A program made the position numbers and the translations under genes. 47,861 bases of DNA from Gemmatimonadota bacterium. Its GTDB lineage: Bacteria; Gemmatimonadota; Gemmatimonadetes; Gemmatimonadales; Gemmatimonadaceae. The stretch spans positions 1 through 47,861 of the forward strand of contig CANHJV010000008.1 of the NCBI GenBank assembly GCA_947461225.1, in the 5' to 3' direction. The notes below the pieces were generated by a model. It was given only the letters and a program-made list of their open reading frames with translations, made no database searches and was not told where the DNA came from. Below are positions 1 through 47,861 of this stretch, piece after piece; within the stretch, counting starts at the first letter, position 1; each line of letters starts with the position of its first letter.

Positions 1-194
1 GTGCCGGCGTGGACGCTGATCACGAGGTCGCCGGGCGTGTACTCGATGACGCCGCTGAGTGGCTTCACGAGCGTCGCGGTGTCGTCGTTCTCCACCGGGC
101 CGCCGTGCAGCCAGGTGCCGCTGCCCACGCCACGGACGGCCGTGTGGCCGGCAACGGTGCTACGGATGGTGGCTGCGATTTCGCTGGTGCTCAT
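1..194 (-). CDS. glcE: Glycolate oxidase FAD-binding subunit GlcE (partial, N-terminus only)
   Basis: Only the first 64 or so codons lie in the window; the gene continues past base 1. The reading frame begins with ATG at 194 and its ATG overlaps the TGA of the upstream glcD-like gene (ATGA), so the two are translationally coupled. The N-terminus contains RGVGSGTWL followed by a segment rich in small residues, which fits the start of an FAD_binding_4 (PCMH-type) domain. In glycolate oxidase, GlcD and GlcE are related FAD-binding subunits that work with the iron-sulfur subunit GlcF to oxidise glycolate to glyoxylate. The identification rests on the partial domain plus position directly after glcD; another FAD-linked oxidase subunit is possible. 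Confidence 0.72.
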   Translation of the reverse strand, partial: MSTSEIAATIRSTVAGHTAVRGVGSGTWLHGGPVENDDTATLVKPLSGVIEYTPGDLVISVHAG

Positions 195-1618
195 GGCGTG
201 ATTCGCTTCGCGCGTGGCGTGCCGTGCCACTCTTTGCAACTGTGCACCGGCACGACCTTGCCGGGATTGGCGCGGCGCTCGGGGTCGAAGACGTCGCGGA
301 TGCTGCACATGGCGGACAGTGACTCGGCGGTGAAGAGGCGCTCCATGTACGGCAGCTTGTCGAGCCCGACGCCATGTTCACCGGTAATGGTGCCGCCGAC
401 GGCGATGCAGGCGAGCATGATCTCGGACATGGCGGCATGCACGCGCGCGGACGCGTCGGCATCGCTGGCGTCGTAGGGAATGTTGGGGTGCAGGTTGCCG
501 TCGCCGGCGTGGAACACGTTGCACACCTGCACGCGATGCCGCGTGGCGATCTCGTGAATCGTCTCGAGGACCTCGGGCAAGCGCGTGCGCGGCACGACGG
601 CGTCTTGTACCACCAACGACGGTGCAATGCGTCCCATGGCACCGAAGGCTTTTTTGCGACCCTGCCACAGGCGCGTGCGGTCGGCGTCGGTGGTGGCCAC
701 GAGCACGTCGCGCGCGCCGGCGTCCATGCAGCACTGCTTGATGATGGCCACATCTTGGTCGAGTCCATCGGCCATGCCGTCCACTTCGCAGAGCAGGACG
801 GCCGCGGCGTCGATGGGATATCCGGCGGCGTAGATCGATGCCTCGACGGCGCGGATGGTGGCGTTGTCCATCATCTCGAGCGCCGCGGGCACGATGCCGG
901 TGGCGACGATGCGCGACACGGCGCGCGCGGCGGCGTTGACGCTCGGGAAATCGGCGAGCAGCGTGTGCACGGTATCGGGCAACGGCACGAGCCGTACGGT
1001 GATCTCGGTGGCCACCCCGAAGCAGCCTTCACTGCCCACGAAGAGGCCGAGGAGATCATAGTCGTCCGACTCGCCGAAGGGGTTGCCGAGGCGCGTGCAG
1101 GTGCCGTCCGGCAGCACCACGTCGCAGGCCACGACGTGATTGAGCGTGACGCCATACTTGAGACAATGCGGTCCGCCGGCGTTCTCAGCCACGTTCCCAC
1201 CGATCGTGCACACACTCTGACTGGAGGGATCGGGGGCGTACTGCAACCCGTGCTTGGCGACCGCGCGTGAGAGCTTGGCATTGACGACACCAGGCTCCAC
1301 GACGGCAATGCGATTCACCGGATCGACGTGAAGAATCTGGGTGAGGCGATTCAGGCCGAGCAGCACGACATCGTTGGCCAATGCGCCGCCGGAGAGTCCG
1401 GTACCGGCACCGCGCGGGACGAACGAGGCACCGGCGGCGGCCAAGGCCCGTACGACGGCCACGACCTCGTCCCGTGTACCAGGGAAGACGGCGAGGTTGG
1501 GAAGCGCGCGATAGCCCGGAAGCCCGTCGGCGTCATACGCAACGAGTTCGGGCGCGCGGGATTTCACCCAGCGAGGGCCGACGATGGAGGCGAGAGTGGC
1601 GAGGAGGGCGTCGCGCAT
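191..1618 (-). CDS. glcD: FAD-linked oxidase, glycolate oxidase subunit GlcD
   Basis: A 475-residue protein of the GlcD/D-lactate dehydrogenase FAD-linked oxidase family, close to the usual length of GlcD. The N-terminal half is an FAD-binding domain with the phosphate-binding stretch PRGAGTGLSGGAL near residues 69-81 and a second cofactor segment GGNVAENAGGPHCLKYG. The C-terminal half is the FAD_linked oxidase cap domain and ends with the family motif GEHGVGLDKL, followed by an FDP.R.NPGK signature. It would oxidise a 2-hydroxy acid, most likely glycolate, passing electrons through GlcE/GlcF. The start ATG at 1618 is preceded by a minus-10-like TATCTT only 5 bp upstream and no Shine-Dalgarno sequence. 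The stop overlaps the glcE start. D-lactate as substrate cannot be excluded. Confidence 0.88.
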   Translation of the reverse strand: MRDALLATLASIVGPRWVKSRAPELVAYDADGLPGYRALPNLAVFPGTRDEVVAVVRALAAAGASFVPRGAGTGLSGGALANDVVLLGLNRLTQILHVDPVNRIAVVEPGVVNAKLSRAVAKHGLQYAPDPSSQSVCTIGGNVAENAGGPHCLKYGVTLNHVVACDVVLPDGTCTRLGNPFGESDDYDLLGLFVGSEGCFGVATEITVRLVPLPDTVHTLLADFPSVNAAARAVSRIVATGIVPAALEMMDNATIRAVEASIYAAGYPIDAAAVLLCEVDGMADGLDQDVAIIKQCCMDAGARDVLVATTDADRTRLWQGRKKAFGAMGRIAPSLVVQDAVVPRTRLPEVLETIHEIATRHRVQVCNVFHAGDGNLHPNIPYDASDADASARVHAAMSEIMLACIAVGGTITGEHGVGLDKLPYMERLFTAESLSAMCSIRDVFDPERRANPGKVVPVHSCKEWHGTPRAKRITP

Positions 1619-1623
1619 GTCGT

Positions 1624-1629
1624 AAGATA
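1624..1629 (-). promoter_or_regulatory. Minus-10 element of glcD, leaderless spacing
   Basis: TATCTT on the minus strand ends 5 bp before the glcD ATG. At that distance the transcript would begin at or very near the start codon. There is no Shine-Dalgarno sequence between it and the ATG. The same hexamer stands 6 bp before the reductase gene at 5206. Inferred from sequence only. Confidence 0.5.
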
Positions 1630-1654
1630 GCGGCGCGAAACGCGAACCCGCTGC

Positions 1655-1686
1655 GCTCGCGAGCTGATCGCGATCCGATCGCGAGC
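1655..1686 (-). terminator. Inverted repeat between the receiver gene and glcD
   Basis: GCTCGCGA at 1655-1662 and TCGCGAGC at 1679-1686 form a perfect 8-bp stem around a 16-nt loop. It lies just after the stop codon of the receiver gene (minus strand) and upstream of the glcD minus-10 box. No U-tract follows, so if it terminates transcription it is not a classic intrinsic terminator. Confidence 0.4.
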
Positions 1687-1692
1687 GGCGAG

Positions 1693-2073
1693 CTACGGCA
1701 CGATGGACGTGACCAGCGTTTTCAGCGTCGCGAGCTCGAACGGCTTTTGCAGCACATGCGGATGGCTGGCGAGCGCGGTGCCCGGGGTGGCTTCGGAGAC
1801 GGAATCGCCGGTGGACAGGATCAGGCGGGCGGCGACCGCCGGGCGGCTGGACATCATGGTGTACAGCACGTCCTCCCCGGATACGCCCGGGAGGTGCAGA
1901 TCGCAGATGACGAGGTCGACGCGGCTGTCGCCCGCATCGTCGCTCGCCAGAAGTTGGGTAATCGCCGTCTGGCCATCTCCGGCTTCGGAGACAGTCCAGT
2001 GTTGACGCTCGAACCAGCGCTTCAGCGCGAAGCGGATGCCTGGCTCGTCGTCAACGATCAGTACGCGGGGCAA
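1693..2073 (-). CDS. Stand-alone response-regulator receiver protein
   Basis: A single receiver (REC) domain with no output domain. Counting from the TTG at 2073, the acidic pair is D8/D9, the phospho-acceptor is D58 in VICDLHLPG, the switch threonine is T88 in LSTGD and the conserved lysine is K110 in LQKPF, so the site is complete. Length from this start is 126 residues, normal for a CheY/Spo0F-like protein. An upstream ATG at 2148 would add about 25 residues, but they are encoded by the 13-bp hairpin at 2108-2139 and look non-coding; the TTG has GGAG 6 bp before it. Cognate kinase unknown; the hybrid kinase at 17477 is one candidate, but nothing links them directly. Confidence 0.85.
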   Translation of the reverse strand: MPRVLIVDDEPGIRFALKRWFERQHWTVSEAGDGQTAITQLLASDDAGDSRVDLVICDLHLPGVSGEDVLYTMMSSRPAVAARLILSTGDSVSEATPGTALASHPHVLQKPFELATLKTLVTSIVP

Positions 2074-2107
2074 CTGCAGCTCCAGAACGACCGGGAGGGA
2101 AAGAACG

Positions 2108-2139
2108 AACGGGTGTTCGTAGACACACGAACACCCGTT
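2108..2139 (-). terminator. Perfect 13-bp hairpin after the sigma-factor gene
   Basis: AACGGGTGTTCGT at 2108-2120 and its exact reverse complement at 2127-2139 enclose a 6-nt loop. Read on the minus strand the stem is followed by a moderately T-rich run (CGTTCTTT). It lies between the sigma-factor stop and the receiver TTG start, so it most likely ends the sigma-factor transcript, or acts as a 5'-leader hairpin for the receiver gene. Confidence 0.65.
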
Positions 2140-2217
2140 ACCAAACACCGATGAATAACTAACGCGGAATGTACTGTTCGGGAATTCCCGTGGGAGAGTC
2201 CGTTCCGGAACCCTACG

Positions 2218-3126
2218 TCAGGCTGCTCCCCAGAATCCGGCCAGGGCACGGCCATCGGGCGACTCGCGCAGCTTTTCGAAGGCACGTTCGCGGATCTGAC
2301 GGATTCGCTCACGGGTGACACCCATGAGGGCGCCGATGCGCTCGAGGGTCATGGCTTCTGCCCCTTCGTCGAGCCCGTAGTACAGATAGAGGATCTTGCG
2401 TTCGCGCGGGGTGAGGTACTTCCGGAACACCCGGTCGATGAACTCCCGCATGAGGCGGAAGTCGGTGCCTTCTTCGATGTCGGTGTGCGTCTCGCCGGCA
2501 AAGCGCTCGCCGAGGGTGGACGCCTCGCGATCCTGGCGATCGATGGGGGCGTCGAGGGAGACTTCGGTGCTGGTGATCTGGCGGGCGTTGCGGATCTGCT
2601 CGATGGGCTCCTGGAGGAGCTTGGCCATTTCCGCATCGGTGGGCTCGCGATTGAGCACCTGATTGAGCACCATCTCTCCGCGGGCCATGCGGATGAGCTG
2701 GGAGTTCTGGTTGAGCGGGATCCGGACGCTGCGGGTTTGCTCCGCGAGGGCCTTGAGGACGGCCTGCCGGACCCACCACACCGCATACGAGATGAACTTG
2801 ACGCCCTGATCGGGATCGAACTTGCGGACCGCTTTGAGGAGGCCCTCGTTGCCGATGGCGACGAGTTCGGAGAGATCGAGACCGTGTCCCTGATACTTCT
2901 TCACGTAGCTGATCACGAACCGGAGGTTCGCGGTCACGAGGCGCTCGGCGGCCGCCTCATCACCCTTTTGGGCGAGCCGAGCGAGACGACGCTCTTCGGC
3001 TGCATCCGTGATCAGGGGGAGCTTCTGGATATCGTGAAGGTACTGATCGAAGGCAGTGGAAGGGGACGAACGGAAAAAGCCCTTGGAGCGGGCTTCGGTG
3101 GTCCTGGTCGCGGCAGCTGCCTGCAT
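2218..3126 (-). CDS. RNA polymerase sigma-70 factor, RpoD/SigA-like (group 1 or 2)
   Basis: A 302-residue sigma-70 protein. Region 1.2 begins near residue 24 (DQYLHDIQKLPLIT), region 2 spans about 61-131 and includes the core-binding and minus-10 recognition helices (ELVAIGNEGLLKAV, FISYAVWWVRQAV), region 3 about 139-215, and region 4 with its helix-turn-helix covers about 259-290 (LERIGALMGVTRERIRQIRE). There is no long region 1.1 or non-conserved insert, so it is shorter than E. coli RpoD and matches the compact primary sigma factors of several phyla, or a group 2 paralogue. The start ATG has GAGGG a few bases upstream. It has its own TTGACC/TATCGT promoter and a strong hairpin after the stop, so it is probably monocistronic. 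Whether it is the housekeeping sigma cannot be decided from the window. Confidence 0.92.
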   Translation of the reverse strand: MQAAAATRTTEARSKGFFRSSPSTAFDQYLHDIQKLPLITDAAEERRLARLAQKGDEAAAERLVTANLRFVISYVKKYQGHGLDLSELVAIGNEGLLKAVRKFDPDQGVKFISYAVWWVRQAVLKALAEQTRSVRIPLNQNSQLIRMARGEMVLNQVLNREPTDAEMAKLLQEPIEQIRNARQITSTEVSLDAPIDRQDREASTLGERFAGETHTDIEEGTDFRLMREFIDRVFRKYLTPRERKILYLYYGLDEGAEAMTLERIGALMGVTRERIRQIRERAFEKLRESPDGRALAGFWGAA

Positions 3127-3195
3127 ACGCCCTCGCCGAACTATGTGCCTGAACGACGGGGTCCAGACTCGGCCCTGTCAGGAGGTGGGAAGGCC

Positions 3196-3224
3196 ACGAT
3201 AATGGCGGGATACTGAGCGGTCAA
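3196..3224 (-). promoter_or_regulatory. Sigma-70-type promoter of the sigma-factor gene
   Basis: Minus-35 TTGACC (3219-3224), a 17-bp spacer and minus-10 TATCGT (3196-3201) on the minus strand. The transcript would begin near 3189, giving a leader of about 60 nt before the ATG at 3126. Best complete promoter match in this part of the window. Confidence 0.6.
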
Positions 3225-3365
3225 TGAAAATCTTTACAGTCGACGTAATTGGCGCATTTACGAAGCATTTGTGCGACGGTATCGCGACAGTGAGCTGGTG
3301 TTCTATCACCAAGTGAAGGGGGTATCACACTCGGTGAAGCGAGCTGTGCCGTAACGCGTGGTGGT

Positions 3366-3444
3366 GGCGCCACAGGGCGGTGGGTGCTGGTGGCTTTGGG
3401 CTAATGGTTTGGGGTAATGGGTAGTGGGTACTGGGTAATGGGTT
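3366..3444. repeat. Heptanucleotide repeat element, family B, copy 1 (single arm)
   Basis: From about 3391 to 3444 the sequence is a run of degenerate 7-mers of the form NNNTGGG, including TTTGGGG, TAATGGG, TAGTGGG and TACTGGG in constant 7-nt phase; 3366-3390 holds more degraded words. It ends inside the aroB stop codon: the TAG (minus strand) is part of the last word. Only the G-rich arm is present. The same words in similar order occur at 27858-28010 and 47648-47762. The rest of this 318-bp gap (3127-3365) holds the sigma-factor promoter and otherwise nothing I can identify. Confidence 0.85.
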
Positions 3445-4548
3445 CTAGAGCGCGGACTTTACCGCGTCATCGCTGACCGCGACCGACCATTTTCCCTCGG
3501 CGGCTTCCATTTCGCCGATGCCGCGGGGGAGAGAATACCGCGCCGCCCCCCCTCTCGCCTTCTTGTCGCCGTGGGTGGCGGCGACGATGTCATCGAGGCT
3601 GATGCCGGTCGGGAGGCGCGACGGCAGGCCGGCCCGTGTCACGGCGTCGGCGATCGCGAGCGACAGCCCCTCGCGCGCCAGACCGATCGACTCGGCGATA
3701 CGGGCTTCCGCGACCATCCCCATCGCGACCGCGTCGCCGTGGAGGAGCTCGAAGTTGAGCACCCGCTCCACCGCGTGGGCGATGGTATGGCCGAAGTTGA
3801 GGATCTGCCGGAGTCCGCCCTCGCGGGTGTCTTCGGCGACGACGTCGGCCTTGATGCGCACACTGCCCGTAATGAGCGTGGTGATCGTGGCGGCGAAGTT
3901 GGGGGCCGAGGCGCCGCGGTCGCGGACAGCGTCGGCGAACTGGAGGACGGCGTCGAAGTAGGGCGCGTCGGCGATGACGCCGTGTTTGATCATTTCGGCC
4001 ATCCCGCTACGCAGCACGTCGTCCGGGAGCGTCACGAGCACCTCGGGGTCGATGACCACGGCCGACGGATTGTGAAACGCGCCGACGAGGTTCTTGCCGA
4101 AGGGGGTATCGACGGCGGTCTTGCCGCCCACCGAGGCGTCGACCATGGCCAGCAGCGTGGTCGGCACCTGCACGACGGGGAGTCCGCGCATGAAGGTGGA
4201 GGCCACGAACCCGGCCAGGTCGCCGATCACGCCACCGCCCACGGCGACCACGGTGGTATCGCGTCCGGCGCCCCATTCCAGCAGGGCGTCGGTGAGCTCG
4301 GCCCACCGGGCGCGTGTCTTCTCCTGCTCCCCCGGAGGGATGGTGAACAGGTGCGTGCGATCGGCCGGGAACTGGGCCGTGATGGCGTCGGCGTGCAACC
4401 GTGCGACGGTGGTATCGCTGATGACCGCCACGCGATGCGACGGGGCCGCGAGCTGCGCAATCTCCCCGATGCGCTGCCGCACCCCGGCCCGGCAGTAGAC
4501 CGGATACGGCAGCGGCAACTGCAGCGGTTCGGGATGCGCGTCGGACAC
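3445..4548 (-). CDS. aroB: 3-dehydroquinate synthase
   Basis: A 367-residue AroB, the second enzyme of the shikimate pathway, converting DAHP to 3-dehydroquinate with NAD and a divalent metal. The NAD/metal core is clear: PGGEQ-like PPGEQEKT, GGGVIGDLAGFVASTFMRG, the PTTLLAMVDASVGGKT segment, and KNLVGAFHNP. Metal-ligand regions GMAEMIKHG, LNFGHTIAHAVE and LLHGDAVAMGM follow in the usual order. Length is typical. The start is GTG at 4548, which shares one base with the TAG of the upstream adenosyltransferase gene (TAGTG), so the two genes are translationally coupled. Its stop codon lies within heptamer element B1. Confidence 0.96.
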   Translation of the reverse strand: MSDAHPEPLQLPLPYPVYCRAGVRQRIGEIAQLAAPSHRVAVISDTTVARLHADAITAQFPADRTHLFTIPPGEQEKTRARWAELTDALLEWGAGRDTTVVAVGGGVIGDLAGFVASTFMRGLPVVQVPTTLLAMVDASVGGKTAVDTPFGKNLVGAFHNPSAVVIDPEVLVTLPDDVLRSGMAEMIKHGVIADAPYFDAVLQFADAVRDRGASAPNFAATITTLITGSVRIKADVVAEDTREGGLRQILNFGHTIAHAVERVLNFELLHGDAVAMGMVAEARIAESIGLAREGLSLAIADAVTRAGLPSRLPTGISLDDIVAATHGDKKARGGAARYSLPRGIGEMEAAEGKWSVAVSDDAVKSAL

Positions 4549-5093
4549 TACCAGGTCACCTCGCCCGCGCCGGCCCGCTTGTTGGCGACGCGGGCGAGCA
4601 TGAACAGGAGATCGGACAGTCGGTTCAGGTAGACCACGACCATGGCGGGTAGGTCGATCTCCGACGAGAGGTGCACCACCCGCCGTTCGGCGCGTCGGCA
4701 GACGGTCCGCGCCACATGCAGGGCGGCGGATTTCGGCGTGCCACCGGGAATGATGAAGCTGGTGAGCGGGTCCAGCTCCGCCTCACAGGCATCGATGGCC
4801 CGCTCGAGTTCCTCGATGCGCTGCTCGTCGATGCGCGCCTTGGAGAGCTGTTCCTTCATCTTCTCATGATCGGGCGTCGCCAACAGCGCGCCGATGGCGA
4901 AGAGATCGCGCTGTACGGGCACGAGCACTTCGTCGATCCGCGGCATCATGTCGATCGAGCGCGCCAGCCCGAGTGATGCATTGAGTTCGTCCACGTCGCC
5001 ATAGGCTTCGACGCGGGGATGGTCCTTGCCAACCTTGCCGCCACCAAAGAGGGCGGTCGCGCCCTCGTCACCTGCTCGGGTGTAGATCTTCAT
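4548..5093 (-). CDS. Cob(I)yrinic acid a,c-diamide adenosyltransferase, PduO type
   Basis: 181 residues. The N-terminus carries the ATP-binding signature TRAGDEGATALFGGGKVGKD (residues 4-23), followed by YGDVDELNASLG; the C-terminal helices contain RTVCRRAERRVV and YLNRLSDLLFMLAR, the residues that form the active site between subunits. PduO-type enzymes transfer the adenosyl group of ATP to cob(I)alamin and act as trimers in the cytoplasm. The ATG at 5093 is chosen because the extra upstream codons in this frame come from heptamer repeat A1. A minus-10-like TATTAT ends 5 bp before the ATG. Coupling to aroB is by TAGTG overlap; the metabolic link between the two is not obvious. Confidence 0.95.
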   Translation of the reverse strand: MKIYTRAGDEGATALFGGGKVGKDHPRVEAYGDVDELNASLGLARSIDMMPRIDEVLVPVQRDLFAIGALLATPDHEKMKEQLSKARIDEQRIEELERAIDACEAELDPLTSFIIPGGTPKSAALHVARTVCRRAERRVVHLSSEIDLPAMVVVYLNRLSDLLFMLARVANKRAGAGEVTW

Positions 5094-5098
5094 CCTGC

Positions 5099-5104
5099 AT
5101 AATA
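5099..5104 (-). promoter_or_regulatory. Minus-10 element of the adenosyltransferase gene
   Basis: TATTAT on the minus strand, 5 bp before the ATG at 5093. The region where a minus-35 box should lie is already heptamer repeat A1. Leaderless transcription is inferred; an AGG adjacent to the ATG could be a very close, weak ribosome site. Confidence 0.5.
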
Positions 5105-5187
5105 CGAGGGAGTAGGGAGTAAGGGGTATGGAGTACGGGGTAGTCCGGTGCATCGACTCCCTGCCCCATACTCCCTACCCCCTACTT
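5105..5187. repeat. Heptanucleotide inverted repeat element, family A, copy 1
   Basis: The left arm (5105-5143) is made of G-rich 7-mers such as TAGGGAG, TAAGGGG, TATGGAG and TACGGGG. A 12-nt centre follows, then the right arm (5156-5187) of complementary C-rich words such as CTCCCTA and CCCCATA. Both arms keep 7-nt phase. It fills the whole gap between two divergent genes and lies between their minus-10 boxes (5099-5104 and 5194-5199), so both minus-35 regions fall in the repeat. Translation of the arms gives artefactual N-terminal extensions of both genes. Confidence 0.9.
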
Positions 5188-5193
5188 CGCCGT

Positions 5194-5199
5194 TATCTT
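5194..5199 (+). promoter_or_regulatory. Minus-10 element of the reductase gene
   Basis: TATCTT ends 6 bp before the ATG at 5206, with no Shine-Dalgarno sequence, so the transcript is predicted to be leaderless. It is the same hexamer as before glcD. Confidence 0.5.
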
Positions 5200-5205
5200 T
5201 GGCGC

Positions 5206-6240
5206 ATGACGACCCATCCTATCCGCGACCTCACCATCATCGGCGGCGGCCCCACGGGCTTGTTCGCTCTATTTTATGCCGGTATGCGCGGCGCGACGGC
5301 CCAGATCGTCGATGCGCTTCCGGAGCTTGGCGGCCAGCTCACGGCGCTCTACCCGGAGAAATACATCTTCGACGTGGCGGGCTACCCTCGGGTGCTGGCG
5401 AAGGATCTGGTCCGGAATCTCACGGAGCAGGCCAAGCAGTTCCATCAGGAGACGGGCATCCCGGCGCACCTGGGGCAGCGCGTGGTCGGCCTCGAGGAAG
5501 AGGACGGGCATTTCGTGCTGGTCACGGAGACGGATCGGTTCCCCACGCGCGCGGTGGTGATCGCCGCCGGCATCGGCGCCTTCAGCCCGCGCAAGCTGCC
5601 GCAGCCGTTCGCGGCGGAATGGTATGGCCGCGGCGTCGATGCCCTGGTCTCCACGCCCGAGGCGTACCGCGATCGCGATGTGCTCATCATCGGCGGCGGA
5701 GACTCGGCGTTCGATTGGTGCGCGCAGCTGCGTGACAAAGCGAAGTCGGTCACGCTGGTGCATCGCAGCGACCGCTTCCGTGCGCATGCCGCCACGGTAT
5801 CGGAAGTGCAGGCCGCCGCCGCGGCCCATGATGGCAACGTGGCGGTGCACACGTTCCACGAAATCGATGCGATCATGGGCGAGGATCGCATCACCGGCGT
5901 GCGCTTGAAGGACGTGAAGACCAAGGAAACGCGCGAGATGGCCTGCGACGCGATCCTACCGATGCTCGGCTACGTGTCAGACCTCGGCACCCTGCTGGAG
6001 TGGGGCCTCGACATCGAGAAGGACGAGATCAAGGTTTCCACGACCATGGACACGGGGCGCGCCGGTGTGTATGCCGCGGGCGACATCACCACGTACCCGG
6101 GTAAGCTGAAGCTGATCGCGGCCGGCTTCTCCGAAGCCGCGATCGCGGTGAACCAGGCGGTGCACTGGATCTATCCCGACAAGAAAGTCGCGCCGGGGCA
6201 CTCGTCGAATCTGGCGGTATTCGGTCAGAAGGACGACTGA
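5206..6240 (+). CDS. Ferredoxin/flavodoxin-NADP+ reductase, thioredoxin-reductase-like type
   Basis: 344 residues with two dinucleotide-binding folds: the FAD motif GGGPTG at residues 13-18, and the NADPH motif GGGDSA at 163-168. The second FAD signature YAAGDITTYPGK is near the C-terminus, followed by SEAAIAVNQAV and an extension ending in SSNLAVF. The redox-active CxxC expected between the two folds of a thioredoxin reductase is absent (C172 stands alone), and the C-terminal extension is as in the TrxR-like ferredoxin-NADP reductases of green sulfur bacteria and Bacillus YumC. It would pass electrons between NADPH and ferredoxin or flavodoxin in the cytoplasm. Start ATG at 5206 is chosen because upstream codons lie in repeat A1. 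Confidence 0.88.
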   Translation: MTTHPIRDLTIIGGGPTGLFALFYAGMRGATAQIVDALPELGGQLTALYPEKYIFDVAGYPRVLAKDLVRNLTEQAKQFHQETGIPAHLGQRVVGLEEEDGHFVLVTETDRFPTRAVVIAAGIGAFSPRKLPQPFAAEWYGRGVDALVSTPEAYRDRDVLIIGGGDSAFDWCAQLRDKAKSVTLVHRSDRFRAHAATVSEVQAAAAAHDGNVAVHTFHEIDAIMGEDRITGVRLKDVKTKETREMACDAILPMLGYVSDLGTLLEWGLDIEKDEIKVSTTMDTGRAGVYAAGDITTYPGKLKLIAAGFSEAAIAVNQAVHWIYPDKKVAPGHSSNLAVFGQKDD

Positions 6241-6258
6241 GTGCTTTCGGACGGACTC

Positions 6259-6380
6259 GTAGGTCGTTGATGGATCGAAATTTGACGCGAAGACCGCGGA
6301 GCACGCGAACTTCGCGGCCTTCGCGTCAAGTAGTCGACCTGTCCGCTCTCACCGCACCTGCGGCGGAGTAGCCGACCTAC
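6259..6380. terminator. Nested inverted repeat between convergent genes (probable bidirectional terminator)
   Basis: An inner stem pairs TTGACGCGAAGACCGCG (6282-6298) with its near-exact complement at 6313-6329, with one mismatch in 17 bp and a 14-nt loop. An outer pair, GTAGGTCG (6259-6266) and CGACCTAC (6373-6380), is perfect over 8 bp and includes the stop codon of the ABC permease. It separates the reductase (plus) from the permease (minus), as a shared terminator would, but without U-tracts. Confidence 0.65.
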
Positions 6381-7294
6381 GCCCGCACGCGCGGATCGGC
6401 TTTCTGATACGCGAGATCGGTCACCAGATTCACCAGTACGAACACCACCGACAGGAACAGCACGGCCCCCTGTACGGCGGGGAGGTCGCGTCGTGAAATG
6501 GCCATCACCACGTAGCGACCAATCCCAGGCCAGCTGAAGATCGTTTCGGTGAGAATGCTGCCCGTGAGATAGGCGCCGAAGTCGAGGCCGATCACGGTGA
6601 TTACCGGGATCAGCGCGTTGCGCAGGGCGTGGCGGATGATCACGCCCGACTCTGTGAGCCCTTTGGCGCGAGCCGTGCGCACGAAGTCGGCGCCCAGGAC
6701 CTCGAGCATCGACGAGCGCGTCACGCGGGCGAGGTAGGCGATGGAGCGCGAGCCGAGCGCCAGCGCTGGGAGAATCAGAAACTCGATGCCCCCGTACCCA
6801 GAGGCGGGCAGCCAGCGCAGGGTGACGGCGAAGAGCAGGATCAACAGCAGGCCGATCCAGTACACGGGGAACGAGATGCCGAGATAGGTCGTGGCCAGCG
6901 CGAGTCGATCGAACCAGCCGTTGGGGCGCACGGCGGCGAGCACGCCAATGGTGATGCCGCAGATCGTCGCCAGGAGCATGGCGGCGGTTGCCAGCAGCAG
7001 CGTGCGCGGAAAGCGCTCGGCGATGTCGGTGATGATCGGTCGATTGGTCACGTACGACCGGCCCAGGTCACCCTGCAGCACGCCGCTGGCGTAGTGGAGA
7101 AACTGCGCTGGGAGCGGGTCGTCGAGCCGGAGTTCGGCGCGGAGCCGCGCAATCGTGGCCGGGTCGGCCCGTTCGCCCACCATCGCCTGCACGGGATCCC
7201 CCGGCGCGACGTAGAGCAGAAGGAACACGACGACCAGCACCCCCGCCAGCGTGGGCAGGGAGAGTAGAAGGCGGCGGGCGAGCAGGGGCAGCAT
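6377..7294 (-). CDS. ABC transporter permease, peptide/nickel (DppB/OppB) family
   Basis: 305 residues. The N-terminus (RRLLLSLPTLAGVLVVVFLLLYVAPGDP, first membrane helix ending in APGDP) and the EAA loop near residues 204-230 (FVRTARAKGLTESGVIIRHAL) are typical of the DppB-type subunit of peptide importers. About six membrane segments are visible. It would form a heterodimeric channel with a DppC-type partner, which is not in the window. The probable substrate-binding lipoprotein is at 8828-10456, on the same strand but separated by an oppositely oriented diguanylate cyclase. A minus-10 box 7 bp before the ATG shows it has its own promoter. The substrate (peptide, nickel or other) cannot be told. 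Confidence 0.92.
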   Translation of the reverse strand: MLPLLARRLLLSLPTLAGVLVVVFLLLYVAPGDPVQAMVGERADPATIARLRAELRLDDPLPAQFLHYASGVLQGDLGRSYVTNRPIITDIAERFPRTLLLATAAMLLATICGITIGVLAAVRPNGWFDRLALATTYLGISFPVYWIGLLLILLFAVTLRWLPASGYGGIEFLILPALALGSRSIAYLARVTRSSMLEVLGADFVRTARAKGLTESGVIIRHALRNALIPVITVIGLDFGAYLTGSILTETIFSWPGIGRYVVMAISRRDLPAVQGAVLFLSVVFVLVNLVTDLAYQKADPRVRA

Positions 7295-7301
7295 GTCAGG
7301 A

Positions 7302-7307
7302 ACATTA
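7302..7307 (-). promoter_or_regulatory. Minus-10 element of the ABC permease gene
   Basis: TAATGT on the minus strand, 7 bp before the ATG at 7294, with no Shine-Dalgarno sequence. The 98-bp divergent gap 7295-7392 contains this box and, for the plus-strand cyclase gene, no promoter I can name with confidence. Confidence 0.45.
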
Positions 7308-7392
7308 ATCCTTGCGGGAGTCCGGCCGATACTCTCAGCTAATTCCCGGCGCCAATGACGGGGACCTGTCGATTCTCTCCTGCGCCTGAGTC

Positions 7393-8544
7393 ATGTTCTT
7401 TCGCCGCTCCTCCCCCGAACGCTCCGTGGCCGTCGCTCCGCTGTCCGTCGCGCCGGTCGCGTCCTCGCCCGCGTCCCCTACGGCGTCCTCGGCCGCGTTG
7501 CTGTCGGAGCCGTTCGACATCGCTCCGCTCCTCGACGCCTTTGGTCAGGTGCTGTCCGCGTACGCGCAGGGGAGCTTCGACCTCCCCGACGTGTCGTCGA
7601 GTGAAACGGGCGAGGAACTGGAGAAGTGGCGTCGACACGCGGTGCTCGGAATCCCGTTGGCCGAGTCCGGCGGGCTTCCGTCGTTGAATGCGTCGCAGCG
7701 CGACTACCGCGGCGCCGCCCGCGCGCTCACCGACCATCGACGCCGAGAGAAGCGTTACGTGGAGTCGGCCCTCTCCGATCTGCGCGATGCGCTCTGGGCC
7801 TGCGTGGAACGCGTCCACATGGTCGCGCAGGCGGACCTGCAGGCCGATGAAGCCACGTCGGTCCAGATCTCGCGCGTGCGGAGCGCGATTCGCGGGATCG
7901 AGACTCGCGATGTGAAAGACGAGGTGCTGAACGCCATCTCGGCGATCACCGACATCTCGCGCAGCCGACGTGACACCCAGCAAGTCGCCTTCGGCATGCT
8001 CGCCGAACGCATCGACCAGCTCGGTTCGCAGCTCGAAGCAGCCAAACGCGAGAGCGAAACCGACACGCTCACCGGACTCGGCAACCGTAAGCGTTTCGAA
8101 CGCGCCGCCCAACGCGCGATTCAGATTCACACGCTCAACCGTTCCCCGGTGTCGCTGGTGGTGATCGATCTCGATCACCTGAAGCAGATCAACGACGGCT
8201 ACGGACACTCCGCCGGTGACGCGACGCTGCACACGCTCGCAGGCAGTTTGGCCAAGGTTTTTCTGCGCGAATCGGACGTGATCTGCCGCATCGGCGGCGA
8301 CGAGTTCGCGGTTGTGCTGGCGAACACCGACGTGAAGGTGGCATCGCGACTGGCCGATCGTGTCGTCTATCACGTCGGTATCACCCGCGCCCCGTTCGCC
8401 GCCGACGCCCCCGAGCTCAGTGCCAGCGTGGGCTACGCGGCGTACAGTGCGGGCGAAGGTGTGGAGCGGTGGCTGGCGAGAGCAGACGGGGCGCTGTACC
8501 GGGCGAAGAAGGAAGGACGAGGACGGGCGGTGGGGGCTGAATAG
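7393..8544 (+). CDS. Diguanylate cyclase (GGDEF domain), soluble
   Basis: 383 residues. The C-terminal GGDEF domain starts near residue 220 (DTLTGLGNRKRFE) and has the intact active-site motif GGDEF at 301-305 and a product-inhibition site RxxD (RESD, 292-295) five residues before it. It should therefore make cyclic di-GMP from two GTP and be feedback-inhibited. The N-terminal 200 residues have no membrane segment or recognised sensor domain. They begin with an Ala/Ser/Pro-rich stretch, followed by helical, charged sequence that could form a coiled-coil dimerisation stalk. The gene is alone on the plus strand between a permease and a binding-protein gene on the minus strand. Confidence 0.93.
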   Translation: MFFRRSSPERSVAVAPLSVAPVASSPASPTASSAALLSEPFDIAPLLDAFGQVLSAYAQGSFDLPDVSSSETGEELEKWRRHAVLGIPLAESGGLPSLNASQRDYRGAARALTDHRRREKRYVESALSDLRDALWACVERVHMVAQADLQADEATSVQISRVRSAIRGIETRDVKDEVLNAISAITDISRSRRDTQQVAFGMLAERIDQLGSQLEAAKRESETDTLTGLGNRKRFERAAQRAIQIHTLNRSPVSLVVIDLDHLKQINDGYGHSAGDATLHTLAGSLAKVFLRESDVICRIGGDEFAVVLANTDVKVASRLADRVVYHVGITRAPFAADAPELSASVGYAAYSAGEGVERWLARADGALYRAKKEGRGRAVGAE

Positions 8545-8554
8545 AAACGGCTAA

Positions 8555-8842
8555 GGGCGCTACGAGTGAACTGCGCAGACGGCGCTGCACTGCGCTCGTT
8601 TTTCCTTCGGGCTTCGTCTTCTTCGATCCTGCGGATCAGCGACGCCAGCATCCTCGCGGTACGGAGGTTGAAGTGGTTCGGCAATCGCGCACGATATCGC
8701 CACCACGCCAACCCCCCGTCACCAAACGAACGCCCCCACGCGCCTTTGAACGCCGTTCAGCGCCGTTCGCCGTGTCGCCTCTACTTCTTAGCGCCCCTCA
8801 CCTTCGCGCCGTTGACTTTTAGCGCCGTCAATTCTTCGCGCC
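8555..8842. repeat. 16-nt-word inverted repeat element, family C, copy 1, with 210-bp interior
   Basis: The right end (8791-8842) is a tandem run of words resembling GCGCCGTTCACTCTTC (units at 8791-8805, 8806-8821, 8822-8837, then partial). A degraded reverse-complement half-unit lies at 8555-8576. Between them is about 210 bp, containing more scattered GCGCCGTTC-like words (8742-8770). The right end reads into the last five codons and stop of the binding-protein gene. This is the convergent gap of 283 bp between the cyclase and the binding protein; I see no credible intact gene in it. Confidence 0.7.
8585..8700 (-). pseudogene. Possible decayed coding remnant inside repeat element C1
   Basis: On the minus strand a stretch reading TARMLASLIRRIEEDEARRK is helical and charged and resembles the last helix of S23-type four-helix-bundle proteins. 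It has no start of its own with a ribosome site, the sequence before it does not look like a protein, and after it the frame runs into repeat words. I regard it as, at most, a fragment; chance is a real alternative. Confidence 0.2.
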
Positions 8843-10456
8843 ACTCATCACCACACGCTCCCATCTCTGTCCATTGAAAATCACCGGTACCTCAAAGCCT
8901 CGGATCCACGGCTGTACCGCGTACACTTCGTTGTAGAAGAACAGCGGGACCATGCCGACTTGTGCGTATCCCACGGAGTCCGCCGCCGCGTACAGCACCG
9001 CGCGCTTCGCCGCATCCGATTCACGTCGGGACAGGTCGACCAACCGGTCGAACGTCGTATCGCTGAAGAAACTCACGTTGCCGCCGGCGCCGCGGTTTGC
9101 GGTGTGCAGCAGCGGATACAGGAAGTTCTCGGCGTCGGGGTAATCGGCGTACCAGTCCTTCACGACCAGATCGGTCTGACCGGCGCGGGCGGCGGCGCGC
9201 ATGGAGCTGGCGTCGCGTTGCACGAGTTTGATGCGGATGCCGACGGTGGCGAGGTAGGCCTGGATCGCTTGCGCGAGGCGTGGCATCGGGGCGGTCTGCG
9301 AGCTCCAGAGTTCGAGGTCGATGCCCGTGGTGTAGCCGGCGTCGGCGAGGAGTTTGCGCGCGGCGAGGGTATCGTAGGCGTACGGCTGGCGCCGCTTGTC
9401 AAAGCCTTCGAGGGTGGGCGGAATTACGCCAGCGGCGATGGTGCCGCGTCCGGCGAGGAGCTGAGCGAGGAGGGTGGGCACGTCGATGGCGTGGGCGATC
9501 GCCTGACGTACGCGCACGTCTTTCAGTGGGCCGCGCGTGACGTTCACGCCCATGTACCACAGGCGCAGCGCCGGCGCGCTGACCAGGGTGGCCTTCTTGG
9601 TGTCGGTCTCTTCCCAGTCGCGCGTCTGGTCTTCGGGGACGTAGAGAATGTCGACCGTGCCCGCCTCGAACTCCGCGACCGCGGTGGAGGGCTCGGGGAT
9701 GATGCGGGCGATCAGCGTGTCGATGGAGGGCGCGCCGCCGAAGTACGTGGCGTTGCGGGCGAACTTGAGATAATCGTCATGCTTCCACTCCACGAGCTTC
9801 CAGGGGCCGGTGCCGATGGGGTGTTCGCTGAAGTCGGCGCCAACGGAGTCGGGGAGAATCGACGCCACGGGCATGGCGAGCAGCTTCGGGAAGATCGCGA
9901 ACGGCTCGTCGAGCGTGATCACGACCGTGGTGTCGTTGGGCGTCTCGATACCCAGCGCGGTGCCCTTGCCGTCGGACTTGCCGTCGGCGAAGGCGCGGGC
10001 GCCGGTGATGGGGTACAGCGGCCACACCGTCCCGCCCTTCGTGGCCGGGTCGAGGACGCGCCGGAACGACTGCGCGACGTGCCGGGCGACCAGCGGCGTG
10101 CCGTCGTGGAAGCGGACGTCGCTGCGCAGATGGAACGTGTAGCGCAGGCCGTCGGGGGAGACGTCCCACGAGCGGGCGATCGATGGCTGCACCTGACCGG
10201 CGGGGGTGAACTTGGTGAGTCCGTCGAACAGATACGCCACGGCCCGTCCGCTGGGCACGTCGGTGGCTTTGGCCGGATCGAGCGAACGCGGATCGTACCA
10301 ATCGCGTGAGTCGATCAGCGCGTGACGGTCAGGGGTCGCCTCGCCGCTGCGGCAGCCGGTCAGCGTGCCGGCCAGCATACTGGCCAGCATGCTGGTGGCC
10401 ATGGTGCACCGCGAGAGCAGCGAGCAGAGCGAACGTGACGGGCGAATCGATGGCAT
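8828..10456 (-). CDS. ABC transporter substrate-binding lipoprotein, peptide (family 5) type
   Basis: 542 residues from the ATG at 10456. The N-terminus is a lipoprotein signal peptide with a basic start, a hydrophobic stretch and lipobox LTGC at about residues 31-34, so the protein is predicted to be acylated and anchored in the envelope. The mature part shows the SBP_bac_5 pattern: DPRSLDPAKATD, YLFDGLTKF, PSIARSWDVSPDGLRYTFHLR, and RFHDGTPLVARHV, with WYMGVNVTRGPLKDVRVRQAIAHAID in the second half. It would capture peptides or similar ligands for a DppBC-type importer, probably using the permease at 6377-7294. A longer reading of the frame upstream of 10456 runs antisense to tamA and is rejected. 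Its last codons form part of repeat C1. Confidence 0.92.
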   Translation of the reverse strand: MPSIRPSRSLCSLLSRCTMATSMLASMLAGTLTGCRSGEATPDRHALIDSRDWYDPRSLDPAKATDVPSGRAVAYLFDGLTKFTPAGQVQPSIARSWDVSPDGLRYTFHLRSDVRFHDGTPLVARHVAQSFRRVLDPATKGGTVWPLYPITGARAFADGKSDGKGTALGIETPNDTTVVITLDEPFAIFPKLLAMPVASILPDSVGADFSEHPIGTGPWKLVEWKHDDYLKFARNATYFGGAPSIDTLIARIIPEPSTAVAEFEAGTVDILYVPEDQTRDWEETDTKKATLVSAPALRLWYMGVNVTRGPLKDVRVRQAIAHAIDVPTLLAQLLAGRGTIAAGVIPPTLEGFDKRRQPYAYDTLAARKLLADAGYTTGIDLELWSSQTAPMPRLAQAIQAYLATVGIRIKLVQRDASSMRAAARAGQTDLVVKDWYADYPDAENFLYPLLHTANRGAGGNVSFFSDTTFDRLVDLSRRESDAAKRAVLYAAADSVGYAQVGMVPLFFYNEVYAVQPWIRGFEVPVIFNGQRWERVVMSGAKN

Positions 10457-10505
10457 GTGCGGTTGACTGAGGGGCGATCTCGCGTGAGCTTCAACGCTAT
10501 AGAAC

Positions 10506-12746
10506 GTGCGACCTCTCGTCCATCTCCTCTTCGCGCTCGCAGCACTCTCGGTCGCGCGTCCGGCCGCCGCCCAGGATTTATCCTGTGATCGCGGCGACCG
10601 TGAAGTGCGTGCGCTCAGATTCGCCGGAAATCGCGAATATGCCGCGGTCGCGCTCGCGTCCACGGTCGCCACCACCCCGTCGTCGTTTGCCGGATTGCCG
10701 CTCGTGGGCGAGCGGCGGTGCCTCGACCCGGTGGAGTTTTCGCGCGACGTCCAACGGCTCGAGACCCTGTACCGTCGGCGCGGCTTCCTCGACGTGAAGG
10801 TGGATACGACCGTGACCACCGTGAAGCCGGGGGTGATCGAGATCACGTTCACGATTCGCGAAGGCGAACCGATGCGGATCACGACGCTCGCGCTGCGCGG
10901 GCTCGACCTCAACCCCGAGGTGCGCGACGCGGCCCATGATTTCCCGCTGGCCGTTGGGGGGGTGTTCGATCGCGGGGCGTTGGACGCCGGCCGCGACACG
11001 CTCGTGCGTCGACTGCGCAACAAGGGATGGCCGCAGGCCGAAGCGCTGGTGGCCTACACCACGAACACCGTGTTGCGCACGGCCGATGTCGAAGTGTCGG
11101 TGGTGCCGGGGGTCAGGGCTCGGCTGGGGCGCATCGCGCTCGAGGTCGACGCCGGTGCGGACAACCGGCGCGTCTCCGACGCCACCGTGCGCCGAGCGAT
11201 GGCGCTCACGACCGGCGATTGGTATTCGGCACGTGCGATTATCGATGCGCAGCGGAATCTCTATCAGACCGACGCCTTTCAGCGGGTCGACTTGCAGCCC
11301 GACAGCATCCAGCCGGCCGGCGATTCCATCGTCAACCTCGTGGTGCGCCTGGTGGAAGGCGATCGCTGGGCGGCGCGTGGTGGACTGGGATGGGCCACGC
11401 TCGATTGTTTCCGCATGCAGGGCTCGCTCACCGATCGGGACTTCCTGCCCGTTGCGCAGCGGCTCGAGCTCACCGGCCGGGTAAGCAAGATTGGCATCGG
11501 TGATCCGCTCGACGGCGCGCCGAATCTCTGCCAGGGGCAGGCCAAGAACGATCCGTACAGCCGCACGCTGAACTACTACGCGTCGATGACCGTGCGGCAG
11601 CCGGTTCGGGCGAATCAGACGCGTGTGCCGTCGCTCACACTGTTCAGCTCCACCCTGTCCGAATACAAGGCGTTCCTGCGTCGCACGCCCATTGGCGGTG
11701 CGTTGTCGGTGACGGATCCGTTCCCGATCCTGCGCGTGCCGAGCACGTTGTTGTATCAGGTGGAGCTCGGGCGCACGGAAGCGGAGCCGGCGTTCTTCTG
11801 TGCCGTGTTCAACGCCTGCGACAACGAGTCGCGCACCTTTCTGCAGCGCACGAATCGCCTGGCGGCGCTCGAATACTCGGTGGTGCGGGCGCGGGTCAAT
11901 GATCCGCTGCGACCCACCGGTGGCAGCACGGTCCGGCTCAACGTGCGGCACGCCAGCACGCTGATCGGCTCCGATCGGTCCCAGCAGTTCAACCGCGGCA
12001 CGGGTGACGTGTCGTGGTATCGTGCGCTGCGTGGTGGCGCGACGCTGATCACCCACCTGCGGGGCGGCGTGGTGTACGGCGGCGGTACGACGCCGAGAAC
12101 GGGCGGGTTCATTCCGCCACAGGAGCGGTTGTACGCGGGCGGTCCGACCACGGTGCGCGGCTTCCGGCAGAATGAACTGGGGCCGGCGGTGTACATCGTG
12201 AGCCGCTTCGACACGGTCAGGGCGAACGGTCAGACGTTCTATCGGGCCGACTCCACCGCGGTCACCGAGCGCGTGGTGCCGACCGGTGGCAATACGCTCA
12301 TCGTCGGCAACGTCGAAGCCCAGTTCCCGAGCCCGCTGGCGCCGAAGTTGCTGCAGATTGCCGTGTTCGCCGACGCCGGCAAGCTGTGGAATCGCGGCAC
12401 CACGTCGCCAGCGGCCACGTTGAGCGACGAGGGGCCGTCGGTGAAGATCACGCCCGGCATGGGGATTCGCATTGCCTCGCCGTTCGGGGCCATTCGCATC
12501 GACCTCGGCTACAACGGCTATCGCCTGCCGGCGGGCGCGGCGTACTACAACGCACCGCTGCAGGCCGGCATGGCACCGCTGTACTGCGTGAGCCCCGGCA
12601 ACGGGTTGTCGGTGAGTGCCTCGGGGGCGAACGGTGCCCCGCCGGAGCAGGAGGCGGGCGGCTGTTCCAATAGCTTCCGCCCCACGCGGGGCGCCGGCTT
12701 CCTGCGGCGTCTCAATCCGAGCATCTGGATCGGGCAGGCGTTTTGA
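10506..12746 (+). CDS. tamA: Outer-membrane assembly factor TamA (BamA/Omp85 superfamily)
   Basis: 746 residues, starting with GTG. Residues 1-23 are a signal peptide ending ARPAAAQ. POTRA-like repeats follow: residues about 33-120 (RALRFAGNREY, with LYRRRGFLDVKVDT), 120-200 and 205-275 (RRAMALTTGDWYSARAIIDAQRNLYQTDAF). The C-terminal half is a 16-strand type barrel with GGLGWATLDCFR, an RGF motif (TTVRGFRQNELGP) of the Omp85 family, and FADAGKLWN near the end. Immediately followed by tamB with a TGATG overlap, which argues for TamA rather than the essential BamA. TamA and TamB form an inner-to-outer membrane bridge used for insertion of some outer-membrane proteins and lipid transport. Confidence 0.9.
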   Translation: MRPLVHLLFALAALSVARPAAAQDLSCDRGDREVRALRFAGNREYAAVALASTVATTPSSFAGLPLVGERRCLDPVEFSRDVQRLETLYRRRGFLDVKVDTTVTTVKPGVIEITFTIREGEPMRITTLALRGLDLNPEVRDAAHDFPLAVGGVFDRGALDAGRDTLVRRLRNKGWPQAEALVAYTTNTVLRTADVEVSVVPGVRARLGRIALEVDAGADNRRVSDATVRRAMALTTGDWYSARAIIDAQRNLYQTDAFQRVDLQPDSIQPAGDSIVNLVVRLVEGDRWAARGGLGWATLDCFRMQGSLTDRDFLPVAQRLELTGRVSKIGIGDPLDGAPNLCQGQAKNDPYSRTLNYYASMTVRQPVRANQTRVPSLTLFSSTLSEYKAFLRRTPIGGALSVTDPFPILRVPSTLLYQVELGRTEAEPAFFCAVFNACDNESRTFLQRTNRLAALEYSVVRARVNDPLRPTGGSTVRLNVRHASTLIGSDRSQQFNRGTGDVSWYRALRGGATLITHLRGGVVYGGGTTPRTGGFIPPQERLYAGGPTTVRGFRQNELGPAVYIVSRFDTVRANGQTFYRADSTAVTERVVPTGGNTLIVGNVEAQFPSPLAPKLLQIAVFADAGKLWNRGTTSPAATLSDEGPSVKITPGMGIRIASPFGAIRIDLGYNGYRLPAGAAYYNAPLQAGMAPLYCVSPGNGLSVSASGANGAPPEQEAGGCSNSFRPTRGAGFLRRLNPSIWIGQAF

Positions 12747-15700
12747 TGCGCGACGATCAGGTGGTCAACGAGCCGGACGACGACGCGTTCGACGAGGACG
12801 CGATCGACGGCGATGCGTCGCCGTCCGGGACCCGCGGGCCGCGTCGTATCCGGCGGCGCACGGTCGTGCTGGCCACCGCCGCCGCGCTGCTCACCGTGGT
12901 CGCGCTGGTCGTGGGTGGCGTGGCCGCGCTCACGCAAACCGATCGTGGCCGCGCGGTGATCATGCGTGCGTTGGTGCCCGTGATCTCGAGTGCCATTCCG
13001 GGCAAGCTCTACGTGGGCAAGGTGAGCGGCACGCTGTTCACCGACATCGCCATCGACTCGATCGATATTCGCAGCGCCGACGGCACGCCGTTTCTGAGCA
13101 GCGGTCCGATTCGCATCACGTACGACCCGCGCGATCTGCTCGATCGCCGCATCATCGTGAAGTCGCTCGACGTCACGCGGCCGTCGATCACGATGATCGA
13201 CTATGGCAACGATGACTGGAACTGGAAGCGCGCGCTCCGGAAAACCGGTATCCTGTCGTCGAAGTCGAAGAGCCGCTTCGGTGAGTACATCGTGATCGAT
13301 ACCGCGACGATCCGCGAACTGACCTTCACGGCGCGCCTGCCGTGGGTGCTCTCCGATACGCTCAAGGGTGCCAAGCGCGACAGCGCGCTCACCTTCAATC
13401 TCACGCGACTCGACGGTGAAGTCCGCCGCGACGGCAACCGCTTCGTACGCGTGTACCGCTTCGTGCGTGGCGGTCTCGCGCTGGGCCGCTCGCGCCTGGC
13501 CGATCCCGACTCGGCGGGGATGAAGCTGGCGATGCGGAAGATGGACGTGGTGTGGATCTATCCACCGTTCTGGTTTCGCAACATGAAGAGCACGGTACGC
13601 CGAGTCTCCGATACGCTCTGGATGGATGACGTCAGCTTCCAGTTGGCCAACTCCGGCGCGCACGGAAGCGCGAAGGTGGTATGGGGCAGTGGTCTCCCGG
13701 TGCGCTACGACGTAAAGCTCAAGGGCGACAGCGTGGCCATGGCCGACATGTCGTGGATCGATGAAACGCTGCCGTGGAGCGGTGGCGGAAGCACCTTCAT
13801 CACGATCAAGAACGATCCGAAGAATCTCGCGATCCTCGAGTACGGCCTGCGCGACATGGATGCCCACGCCCTGAATTCGCGGCTCAAGGGCAACATGACG
13901 TTCGCCGTGGGCGGTCCGGTCCTCGAGGTGAACGACGTCGATCTCGAACTACTGCCGGCCAACACGAAGCTGCTGCGCTGGTTCAACGGGGAGCCGTTCC
14001 CGTACGACTGGCAGGGCAACGTCACGGGCCGCGTGATCGCCCGCGGCGGGCCGGTTACCAATTGGCAGCTGGACGACGCGCAGCTCACCTTCGCCGACAC
14101 CCACGTACCGGGTGCGATCTCGCGCGCCCGCGTCAAGGGCATGGTGGACATCTTCACGCCCGCCGAAGCCATCCTGAAAGGCGTCGATCTCGAGCTGCAG
14201 CAGCTCGACATGCGCACCCCGCGCTTCGTGAATCCGCTGTTCCCCGAACTCAACGGATTTGCGCGCGGCACCATGCGCCTCGACTCGCTCTGGTACGACG
14301 CCTTCTTCTCGAAGGCCGACATCGAGCACGTGGACGGCCCCGGTCTGCCGTCACGCTTTACCGGCGACGGGCATTTCACGCTGCTGGATGAAGGCGTGAA
14401 GTTCGACGTCGACATGCAGGCGGTGCCGCTGTCGTACACCACGATGTCGCGCTCCTATCCGTCGCTGCCGTTGCGCGGTTCGGCCGTGGGTCGCATCAAG
14501 GCGGCCGGTATGGCCGAGCAGTTCGACGTGCAGACCACGCTCGCGGGCGAAGGCGGCGAGCTCTCGTTCGTGGGCCGTGCCGACGCGCTCGAGCCGGAGA
14601 TGGGGGCCACGGGTGAGTGGCGCCTGCGTGGCGGCAATCTGCAGAATCTGCTCGGCGACAATCGCTACCCGATCACGTCGCTGTCGATGCTCGGTACCGT
14701 CGACATGAGCGCTGCGACCATCGAGACGTTGCGCGGCTCGTTGCGCGCGACGGTCGATCAGTTCTCGCGGGTGGCCGATGCCCGGCTCTTCGGCGGCACC
14801 GCGGTGGTGTCCTTCGACTCCGGGCACGTGCGCGTCGATACGCTCACGATCGAAAGCTCGGCGGTGCGACTCACCGCACAGGGCGGCCTCGGGATCACGA
14901 AGGAACGGCGTGATTCGCTCTCGATTTCAATGATCGTGGACTCGCTCGGTGGACTGCGGCAGTGGCTCTCGCCCGCCGACTCCACCAAGCGCGCCTTCGT
15001 GCTCGCCAGTGACACGTTGCGCGGTTCGTTCGAACTGTCCGGACAACTGTCCGGTTCGATCGATACGCTGGATCGCCGTGGACTCGATCTGCGGCTCCGT
15101 GGTGATGCCCGCGATGTGATCGTCGCGACCTCGCGCACGCAGCGGGCATCGGTCGATCTCTCTGTCCGTGATCTGCTGCGCGGTGCGAACGGCGCGCTCT
15201 CCGCCACGATGGACTCGGCGAATTTCGCCGGAATCGACATCGCCTCGGCAGCCGGGCAATCCACGCTCCGCGGTGGGCTGGCCGAACGATTTGGCGTGCA
15301 GATGCGCACGCCGTCGGAGTCGCGCGTCGCGATTGCTGGTGGCGTGACCCGCAACGGCGACTCCACCGTCGTCAACATCGACACGCTCACCCTGCGGGTG
15401 GACAGCGCGTCCGTGCGGCCGCGTGGCTTCAGCTTGGCGGCACCGGCCATGCTGCGCTTCATGCCCGGCGCGAACGGCACCTTGGGTTCACTCGACTCCC
15501 TGGTGCTGCAGCACACCGATACCGGTCGCATCGCAATTCGCGGTGGACTGGCGGCGGGCGGCGTCGTGAACGGTCGACTCGATGCCGATCGCGTCGCGTT
15601 GGCCGACATCGGTCGCCTGCTGCGTAAGTCGGGGCTGACGCGCGGAACCGCGTCGGCGACCATCGCGGTGAGTGGCACGCGTGATCAGCCGCGCCTCGAT

Positions 15701-17413
15701 GGGACCGTCGACTTGCGTGACGCCGTGGCCGGACGCGTGCGCTTCGGGGATCTGTTCGCCACGGCGCACTACGACTCGCTGCGCTTGCAGGTCGATGGCG
15801 CCTTGCGCCTCGGGGGCAAGCCGGCGCTGCAGGCCTCCGCCTCGTTGCCGCTCGATCTCGCACTCGTGGGCAACCGAACGCGTCAGCTCGATCAGCCGCT
15901 CACCGGGCGTATCGTGACCGCGCAAACCGACCTCGCGCTGCTCGAGTCGGTGTTCCCCGACGTCACGCGCGCCCGCGGGACGCTGTTCACCGACGTCGCG
16001 CTCACGGGCACGTGGGATCGCCCCCGCCTGCGCGGTGAGATGCGGCTCGACAGCGCGTCGCTCTCGCTCGACAACCTCGGCATCCGCCTCGACCAGGCGC
16101 GCGCTGACATCGGCCTCTTCGGCGACAGCATTCTGATTCGCCGTATCGGCGCGACGAGCGGCACCCCGCGGGACTCGATCGGCATCAGCGGTTCGATCGG
16201 TATCCAGGAAATCGCCAATCCGACCTTCGATCTGCGATTGGCGGCCAACGAGTTTCAGGCGGTGGACAAGCCGCGGACGGCGTCGATCGTGATGTCGACG
16301 ACCACGCCGATCACGTTGACCGGATCCCGCGATGCGCCACGCGTGAAGGGTGCCGTGCGAATCGATCGGGGACGCGTCTATATCCGCGCCCTCGCGCAGC
16401 GTCGTGCGCTCGATCTCACTGACAATCTCGACATCATCGATACCACCCGCTTCGGGGTGAATGGGCTGCTGCCATCGGCCCCGCGGGCGATCATGCAGAA
16501 CCTGCAGCTCGACAACGTGCGCGTGAGTATTGGCGATGACGTGTGGCTGCGCTCGCCCGAGGCCAACCTCAAGCTGGGTGGCGGCCTGCGCGTCACACGC
16601 GCCCTGTCGCGCGACGGCCAGGTGCCGCGGCTCGCGTTGGCCGACTCACTCACGGTGGACCGCGGTACCTACCAGCTCAACCTCGGCATCGCCCGCCCCG
16701 GGTTCGAAGTCGAGCGTGGTCTCGTGCGCTTTTTCGGTGACCCCGACCTCGAGCCCGCGCTCGATATCACCGCACTGCATACGATCCGTGAGACGCGCCC
16801 GAACTCCAATCGGCAGGACGTGCGGATTCGGGTGAACATCGCCGGGACGATCGACCGGCCCACGCTGGCACTGTCCAGCGCCGACAACCCGCCGCTCCCC
16901 GAGAGCGACATGTTGAGCTACCTCGTGACCGGCGAGCCGGCCTACGCCCTGTTGGGTACGCCGTACGCCGAGCAGGGGGCCACGCTCGCCCTCCGGTTGG
17001 CGGGCAGCTATCTGTCGAGCCGATTGGCCGGCGGTCGTTTCGATGTGGTGCAGGTGGAGCCGACGGCCCTCAATCCCGGGGACGCCGCCAATCTGCGCGA
17101 GAATGGCCTGGGGATCCTTGCCTCCACTCGGGTGGGTGTGGGCGGGCAAATTGCCCGAAATACGTACTTTACGTTCAGCACCGGGCTGTGTGGGTTGTCC
17201 AGCCAGACGTCGGGAGGCGGCGACGCGCTGTCCTTGTTTGCGCAGGGGCTGGGGGTGAAGGTGGAGCGGCGCTTCGAGGGAGGGTTGAGCGTGGCGCTTG
17301 GCCTCGAGCCGGGCTCCAGTGCCCAAGCCTGCGGCCGGTTGGGGATCAGCCGCACGTTCCAGCAGACGCCGCCGCAGATCGGCATCGACTTCTTTCGCAG
17401 CTGGACCTTCTGA
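12746..17413 (+). CDS. tamB: Translocation and assembly module protein TamB (DUF490 family)
   Basis: 1555 residues. The acidic N-terminus is followed by a single membrane helix at about residues 38-65 (VVLATAAALLTVVALVVGGVAAL), which anchors it in the inner membrane. A long repetitive beta-rich periplasmic body follows, with the AsmA/TamB-like start DIRSADGTPFLSSGPIRITYDPRDLLDRR. The C-terminal 300 residues match the conserved TamB domain (IDRGRVYIRAL, LGGGLRVTR, VTGEPAYALLGTP, and final RLGISRTFQQTPPQIGIDFFRSWTF segment). The ATG overlaps the tamA TGA by one base. Length is larger than E. coli TamB (about 1260) but within the family range. TamB-like proteins are thought to form a grooved bridge for lipids between membranes. 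Confidence 0.92.
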   Translation: MRDDQVVNEPDDDAFDEDAIDGDASPSGTRGPRRIRRRTVVLATAAALLTVVALVVGGVAALTQTDRGRAVIMRALVPVISSAIPGKLYVGKVSGTLFTDIAIDSIDIRSADGTPFLSSGPIRITYDPRDLLDRRIIVKSLDVTRPSITMIDYGNDDWNWKRALRKTGILSSKSKSRFGEYIVIDTATIRELTFTARLPWVLSDTLKGAKRDSALTFNLTRLDGEVRRDGNRFVRVYRFVRGGLALGRSRLADPDSAGMKLAMRKMDVVWIYPPFWFRNMKSTVRRVSDTLWMDDVSFQLANSGAHGSAKVVWGSGLPVRYDVKLKGDSVAMADMSWIDETLPWSGGGSTFITIKNDPKNLAILEYGLRDMDAHALNSRLKGNMTFAVGGPVLEVNDVDLELLPANTKLLRWFNGEPFPYDWQGNVTGRVIARGGPVTNWQLDDAQLTFADTHVPGAISRARVKGMVDIFTPAEAILKGVDLELQQLDMRTPRFVNPLFPELNGFARGTMRLDSLWYDAFFSKADIEHVDGPGLPSRFTGDGHFTLLDEGVKFDVDMQAVPLSYTTMSRSYPSLPLRGSAVGRIKAAGMAEQFDVQTTLAGEGGELSFVGRADALEPEMGATGEWRLRGGNLQNLLGDNRYPITSLSMLGTVDMSAATIETLRGSLRATVDQFSRVADARLFGGTAVVSFDSGHVRVDTLTIESSAVRLTAQGGLGITKERRDSLSISMIVDSLGGLRQWLSPADSTKRAFVLASDTLRGSFELSGQLSGSIDTLDRRGLDLRLRGDARDVIVATSRTQRASVDLSVRDLLRGANGALSATMDSANFAGIDIASAAGQSTLRGGLAERFGVQMRTPSESRVAIAGGVTRNGDSTVVNIDTLTLRVDSASVRPRGFSLAAPAMLRFMPGANGTLGSLDSLVLQHTDTGRIAIRGGLAAGGVVNGRLDADRVALADIGRLLRKSGLTRGTASATIAVSGTRDQPRLDGTVDLRDAVAGRVRFGDLFATAHYDSLRLQVDGALRLGGKPALQASASLPLDLALVGNRTRQLDQPLTGRIVTAQTDLALLESVFPDVTRARGTLFTDVALTGTWDRPRLRGEMRLDSASLSLDNLGIRLDQARADIGLFGDSILIRRIGATSGTPRDSIGISGSIGIQEIANPTFDLRLAANEFQAVDKPRTASIVMSTTTPITLTGSRDAPRVKGAVRIDRGRVYIRALAQRRALDLTDNLDIIDTTRFGVNGLLPSAPRAIMQNLQLDNVRVSIGDDVWLRSPEANLKLGGGLRVTRALSRDGQVPRLALADSLTVDRGTYQLNLGIARPGFEVERGLVRFFGDPDLEPALDITALHTIRETRPNSNRQDVRIRVNIAGTIDRPTLALSSADNPPLPESDMLSYLVTGEPAYALLGTPYAEQGATLALRLAGSYLSSRLAGGRFDVVQVEPTALNPGDAANLRENGLGILASTRVGVGGQIARNTYFTFSTGLCGLSSQTSGGGDALSLFAQGLGVKVERRFEGGLSVALGLEPGSSAQACGRLGISRTFQQTPPQIGIDFFRSWTF

Positions 17414-17476
17414 GTTCGGGCGGGCTGCGCGGTAGCATGTTTCCACCGGCCGTCCCCGTTCGTCGTCATCGGCCAG

Positions 17477-20400
17477 ATGTCATCGACCATGCCTCCCCCT
17501 TCAAGTCTCTCGGCGCTCTCGCTGACCGAGTCGCTCGACGCGATCGACCGCGCCGAGTCGACCCATGCGCGCGTGGAAGTCACGGCTGCGCTGCTGCACG
17601 AGATGGGGTTCGACCGGGTGGTGATCTCGCTGCGCGACGCGTCGCTGAATCCCATCTCGGTGGTGCGGGCGGGACTGCCGGAAACGGCATCGCTCACCGG
17701 GCTCGCCCTGAAGCCGCTGCCGGGCGCCGTCTGGCGTCGTCGCCTCTCGAATCTGGAGCGTTTTCGCGTCGGTGATCTGCACCTGCTCGACGGCAGCGAT
17801 CCGTGGGTCTCCCGCGAGTTCTTCGGCGTCGAACCAAAGGCGGCCGGCGACGGTCACACTTGGCTGCCCACCGATCTGATCGTCGCGCTCCTCCGCGGCT
17901 CTGATGGTGAGATGCTTGGCATCGTGAAGCTGGCTGGTCCCCGGGATGGTCGTCGGCCCAGCGAAGTCCGCCGGCGCGACATCAGCGCGATTACGCGCCA
18001 TCTGGCGGCGCGCGTGGCCTATGACGCCCTGCGGGCCTTGGCCGAACGGCGTCACGAGCGGCTCTTACGATTGCAGGAGGCCGGCGCCTCGCTCACGCGT
18101 TCGCTCGACGAGCACGAGATCATGCGCGAGCTCACGCGTCAGGTGCAGCTGGCCGTGCGCGCCGATGGCGTAGCGGTGCTGATCCCGGATCTCGACGCCG
18201 ACATCCTCACGACGGCCCTGCGCATCGTGCGCGGTGTGGAACGGGCCCGCGGCCCGGTACGTCTGGGCGAGGGCATCGTGGCGGAAGTGGCGCGCACCGG
18301 ACTTCCGGTGCGTGTGGGCGATCGCGATGCCGATCGCACCCGAGAACGCGCCGGCCTCATCTCGCCGCTTTCGATGTACGACGTGGTGGGGGAATCGGGC
18401 GCGGCCACGTCGGTGCTCGCGGTGCCGGTGCGCGTGGGCATTCGATTGCTCGGCGTGCTCGCCGTACACTCCACGAATGCCGACGTGTACACGGCCGAAG
18501 ACGAGGAAGTGCTCTCCACGATGGCGTCGCAGGCGGCCACTGCGATCGCCAACGCCCGCCGATACGCTGAGAGCGAACGCGAACGTCGTACCACCGAGGC
18601 GCTGGCCGATGTAGCGCGCGCCGTCGGCGAATCGCTCCGCCTCGGCGAAGTGTTGCGCCTCATTCTGCGCCATACGGTCTCGCTGCTCGGCGTCGAAGGC
18701 GCCTGTGTCGCGCTGCGGACCGGCGAGTATCTGCACATCGTGGCCTCGATCGGCAGCGCCGATGTGCTCAGTGGCGTGCATCTGCCCGTTACCGGCAGTG
18801 TGATCGGACGCTCGGTGGTGTCGAACGAGCTGATTGTATTGAACGACGGGAGCACCGAATCTGCGCTCCATCGGATGGTGCAGCATCTCGCGCCGATTCA
18901 GCGCATGGTGATTGCCCCGCTCATCACGGGCCGCGGCACGATCGGCTCAATTGCCGTGATCAATCGCGATCGCCCGTTCGATCAGGACGATGCCAAGGTC
19001 CTGCAGCGTCTCGCCGATCAGGTCGCCGTCGCGATCGTGAACGCGCGCCTGTTCGAGGAAGTCGAGAAAGCGACGCGCGAGTGGAAGGTGGCATTCGACA
19101 GCACGGCCAGCGGTATCGTGGTACTCGAGGAATCGCTCACGGTGAGCCGTTGCAACGCGCGCGCGGCGGATCTGTGCGGTACGACAATTCCGGCGTTGCT
19201 GGGTCGACGCTTCCGCGATGCGCTCGTGGGCAGCAGCGACACGATGGAAGCAAGCGCCGTCGATCAATTCATCTCCCGCGCGTTGGAACACGGCGTCCCC
19301 ACGCGTGAACTCGTGCGCGATGACGCCACCGGTCGCCTGTTCTCGCTGCTTGCGGCACCGCACCCTGATGGCGGTTGTGTCATCACGTTCGACGACGTGA
19401 CGGATTCGCACCGCATGGCGGAACGGCATCGCAAGGTGCTCGATACGGTGTTTGACGCGATCGTGATCACCGATCTCGAGGGGCGCATCACCTTCGCGAA
19501 TCCGGCGTCGCACATGCTGTTCCGTCGGCCGAATCTCGAGGGCGAGGCCGTCGTCAACCTCACGCCCGCTGAATGGATCGAGAGCGTGCAGGCGTTCGAA
19601 CGACTGGCCCGCGAGGGTGAAGGACAGCAGTACGAATGTGAGGTGCTGCGCGCCGATGGCGAGCGTCGTCGGGTGCGCGTGAGCTCCGCTCCGCTGATTG
19701 AGCTGGGGCAGATCACGGGCACCGTCGCCTGCCTGCACGACATCACGGAGCGACGTGCCGAGCTGCGAGCCCGCGAGCGGTCCGAATCGTTGAACATGCG
19801 GCTCGTGGAAGCGGCGACCGACGCGATCTGCACGGTGGATCTCCATGGCCGGTTCACCTCGGTGAACGCGGGCTTCCTGACCGCAGCCGGCTTGCGACGT
19901 GAAGAGGTCCTTGATCAGCACTTCGCCTCGATGGTGGATCCAGTCGACCGGCCGACGGCCCTCGCGATGGTGGCCGAGACACTCGCGGGCCACCGCCGAC
20001 GACTACAGGTGCGGTTCCTCGGCGCGAACGGGTCGCGCATGGGCATGATCACCACGGCGCCGATTCACGAGCAGGGCGAGGTGGTGGGGGCGCTCGGCAT
20101 CATTCGTGACGTGACGAGCGACGAGATCGCGCGCGAATCGGACGCGCAGCAGGCACGCATGGCGGCGGTCGGACAGTCGCTGAGCCACGTGGCGAACGAG
20201 CTGAACAACCCGCTGGCGAGCCTGCTGGCTGTGGCGGAGTTGCAGGCCACGTCGCCAACGATGCTGCCGCAGGATCGTCGCGTGATCGAACAGATCTGTG
20301 ACCAGGCGCGCCGGGCGTCGCGGATCGTGTCGCAGCTACTCGACTCTACCGGCGAAGCCCCCCACACGTCGGGCGAGCGTCAACGGGTGGACGTGAACGC

Positions 20401-21265
20401 CCTGGTCCGCCGCGCGATCGAGTTGCACGGGTACGGACGGCGCGAGCATGGTATCGTGGTCGAGTTCACCGCCGCGCCGGATCTTCCGGCGATTTCCGGC
20501 GATGCGATTCAGCTGCAGCAGGCCGTGTCGAATCTGCTGGTGAATGCCGAGGAGGCGCTCGTCGACTTCGATGGCACGCGTCTGATCCGCGTGATCACCC
20601 GCGAAGGGGAGCATGGCGTGGACGTGCAGGTGACCGATACGGGCCCCGGCATCACGTCGCATCATCTGGCGCGCATCCTCGAGCCGATGTTCACGACGCG
20701 CAACGCGTTGGGACACCGCGGACTCGGCCTCACGATTGCGCATGCGATCGTCCGGGATCACGGCGGCTCGCTGGACGTGCGCTCGCGTGCGGGTGAAGGG
20801 GCGGCGTTCACGCTGTCCTTCCCGGTGTCGGTCGCCACGCCGGCCACCGCCGATGACGCCAGCGACGGCCACGACCACGCGGTGGCTGTGGCCACGGGAT
20901 CGATCCTCCTGATCGAAGACGAGGCGACGCTGCGGAGTGCGATCAGCCGATTCCTGCGGAACACGGGCTATACGGTTGATGTGGCTGAGGGGGGGGGCGA
21001 CGCGCTCGACCTGTTGGCGGAGCGGTCGTACGATCTGATTCTGCTGGATCTCCGCATGAAGGGCATTGCGGGGGAGCAGGTGTACGAGCTGATCGAGTCA
21101 CGGGATCCCGAGCAGGCCCGCCGGATCGTGTTCATGACCGGTGACTTGCACAGTGACGCCGCGTCGCGGTTCATTCGCATGACCGGTCGGCCGGTGCTGG
21201 CCAAGCCGTTCACGCTGGGTGACCTGGAGTCCCGCGTGGCCCAGTTGATTCAGGGGTCGCGTTAA
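17477..21265 (+). CDS. Hybrid sensor histidine kinase with GAF and PAS sensors and C-terminal receiver
   Basis: 1262 residues with no membrane segment, so a cytoplasmic sensor. Order: a GAF-like domain at about residues 10-180; a second GAF at 195-365; a third GAF at 365-535; PAS domains at 536-645, 650-765 and 773-882; the HisKA dimerisation helix with phospho-acceptor H904 in SHVANELNNPL; a HATPase domain with N-box LLVNAEEAL near 1020, G1 DTGPGI and G2 RGLGLTIAHAIV; then a receiver domain from about 1143 with acidic residues in LIEDEA, phospho-acceptor D1191 in LLDLRMK, switch T in FMTGD and K in LAKPF. All catalytic residues are present. Such proteins sense small ligands, light or redox state and pass phosphate to an internal receiver. 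No obvious cofactor residue (for example a haem or phytochrome Cys) is identifiable. Output partner unknown. Confidence 0.93.
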   Translation: MSSTMPPPSSLSALSLTESLDAIDRAESTHARVEVTAALLHEMGFDRVVISLRDASLNPISVVRAGLPETASLTGLALKPLPGAVWRRRLSNLERFRVGDLHLLDGSDPWVSREFFGVEPKAAGDGHTWLPTDLIVALLRGSDGEMLGIVKLAGPRDGRRPSEVRRRDISAITRHLAARVAYDALRALAERRHERLLRLQEAGASLTRSLDEHEIMRELTRQVQLAVRADGVAVLIPDLDADILTTALRIVRGVERARGPVRLGEGIVAEVARTGLPVRVGDRDADRTRERAGLISPLSMYDVVGESGAATSVLAVPVRVGIRLLGVLAVHSTNADVYTAEDEEVLSTMASQAATAIANARRYAESERERRTTEALADVARAVGESLRLGEVLRLILRHTVSLLGVEGACVALRTGEYLHIVASIGSADVLSGVHLPVTGSVIGRSVVSNELIVLNDGSTESALHRMVQHLAPIQRMVIAPLITGRGTIGSIAVINRDRPFDQDDAKVLQRLADQVAVAIVNARLFEEVEKATREWKVAFDSTASGIVVLEESLTVSRCNARAADLCGTTIPALLGRRFRDALVGSSDTMEASAVDQFISRALEHGVPTRELVRDDATGRLFSLLAAPHPDGGCVITFDDVTDSHRMAERHRKVLDTVFDAIVITDLEGRITFANPASHMLFRRPNLEGEAVVNLTPAEWIESVQAFERLAREGEGQQYECEVLRADGERRRVRVSSAPLIELGQITGTVACLHDITERRAELRARERSESLNMRLVEAATDAICTVDLHGRFTSVNAGFLTAAGLRREEVLDQHFASMVDPVDRPTALAMVAETLAGHRRRLQVRFLGANGSRMGMITTAPIHEQGEVVGALGIIRDVTSDEIARESDAQQARMAAVGQSLSHVANELNNPLASLLAVAELQATSPTMLPQDRRVIEQICDQARRASRIVSQLLDSTGEAPHTSGERQRVDVNALVRRAIELHGYGRREHGIVVEFTAAPDLPAISGDAIQLQQAVSNLLVNAEEALVDFDGTRLIRVITREGEHGVDVQVTDTGPGITSHHLARILEPMFTTRNALGHRGLGLTIAHAIVRDHGGSLDVRSRAGEGAAFTLSFPVSVATPATADDASDGHDHAVAVATGSILLIEDEATLRSAISRFLRNTGYTVDVAEGGGDALDLLAERSYDLILLDLRMKGIAGEQVYELIESRDPEQARRIVFMTGDLHSDAASRFIRMTGRPVLAKPFTLGDLESRVAQLIQGSR

Positions 21266-21378
21266 CTTACCGGGATGACCCCTGGGAGTCGCTCGGCGAC
21301 GGGATTTCTGCCGTCGCGGCGAGCGCGGCGACGATGTCGCGGTAACCCACGAAATCCCCCTCTGCTGAGAGTCTTCCG

Positions 21379-22137
21379 TTGGGCACTGCGCTGACGCTCT
21401 CCACCGCCGACCGATTCACGGTCCGATCGGCCATCGCTCCACTCCTTGGCGATGCGCGGATCTCCGCACCACTCACGTCACAGCTGCTGGCTGGTGAAAT
21501 GCTCCAGCTGGTGGACGGCCGCGGCGACTGGCTGCACGTACGCGGCGCCGACGACTACGAAGGGTGGACGCACGTCGGCTTTCTCATGCCGTTCACCGGC
21601 ACCGAGGCCACGTGGCGCATTTCCCTCGGGTGCGTGACCTGCGATGCCGATGGAGCCCGGCGCGCCCTGCCGCTTGGTGCACGCGTGGCCCCGGGGCTCG
21701 ACGTGGTTGAAGGCGTGGCCATCGACCCCGCTGCGCGCGCCGCACAGTTCCCCCGAGACCGCGACGCGATCGTGCACAGCGCGCGCACCCTGTTCACCGG
21801 TACCAGTTACCTGTGGGGCGGCGTCACGCCATGGGGCGTGGACTGCTCCGGCTTGGTGCAGCGGATCTTCGCGCTCCACGGCGTACCGCTGCGGAGAGAC
21901 GCGTGGCAGCAGGCGGCCGACGCGGTGCTGGTCTCGGACGGCGTGACCGCCGATCACGCTCCCGGCGATCTCCTGTTCTTCTCCGATCGCGACGACCGGC
22001 GCATCACGCACGTCGGCATCGCCACCGGCGACGGCGGCATGATCCACAGCTCCCTCGCGCGCGGCGGCGTTTACGCGGAGAAAGAACTGTCCGCCAAGCT
22101 CAAGGAACAGAGCGTGGGAATACGACGGGCTTTTTGA
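21379..22137 (+). CDS. NlpC/P60-family peptidoglycan endopeptidase with SH3-like N-terminus
   Basis: 252 residues from a TTG start. The N-terminal 110 residues contain bacterial SH3-like segments (LLAGEMLQLVDGRGDWLHVR, YEGWTHVGFL). The C-terminal NlpC/P60 domain has GTSYLWGGVTPWGVDCSGLV with catalytic C156, then H211 in THVGIA and H223 in MIHSS. It should cut the stem peptide of peptidoglycan, as YkfC-like gamma-D-glutamyl-diaminopimelate hydrolases do. No signal peptide is visible, so it is either cytoplasmic, acting on recycled muropeptides, or the start is misplaced. The TTG has only a weak GAGA upstream. The 113-bp gap before it (21266-21378) contains nothing I recognise. Confidence 0.85.
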   Translation: MGTALTLSTADRFTVRSAIAPLLGDARISAPLTSQLLAGEMLQLVDGRGDWLHVRGADDYEGWTHVGFLMPFTGTEATWRISLGCVTCDADGARRALPLGARVAPGLDVVEGVAIDPAARAAQFPRDRDAIVHSARTLFTGTSYLWGGVTPWGVDCSGLVQRIFALHGVPLRRDAWQQAADAVLVSDGVTADHAPGDLLFFSDRDDRRITHVGIATGDGGMIHSSLARGGVYAEKELSAKLKEQSVGIRRAF

Positions 22138-22143
22138 ACTGCT

Positions 22144-22222
22144 AACGGCGCGAAGAGTGAACGGCGCCGTTCACCTTAGCGCCCTTGACTCTTCGCGCCG
22201 TTCACTCTTCGCGCCGTTCATC
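22144..22222. repeat. 16-nt-word inverted repeat element, family C, copy 2 (perfect 24-bp stem)
   Basis: Bases 22144-22167 and 22195-22218 are exact reverse complements over 24 bp, around a 27-nt loop. The right side is a tandem run of the word GCGCCGTTCACTCTTC (units at 22164-22178, 22179-22194, 22195-22210, then partial). It fills the convergent gap between the NlpC/P60 gene and the minus-strand gene ending at 22226, so it may serve as a two-way terminator. Copy 1 is at 8555-8842. Confidence 0.85.
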
Positions 22223-22225
22223 AGC

Positions 22226-22651
22226 TCACGACACCATGCCTGCTGGTCCACCCGGCGCGATGGGTTGTCCTTTCACGTACAGCATCGCTTCGCCGCGCTT
22301 TTCGTCGCGGAGTTCCACGATCATGCGGTAATCGCCCGTGACATCGAGCGGCAGGTCGAGCTGCACGATCACCGGCATGTCGAGTTCCGTGGTGCCGGGC
22401 GGTGGCGGGGCGATGGAGAGTTCGGCGTTCGACACCCACAGTTCGGTGCCGCGCGGGTTGACCCAGCGGAGCGTCATCGCATGATCGCCGGCATCGCTGG
22501 GGAGGGCCTTGATGCGCACCACGAAGGTGGCGCGTGGGTGCAGGGCAGGGAGCTGACCGACATGGACGGCATCGAACACGCCCAGAATGTTCAGCTTCCC
22601 TTCCTGGGAGATGTTTGCCGCGTCGGCAAAGAGCGCAAAGGAGACATGCAT
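22226..22651 (-). CDS. Conserved small protein of unknown function (DUF6941-like)
   Basis: 141 residues. The N-terminus reads MHVSFALFADAANISQEGKL followed by NILGVFDAVHVGQLPA, then a beta-rich body (TFVVRIKALPSDAGDHAMTL) and a Pro/Gly-rich tail. No signal peptide, membrane helix or catalytic motif is seen. The pattern of a short N-terminal strand, an 'ADAA..(G)KLNILGVFD' core and beta strands recalls the family catalogued as DUF6941; I am not certain of that number. No function can be given. The start ATG at 22651 is chosen because the frame before it has no protein-like character. It is divergent from the EamA gene with a 70-bp gap. Confidence 0.7.
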   Translation of the reverse strand: MHVSFALFADAANISQEGKLNILGVFDAVHVGQLPALHPRATFVVRIKALPSDAGDHAMTLRWVNPRGTELWVSNAELSIAPPPPGTTELDMPVIVQLDLPLDVTGDYRMIVELRDEKRGEAMLYVKGQPIAPGGPAGMVS

Positions 22652-22706
22652 GGGGGGAAGGTACCGGCGGTACGTCGGGGATTCCACCCGCTGCGCGCGA
22701 CGTACC

Positions 22707-22712
22707 TAGATT
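22707..22712 (+). promoter_or_regulatory. Minus-10 element of the EamA transporter gene
   Basis: TAGATT ends 9 bp before the ATG at 22722, with no Shine-Dalgarno sequence, so the leader would be zero to three bases. TAGATT also occurs before tgt and before the DUF3299 gene. Confidence 0.45.
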
Positions 22713-22721
22713 GCAGGCATC

Positions 22722-23687
22722 ATGACTTCCCCTCAGACTCCAGCGGTTGCGCCCCGTCCGGGCTTCGGGACGACCGATCTCGGGCTGGTGGTCATGTCGC
22801 TCATCTGGGGCATCAATTACAGCGTGGTCAAGGCGGGGCTGCGCACACTCTCGCCGCTCACGTTCAGCGGGCTGCGGGTGGCGCTGGCGGCCATCGTCCT
22901 GTTCACGATCGCGGCGTTCGTGCGCGACACCAAGCTTCCGTCGCGGCGTGACATGATCACGCTGGCGTTGCTTGGTCTCGTCGGCAACGGGTTGTATCAG
23001 CTGTTGTTCATCTTCGGGATGTCGCGTACGCGCGCCGGTGTGGCGGCGCTCGTGGTGGCGGCCGGACCGGCGTGGATCGCGATCATTTCGAGGTTGCTGG
23101 GGCGCGAGCATCTGCCGATGCGCGGATGGGGCGGGATCGGGTTGCAGCTGTTGGGTGTGGCCTGTGTGGTGGGCAGTGCGCGGGGCTTCGAAGGCGGGCG
23201 TGATGTGATGCTCGGCGCCGGGTTGATCGCGATGGGCAGCATTGCGTGGGCCACCTTCAGCGTGCTGCTGCAGCCGTATACCAAGACCGCGCATCCGCTC
23301 CACCTGTCGGCGATCACCATGGCCAGCGGGTCGTTGGTGCTGGTGTCGATTGCGCTGCCCGATCTCCTCGCGCTCGATTGGGGAGCGGTGACGCTCACCG
23401 AGTGGGGCGCAGTGACCTACGCCGGCATCGGGGCACTGGTGGTGGCCTACCTACTCTTCTATCGCGGGGTACGCGTGCTCGGTGCCACGCGTACCGCCAT
23501 GTATGGCAACCTGCAGCCGATCGTCGCGATTGCCTTCGCCTGGCTCATGCTTGGTGAGCGGCCGACCGTGTGGCAGTTGCTCGGCGCCGCGCTTATCATG
23601 GCGGGGCTGCTCTTGTCGCGCACGGCGCATGCGAGACCGATGGTGGCACGCGCGGCCGCCGTTTCATCCTCAGTCCAGACCTCGTGA
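22722..23687 (+). CDS. EamA/DMT-superfamily metabolite exporter
   Basis: 321 residues with about ten hydrophobic segments arranged as two EamA repeats (residues roughly 18-145 and 160-300). The first begins LGLVVMSLIWGINYSVVKAGL and contains LTFSGLRVALA; the second ends with NLQPIVAIAFAWLMLGERPT, the usual EamA signature near its end. This places it in the drug/metabolite transporter superfamily (RhaT/YdcZ/RarD relatives), inner-membrane exporters of amino acids or other metabolites. Substrate cannot be assigned. Its TGA overlaps the GTG start of the HAD gene (GTGA), so the downstream genes are probably co-transcribed. Confidence 0.93.
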   Translation: MTSPQTPAVAPRPGFGTTDLGLVVMSLIWGINYSVVKAGLRTLSPLTFSGLRVALAAIVLFTIAAFVRDTKLPSRRDMITLALLGLVGNGLYQLLFIFGMSRTRAGVAALVVAAGPAWIAIISRLLGREHLPMRGWGGIGLQLLGVACVVGSARGFEGGRDVMLGAGLIAMGSIAWATFSVLLQPYTKTAHPLHLSAITMASGSLVLVSIALPDLLALDWGAVTLTEWGAVTYAGIGALVVAYLLFYRGVRVLGATRTAMYGNLQPIVAIAFAWLMLGERPTVWQLLGAALIMAGLLLSRTAHARPMVARAAAVSSSVQTS

Positions 23688-24376
23688 AGCTCGTTCTGTT
23701 CGACATCGATGGCACGCTGCTCTGGTCCGACGGCGCCGGCCGTCGCGCCATGGAAAACGCCTTGCTGCGCGTATTCGGCACGACCGGCGATACCAGCTAC
23801 CGCTACGACGGCAAGACCGATCGGCAGATCGCGCGCGAACAAATGCGCGAAGCCGGCTTTACCGATGCCACAATCTCCAGTCGGCTCGACGACCTGCTCA
23901 ACGAATACGTGCACGGCCTCCATGCGGAGCTCACGCGGGAAGGTACGACGCCGGCCCGGTTATGCGATGGCATTCCGCCGCTCCTCGATGCACTGCGCGG
24001 CCACCGTGACGTCACGCTGGGTTTGCTGACGGGCAACATCGAGCGCGGCGCCCGTGCCAAGCTCAACGCCGTGCAGGTCGACTTCGAACAGTTCCGTGCG
24101 AACGCGTTCGGCTGCGATCACGAAGACCGTCCGGAGTTGCCGGCGTTCGCGCAGCGTCGCGCCCGCGAGCAGCTCGGGCTCGATATCGCCGGTGACCGCA
24201 TCGTGATCATCGGCGACACGCCGGCTGATATCCACTGCGGGCGTTCGCTCGGGGTGCGCGCCATTGGTGTCGCCACCGGCCGATACAGTACCGACGATCT
24301 CGCGGCGCACAGCCCCGCCGCCGTGTTCGCCAACCTCGCGGACACCGACGCGGTCGTGGCGGCGATCCTCGCCTGA
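23684..24376 (+). CDS. HAD-superfamily hydrolase (phosphatase)
   Basis: 230 residues from GTG at 23684, which overlaps the preceding stop. Motif I is FDIDGT with catalytic aspartates D7 and D9; a helical cap domain follows (about residues 17-90); motif II is LLTGN; motif IV is IIGDTPADIHCGRSLG with two acidic metal ligands. This is the gph/PGP-like subfamily (HAD, class I cap), typical size for phosphoglycolate-type phosphatases. If a glycolate-producing phosphatase, it would supply substrate for glycolate oxidase, whose genes start the window; the specific substrate is not shown by the sequence. A longer frame starting at 23570 is antiparallel in sense to the exporter's end and is rejected. 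Confidence 0.92.
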   Translation: MKLVLFDIDGTLLWSDGAGRRAMENALLRVFGTTGDTSYRYDGKTDRQIAREQMREAGFTDATISSRLDDLLNEYVHGLHAELTREGTTPARLCDGIPPLLDALRGHRDVTLGLLTGNIERGARAKLNAVQVDFEQFRANAFGCDHEDRPELPAFAQRRAREQLGLDIAGDRIVIIGDTPADIHCGRSLGVRAIGVATGRYSTDDLAAHSPAAVFANLADTDAVVAAILA

Positions 24377-25080
24377 TGACATCCGTGATCGCGGCGCAGG
24401 CGCGCGTCGTCGGCATCGTGCGCGGTCGTGAAATCGATGCGCCGGCCAGCGTCACCCTCGATCAGGACACACTCGTACTGGCGTGGCAGGACGCCATGCC
24501 GTGGCGACTCTCGCTGAGCGGCATCGAGGGCATCGCCGGCGGCGGGTCGTCACTCACGGTGTATCTCGTGAGCAACGACGTGCTCGAGCTCAGTGGCGAC
24601 GATCGGCTCCGGGCCCTCGGGCTGCAGCTGCTCGATCGCGCCTGTGCGATGCCGGAGCTCACGCGTGGCCTCAAATCCCTCGGCTCGTCGCGCGGCACGC
24701 CGGTCGTGGCGCACGATCGCTGGTTCGCGCCGCTGCTGGCCGCGCGTCGTGCGGTCGAAGGGGTGAGTGATCCCGTGCGTCAGGTGATGCTGCTCGACGC
24801 GGCCACGCTCACCAAGGACATCGAGCGCGCCATTGCCGAGATCGCGGTCACCACGGCGCCCGGTGATCCCGCCCAACAGCGCGCCGTGGAAGCGGCGATC
24901 GAGGAAGAAGCGGCGGCCGTGTTTACGGCCATCGCGAGCATGGGACTGGCCGGTGATGCGCTGCGCGGGGGGGCACTCGATACGCGCATCGCCGATTGGC
25001 GGCAATGGGTGGAGACGGTACGCGGCGTGTTCGCGGCGGCGGATGATGCGTGGACCGGAATCGCGGCCGAACTGCGATAG
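24376..25080 (+). CDS. Hypothetical protein, unknown function
   Basis: 234 residues; the ATG shares the A of the preceding HAD stop (TGATG), so it is coupled to the HAD and EamA genes. The first 80 residues look like mixed beta strands, with LVLAWQDAMPWRLSLSGIEG reminiscent of a PH-like or PilZ-like fold but without any diagnostic motif. Residues 110-230 are helical, with long charged Ala/Glu-rich stretches (KDIERAIAEIAV, RAVEAAIEEEAAAVF). No signal peptide or membrane segment. I do not recognise the family. It is a real gene by overlap, codon-like third-position GC and length. Confidence 0.75.
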   Translation: MTSVIAAQARVVGIVRGREIDAPASVTLDQDTLVLAWQDAMPWRLSLSGIEGIAGGGSSLTVYLVSNDVLELSGDDRLRALGLQLLDRACAMPELTRGLKSLGSSRGTPVVAHDRWFAPLLAARRAVEGVSDPVRQVMLLDAATLTKDIERAIAEIAVTTAPGDPAQQRAVEAAIEEEAAAVFTAIASMGLAGDALRGGALDTRIADWRQWVETVRGVFAAADDAWTGIAAELR

Positions 25081-25099
25081 CCGTTTTTCGACGCGTGGT

Positions 25100-25246
25100 T
25101 CAGTGACAGCCGCAGTCGGTTCCGCAGCCGCTTTTCGGCTTGCGGGCCGCGGCGATTGAGCGCCAAGCGCGCCGCGCCACGAAGAGCAGGGCGCTGGCCA
25201 CGATCAGCACGACGACGATCAGTTGCGCGTTCAGTGGCGTACTCAT
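25100..25246 (-). CDS. FeoB-associated Cys-rich membrane protein
   Basis: 48 residues. The N-terminal half is one membrane helix (residues about 8-23, AQLIVVVLIVASALLFVA), followed by a basic stretch RRAWRS and a Cys-rich tail with C41, C45 and C47 (SGCGTDCGCH). This matches the small FeoB-associated Cys-rich membrane protein family, found after feoB in many bacteria, whose cysteines may bind iron. The ATG overlaps the feoB TGA (ATGA), confirming co-translation. Too short to be picked up by many gene finders. Confidence 0.85.
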   Translation of the reverse strand: MSTPLNAQLIVVVLIVASALLFVARRAWRSIAAARKPKSGCGTDCGCH

Positions 25247-27420
25247 CGCGAGCCTCCGAAACCAAGCGCCGTACCGCCCGCGTACACCAGCCACGCGGAG
25301 CCCCACGCCAACGCCAGCATGTACGCGAACTGCAGTCCGGCCCACTGCCAGCCAATGCGCCCGCCGCCCGCTTCGCGCACCGTGACCGCGATCGTGCTGA
25401 TGCACATGAGCGCGAACACGTAGAACACCATTAAGCCGATGGCGATCAGCGGCGTATACGCACGCGTGCCGGTGACCGCGTTCCGCTCCGACCGCAGCCG
25501 CTCGGTGAGCGCCTGCTCGCTTTCGGTTCCCACGCCATAAATGGTGCCCATGGTGGACACGAACACCTCGCGCGCCGCAAAGCTGGCGGCAATCGAGACG
25601 CCAATCTTCCAGTCATACCCCAACGGGCGCACCAACGGTTCAATGCCGTGGCCGATGCGGCCCAGGACGGAATGCTCGAGCTGCTGCTCCTGCTGGGCCT
25701 CCAGCGGCAGCGAAGCGTCTACAACGGCTTTCGGGTACGTGGCCATGGCCCAGAGCACGATCGAGAGCGCCAGAATCACCGTGCCGGCACGCTGCAGAAA
25801 CAGCTGGCAACGCTGCACCACGGAGACGCTGAGCGACTTGAGGCTCGGCAAACGATACGGCGGCAGTTCAAGGATCATGGGACGCACAGGGCCTTTCAGC
25901 AGCGTGCGCTTGAAGATCGCGGCCACGGCGAGGGCGACGACGGTGCCGAGCAGATACATGATCAGCATGGTGGCACCCTGCAGCGTGAGCCCCGGAACGA
26001 TCGAGGTTGCCGGCACGAAGGCGCCAATGAGCAGTGTGTACACCGGTAGTCGGGCCGAACAGCTCATGAGCGGCACGACCATGATCGTGGCCAGCCGATC
26101 TTTGGGATCTTCGATCGTACGCGTGGCCATGATGCCGGGCACCGCACAGGCGTAGCCAGAGAGCATCGGAATGAAGCTTTTCCCGTGCAGTCCAACCCGG
26201 CGCATGATGCGATCCATCAGGAACGCGGCGCGTGCCATGTAACCGGAGTGTTCGAGTACGCCGATGACCGTAAACAGGATGGCGATCTGTGGCAGGAACA
26301 CGAGCACTGAACCGACACCGGCGACGACACCGTCCACGACCAGCGAACGCAGATCGCCTTCGGGCAGGGCGGAGCCCACCGCACGGCCGGTCGCTGCGAT
26401 GAGGGCTTCGATGCCGTCCATCAGGGGCGTGGCCCACGAAAAGACCGCCTGAAAGACGACCATCATGAGCACGAGGAAGATGAGCGGGCCCCAGACGCGA
26501 TGGAGCGCAAACCGGTCAATGCGGTCGCTCACGTTGTAGCCGGCCGGGCGGGACCGGGTGACGGTGCGCTCAATGACCTGCGCAATCCAGGCATACCGCA
26601 CTTCCGATTCCAAGCGCGTGGGGACGAACCCTACGCTGCGCAGTTCGTCCGAGGCCGCCGTGATGGCTTCCGCGAGACCCGGCACGCGATCGAGATGCGG
26701 ACCGACCCGTTGCATCCCCAGCAGTCGCAGCGCTTCCATGCGAGCGGCGCGAGCCGAGAGCCCGTCGGCCACGAGACAGGCCTCGAGCGGGGCGAGGGCG
26801 TCCTGCGCCGGCTCGGGGATCGAGAACTGTCGTGAGGGCGCCGGAAGCTCGGCGGCGATGATGAGCGCCTTTTTGAGTGGCTCCAGCCCTTCACCGCGTT
26901 TCGCTACGGTGGGGACGATCGGTACGCCCAGTTCATGGATCAGTTCGGGGACATCGATCCGCAGTCCTTCGGCCTCGGCCACGTCGAACTGATTGAGCGC
27001 AATCACGACGGGTACGCCGAGTTCGACGACCTGGCTGGCCAGAAAAAGGTTGCGCTCGAGGTGCGACGCATCGACCACGACCAGCACGACATCGGGGCGC
27101 CAACGGTCGGCGTCGCGGCCCAGGAGAACTTCCAGCGCCACCTGCTCGTCGGGCGAGCCGGCGGACAGGGAATAGCTGCCCGGAAGGTCCAGGACGGTCA
27201 CACGGCGGCCGTCAGGGCCCTTGAATCCCCCTTCCACCCGCTCGACCGTGACGCCCGCAAAGTTGCCGACGCGCTGGCGCAGCCCCGTGAGGGCATTGAA
27301 GAGCGTGGTCTTGCCGGTGTTGGGGTTACCAATGATGGCCACCCGCAGCGCATCGTGGCCGGCTTGGTGGGGAATCGTCGCGGAATCGTCGGGCGACAGG
27401 GGGCTTTGCAGAGTACTCAC
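25243..27420 (-). CDS. feoB: Ferrous iron transporter FeoB
   Basis: 725 residues, starting with GTG. The cytoplasmic N-terminal G domain has G1 GNPNTGKTT (residues 31-39), G3 DLPGSYSL, G4 NQFD, followed by the NFeoB helical region. The membrane part carries two Gate repeats with the conserved cysteine segments CAVPGIMATRTIEDPKDRL and MSCSARLPVY, and a C-terminal Fe(II) pore region. It imports Fe2+ across the inner membrane and is driven or gated by GTP. It is in an operon with feoA (57-bp gap) and the small Cys-rich protein (overlap). Length is slightly below E. coli FeoB (773). Confidence 0.97.
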   Translation of the reverse strand: MSTLQSPLSPDDSATIPHQAGHDALRVAIIGNPNTGKTTLFNALTGLRQRVGNFAGVTVERVEGGFKGPDGRRVTVLDLPGSYSLSAGSPDEQVALEVLLGRDADRWRPDVVLVVVDASHLERNLFLASQVVELGVPVVIALNQFDVAEAEGLRIDVPELIHELGVPIVPTVAKRGEGLEPLKKALIIAAELPAPSRQFSIPEPAQDALAPLEACLVADGLSARAARMEALRLLGMQRVGPHLDRVPGLAEAITAASDELRSVGFVPTRLESEVRYAWIAQVIERTVTRSRPAGYNVSDRIDRFALHRVWGPLIFLVLMMVVFQAVFSWATPLMDGIEALIAATGRAVGSALPEGDLRSLVVDGVVAGVGSVLVFLPQIAILFTVIGVLEHSGYMARAAFLMDRIMRRVGLHGKSFIPMLSGYACAVPGIMATRTIEDPKDRLATIMVVPLMSCSARLPVYTLLIGAFVPATSIVPGLTLQGATMLIMYLLGTVVALAVAAIFKRTLLKGPVRPMILELPPYRLPSLKSLSVSVVQRCQLFLQRAGTVILALSIVLWAMATYPKAVVDASLPLEAQQEQQLEHSVLGRIGHGIEPLVRPLGYDWKIGVSIAASFAAREVFVSTMGTIYGVGTESEQALTERLRSERNAVTGTRAYTPLIAIGLMVFYVFALMCISTIAVTVREAGGGRIGWQWAGLQFAYMLALAWGSAWLVYAGGTALGFGGSR

Positions 27421-27477
27421 CGGGTCCTGACGCGCATGCGACGCAACGGCCGCATGTCGGGCGCCTCGCCAGTCGCG

Positions 27478-27765
27478 CTATGAACGCGCGTTGACGGGCT
27501 GAACGGTGATGCCGGCCGTGAGGGCCGAACCGAGCGCGATCCGCGTGCCTCGCACTTCGAGAAGCATGGCATCGCGGGCGTCGATGACGTTGACGCTGGT
27601 GCCTTCACAGAAGCCAAGCGCGCGGAGACGGCAGGCCTCGTCGCCGGAGCACTCGATGTCGACGACGGTCACCCGGGTGCCTGCAGGACACGCGTTCAGC
27701 GCGCACGTGGTGCGCGCGGCGGCGGTGTTCTGTGACTGCAGAGTCGGGAGCTGAATCGAGGCCAC
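27478..27765 (-). CDS. feoA: Ferrous iron transport protein FeoA
   Basis: 95 residues, starting with GTG. The core is a small SH3-like beta-barrel with LRALGFCEGTSVNVIDARDAMLLEVRGTRIALG; this matches the FeoA pattern of 'R.l.lGf..G..v.v......p..v...g..ialg..lA'. A 20-residue N-terminal extension with two cysteines (TTCALNACPAG) precedes the core, and further cysteines flank it, so iron binding is possible. FeoA is thought to interact with the FeoB G domain. The GTG is the first codon of a good reading frame and is 8 bp after the Fur-type palindrome. Confidence 0.93.
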   Translation of the reverse strand: MASIQLPTLQSQNTAAARTTCALNACPAGTRVTVVDIECSGDEACRLRALGFCEGTSVNVIDARDAMLLEVRGTRIALGSALTAGITVQPVNARS

Positions 27766-27773
27766 GGTGTTAG

Positions 27774-27790
27774 TTGAGAATGGTTCTCAA
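27774..27790. promoter_or_regulatory. Fur box-like palindrome in front of feoA
   Basis: TTGAGAATGGTTCTCAA is a perfect palindrome of 7+7 bp around a TGG centre, and its core TGAGAATNNTTCTCA fits the Fur operator consensus. It lies between the TATACT minus-10 and the feoA GTG, so bound Fur-iron would block initiation or elongation. The feo operon is therefore predicted to be iron-repressed. Confidence 0.75.
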
Positions 27791-27802
27791 AGGGCGTGAT
27801 GG

Positions 27803-27832
27803 AGTATACACAGCAATTGCCGCCGTTCGCAA
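27803..27832 (-). promoter_or_regulatory. feoA: Promoter of the feoA-feoB operon
   Basis: Minus-10 TATACT (27803-27808), an 18-bp spacer and minus-35 TTGCGA (27827-27832) on the minus strand. Transcription would start around 27796, immediately before the Fur-type palindrome. Confidence 0.6.
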
Positions 27833-27857
27833 TGGGGAGCCCCCGACTCGGCTTTTC

Positions 27858-28010
27858 AACCCATTACCCAAAACCCATTACCCATTACCCATTACCCCAA
27901 ACCAACAGCCCAAAGCCCACAGCGCCCACAGCCCATAGCCCAGAGCACAACAGCCTGCGTGCTGTGGGCCGTTGGTTTGGGGTAATGGGTCTTGGGTCTT
28001 GGGTTCTGCC
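27858..28010. repeat. Heptanucleotide inverted repeat element, family B, copy 2 (two arms)
   Basis: Left arm 27858-27950 consists of C-rich 7-mers (CCCATTA, CCCAAAA, CCCAAAG, CCCACAG, CCCATAG), and right arm 27961-28010 of complementary G-rich 7-mers (TTTGGGG, TAATGGG, TCTTGGG). Bases 27887-27906 and 27971-27990 are exact reverse complements over 20 bp. A one-heptamer offset near the centre explains the remaining arm mismatch. It fills the gap between lgt (ends 28019) and the feo promoter, ending 8 bp from the lgt stop. Confidence 0.92.
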
Positions 28011-28018
28011 TACCAGTA

Positions 28019-28846
28019 CTACGCGCGGGCCAGCGGACCACTCCGCTTCGTTCTCGTCGCCACGATCGCGATCCCGATCGTGAGGATCGAGATGGCGATG
28101 ATCTGGGCCGTCGAGAACCCCATCACCAGACGGTCATCCTTCGCGCGGAAGAACTCCACGATGAACCGTTCGACGCCGGCCAGCATGCAGTACATGCCGA
28201 ACAGCCAGCCGGGCAGATTCGCGTGCTTCCGGAAGCGCCACAGGATCACGAACATTACAAACCCCATCAGCGTCTCGTAGAGCTGCGTCGGGTACACCGC
28301 GATCACGTCCGACATGTTTGTGCCCGCGGGGAATTGGACCCCGAACTGCTGCGCCATCACGGCCGCCGTGCTGGGCGGCGCGCCCTCGGGAAATTGCGTC
28401 GCGAAGAAGCCGTTGAACGGGCGCCCGTAGTCGTCACCCACGGCCCAGCAGCCGGTCCGTCCCACCGCGTAGCCGGCCGCGATGCCGATCCCGCACACGT
28501 CGGCGATCTTGAGGAAGTTCAGCTTCTTGTATCTGATCGTGGCGTAGCAGAGACCAACGGCACCGATGAAGCCGCCCCAGAACACGAAGCCGCCTCGGCT
28601 GAAGAAGGCCGACGGGTCGCCGGTGAGCACCACGTAGTACGTCTTTGCCCCAATGAGCGTGCCGACCAACGCGGCGAGCACGATATCCGGCATCGCGTCC
28701 GATTCGGCGTTTTGCCCACGGCGCCAGAACTCGCGTTGGCAGACGATCTGTGCGATCACGAACGCCATGAGGACGGCGAGTCCGAATCCGGTCAGTTCGA
28801 GAAAGCCGAACGTGAACGCGGTGGGGTGGTGGATGATGGGATGCAC
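28019..28846 (-). CDS. lgt: Prolipoprotein diacylglyceryl transferase
   Basis: 275 residues with about seven membrane segments. The Lgt signature is complete: GRTGCWAVGDDYGRP (about residues 128-142), preceded by GGFIGAVG and followed by YPTQLYE and the C-terminal ERFIVEFFR. It transfers a diacylglyceryl group from phosphatidylglycerol to the lipobox Cys of prolipoproteins, such as the binding protein at 8828. The start is GTG at 28846; the region where a ribosome site should be is C/T-rich heptamer repeat A2, so there is no Shine-Dalgarno sequence. It follows tsaD in the same direction and is the last gene of the long minus-strand cluster. Confidence 0.96.
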   Translation of the reverse strand: MHPIIHHPTAFTFGFLELTGFGLAVLMAFVIAQIVCQREFWRRGQNAESDAMPDIVLAALVGTLIGAKTYYVVLTGDPSAFFSRGGFVFWGGFIGAVGLCYATIRYKKLNFLKIADVCGIGIAAGYAVGRTGCWAVGDDYGRPFNGFFATQFPEGAPPSTAAVMAQQFGVQFPAGTNMSDVIAVYPTQLYETLMGFVMFVILWRFRKHANLPGWLFGMYCMLAGVERFIVEFFRAKDDRLVMGFSTAQIIAISILTIGIAIVATRTKRSGPLARA

Positions 28847-28849
28847 AGC

Positions 28850-28886
28850 GGAGTCGGGAGGAGGGAGTACGGGGTAGGGAGTGCGG
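28850..28886. repeat. Heptanucleotide repeat element, family A, copy 3 (single short arm)
   Basis: G-rich 7-mers on the plus strand including TACGGGG and TAGGGAG, in 7-nt phase, between tsaD and lgt. Its near end is 3 bp before the lgt start codon, so on the lgt message this region is a C-rich run in place of a ribosome-binding site. Related to copies at 5105 and 45633. Confidence 0.8.
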
Positions 28887-28898
28887 CGACCCTACCGC

Positions 28899-29972
28899 TT
28901 ACGAAAACATACCGGGAATCGGCAACGACGCTTGGGCGGTCATGGTCGCCTCCGCGCGCTCGCCGGCCTCGAACCGGAACAGTCCAGCGGCCGCGATCAT
29001 GGCGGCGTTATCGGTCGCCAACCGCGGCATGGGTGCGAACACGGTGCCACGCGGTGCGACCCGCTCGCGAATGGCCTCCTGCAGCGCACGATTGCACGCC
29101 ACCCCACCGCCCAGCACCACGCGCGTTCGACGATAGCGACGCGCGGCGCGCGCCACCTTTTCGGCGAGGGTCTCGATCAGCGAATCCTGAAAGCCCCGTG
29201 CGATGCTGGCGCGCTGCTCGTCGAGCACGCCGGCCTTTTCGGCATCGCGCACCGCATAGAGCACGGCGGTCTTGAGACCACTGAACGAGCAATCGTAGTA
29301 GTCGTCATCGCCCGGCTCGGCCGACTTGCGCAGCATGGGGCGCGCGAAGCGATGCGGATGTTGATGGACGGGCGACTCGGCCGTGCGGGCCAGCTCCTCG
29401 AGCGGGCGACCACCGGGATACGGCAACCCAAGGAGCTTCGCCACTTTGTCGAACGCCTCTCCCGCGGCATCGTCGCGCGTTTGTCCGAGCAAGCGATAGC
29501 GTCCCCATGCCTCGACGTCGAGCAACAACGTGTGCCCACCGCTCACGAGCAGCGCCGTGAACGGCGGCTTGGCGTCGGGGTGCTCGAGCAGGGTGGCGAA
29601 CAGATGCCCTTCGAGATGATGCACCGGCACGACCGGCACGTTGTGCGTGAAGCCCAGTGCTTTGGCGTAGCTCGTACCCACCAGCAACGCGCCCACGAGC
29701 CCCGGCGCGTGCGTGACCGCGATCGCGTCGAGATCACGGAGCGTGACGTTGGCATCGGCCAGCGCGGTGCGAACCGCCGGTACGATCCCGGTGAGATGCT
29801 GACGGCTGGCAATTTCCGGCACCACGCCGCCGAAGAGGCGATGCACATCCTGCGACAGAATCACAAGCGATTCGAGACGCATGTCGGTGGGTGTGCCGTA
29901 GACGACGGCCGCCGAGGTTTCGTCGCACGACGTCTCAATGCCGAGCACGCGACGCGGTACGATGTCAGACAT
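28899..29972 (-). CDS. tsaD: tRNA N6-adenosine threonylcarbamoyltransferase
   Basis: 357 residues. The kinase-like core starts with GIETSCDETSAAVV (residues 11-24) and has the metal-binding H119-x3-H123 in VHHLEGHL, SGGHTLLLDVEAWG and KVAKLLGLPYPGG. A DNAAMIAAAGLFR segment near the C-terminus carries the final metal ligand. TsaD, with TsaB and TsaE, makes the threonylcarbamoyl group on A37 of tRNAs decoding ANN codons. Its ATG overlaps the last two codons of the 34-residue peptide gene upstream (ATGTCTGA). Length is normal. Confidence 0.97.
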   Translation of the reverse strand: MSDIVPRRVLGIETSCDETSAAVVYGTPTDMRLESLVILSQDVHRLFGGVVPEIASRQHLTGIVPAVRTALADANVTLRDLDAIAVTHAPGLVGALLVGTSYAKALGFTHNVPVVPVHHLEGHLFATLLEHPDAKPPFTALLVSGGHTLLLDVEAWGRYRLLGQTRDDAAGEAFDKVAKLLGLPYPGGRPLEELARTAESPVHQHPHRFARPMLRKSAEPGDDDYYDCSFSGLKTAVLYAVRDAEKAGVLDEQRASIARGFQDSLIETLAEKVARAARRYRRTRVVLGGGVACNRALQEAIRERVAPRGTVFAPMPRLATDNAAMIAAAGLFRFEAGERAEATMTAQASLPIPGMFS

Positions 29973-30069
29973 GAACCGCGTGGATATACAGCCACAGGGC
30001 CACCGCCAGCACGATCGCCGACAGCACGCGCACGACGTTTGGCCACGCCACCCGACGGACCTGACTCAC
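29965..30069 (-). CDS. Putative 34-residue single-span membrane peptide between tlpA and tsaD
   Basis: The GTG start shares its first base with the tlpA-like TAG (TAGTG), and its TGA lies 8 bp into tsaD (ATGTCTGA), so it occupies exactly the space between two real genes of an operon. The 34-residue product has a basic N-terminus (SQVRRVAWP) and one membrane helix (about residues 15-30, VLSAIVLAVALWLYIHAV). No family is recognised. The two overlaps are hard to explain by chance, but the product is short and unproven. Possible roles (a regulator or partner of TlpA-like protein) are speculation. Confidence 0.6.
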   Translation of the reverse strand: MSQVRRVAWPNVVRVLSAIVLAVALWLYIHAVHV

Positions 30070-30620
30070 TACGGCTTGGGTTCGGCCAGCAGCGACGACA
30101 GCAGTCGCTGGTTCCCGTCCGAATTCCAGTCTTCCGCACCGATCCACTTCTTGCGGATCACGCCGTCGCGCCCGATCACGAACGTCTCCGGCACACCGGT
30201 CGTGCGGTAGATGCCTTGAATCGTGCCGGCCGGATCGTGCAGCATCTCGAAGGTGAGTGTGAACTCCTTGGCAAAGTCCTGAATCTTCTGTTCGGCACCT
30301 TCATCATCGATGCTCACGGCGACGACCTTGAGTCCCTTCGGTCCAAGCGCCTGATGCACCGCTTCGATACTGGGCATCTCGGTGCGGCACGGAATGCACC
30401 AGGTGGCCCAGATATTCAGCAGTACGACCTCGCCGCGATAATCGGTGAGCGTCTTCATGGCGGGCGTGGCCGTGAGCGTCTTCGCGGCGAAGCCCGGCGC
30501 ATCAGAGCCGACCGACACACTGGTGAGTTCGTCCTTCAGGAAATAGGACGCGGTGAACGCACCGCCCGCCAGCACCGCCACGATACCCAGCACGATCAAC
30601 CACTGTTGTTTGGACGTCAT
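30069..30620 (-). CDS. TlpA-like membrane-anchored thioredoxin (thiol-disulfide oxidoreductase)
   Basis: 183 residues. An N-terminal signal-anchor helix is at about residues 7-27 (WLIVLGIVAVLAGGAFTASYF). The AhpC-TSA/Redoxin-type thioredoxin fold has the active site WCIPC with C75 and C78, then the cis-Pro segment GVPETFVIG. Such TlpA/ResA/CcmG-like proteins reduce apocytochrome c cysteines or other envelope disulfides on the outer face of the inner membrane. No cytochrome maturation gene is near, so a general role is equally likely. The ATG overlaps the rpe TGA (ATGA). Confidence 0.93.
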   Translation of the reverse strand: MTSKQQWLIVLGIVAVLAGGAFTASYFLKDELTSVSVGSDAPGFAAKTLTATPAMKTLTDYRGEVVLLNIWATWCIPCRTEMPSIEAVHQALGPKGLKVVAVSIDDEGAEQKIQDFAKEFTLTFEMLHDPAGTIQGIYRTTGVPETFVIGRDGVIRKKWIGAEDWNSDGNQRLLSSLLAEPKP

Positions 30621-31282
30621 ACCCGCTCCACGCAAAGGTTGCGCAGCACTTCGATTTCCGCCTGCGGATTGGCGGCGCCGAAGATGGCATTGCCGGCCAC
30701 GAACGTGTCGGCACCCGCCTCCCAGCACCGATGAATCGTGTCGCGCGAAATACCGCCGTCGACCTCGAGCACGGCATTGCTGTCGGCGTGATCGAGCAGC
30801 AAGCGGGCCCGCGCAATCTTGTCGATGGAATACTCAATGAACTTCTGTCCGCCGTACCCAGGATTGACGCTCATGATGAGCACCAGGTCGACCATGTGCG
30901 CCACTTCCTCGATCACCGACAACGGTGTGGCCGGATTGAGCGCGACGCCTGCCTTGCATCCCAGCGACTGGATGCGCGCGATCTGCCGGTCGAGATGCGG
31001 CGCGGCTTCGGCGTGAATGGTGAGCACATCGGCGCCCGCCTTCACGTAGTCATCGAAATAGTTCTCGGGCTCGACGACCATGAGATGCACGTCAATCACC
31101 TTCGTGCTGGAGCGACGCGCCGCTTCGATCACCTTCACACCGAACGACAGACTCGGCACAAAGCGACCGTCCATCACATCGACATGAATCCAGTCGGCGC
31201 CACCGGCGTCGCACATGGCAATCTCTTCGCCGAGTTTGCGGAAATCGGCGCTCAGCACGGAGGGGGCAATACGCACGGTCAT
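30617..31282 (-). CDS. rpe: Ribulose-phosphate 3-epimerase
   Basis: 221 residues, a typical TIM-barrel Rpe. It begins IAPSVLSADF with the catalytic and metal ligands in WIHVDVMDGRFVPSLSFG, DVHLMV and EVDGGIS; VNPGYGGQKF is the phosphate-binding loop region. Interconverts ribulose 5-phosphate and xylulose 5-phosphate in the pentose phosphate pathway. ATGA overlaps at both ends (with the PASTA gene upstream and the tlpA-like gene downstream) place it in a translationally coupled operon. Confidence 0.96.
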   Translation of the reverse strand: MTVRIAPSVLSADFRKLGEEIAMCDAGGADWIHVDVMDGRFVPSLSFGVKVIEAARRSSTKVIDVHLMVVEPENYFDDYVKAGADVLTIHAEAAPHLDRQIARIQSLGCKAGVALNPATPLSVIEEVAHMVDLVLIMSVNPGYGGQKFIEYSIDKIARARLLLDHADSNAVLEVDGGISRDTIHRCWEAGADTFVAGNAIFGAANPQAEIEVLRNLCVERV

Positions 31283-31842
31283 GGAGCCGGATGGAGCTGA
31301 GGGGTAGAGAGCGTGTCAGCGGGGGAACGTCCATCACTGAGCACGAGTGATACGGCGCCGCTGGCGGCCAGCACACTGCCGGCGGGCGGTGTGGTCGCGA
31401 GCACGATGCCGGCTGGACTGCTGCTGGCACGGAACTGCACATCACCCACAAGTAGGCCGGCTTCGAGCAGCTTCTCGCGGGCGGGGCCTTCTTCGAGTCC
31501 GACCACATCGGGGACGGACACGAGCACGTCTGCGTTGGCGGCGCTATCGGCTGCTGGTATGACCTGCGCCGCGCTGTCGACTTGTCGCAGCAACGCCTGA
31601 TCGCGTGCGGCCGCGTTGGGCTTGGGGATCGTGCCGCGGGCGATGCTATCCAGTACCGCTTGCACCGAATCGATCGCGTTCGCGCGCCCTGGTTCGAGCG
31701 TACGTACGGTAACCACGCCGCCGGCACCGCCCAGGATGAGGCCGACGACAGCGGCGATCGTGCCGCGAATGAGCCACGTGCGCGTCGACTTCGCCCGTGC
31801 TCCGCGCGGGGCGCGCGTCCCGGGCTTCTTCGCGGCGGCCAT
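31279..31842 (-). CDS. Membrane-anchored PASTA-domain protein
   Basis: 187 residues. A basic N-terminus (AKKPGTRAPRGARAKSTRTW) leads into one membrane helix at about residues 25-45 (IRGTIAAVVGLILGGAGGVV), so the rest faces the periplasm. The C-terminal 75 residues are a PASTA domain with the usual VPDVVGLEEGPAREKLLEAG and a TPPAGSVL segment, a fold that binds peptidoglycan or beta-lactams in kinases and penicillin-binding proteins. There is no kinase domain here, which is unusual. The start ATG overlaps the rsmB TAA (TAATG). Function inferred only as envelope-sensing or peptidoglycan-binding. Confidence 0.88.
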   Translation of the reverse strand: MAAAKKPGTRAPRGARAKSTRTWLIRGTIAAVVGLILGGAGGVVTVRTLEPGRANAIDSVQAVLDSIARGTIPKPNAAARDQALLRQVDSAAQVIPAADSAANADVLVSVPDVVGLEEGPAREKLLEAGLLVGDVQFRASSSPAGIVLATTPPAGSVLAASGAVSLVLSDGRSPADTLSTPQLHPAP

Positions 31843-33185
31843 TACGCGATTCTCCGCAACCGCGCCGCGAAGGCGCCGTCGGTGCCGTGCTGCTGCGGTA
31901 ACACGCGGAGGAGCCCGTGGTCCAACACGGATTCCGGTACCGTCCCCGCCGGGGGCGGTTCGAGCGTGAACTCTTTGTGCGTGGCGAGAAACGACTCGAT
32001 CTGGTCGTCGTTCTCTTCGAGCTCGAGCGAGCAGGTGCTGTACACGAGCAATCCGCCGACCTTCACCATCGCAGCCGCGGCCAGCAAAATCTCGCGCTGC
32101 AACGCCGGCAACACGGCGAAATCGGACACGCGCAAGCGCCAGCGGGCGTCGGGGTGACGACGGAAGGTGCCGGTGCCGGTGCAGGGCACGTCGATCACCA
32201 CCACATCGGCCTCCCCAATGGCCGGATGCCGCGCATCGCACACGAGGGGAATCAGATTGGTCGCATCGAGTCGACCGAAGCCGGTGAGCATACGCTCGAC
32301 GCGTGCCATCTTCGCATCGGCGGCGAACACCAGCCGCGCGCGGCGCGAGAGCTCGAGCGCCTTGCCGCCAGGTGCGGCGCACAGATCGATCACCACGCCG
32401 CCCTCGGGAACGAACGCATACGTCGCCACGAGGGTGGCCGCCGGATCCTGCACGAAGAACATGCCCTGCTGGAAGGCACTGAGTTCGGTAAGCGCGACGC
32501 CGGGTCCAAGTCGGATGGAATCGGGCAGCAGTGGGACGTCATGCGTGGCGACGCCGGCACCGGTGAGCGCGTCGTTGAGCGTGGCGCGATCCACGCCATA
32601 TGGGCGCACGCTGATCGAGGCGGGCTCGTTGTTCACCGCCAGCAGGCGCTCGGTGTCGGCCATGCCCCAGCGATCCACCCAGCGCGCAATCACCCACCGC
32701 GGATGCGAATACTGCTGCGCGAGCGCTTCGAGCGGTTCGCCCGGGACCGGCGGCTCGATCGTGTCACGTTCGCGATCGATACGACGCAGCACGGCGTTTA
32801 CGAGCTTGCTGGCGCCGATGCCATGGCGCCGCTTGGTGAGTTCGACGGTCTGGCCGATGGCCGCATAGGCCGGCACGCTGCCCATGCTGAGCAGCTGATA
32901 CGCTCCGAGGCGCAGCAAGTCGGCCACGTCGACGTCGATCTTGGCGATGCCCCCGCGCACACGCTCGGCGAGAATGGCATCGAGACGGTTGCGCGTGCGC
33001 AGCATGCCCCAGAGGAGCTCCTGCACCCAGCGGCGGTCGCGCGCCTCGATCGGCGCCACGTACCGTTCGAAGGCCGCGTCGAGCATCGCGCCATTGCGCA
33101 GGTCCGCCAGCACCATCGCCGCCGCCGCCCGCGACTCGGTGATGCCCAGCATGTTGTGGGGTTTCTTCTTCACGACGGCCATCAT
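31842..33185 (-). CDS. rsmB: 16S rRNA (cytosine-967-C5)-methyltransferase RsmB
   Basis: 447 residues from ATG at 33185 (the second ATG at 33182 is equally possible). The N-terminal 135 residues are an RNA-binding NusB-like domain (WVQELLWGMLRTRNRLD and so on). The C-terminal SAM-dependent domain has VIDLCAAPGGKALEL, the first nucleophile region DVPCTGTGTFRRHPDARWR with catalytic Cys, and YSTCSLELEEND with the second Cys. It methylates C967 of 16S rRNA. It starts 7-10 bp after the fmt stop, near a GAGA-like ribosome site; earlier in-frame start codons lie in fmt and are rejected. The stop overlaps the PASTA start. Confidence 0.95.
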   Translation of the reverse strand: MMAVVKKKPHNMLGITESRAAAAMVLADLRNGAMLDAAFERYVAPIEARDRRWVQELLWGMLRTRNRLDAILAERVRGGIAKIDVDVADLLRLGAYQLLSMGSVPAYAAIGQTVELTKRRHGIGASKLVNAVLRRIDRERDTIEPPVPGEPLEALAQQYSHPRWVIARWVDRWGMADTERLLAVNNEPASISVRPYGVDRATLNDALTGAGVATHDVPLLPDSIRLGPGVALTELSAFQQGMFFVQDPAATLVATYAFVPEGGVVIDLCAAPGGKALELSRRARLVFAADAKMARVERMLTGFGRLDATNLIPLVCDARHPAIGEADVVVIDVPCTGTGTFRRHPDARWRLRVSDFAVLPALQREILLAAAAMVKVGGLLVYSTCSLELEENDDQIESFLATHKEFTLEPPPAGTVPESVLDHGLLRVLPQQHGTDGAFAARLRRIA

Positions 33186-33192
33186 CAGGTTC

Positions 33193-34158
33193 TCATGCGG
33201 GCTCGAGCAGATCGCCCACCGAGACGCCACGCCCGCGCGCCAACGACGCGGCGGTCATGCGCGGCTTGCCGCTGGGTTGCACATCCAGAAATCGCACGGC
33301 GCCTTCGCCGCAGCGGACCAGCAGCCCCTCGTCGTTGGCCACGCGCACCGTTCCCGGTGGGCTCGCCAGCGTGGGCTCGTCGAGATCATCATTCGTCCCA
33401 TCGCCCACGACGCGCACGCTGAACAGCTTCGTCTCCACGCCGCGTAGGCTGGCAAAGGCGCCCGGTCGTGGGTCGAAGGCGCGGGTCACGCGCGACACGC
33501 GCTCGGCCGACCAGGTGAAATCAAGACGCGCCATATCACGATCGATCTTCGAGGCGTACGTCGACTGCGCGTGGTCCTGCGCGATGGGCCGCACCATTTG
33601 CGTGTCGATCATCGCCAGGGCCTGCACGATGGCCAGCGCGCCGAGTTCCGAGAGGCGGTCATGCAGCTCACCGTACGTCTCGTCGGACTCGATCGGCGTG
33701 CGCAGCACGTGCAGCATGTCGCCGGCGTCGAGCGCGGGTACCATCTGCATGATCGTGATGCCCGTTTCCGTCATGCCTTCGAGAATCGCGGCCTGAATCG
33801 GTGCCGCCCCGCGAAGCGCGGGCAGGATGGAGCCATGAATGTTGAGTGTGCCGAGCGGCGGCAGATCGATGGCCGCCTTGGGCAGAATGCATCCGTAGGC
33901 AACCACCACCGACACGTCGGGCGCGAGCGCACGCATGGCGTCGAGGAACTCGTCGCCGCGCGGCTTCTCGGGCTGCAGCACGGGAATGCCTTCTTCGAGC
34001 GCGACGCGCTTGACCGGCGACGGATCGAGCTGCGTGCGCGACCGGCCGCGCGGCTTGTCGGGCTGTGTGACAACGCCGACCACGTCGTGTCCTTCGCCAA
34101 TCAGCGCGCGGAGCGGCGGAACGGCGAAATCGGGAGTGCCCCAAAAGAGAATGCGCAC
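33193..34158 (-). CDS. fmt: Methionyl-tRNA formyltransferase
   Basis: 321 residues from a GTG. The N-terminal formyltransferase domain contains MRILFWGTPDFAVPPLRALI, QPDKPRGR, and the catalytic and folate-binding segment LNIHGSILPALRGAAPI, where His and the following residues of the SLLP.RG motif are present, and D in DAGDM. The C-terminal domain has PGTVRVANDEGLLVRCGEGAV with the usual beta-barrel. It formylates Met-tRNAfMet, which def then removes from proteins. The gene follows def by 18 bp. Confidence 0.96.
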   Translation of the reverse strand: MRILFWGTPDFAVPPLRALIGEGHDVVGVVTQPDKPRGRSRTQLDPSPVKRVALEEGIPVLQPEKPRGDEFLDAMRALAPDVSVVVAYGCILPKAAIDLPPLGTLNIHGSILPALRGAAPIQAAILEGMTETGITIMQMVPALDAGDMLHVLRTPIESDETYGELHDRLSELGALAIVQALAMIDTQMVRPIAQDHAQSTYASKIDRDMARLDFTWSAERVSRVTRAFDPRPGAFASLRGVETKLFSVRVVGDGTNDDLDEPTLASPPGTVRVANDEGLLVRCGEGAVRFLDVQPSGKPRMTAASLARGRGVSVGDLLEPA

Positions 34159-34176
34159 GGGTGGGGCGGTCTCCGG

Positions 34177-34743
34177 TTAAGCCTTCGTGTCGGGTGTCGT
34201 GGCGTCGCGCTCTTTCGGCAGATCGCCGACGGGGAGCACACGCAGGAGCTTCGGGTACTTCGCCTTCTCGTACTCCCACTCGCGCATCGCGGCGCGACGT
34301 TTGAGCAGACTGAGGCGGTCGGTGAACAACCGGCCGTGCAGGTGATCGATTTCGTGCTGCAGGCACCGTCCCAGCAGTTCGGTGCCTTCGACTTCGTACC
34401 AGACGCCGTCCATGTCCTGCGCACGCACAACGACGCGGGAGAACCGGTCGACGTCGGCGTAGACCTCGGGGATGGAGAGACAACCTTCTTCCCCGCGCAC
34501 CGACCCTTCCTTCAGGATGATCTCGGGATTGATGACGACGAAACGCGTCTCATCTACCTCGACCACGGCCAGCCGCTCGCGTCGCCCGACCTGCGGTGCC
34601 GCGAGGCCGATGCCCTTCGCCTTGTCCATCGTGTCGAACATGTCGTCCACGAGCCGCCGCAACTCCGGCGTGAACTGCTCGACGCGTTCCGTCTCCTGGC
34701 GGAGAATCGGCGAACCCAGGACGTGAATATCGAGCAACGACAC
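34177..34743 (-). CDS. def: Peptide deformylase
   Basis: 188 residues from GTG at 34743, 7 bp after the yajC stop, with GAGG about 8 bp upstream. The three conserved motifs are intact: GIGLAAPQVG at 44-53, EGCLSIP with metal ligand C88, and QHEIDHLHG with H130, E131 and H134. It removes the N-terminal formyl group of nascent proteins. A C-terminal tail of about 25 residues is longer than in E. coli Def (168). An alternative upstream ATG lies within yajC and is not used here. Confidence 0.95.
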   Translation of the reverse strand: MSLLDIHVLGSPILRQETERVEQFTPELRRLVDDMFDTMDKAKGIGLAAPQVGRRERLAVVEVDETRFVVINPEIILKEGSVRGEEGCLSIPEVYADVDRFSRVVVRAQDMDGVWYEVEGTELLGRCLQHEIDHLHGRLFTDRLSLLKRRAAMREWEYEKAKYPKLLRVLPVGDLPKERDATTPDTKA

Positions 34744-34750
34744 GGATACC

Positions 34751-36261
<1,511 letters not shown>

Positions 36262-36272
36262 TTGGCTCTCAC

Positions 36273-36358
36273 GTGAGTTACGGGTGGTGAGTTGAAGTTC
36301 GGAGTCGTGCGTCGAAAACCCCAGCACTCGGAACTTGAACCCACCACTCGAAACTCAC
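36273..36358. repeat. Long imperfect palindrome between queA and tgt (element D)
   Basis: Bases 36273-36305 and 36326-36358 pair over 33 bp with five mismatches around a 20-nt loop. Words are 7-nt-like (GAGTTGA, AGTTCGG against CACTCGG, AACTTGA), though less regular than families A and B. It fills most of the 143-bp gap between two genes of the same orientation, where read-through would be expected. Confidence 0.8.
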
Positions 36359-36392
36359 CAGCGATCGATCGGACGAAGCGCCACCGCTCGCC

Positions 36393-37463
36393 CTACAGGA
36401 TGCACATCGCGTCGCCGTACGAATAGAACCGGTAGTTCTCGGCCACGGCGGTCCGGTACGCCTGCATCGTGAGGTCGTATCCCGCGAAGGCGGCCACGAG
36501 CATGATGAGGGTGGACTTCGGCAGGTGGAAGTTCGTGACCAGCCGGTCGATGCCGCGGACGGTGGCGGGCGGACGGATAAAGATGTTCGTCTCGCCGCTG
36601 AACGGGTGAATTGCACCGTGCACATCGGTGGCCGTCTCGAGCGTGCGCACACTGGTGGTCCCGATCGCCCACACGTGATTGCCGCGCGCGCGCACGGCGT
36701 TCAGCTGCTTGGCCGTGTCGCTCGTGATCTCGCACCATTCCTCGTGCATCACGTGCTGCGACGGATCTTCGTCACTCACCGGGCGGAAGGTGCCGGCACC
36801 GACGTGCAGAAGCACGTTGGCCGTTTCCACGCCGCGGGTACGCAGCGTGTCGAGCAGGTCGGGGGTGAAGTGCAGACCCGCCGTGGGGGCCGCGACCGAG
36901 CCGCTCGTCTCCGCGTACACCGTCTGGTACCGGGCGCTGTCGCCCGATTCGTCGGCGCGTTCGATGTAGGGCGGCAGCGGCACATGTCCGTACTTTTCGA
37001 TCGTGCCGGCCACATCGCCATTCGTATGCAAGCGCACGATGCGCGTGCGACGGGGCGTCGTGTCCACGATTTCGACGCGGAAGTCGGGGGCGATCGTAAC
37101 CACGCGGCCCGGGCGCAGCTTGCCGCCCGGATGAATCATCGCTTCGTAGTGGTCACCGTTGACCGGGCGGAGCAGCAGAATCTCCGCCGGACCGCCGCTT
37201 TCGCGATGCCCGAGCAGACGTGCGCGGAATACTTTGGTCGTGTTAACGACGATCGCGTCGCCGGCCGGAATCAACTCGGCGATGTCACGGAACGTACGAT
37301 GGGCGATGCTGCCGTCGCGCCGGTCGACCACGAGCAATCGGCTCGTATCGCGCGGCTCGACCGGACGCTGCGCGATGCGCTCCTCGGGGAGCGCGTAGTC
37401 ATAATCGGACGTGCGGCTGCCCTTGTGGGGCAACGCGTCGACGGAGTCAGGCATTGCAGTCAT
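36393..37463 (-). CDS. queA: S-adenosylmethionine:tRNA ribosyltransferase-isomerase
   Basis: About 356 residues from the ATG at 37463; ATG at 37454 is also possible, since the enzyme usually begins just before SDYDYALPEERIAQ. Other signatures are PRDTSRLLVVDR, SGGPAEILLLRP, and PTAGLHFTPDLL. QueA transfers and rearranges the ribosyl of SAM to make epoxyqueuosine in tRNA. The gene is directly upstream of tgt, its functional partner in queuosine synthesis. No Shine-Dalgarno sequence is obvious, so the exact start is uncertain. Confidence 0.94.
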   Translation of the reverse strand: MTAMPDSVDALPHKGSRTSDYDYALPEERIAQRPVEPRDTSRLLVVDRRDGSIAHRTFRDIAELIPAGDAIVVNTTKVFRARLLGHRESGGPAEILLLRPVNGDHYEAMIHPGGKLRPGRVVTIAPDFRVEIVDTTPRRTRIVRLHTNGDVAGTIEKYGHVPLPPYIERADESGDSARYQTVYAETSGSVAAPTAGLHFTPDLLDTLRTRGVETANVLLHVGAGTFRPVSDEDPSQHVMHEEWCEITSDTAKQLNAVRARGNHVWAIGTTSVRTLETATDVHGAIHPFSGETNIFIRPPATVRGIDRLVTNFHLPKSTLIMLVAAFAGYDLTMQAYRTAVAENYRFYSYGDAMCIL

Positions 37464-37525
37464 GGAAGCGCAGAAAGACAATCGAATCGGCGCCGCAACG
37501 CAACGGTTGGGCCCGTTTTGGTCCC

Positions 37526-39793
37526 TCAGCGTACGATGAATCCAGTGTTCCTCACCGTTTTCTTCTGATTCGCGAGGTCCGTGACTTCAACCCGCAGACG
37601 GTAGCCGCCCGAGGGCGCCTGCGTCATGTCGAGCGAGAGGTACTCCACCAGCACGGGGAGTGCGCTGCCCTGACGATCGAATGAGATCGTGAAGCGATCG
37701 CGGGACTGCTGCGCGCGTCCCACGGCCTTCCCCAGATTATCGAGCACGCGCACGGCGAAGCCCACGGCGCCCATCCGGTCTTCACGTTCCACCGTGATCG
37801 CGACGCGGTACGTGGTCATGCCATCCCGCGGCACGAGATCGTACATCTCCCAGAGCAGGCCGATGGAGCTGCCGCGCGCGAAGCTGCCGGCGTTCGGGGT
37901 GATCGCGATGTCACGCCAGCGTGACGGTATCGTGACGCCGCTGCGCAGTTCAGGCTTGTTGCCGAACAGCACGTCGCTCATGCCGAAACCGACGTGCGTC
38001 GCGGGATCGAGGCGTGACATCGCGCGGGCGCCGCGCTTGCTGTCGGCCTGCAGGGCTTCGACGCGCACCACATTGATGCCCGGCCCCACCCGTCGCGTCC
38101 AGGCGCGGTCGAGCGGCGCGTGGCCGCTATCCCGCGCGAACGTGAGCTGGTCGGACTCCATGCCGCGCACCTTCACGAACTGGTCGAAGATGCGCAGGTC
38201 GATGTCGACGGGAACGCGCTCGAGCGTGCTGGTACGGACCAGCGAGTCGACCGGCACGCGCGCCGCGATCACGGCATCGCTGGAATCGGCGCCCGACCGG
38301 AACCGGGTGATCCGCATCGGGATGGTGTCGAGTAGGCGCGTCGCCGGCACGTTGGCGAAGGTCACCGGCACGGCGTCCTTCACCCCTTCTACGTAATTGC
38401 GGTCGAACAACGACAGGCGTCCGGTGGCAAACCCCGGTTGCAGGTCAAAGAAGAAGGTGAGTTTGTTGGTGTAATCCCACACCAGCGTGATGCCGCCATC
38501 GAGGCGGGTACGGGTGTCGGTCGAACTGCCGGGGATCGTCATCTCGAAGTCCGGCGGTCCGTAGCGCACGTATACATCACCGCGGTCAGTGTCGGCACCA
38601 CGCAGGTCCATCTCATCGATCGTCCAGCGGAAGTCGGCGAAGACCACGCGGGCGAGAAACTCGAGCCGGAATTCATTCTCCTGCGTGAGCGCCAGCGGAT
38701 CGCTCATCATCCAGAACATCGCTTCCAGTCCGTCGCGCTGGGCCAGCGGCAGCGCTGCCCAGCTGGCCGAATCGCCGACCTGCCCGTTCAGCGCCTTCGG
38801 CGCCCGTGGGCGAAGAATGCGGGACAGGTTCTTGAGGCGGTTGGCTTCGGACTCGTCCATCAGGACGAAGGCGCTGTCGAAGGCCCGCGTGGCACCCGTC
38901 TCGTTGGCGAGTCGATGATACGCGAGACCAAGCGCCAATTGCGCCTGAAAGTCGAGTGGGAACTGTCGTGCGCGCAGGGCCGCCACCGTGGCCAGATTCT
39001 GCCACTGCTTGCGTTCCGCGTACGCCATGTACAGGTGACGGCTGTAGCGGAGATTGCTGGAGTCGGCTCCGACAGCACGCGAGAACAGGGACAGCGCCGC
39101 CGCATGGTCGTTGTCGCCGGTGGGCGGCTCGATTTTGCTGGCGATCGAATTCACGTAGTCGCGTGCGTTGTTGCGATTCCAGTTGTTATTGCTTCCCAGC
39201 TGCACTTTCGACATGCCACTGGGCAGCCCCCGGTTCGCCACGGCATCGTAGCTGCGCCACGCGGCCATGCCGGCCATGTCGGCCGCTTCCGCCAACAGCA
39301 GCGGTTCGCCCGAGCGTTCGGCCGCCGACATGCCATCGCGCGCCTGCCCCGTCGACGCGAAGCGCATGGTGGACACACCCGACTGGATGTTGAAGCGACT
39401 CAGGCTCAGCCAGTACCTCGCGCTGTCGGGCGCGAGCTGCGTGGCGAGACGCAGCGCGGTATCGGCGGCGATCAGCAGGCGGATCTTCTTCTGATCCTTC
39501 ATGAAGTTCGGATCGCGCGCGCTGCGCGCTTGATTCCACTGCAGCAGACCGAGTTGGTGCCACGCCGCGGCGTCACGCGTGTCGCGGCGCACCGCGGAAT
39601 CGAGCAGCGCCACCGCACGGGCGGTATCGCCATTGGCGGCGATCGAGTCCGCGATTCGCGCCACGGAGACGCGCGGTGTGGGTTGCGGCGCCGTCGGCTG
39701 CGCCCCCAACGCGCGCGTCGCCATTAACGCGAGTGACGCGGGCAGGAGCAAGACGAGTGCACGCCGCGTCGCCCGCCCCAAGCGGTCGGCCAT
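37526..39793 (-). CDS. GWxTD-domain-like protein with TPR-like repeats, secreted
   Basis: 755 residues from the ATG at 39793. The signal peptide (RRALVLLLPASLALMATRALGAQ, ending near residue 30) predicts export. Residues about 30-290 are helical TPR-like repeats (DTRDAAAWHQLGLLQWNQAR, RQFPLDFQAQLALGLAYHRL). A segment around residue 400 reads RGADTDRGDVYVRYGPPDFE, matching the GWxTD domain pattern except that the tryptophan position is not Trp. The rest is beta-rich. GWxTD proteins are found in several Gram-negative phyla and have no known function. The gene ends 62 bp before queA and follows ruvB by 19 bp; the start at 39793 is preferred because the frame upstream overlaps ruvB. Confidence 0.85.
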   Translation of the reverse strand: MADRLGRATRRALVLLLPASLALMATRALGAQPTAPQPTPRVSVARIADSIAANGDTARAVALLDSAVRRDTRDAAAWHQLGLLQWNQARSARDPNFMKDQKKIRLLIAADTALRLATQLAPDSARYWLSLSRFNIQSGVSTMRFASTGQARDGMSAAERSGEPLLLAEAADMAGMAAWRSYDAVANRGLPSGMSKVQLGSNNNWNRNNARDYVNSIASKIEPPTGDNDHAAALSLFSRAVGADSSNLRYSRHLYMAYAERKQWQNLATVAALRARQFPLDFQAQLALGLAYHRLANETGATRAFDSAFVLMDESEANRLKNLSRILRPRAPKALNGQVGDSASWAALPLAQRDGLEAMFWMMSDPLALTQENEFRLEFLARVVFADFRWTIDEMDLRGADTDRGDVYVRYGPPDFEMTIPGSSTDTRTRLDGGITLVWDYTNKLTFFFDLQPGFATGRLSLFDRNYVEGVKDAVPVTFANVPATRLLDTIPMRITRFRSGADSSDAVIAARVPVDSLVRTSTLERVPVDIDLRIFDQFVKVRGMESDQLTFARDSGHAPLDRAWTRRVGPGINVVRVEALQADSKRGARAMSRLDPATHVGFGMSDVLFGNKPELRSGVTIPSRWRDIAITPNAGSFARGSSIGLLWEMYDLVPRDGMTTYRVAITVEREDRMGAVGFAVRVLDNLGKAVGRAQQSRDRFTISFDRQGSALPVLVEYLSLDMTQAPSGGYRLRVEVTDLANQKKTVRNTGFIVR

Positions 39794-39812
39794 CGATGTC
39801 ACGGTGAGCGGC

Positions 39813-40841
39813 TTAGAACAGGGTGGGTTGTTCGAAGGCGCCCATGGGAGGAACGTAGCCAAGGTGCCGATACGCATGCGCGGTGGCCACGCGTCCGCGT
39901 GGTGTACGCTGCAGAAATCCGTGCTGCACCAGGAACGGCTCGTACACCTCTTCAATCGTCCCGGGATCCTCGCCGATGGCCGCCGCGATCGTCCCGAGCC
40001 CAACCGGCCCCCCGTCAAACTTCTCGATGATCGACTTGAGCAGCCGGGCGTCCATATCGTCGAGTCCGAAATGGTCGACGTTGTTCAACTCGAGCGCGGC
40101 TTGTGCGACCTCGAGCGTGATCCGTCCGTCGGCACAGACCTGCGCGTAATCGCGCACGCGGCGCAGCAGGCGATTCGCCACGCGCGGTGTGCCTCGCGAG
40201 CGTTTGGCGATTTCATGCGCCCCAAGCGGGTCCATCTCCACCTTCAAGACCTCGCCGGTGCGGCGGACGATCACTTCGAGCTCGTCCACCGGATAGAAGG
40301 CCAGCTGCTGCACAATGCCGAAGCGTGCGCGGAGCGGTGCCGTGAGCATGCCGAGCCGCGTCGTGGCACCCACCAGCGTGAACTTCTCGATGTTCATCGT
40401 GACGGTTTGCGCCTTGGGGCCATCGGACAGCCGGATGTCGATCCGGTAGTCCTCCATCGCCGGATAGAGAAACTCCTCGATGATCGGCCGCATGCGGTGA
40501 ATTTCGTCGATGAACAGCACATCGCCCTCACGCAGATTGGTGAGAGGGCCGACGAGATCGGCCGGCTTTTCGAGGGCGGGCCCCGATGTGGTGGTGAGAT
40601 TCACGCCCAGTTCGCGCGCCATCAGGTCGGCGAGCGTGGTCTTGCCCAAACCCGGCGGGCCGAAAAAGAGCGTGTGGTCGAGCGGCTCCTTCCGAGCGCG
40701 GGCGGCGGCGATGGCGATGCCGAGGCTGTCCTTGACCTTCTTCTGGCCGATGAACTCGACCAGCCGCTGGGGACGAAGGGACAGCTCGACGACGCTCTCG
40801 TCGGCGAGGGCTTCCGGCGTGGTGATTTCGGCGCGACTCAT
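39813..40841 (-). CDS. ruvB: Holliday junction branch migration helicase RuvB
   Basis: 342 residues from the ATG at 40841. AAA+ motifs are clear: Walker [14 protein letters not shown], Walker [11 protein letters not shown], sensor 1 ATTRLG, then RAR arginine-finger segment (LRARFG), and the C-terminal winged helix with [15 protein letters not shown]. RuvB drives branch migration with RuvA; in this genome ruvA and ruvC are 5 kb away in a different operon. A minus-10 box TATATT 7 bp before the ATG and no Shine-Dalgarno sequence indicate that ruvB starts its own transcript and is the first gene of the long cluster. Confidence 0.97.
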
Positions 40842-40848
40842 GTGACGG

Positions 40849-40854
40849 AATATA
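40849..40854 (-). promoter_or_regulatory. ruvB: Minus-10 element of ruvB
   Basis: TATATT on the minus strand, 7 bp before the ATG at 40841. The best leaderless-promoter match in the window. The rest of the 195-bp divergent gap to the DUF3299 gene has no repeat element. Confidence 0.55.
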
Positions 40855-40968
40855 CCGTGGCGGCTCGGCACCAGCGGACGAAGTTGGGGTACTGTTGGGG
40901 ACGGCTGCGGTCGATCAGCTTTGGACAGCCTGCAGCATGCCCGCTTCAGCGTTCCCCCCCGGATTGCG

Positions 40969-40974
40969 TAGATT
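40969..40974 (+). promoter_or_regulatory. Possible minus-10 of the DUF3299-ABC operon
   Basis: TAGATT 62 bp before the ATG at 41037. In contrast to the leaderless genes, an AGGA ribosome-binding sequence is present about 8 bp before the ATG. No convincing minus-35 box. Confidence 0.35.
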
Positions 40975-41036
40975 TCCGGGAGTGACCCGCGACGCCGTCG
41001 CGTGGGCTCCCGTTCGTCCTGCTCCCAGGATCCGCC

Positions 41037-41576
41037 ATGTCCCGCCGTTCGCCTGTGCTCTCGCTGGTCGGTCTTTCCGTCGTGCTCTGTGCCACGACGG
41101 CATTTACCACGCCGACCCGTCCCGTGCGCTCCACGCCGCCCGCCCGCGTGGCGGTTGCCCCGGCCGTGGCCAAAACGCCGGCGGCTCCGAAAGCGCTCGT
41201 CGAAGAGGCGGTCAATATCGACTGGCGCGTGCTGGCCGGGCTCGACTACACCAACGGCAAATCAACGGATACGCTCAAGAAGCTCGAGGGGAAGCTGGTC
41301 CGGATTCCGGGCTTCGTCGTGCCACTCGACGACTTCCAGGAAGAGGGGGCCGAGTTCCTGCTGGTGCCGTACTACGGCGCCTGCGTGCACACGCCGCCGC
41401 CGCCGCCGAATCAGATCGTGATGGTGGAGATGGGTGGCAAGAAGGCGGTCAAGCTCAACTTGTTCGACGCTGTCTGGATGTCGGGGCGCCTCAAGATTGC
41501 CTCGGTCGAAAGCCCGTACGGCACCGTGGGCTACCAGCTGGAAGGACTCAAGGTCGAGCCCTACTCGTCGAAATGA
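41037..41576 (+). CDS. DUF3299-domain protein, exported
   Basis: 179 residues. The N-terminus is a signal peptide ([16 protein letters not shown]); the region after it is Pro/Ala-rich. The core, from about residue 57 ([15 protein letters not shown]) on, ends in the family's diagnostic [17 protein letters not shown] with a Cys-x-His pair that could bind metal or haem, then [20 protein letters not shown]3299 genes often sit next to a MacB-like ABC transporter, as here, and a related Vibrio operon is a zinc-import system (Zrg type). No His-rich binding protein of that kind is present here, so substrate is unknown. ATGA overlap with the ATPase gene follows. Confidence 0.88.
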
Positions 41577-42319
41577 GTGAGGGGGCTGCAGTGGCAGCTC
41601 CCGCCGGCACCGGTCCCGCCGGGACCCCGGCGGTCGAGCTGTCCGCGTTGCGCTTTGCGTACAAGACAGGGCGCGACGTCCTAGCGATCGACTCGCTGAC
41701 CATCGCCCGCGGCGAGACGGTGTTTCTGCATGGGCCGAGTGGCAGTGGCAAGACCACGCTCCTCGGCCTTCTTGCCGGTGTGCTGCAAGCGACCAGCGGC
41801 AGCGTGCGCATTTTGGGGCAGGACTTCTCGACGATGTCGGGCGGAGCCCGCGATGCGTTCCGAGCGCGACATCTGGGCTACGTCTTCCAGATGTTCAATC
41901 TCATTCCGTACCTGCCGGTGCGAGAGAACATCCTGCTGCCGGTGCGACTGGAGCCAGCCCGTCGCGAGCGACTCGGCGGACGCTCGCTCGACGACGCCGT
42001 GCGTGACATCGCGTCGCAACTCGATATCGCCCAGTATCTCGATTCCCCGATTTCGGAACTGAGCGTCGGGCAGCAGCAGCGCGTCGCCGCGGCGCGCGCG
42101 CTGATGGGCAGCCCCGAAGTGGTGATCGCCGACGAGCCCACCAGTGCGCTCGACACCGACCGGCGCGAACGGTTTCTCAAGTTGCTGTTTGCGTCGTGCG
42201 AAAAGGCCAAGGCCACGCTCGTGTTCGTGAGCCACGATCACACGCTGATGCCGCTCTTCTCGCGGACGGTGGAGCTCATGGAGATCAATCGCATGGCGAA
42301 GGTGGGTGCCGACGCATGA
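41573..42319 (+). CDS. ABC transporter ATP-binding protein, MacB/LolD-like
   Basis: 248 residues from the ATG that overlaps the previous stop (ATGA). Walker A GPSGSGKT at 54-61, Q-loop in YVFQMFNLIPY, signature LSVGQQQR at 163-170 (the usual second residue is G, here V), Walker B and catalytic Glu in VVIADEPTSALD (DE at 187-188), and the switch His in FVSHD. It drives the FtsX-like permease that follows. MacB-like ATPases couple to periplasmic mechanotransmission rather than transmembrane substrate passage. Only 10 bp separates it from the permease. Confidence 0.93.
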   Translation: MSEGAAVAAPAGTGPAGTPAVELSALRFAYKTGRDVLAIDSLTIARGETVFLHGPSGSGKTTLLGLLAGVLQATSGSVRILGQDFSTMSGGARDAFRARHLGYVFQMFNLIPYLPVRENILLPVRLEPARRERLGGRSLDDAVRDIASQLDIAQYLDSPISELSVGQQQRVAAARALMGSPEVVIADEPTSALDTDRRERFLKLLFASCEKAKATLVFVSHDHTLMPLFSRTVELMEINRMAKVGADA

Positions 42320-42329
42320 GGACATCACG

Positions 42330-43958
42330 ATGATGATCCTGCGCCTGGCGCTCACGTCGCTGCGCAGCCGGCTGTTGACCACGTCGCTCACGGTGGCGTC
42401 GATCGCGCTGAGTGTCACCCTGCTGGTGGGTATCGAGAACGTGCGCGCCGGCGTGCGCGACAGCTTTGCGGGCACGATTCGCGGTGTCGACCTGATCGTC
42501 GGCGCGCGCGGTGGCACGCTGCAGGTGTTGTTGAGCGCGGTATTTGGTATCGGCTCGCCGTCTGGCTCGGTGAAGTTGTCCACGATGGAGCGGTGGAAGG
42601 CGCATCCGGCCGTGAAGTGGGTGGTCCCGTACTCGCTCGGCGACAGTCATCGCGGGTTTCGCGTGGTCGGCACGACGCCGGAATTCTACGAGCGTTATCG
42701 CTTCCGCAAGGACGGGCGGATCGTGTTCGTGTCGGGACGCGCCGCGGTCGCGGATACCGAAGTGGTGATTGGCAGCGAGGTGGCGGAGAAGCTGGGCTAC
42801 ACGATCGGCACGCCGGTGGTGGTGGTGCACGGGCTCCGCGACATCGGGACGTCGAGCCATGAGACGCACCCGTTTCATGTGGTCGGGATCCTGGGGCGCA
42901 CGTTCACGCCGATCGATCGGTCGGTGTACGTGACGCTTGAGGGGATCGAGGCGATGCATGAGCCGGAAGCGGCTGGCGTTGCTGGGTCGTCGATGGCGTC
43001 GGCGGAGGCAGCAGGAGGGAGGGTATCAGGAGGGAGGGGGCAGGGGGGGACGGCGCAACCTTCCGCGGCGAAGCCGAGTGCGAAAGCGGCGGCGATCATT
43101 GCGGCGAACAAGCAGCGGGCGGCGGCGATGGCACCGCCGCCGGGCACGCCGATGGTGATGCCGGGGGCGGAGCCACCGCCGGGCACGCCGATGGTGATGC
43201 CGGGGGCGGAGCCACCGCCGGGCACGCCGATGGTGATGCCTGGGGCGGAGCCACCGCCGGGCACGCCGATGGTGATGCCGGGCGCTGAGCCGCCGCCGAG
43301 TGCGCTGCCCGAGGTGCAGGCGGCCGCCGCGAGGCAGCAGGTGGCGGAAAAGCGCGTCCCGATCGCGGCGGAGGTCGCAGCAGCGCCGGCGCATGATCAT
43401 GGCGACGATCAGATCACGGCGTTCTTCGTGGGGACCAAGAATCGGTTCGAAGCACTGATGCTGCAGCGCGAGATGAACACCGATCTTGTGGAGCCGCTCA
43501 CGGCCGTCATTCCTGGCGTGGCGCTCGGCGAGTTGTGGCAGAACATCGGCAGCGCCGAGGTTGGGCTGCGGGTGATCGCGATATTCGCCGTCGCCATCGG
43601 ACTCACCGGCATGCTTGTCGCGCTGTACTCATCGCTCGAAGCGCGTCGTCGCGAGATGGCGATTCTGCGTGCGGTGGGCGCGGGTCCGCGCATGATCATT
43701 TCGCTGCTCGTGCTCGAGAGCGGACTGCTTGCGCTGCTGGGGTGCATTATCGGCGTGGCCGCCGTGTACCTCGGCCTGTTCGTGGCGCAGGGGCCGATCG
43801 AACAACGTTTCGGTTTGCACCTCGCGCTGCATCCGCTCCGCTCGATGGAATGGACGTACCTCGCCGTCGTGATGGGCGCGGGCGTCGTGATCGGCTTCGT
43901 GCCGGCATGGAAGGCCTATCGCACGTCGCTCGTGGATGGATTGAGTCCGCGGGCCTGA
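42330..43958 (+). CDS. ABC transporter permease, MacB/FtsX-like, with a 13-residue tandem repeat
   Basis: 542 residues from ATG at 42330, with GAGG 9 bp upstream. One N-terminal membrane helix (residues about 13-30, LTVASIALSVTLLVGIEN), a large periplasmic domain, and three C-terminal helices (ALYSSLEARRREMAILRAVGA before them; final helix ending in GVVIGFVPAWK) are typical of FtsX/MacB-type permeases. Within the periplasmic domain, residues 269-320 are four tandem copies of PPPGTPMVMPGAE, followed by a degraded fifth, with the Met-x-Met in each copy exactly conserved. Just after it is AHDHGDDQ. Normal MacB-type permeases lack this insert; it may bind metal ions or be only a linker. Confidence 0.9.
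   Translation: MMILRLALTSLRSRLLTTSLTVASIALSVTLLVGIENVRAGVRDSFAGTIRGVDLIVGARGGTLQVLLSAVFGIGSPSGSVKLSTMERWKAHPAVKWVVPYSLGDSHRGFRVVGTTPEFYERYRFRKDGRIVFVSGRAAVADTEVVIGSEVAEKLGYTIGTPVVVVHGLRDIGTSSHETHPFHVVGILGRTFTPIDRSVYVTLEGIEAMHEPEAAGVAGSSMASAEAAGGRVSGGRGQGGTAQPSAAKPSAKAAAIIAANKQRAAAMAPPPGTPMVMPGAEPPPGTPMVMPGAEPPPGTPMVMPGAEPPPGTPMVMPGAEPPPSALPEVQAAAARQQVAEKRVPIAAEVAAAPAHDHGDDQITAFFVGTKNRFEALMLQREMNTDLVEPLTAVIPGVALGELWQNIGSAEVGLRVIAIFAVAIGLTGMLVALYSSLEARRREMAILRAVGAGPRMIISLLVLESGLLALLGCIIGVAAVYLGLFVAQGPIEQRFGLHLALHPLRSMEWTYLAVVMGAGVVIGFVPAWKAYRTSLVDGLSPRA
43134..43289 (+). repeat. Four 39-bp in-frame tandem repeats inside the ABC permease gene
   Basis: Units at 43134-43172, 43173-43211, 43212-43250 and 43251-43289, each coding for PPPGTPMVMPGAE, nearly identical at the DNA level, and a partial fifth from 43290. 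Such near-identity indicates recent expansion by slippage or unequal exchange, so copy number may vary between strains. Confidence 0.95.
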
Positions 43959-43995
43959 CGCACGACACTTCATTCACCGAATACCAGAACACCGC

Positions 43996-45621
43996 ATGCG
44001 TACCTCTGCTGCACTTGCTCTGCTGCTGGCAACGGCCGGCTCTGCCGCCGCACAGCCGGGCCGCGGCCCGTCACCGGTCGCCAAGAACATCCAGGCGTTG
44101 CCGGTTGATCCGGCGCCGTCGTACGTCCGGAAGGACGCGCCCACCGATCCCGTCATCCTGAAGCTGTGGGACGAAGGGATGCAGCGGTCGCAGGCTGGCG
44201 CACTGGCGCAAGCCCTCCTCGATTCCGTCGGCCCGCGCCTGACCGGCTCGCCCAACATGAATCGCGCGCAGGACTGGCTGTTGGCCACCTACAAGCAGTT
44301 CGGTGTGTCGGCGCGCAAGGAGCAGTACGGTACGTGGAACTCGTGGAAGCGGGGGGCGGCGTTCGCGCAGCTCACGGCGCCGCGCATGAAGGCGCTCGAG
44401 ATCAACATGCTGTCGTGGAGCGGCAATACGGCGGGCAAGTGGGCCGAGGGCGAGGTGGTCGTCGTGAAGCCGTATCAGTCGCCCGAGGAGTTCACGGCGT
44501 GGCTGCCGAGTGTGAAGGGCAAGATCGTGCTGGCGTCGGCGCCGCGTCTCACGTGCCGTCCGGCATCGCAGATGGCGGAGTTCGCGATGCCGAGCACGCA
44601 GTCGTCGCTGGATTCGCTGCAGCGCGATCTGTCGGCCACGTATCAGGGCGTCACGCAGCGCGTGCCGACCTTCTACAGCGATGTGAAAGCGGCCGGCGCC
44701 GTGGCGGTGTTCGAATCGAACTATTCGCAGTATCCCGGCGTGAACAAGATTTTCGGGTCGCCGCGCAACGCCGCGCTGCCCACGTTCGATGTGGGATGCG
44801 AAGACTACGGCATGCTGTTCCGTCTCGCGCAGAACAAGCAGGGCCCGAAGGTGCGTCTGATGGCGGAATCCGAAGCGCTCGGCGACAAGCCGGTGTTCAA
44901 CGTGATCGCCGAGATCAAGGGCGCCACGAAGCCCGACGAATACGTCGTGTTGTCGGCGCACTTCGACAGCTGGGAAGGACACTCGGGCGCGACCGACAAC
45001 GCCACGGGTTCGATCACCATGATGGAAGCGCTGCGCATTCTGCACGCGGTCTATCCGAAGCCGTCGCGCACGATTCTCGTGGGGCACTGGAGCGGCGAAG
45101 AGCAGGGGCTGAACGGGTCGGGCTCGTTCACCGCCGATCATCCGGAGGTCGTGAAGGGGCTGCAGTTCGCCTTCAATCAGGACAACGGCACGGGCCGCGT
45201 GGTGAGCACGGGTCCTGGGCTGCATCCGGAGAACGGACCGCGCCTGGCGCAGTACATGAGCCAGATGCCGTCACAGCTCACGCAGTACATCCGTCTCTCA
45301 GGCCCGTCGGGCATCGGCGCCGGCTCAGACGACGCATCGTTCCGCTGCTGGGGCGCCCCGGCGGTCGGACTCGGCGCCCTGAACTGGGACTACAGCAACA
45401 GCACGTGGCACACCAATCGCGATTCGTTTGACAAGATCATTGTCGATGATCTGAAGCACAACGCGACGCTCACCGCGATGTTCGTGTACCTGGCCAGCGA
45501 AGACGCCGAGAAGAGCTCGCGCGTGCTGGTCGATCCGATTCCCGGTGGTCGTCCGGGGCAGGTCATCACGGTACCGAGTTGTGGGAAGCCGCAGCGGGAT
45601 GCATCGACGTACCGTCGATAA
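43996..45621 (+). CDS. Secreted M28-family zinc aminopeptidase
   Basis: 541 residues with an N-terminal signal peptide ending near residue 19 (ALLLATAGSAAAQ). The C-terminal domain (from about residue 310) carries the M28 zinc sites: SAHFDSW with first His-x-Asp, GATDNATG with bridging Asp, SGEEQGLNGS with catalytic and metal-binding Glu, a later Asp (NQDNGTG) and TWHTNRDS with the last His. A PA-like domain is likely between (FTAWLPSVKGKIVLAS). It would hydrolyse N-terminal amino acids from peptides outside the cytoplasm. It is monocistronic, with no clear promoter. Confidence 0.93.
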   Translation: MRTSAALALLLATAGSAAAQPGRGPSPVAKNIQALPVDPAPSYVRKDAPTDPVILKLWDEGMQRSQAGALAQALLDSVGPRLTGSPNMNRAQDWLLATYKQFGVSARKEQYGTWNSWKRGAAFAQLTAPRMKALEINMLSWSGNTAGKWAEGEVVVVKPYQSPEEFTAWLPSVKGKIVLASAPRLTCRPASQMAEFAMPSTQSSLDSLQRDLSATYQGVTQRVPTFYSDVKAAGAVAVFESNYSQYPGVNKIFGSPRNAALPTFDVGCEDYGMLFRLAQNKQGPKVRLMAESEALGDKPVFNVIAEIKGATKPDEYVVLSAHFDSWEGHSGATDNATGSITMMEALRILHAVYPKPSRTILVGHWSGEEQGLNGSGSFTADHPEVVKGLQFAFNQDNGTGRVVSTGPGLHPENGPRLAQYMSQMPSQLTQYIRLSGPSGIGAGSDDASFRCWGAPAVGLGALNWDYSNSTWHTNRDSFDKIIVDDLKHNATLTAMFVYLASEDAEKSSRVLVDPIPGGRPGQVITVPSCGKPQRDASTYRR

Positions 45622-45632
45622 CGGCGAAGTAT

Positions 45633-45690
45633 GCAGTACGGGGTAGGGGGTACGGAGAACTCCCTACCCCCTACTCCCTACCCCTTACTT
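45633..45690. repeat. Heptanucleotide inverted repeat element, family A, copy 2 (tight hairpin)
   Basis: The G-rich arm (45633-45657; TACGGGG, TAGGGGG, TACGGAG) is followed by a 2-nt turn and the C-rich arm (45660-45690; CTACCCC, CTACTCC). The central 15 bp of each arm (45643-45657 and 45660-45674) pair with one mismatch. It fills the 63-bp convergent gap between the M28 peptidase and ruvA, and its last word contains the ruvA stop codon. Confidence 0.92.
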
Positions 45691-46281
45691 AGTTGTCAGT
45701 CGCCCCAGCGCCGCCCTCACCACCGCCCCGACATCCCCGCCCGCCCCGCCGTCCATCACGCCCCGCACGGCGCGATCGGCTTCGAGCTGGTTGTAGCCCA
45801 GTGCGATGAGCGCACGAATGGCGTCGTCGGCCACCGGGCTCGCCGTGACACCCGCCGCGGTCGGCGCGGAGCCGACGGTGTCCATCTTGTCGGCTAGATC
45901 GAGGATGATCTGCTCGGCCTTCTTGCGACCCACGCGCGGGACGCGCATCAGCGTCGTGATGTCCTTCTCTCGCAGCGCGCGCACCACGCGTTCCGGCGTG
46001 AGCGACGACAGGATGCCAAGCGCGAGGGCGGGGCCGACGCCCTTGGCCACGAGCAGTCGCTGAAACACCGCACGGTCGTAGCGATCGGAGAATCCGTACA
46101 GGTGCCACGCGTCTTCGCGCACGGCGAGATGCGTGTGCAGCGTGACCGTCGCCCCTTCCTGCGGTAACGACTCGAAGACCGAGAGCGGAATGAGGCATTC
46201 GTAGCCCACACCGCCCGCCGTCAGGATTTCCACGCGATCGAGTTCGCGATGGACGAGCGTGCCGGATACCAGAGCGATCAT
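45685..46281 (-). CDS. ruvA: Holliday junction DNA helicase RuvA
   Basis: 198 residues. Begins MIALVSGTL, with domain I beta-barrel (GVGYECLIPLSVFESLP) and the DNA-binding helix-hairpin-helix segment containing VAKGVGPALALGILSSL and RVPRVGRKKAEQIILDL. The C-terminal domain that binds RuvB is present (IRALIALGYNQLEADRAVRGV). ATG overlaps the ruvC TGA (ATGA). Its TAA lies within heptamer repeat A3, so the last residues may be repeat-encoded. Confidence 0.96.
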   Translation of the reverse strand: MIALVSGTLVHRELDRVEILTAGGVGYECLIPLSVFESLPQEGATVTLHTHLAVREDAWHLYGFSDRYDRAVFQRLLVAKGVGPALALGILSSLTPERVVRALREKDITTLMRVPRVGRKKAEQIILDLADKMDTVGSAPTAAGVTASPVADDAIRALIALGYNQLEADRAVRGVMDGGAGGDVGAVVRAALGRLTTK

Positions 46282-46814
46282 TTCACGAGCTTGGAGAGAG
46301 GGAGGCGCATCGCCGGCAGCTCGGGGAGCGTCGGCCGCGATGACATGAGGCAGGCGCAGAGCGCGGCGGCCACGCCGTCGGCCGCGTCGGCGGGCTGCGG
46401 TGCACTCTTGAGGCGCAGCAGGCGCGCGACCATGAACTGCACCTGCTCCTTCGTGGCGGCGCCGGTGCCGGTGATCGCTTTCTTGATCTCGGCCGGCGGG
46501 TACTCGCAGATCGTGAGCGCGGCCTTCTGCGCCGCGAGCAGAATCACGCCGCGTGCGTGACCGAGCACGATCGTGGTGCGCACGTTCTTCGCGTAGAACA
46601 CGTCCTCGACCGACATCGTGTCGGGACGGTGCCGCGCCAGGACTTCCTCGACGCCTTCGTGAATCTCCAACAGGCGCTGGGGAAGCGGGTCCTTGGCAGT
46701 GGTGCGGATGACGCCGCACTCCACGAGGGTGGCGATGCGGCCGTCGAACGCGACCACACCGTACCCCGTGACGGCGGTGCCCGGATCGATCCCGAGCACC
46801 AGCGACGGGCTCAC
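46278..46814 (-). CDS. ruvC: Crossover junction endodeoxyribonuclease RuvC
   Basis: 178 residues from GTG at 46814, which overlaps the yebC TGA (GTGA). Catalytic acids are D10 in GIDPGT, E70 in SVEDVFYAKN, and D143 and D146 in DAADGVAAALC, the same spacing as in other RuvC proteins; the segment AEIKKAITGTGAATKEQV is also typical. It cuts Holliday junctions and works with RuvAB. Frames with longer N-termini overlap yebC and look like shadows. Confidence 0.96.
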   Translation of the reverse strand: MSPSLVLGIDPGTAVTGYGVVAFDGRIATLVECGVIRTTAKDPLPQRLLEIHEGVEEVLARHRPDTMSVEDVFYAKNVRTTIVLGHARGVILLAAQKAALTICEYPPAEIKKAITGTGAATKEQVQFMVARLLRLKSAPQPADAADGVAAALCACLMSSRPTLPELPAMRLPLSKLVK

Positions 46815-47554
46815 GCCTCGGCCATCGCGTCGTCGTCCATCTCGAAGTTCGCGTCGACCTTCTGCACATCGTCGAGCTCTTCGAGCGCTTCGAGCAACTT
46901 CATGAGCTGATCGGCCGCGGAGCCTTCCACTTTCACGGTGCTCTTGGGCACCCACGCGAGTTCGGCATCGGCCACCTTGTACTTCTTCGACTCGAGTCCT
47001 TCCTTCGTCGCGTGCAGCGCGCCCGGATCGGTCGTGATCGTGAACTCGGTGTCGTCGCGCACCACATCGTCGGCACCGGCCTCGAGTGCGGCTTCGATCA
47101 GCGTGTCTTCGTGCACGCCCTCGGCGGATACGGACATCTGTCCCTTCCGCTCGAAGAGGTACGCCACGGAGTTGCTGGATCCCATGTTGCCGTGGTTGCG
47201 CGACAACTTGTGCCGCACATCGGCCACGGTGCGGGTGGGGTTGTCGGTGACCGCCTGGATCATGATCGCCACGCCGCCGGGACCGTAGGCTTCGTACAGC
47301 ACTTCGACGTAGTCCACGCCTTCCAGTTCGCCGGTGCCCTTCTTGATGGCGCGGTCGATGTTGTCCTTGGGCATCGACACCGCCTTCGCGTTGTCGATGG
47401 CGGTACGCAGGCGAGGATTGCCGCCGGGATCACCCCCGCCCAGCTTGGCGGCCATGGTGATTTCGCGGATCAGCCGCGTGAAGAGCGCGCCGCGCTTGTT
47501 GTCGGTCGCGGCCTTCGCGCGCTTGATCGTTTTCCATTTGCTATGTCCTGCCAT
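46811..47554 (-). CDS. yebC: YebC/PmpR-family transcriptional or translational regulator (TACO1 family)
   Basis: 247 residues. N-terminus MAGHSKWKTIKRAKAATDNK and later GGDPGGNPRLRTAIDNAKAVSMPKDNIDRAIKKGTGELEGVDY are the family's hallmark; the C-terminal acidic tail (ANFEMDDDAMAEA) is typical. These proteins bind DNA or act in translation of Pro-rich sequences; the exact role is disputed. The order yebC-ruvC-ruvA is widely conserved, which supports all three assignments. A ribosome site (CAGGG) and a TTCACA/TTATTT promoter lie upstream. Confidence 0.97.
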   Translation of the reverse strand: MAGHSKWKTIKRAKAATDNKRGALFTRLIREITMAAKLGGGDPGGNPRLRTAIDNAKAVSMPKDNIDRAIKKGTGELEGVDYVEVLYEAYGPGGVAIMIQAVTDNPTRTVADVRHKLSRNHGNMGSSNSVAYLFERKGQMSVSAEGVHEDTLIEAALEAGADDVVRDDTEFTITTDPGALHATKEGLESKKYKVADAELAWVPKSTVKVEGSAADQLMKLLEALEELDDVQKVDANFEMDDDAMAEA

Positions 47555-47604
47555 CGCCCTGCCCCGTGAATGCGGATATGGGTGTCATCCAACCGATGTC
47601 GGGG

Positions 47605-47635
47605 AAAATAATGCCGAGAGGGGCAGCGGTGTGAA
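47605..47635 (-). promoter_or_regulatory. yebC: Promoter of the yebC-ruvC-ruvA operon
   Basis: Minus-35 TTCACA (47630-47635) and minus-10 TATTTT (47605-47610, 19-bp spacing) or TTATTT (18-bp) on the minus strand, giving a leader of about 45 nt. Element B3 lies just upstream. Confidence 0.5.
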
Positions 47636-47647
47636 AACCCCGCTGTG

Positions 47648-47762
47648 CAACCCACCACCCACTACCCAGTACCCATTGCCTCAAACCAACAACCCGCAGC
47701 CCACAGCCGCTGTGGGCTATTGGCTGCGGGTTTGGGGTAATGGATTCTGCGTTCTGGGTTCC
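47648..47762. repeat. Heptanucleotide inverted repeat element, family B, copy 3 (two arms)
   Basis: C-rich left arm (47651-47707; CCCACCA, CCCACTA, CCCAGTA, CCCGCAG) and G-rich right arm (47709-47762; TTTGGGG, TAATGGA, TTCTGGG). The centre is a perfect 8-bp palindrome (CCCACAGC, single base, GCTGTGGG at 47700-47716). One arm has an extra heptamer relative to the other. It fills the gap between the dnaB-like gene and yebC. Confidence 0.9.
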
Positions 47763-47775
47763 TGAGGAGCGGGTT

Positions 47776-47861
47776 TTAATCCTCCAGCACATCCTCGAAC
47801 CGGCTGAACCGGCTGTCGAAGTACAGATCGACATAGCCCTTCGCCCCGTCCCGATTCTTCA
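47776..47861 (-). CDS. dnaB: C-terminal end of a gene, probably replicative DNA helicase DnaB (partial)
   Basis: Only the last 28 codons lie in the window, ending with TAA at 47776-47778. The residues read KNRDGAKGYVDLYFDSRFSR, then FEDVLED, which fits the C-terminal strand of DnaB ('K.R.G..G.v.l.F...f.rF..l'). The partial length makes the identification tentative; other RecA-fold proteins with similar ends are possible. Confidence 0.6.
   Translation of the reverse strand, partial: KNRDGAKGYVDLYFDSRFSRFEDVLED

Follow-up and report, generated by a model that had tools for sequence, protein, structure and literature searches.

Tandem heptamer arrays of two word families close behind stop codons in a Gemmatimonadota genome

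The window considered here is the whole of a 47,861-nt stretch of contig CANHJV010000008.1 from a Gemmatimonadota bacterium, and its genes include those that we take, from recognising the sequences, to encode TsaD, Lgt, FeoA/B, RuvA, YebC, AroB and an M28 peptidase. Between genes lie six arrays of tandem, partly degenerate 7-nt units belonging to two families, with the word consensus NGGRGTA in family A and GTNNTGG, with a GCTGTGG core, in family B. Their positions are as follows.

3366..3444, plus strand: one G-rich arm of TNNTGGG words (family B), directly adjoining the stop of the AroB-like gene 3445-4548 (minus strand)
5105..5195, no strand: inverted arms of family A between divergent genes, with TACTTCGCCGTTA at the right end; region 5100-5197 folds at -50.7 kcal/mol, z -4.7
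27858..28010, no strand: inverted arms of family B, the C-rich one first and the G-rich one second, lying 8 bp past the stop codon of the Lgt-like gene 28019-28846 (minus strand); fold -80.4 kcal/mol, z -9.0
28847..28886, plus strand: one G-rich arm of family A, 12 bp past the TsaD-like stop and 3 bp from the Lgt-like start
45619..45690, no strand: inverted arms of family A in a convergent gap, with TAACGGCGAAGTA at the left end; fold -36.8 kcal/mol, z -3.3
47648..47762, no strand: inverted arms of family B, again C-rich first and G-rich second, upstream of the YebC-like gene and unclassified for gene position, as the other flanking gene extends past the contig end; fold -58.4 kcal/mol, z -6.2

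All six stretches had been singled out in the initial annotation for their 7-nt phase, and this is borne out. Their lag-7 identity runs from 0.57 to 0.70 and is matched, for each array, by at most 1 in 2000 base shuffles. A blind scan of the window returned five of the six and no other stretch above 0.60, a level found by a first-order Markov null at a mean of 0.08 window positions; the array at 28850-28886 emerges only at 0.52, a threshold at which five further stretches come up as well. When up to three mismatches are tolerated, the window contains 12 and 11 matches to the family words where chance predicts 0.02 and 0.17, and one of the 11 (position 24996) falls outside the arrays. The edges needed revision. 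Most family-A arrays extend to conserved ends, TAACNGCGAAGTA / TACTTCGCNGTTA, and the array first drawn from 45633 really starts at the TAA at 45619-45621, where the M28-peptidase-like gene takes its stop from the left end of the array; the RuvA-like gene has its stop codon within the right arm. The arrays were also said to fill almost the entire gap. They take up most of it at 5105, 28850 and 45633, but 79 of 318 bp at 3366 and 153 of 253 bp at 27858. Of the copies, complete ones had been described as two-armed and incomplete ones as one-armed; those at 3366-3444 and 28850-28886 are single-armed.

The draft genome holds 48 array loci, 33 of family A and 15 of family B, none of them wholly inside a called gene (L090, the C70 copy, is a near duplicate of a contig end and is excluded from all locus counts). 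The genome-wide word search gave 96 matches against 56 for the reversed control pattern. Confinement of the copies to the window, which had been set beforehand as a refuting outcome, is not what was found, and the existence of two dispersed families of related arrays is supported genome-wide. Within the word, strongly fixed letters alternate with nearly free ones, the first letter carrying 0.12-0.18 bits in four genomes; values for the fixed letters are too high, since those letters served to pick the units. A word order common to copies had been proposed, and it holds for the family B core (GCTGTGG..GTTGGTTTGGGGTNNTGGG) but not for family A beyond its ends. The terminal inverted repeat TAACNGCGAAGTA belongs to family A only. 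All 22 paired family-A elements have a G arm followed by a C arm (the pairing script sought only this order, and the opposite order was not seen by eye), and inverted pairs occur among family B as well.

The arrays lie close to stop codons. Of 46 classified arrays, 38 are within 20 bp of a stop codon or overlap one (array edges were set by hand, genes came from a codon-usage ORF picker, and 2 of the 48 loci are unclassified). Random placement over all gap space gives a mean of 4.6 and a maximum of 10 in 300 simulations, and the stricter control, placement within each array's own gap, a mean of 28.2 and a maximum of 36 in 2000. Much of the closeness to genes follows from the gaps being short: 28 of the 46 arrays have at most 40 bp of spare room, and for 18 a start codon also, or only, lies within 20 bp. 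The two sides of a gap are not equivalent: in the 31 co-directional gaps the stop side has 27 arrays against 17.2 expected and the start side 16 against 17.2, no excess. Divergent gaps hold four of the 46 arrays, the one at 5105 among them. At its 3' contacts with genes family A often provides the stop codon itself through its end TAACNGCGAAGTA. The stop is TAA in 26 of 38 such contacts, compared with 44 of 163 genes from unbiased stretches (a baseline that includes genes touching arrays), and 15 of the 38 use precisely the TAA of TAACNG. The initial annotation mentioned neither the stop-codon bias nor the conserved family-A ends.

The paired elements fold strongly: with the two strands taken together, the median z is -6.2 for the 22 A elements and -8.1 for eight chosen B elements. 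L082, an A element, is an exception, its z of -0.9 being no better than that of shuffles. The 22 derive from 24 pairs found, after removal of L087, which belongs to family B, and of the shorter pairing at L083, where there were two. An element's own arm beats a swapped arm in 11 of the 22, which is no advantage, and at free letters 24 of 72 unit pairs are complementary against 31% in shuffles, no excess (the left arm of L077 was read out of phase, affecting 3 of the 72). The pairing is generic, resting on the letters that are fixed within the words. Exact pairing bears no sign of selection, because the free positions are uncompensated, and selection for locus-specific hairpins is not supported by these uncompensated letters and the interchangeable arms.

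The hairpins are GC-rich, as those of intrinsic terminators are. A scan accepting loops of 3-8 only found 13 and 10 U-tract terminator-like sites in window positions 1-20000 and 27800-47799, against 11.1 and 8.8 in shuffles; two weak ones fall on family-B arrays (27953 and 47758) and none on family-A arrays. For these stretches and loop sizes, intrinsic terminators with U tracts are rejected, there being no excess. No Rfam family matches above its gathering score in the window, and no tRNA was found there.

Family A is present in all ten genomes of the genus whose TsaD is at least 86% identical to that of the window, and in two of 20 others, at 1 and 3 places. It is largely a feature of one subclade. 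For family B a low count carries little weight, because the reversed control pattern itself scores 0 to 4 per genome and strand pair in places, and 5 in G000. Orthologous gaps were compared with those of G029 for 13 A/B sites, namely every listed A/B array on the window (C8), the whole of C1 and C2:20001-62962. The G029 gap holds an array in 13 of 13 cases, of the same family in nine, of a related one in one and with GAGTNNN/AAGTNNN words in three; the G029 arrays at gaps 2 and 5 were identified visually, the automatic scans not calling them. Omitted from the set are a weak array inside a called gene (C2b 9746), which lacks a two-sided match, and three CCTGNNN-type arrays, two of which have an array in the corresponding gap of G029, the third having no two-sided match. 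In the reverse direction six of eight G029 queries matched two-sidedly in G000, although the words of two of them (5127639 and 5141073) are only weakly similar. Unit number and free letters vary between orthologous loci, and in two A elements, L071 and L077, the inner hairpin is kept and the heptamer arms are changed. No array is present in G015 at the FeoA/Lgt gap, where G014, G024 and G027 retain short remnants only. G021 has no called arrays in 48 kb, and in G028 some of these gaps carry different words. AACTGA/TCAGTT words occur in 7-nt steps in G028: 49 kb contain 8 pairs at 7-nt spacing, against none in G021 or the window. Some of the comparison stretches were fetched with a bias toward places matching family A (and three matching family B). 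The site, then, is retained while unit number, and sometimes the words, turn over.

Turnover of this kind would be expected of neutral slippage, in which a property of the replicating polymerase expands heptamers and arrays persist where they are harmless, just behind genes. It is a possible explanation, if a doubtful one. Orthologous loci do not agree in unit number or free letters, arrays can vanish, as in G015, exact pairing is not selected, and a bacteria-wide heptamer excess with a proposed polymerase-footprint explanation is in print (PMC4692102, citing earlier work). Similar words also form arrays in distant phyla. A cross-collection pattern found 86 stretches, against about 7 expected by chance in the collection by our own arithmetic; among the 80 listed, 35 lie outside five array-rich Gemmatimonad MAGs and 33 of these outside the Gemmatimonad phylum. 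Of the 35, 32 were inspected, and 31 extend by at least one further unit, a test that about 2.4% of random 7-mers would pass. Less easily accommodated by slippage are the bias within a gap to the stop and not the start side (which avoidance of promoters and ribosome-binding regions could also yield), the conserved family-A ends with a G-then-C arm order in 22 paired elements, and the keeping of sites when words switch.

The dispersed copies, the terminal inverted repeat of family A, the patchy distribution and the presence of different families at the same gap would suit miniature mobile elements of the MITE or REP type, copied by a transposase and aimed at stop codons or existing hairpins. 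A Y1_Tnp (PF01797) transposase is encoded in eight of 30 genus genomes, one copy being in the window's own genome, but it does not track the arrays and is absent from the array-rich G029 (a single contig with 40 family-A matches) and from the drafts G011 and G015, which also bear many arrays; a RAYT/REP origin is rejected on this family search. Terminal inverted repeats, one mark of a MITE, are present in family A only, and near-identical copies within a genome, another, were not found. In the cleaned family-A set (a first comparison had retained some family-B arms in the G000 set) identity of two-unit strings is 0.006-0.009 within genomes and 0.007-0.009 between them, the latter including orthologous pairs. 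With no within-genome excess of common two-unit strings, recent amplification or genome-wide homogenisation is unsupported, nor is there any sign of a recent burst. By eye, no target duplication was noticed in the inspected gaps. Mobile elements seem an improbable source of the arrays.

Alternation of fixed and nearly free letters is what docking arrays for a putative DNA- or RNA-binding protein, reading one word per 7 nt, might look like, and the G3-N4 spacing on family B G strands is, judged by sequence, compatible with G-strand quadruplexes. Family A tracts are often broken (GGAG), GAGTNNN words lack G tracts, and either word type can occupy the same gap, all of which tell against docking or quadruplexes, and there is little likelihood that either accounts for the arrays.

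Our tentative preference is that the arrays are replaceable 3'-UTR stem-loops for which any word family suffices. They are two lineage-specific word families of the class of heptameric intergenic repeats, whose frequent inverted pairs are predicted to form strong, word-generic stem-loops close behind stop codons. Units may be gained and lost in 7-nt steps by slippage or unequal exchange, while the site would retain an mRNA 3'-end stem-loop that any family could supply and that might act in the manner of REP/BIME-type 3'-UTR structures, bounding or protecting transcripts. The family-A ends carry stop codons, and these allow an array to adjoin the final codons of a gene directly or to reach into them. 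A broader proposal, which we consider unlikely, is that heptamer arrays form a widespread gene-end class in which site and 7-nt grammar are inherited and the word is exchangeable, a locus switching families since nothing but a generic stem-loop past the stop codon would be visible to selection. As an equally uncertain part of that proposal, a switch would sometimes leave remnants of the old ends, and much the same few words would recur in unrelated phyla. Comparison within the genus, between G021 (no called arrays in 48 kb), G029 (same sites, words mostly shared) and G028 (different words at part of these gaps), could separate a mutational engine from a selected property.

The likening of the arrays to known heptamer repeats was apt. 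A literature search, with supplementary files outside it, found nothing on intergenic tandem repeats in Gemmatimonas. The STRR heptamers of cyanobacteria (Calothrix) comprise several heptamer families, as here, and are set apart, by description, by other words and another host. REP/BIME elements are dispersed extragenic stem-loops without fixed 7-nt units; the present arrays are likewise dispersed extragenic stem-loops, but are built of 7-nt units and have no tracking Y1 transposase. The TAACTGA repeats of Beggiatoaceae, cyanobacteria and Bacteroidetes, as described in PMC4679880, are similarly patchy across distant phyla and carry stops in all three frames, but are mostly direct repeats directly upstream of start codons, whereas the arrays here are stop-biased and often inverted. 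The AACTGA/TCAGTT words of G028 are a further similarity. In two Xanthomonas genomes Rehm et al. 2015 (PMC4692102) found degenerate GGGANTN heptamers in 70 and 75 convergent inverted pairs, and they report quadruplexes in vitro for Xanthomonas and Nostoc heptamers; their discussion treats the reason for the heptamer excess among longer simple bacterial repeats, and any role, as an open question. Arm pairing, which had been put forward as an extra property of the present arrays, is therefore not new, since paired, degenerate heptamers at gene ends were already described there. Shared with that class are tandem degenerate units, dispersed intergenic sites at gene ends and frequent inverted pairs. 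The words differ (GGGNATC / GGGGA(C/T)T against NGGRGTA and GTNNTGG/GCTGTGG), and the positional rule toward the stop codon and the stop-supplying ends are features of the arrays here; what distinguishes them from the Xanthomonas and Nostoc class is those stop-supplying family-A ends, the word switches at a conserved site and the Gemmatimonad host.

The initial annotation described six intergenic stretches of the window as tandem arrays of degenerate 7-mers, and this description holds. Each has a lag-7 identity of 0.57–0.70, a value matched by no more than 1 in 2000 base shuffles. When the window is scanned blind, five of the six arrays alone rise above a lag-7 identity of 0.60, and the sixth surfaces at 0.52 only along with five stretches outside the six. 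The family A word reads NGGRGTA on the G-rich strand, and family B has outer GTNNTGG words and a core of GCTGTGG, GTTGG and TTTGGGG. Their proposed dispersal as two word families is likewise borne out, both A and B being found throughout the draft genome (3.7 Mb, 264 contigs), in which the window makes up contig C8. A degenerate family A pattern gives 168 matches there versus 2 for the reversed control; a B-type pattern gives 96 versus 56, for which reason the B count rests on inspection of the loci. The resulting count is 48 loci (33 A and 15 B), leaving out a near-duplicate contig end on contig C70.

This C70 sequence (G000:C70:1-260, locus L090) is, apart from a few differences, a near copy of window 47636–47766 at the contig end. 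Because the start of C70 so nearly repeats the end of the window's contig, the assembly may have been split at this array or strain variants kept apart. Raised 7-nt periodicity, with GGAGGGA/GGGGGCA words, also occurs at window 42999–43054 within a permease-like ORF (42306–43958), which further holds a 39-bp coding tandem repeat at 43137–43298 (4.2 copies, 95% matches, PPPGTPMVMPGAE). CCTGNNN arrays resembling 42999–43054 lie between genes on contig C1 of the same genome (C1:56251, 67820 and 69269) and are possibly a third word family.

Among 46 arrays classifiable by gap type, 31 lie in co-directional, 11 in convergent and 4 in divergent gaps. A stop codon is overlapped or lies within 20 bp in 38 of the 46. 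Random placement across all gap space gives a mean of 4.6 such contacts (maximum 10), and random placement of each array inside its own gap gives 28.2 (maximum 36 in 2000 runs). The latter figure is high since many arrays almost fill a short gap; spare gap length is ≤40 bp for 28/46 arrays. Start codons show no excess (18/46 observed versus 18.7 expected in the own-gap control). Both controls and the start-codon result therefore indicate that arrays occupy short gaps and are shifted there towards the stop codon. A strong rival is a purely neutral explanation, by which arrays are tolerated solely behind genes, and the own-gap expectation somewhat favours it. The contact itself is often exact in family A: the stop is the opening TAA of TAACNG in 15 of 38 family A contacts, and in 5 the gene enters the end motif and terminates -TAK* within it. 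TAA stops account for 26 of the 38 contacts versus 44 of 163 genes in unbiased stretches, where a -TAK ending occurs once.

Family A elements usually carry conserved ends in the 7-nt phase of the array, with TAACNGCGAAGTA at one end matched by its complement at the opposite end. All 22 A elements with two arms that were analysed run from G-rich to C-rich arm, the only order sought by the script; the reverse was not seen by eye. Family B arms occur in both orders. Median RNA folding z-scores are –6.2 for the 22 A elements and –8.1 for eight chosen B elements. Free letters in paired units match in 24/72 cases versus 31% in shuffles, and an element's own right arm is better than the mean of other elements' right arms in just 11/22 A elements. 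The hairpin is made by the fixed letters; the stem is generic, and the free letters do not covary.

Synteny with relatives is good, and the comparison of orthologous gaps suggested by the initial annotation reveals both presence and absence. The relative G029 carries an array at all 13 A/B sites compared (on C8, C1 and most of C2), and G015 shows loss, having none at the FeoA/Lgt gap. Nine of the G029 arrays belong to the same family, one is related (GGGCCRT words where the window's genome has B) and three have other words, GAGTNNN/AAGTNNN replacing A; two of these three GAGTNNN/AAGTNNN arrays were spotted by visual inspection and escape the automatic scans. At one switched site, the G029 RuvA-like gene ends in ACTGCGAAGTGA beside the new words; this looks like an old family A end, though the gene could also have ended this way ancestrally. 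The genome G028, with zero matches to the family A pattern, has AGTTNNC/TCAGTT-word arrays in its M28/RuvA gap and further arrays nearby; G021 shows no arrays in 48 kb at the thresholds used. Orthologous arrays differ in unit number and free letters, within flanks mostly 82–97% identical in the subclade, and inner hairpins are kept at two loci despite changed units. Strings of two units show no greater similarity within genomes than between them, so the arrays do not resemble the product of a recent burst from one master copy. Y1 transposase occurrence does not track the arrays.

Near G029:C1 5132190 (the ortholog of C1:32641), ∼1.4 kb missing from the corresponding place in the window's genome follows a family A array and may be an inserted element. 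The 469-bp FeoA/Lgt gap of G028 (L183:7790-8258) contains the inverted words ACTGCGGT and CACTGCAGTGG, without a clear 7-nt phase, and GC-rich hairpins. Upstream of the feoA-like gene, the dyad TTGAGAATGGTTCTCAA (window 27774–27790) resembles a Fur-type site; its core, TGAGAATGNTTCTCA, is kept in 12/12 relatives compared, array-less ones included.

The family A pattern was searched with two mismatches in 100 genomes, among them that of the window and 30 in all from the genus; it matched in 15, of which 12 belong to the genus. All ten genus genomes whose TsaD is at least 86% identical to that of the window match; the remaining 20 have matches in two only, at 1 and 3 places, and one of these two (G006) has no TsaD match. 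The densest named matches are Gemmatimonadetes or Gemmatimonas metagenome genomes. Outside the Gemmatimonads, the same words stand in longer heptamer arrays in Thiohalocapsa, Chloroflexi, cyanobacteria, Bacteroidetes, a planctomycete and others, with at least one further unit in 31 of 32 inspected loci and an opposite-strand partner in nine.

We favour a two-part reading, of turnover in 7-nt steps plus a retained stem-loop. Arrays would be supplied by gain and loss of units in such steps, which agrees with a hypothesis already published for heptamer repeats (PMC4692102). What is retained would be a word-generic predicted stem-loop that follows the stop codon and acts on the ends of transcripts, as position, fold strength and site retention suggest. 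Terminator-like sites with a U-tract are not overrepresented in the two parts of the window that were scanned, where two weak sites fall on family B arrays and none on family A arrays. Any termination of transcripts by the arrays would mostly not follow the textbook intrinsic route, and transcript protection or processing would be equally possible.

A search of open-access literature turned up no description of heptamer arrays in Gemmatimonas. The heptamer repeats of Rehm et al. (PMC4692102) are the same kind of element as the arrays here. The TAACTGA repeats of MacGregor (PMC4679880) are comparably scattered among phyla and likewise supply stops in each of the three frames, but lie mostly upstream of starts. 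To these descriptions, the present arrays add exact stop-codon contact and stop-supplying ends in family A, arms that can be interchanged, and words that switch while the site is conserved.
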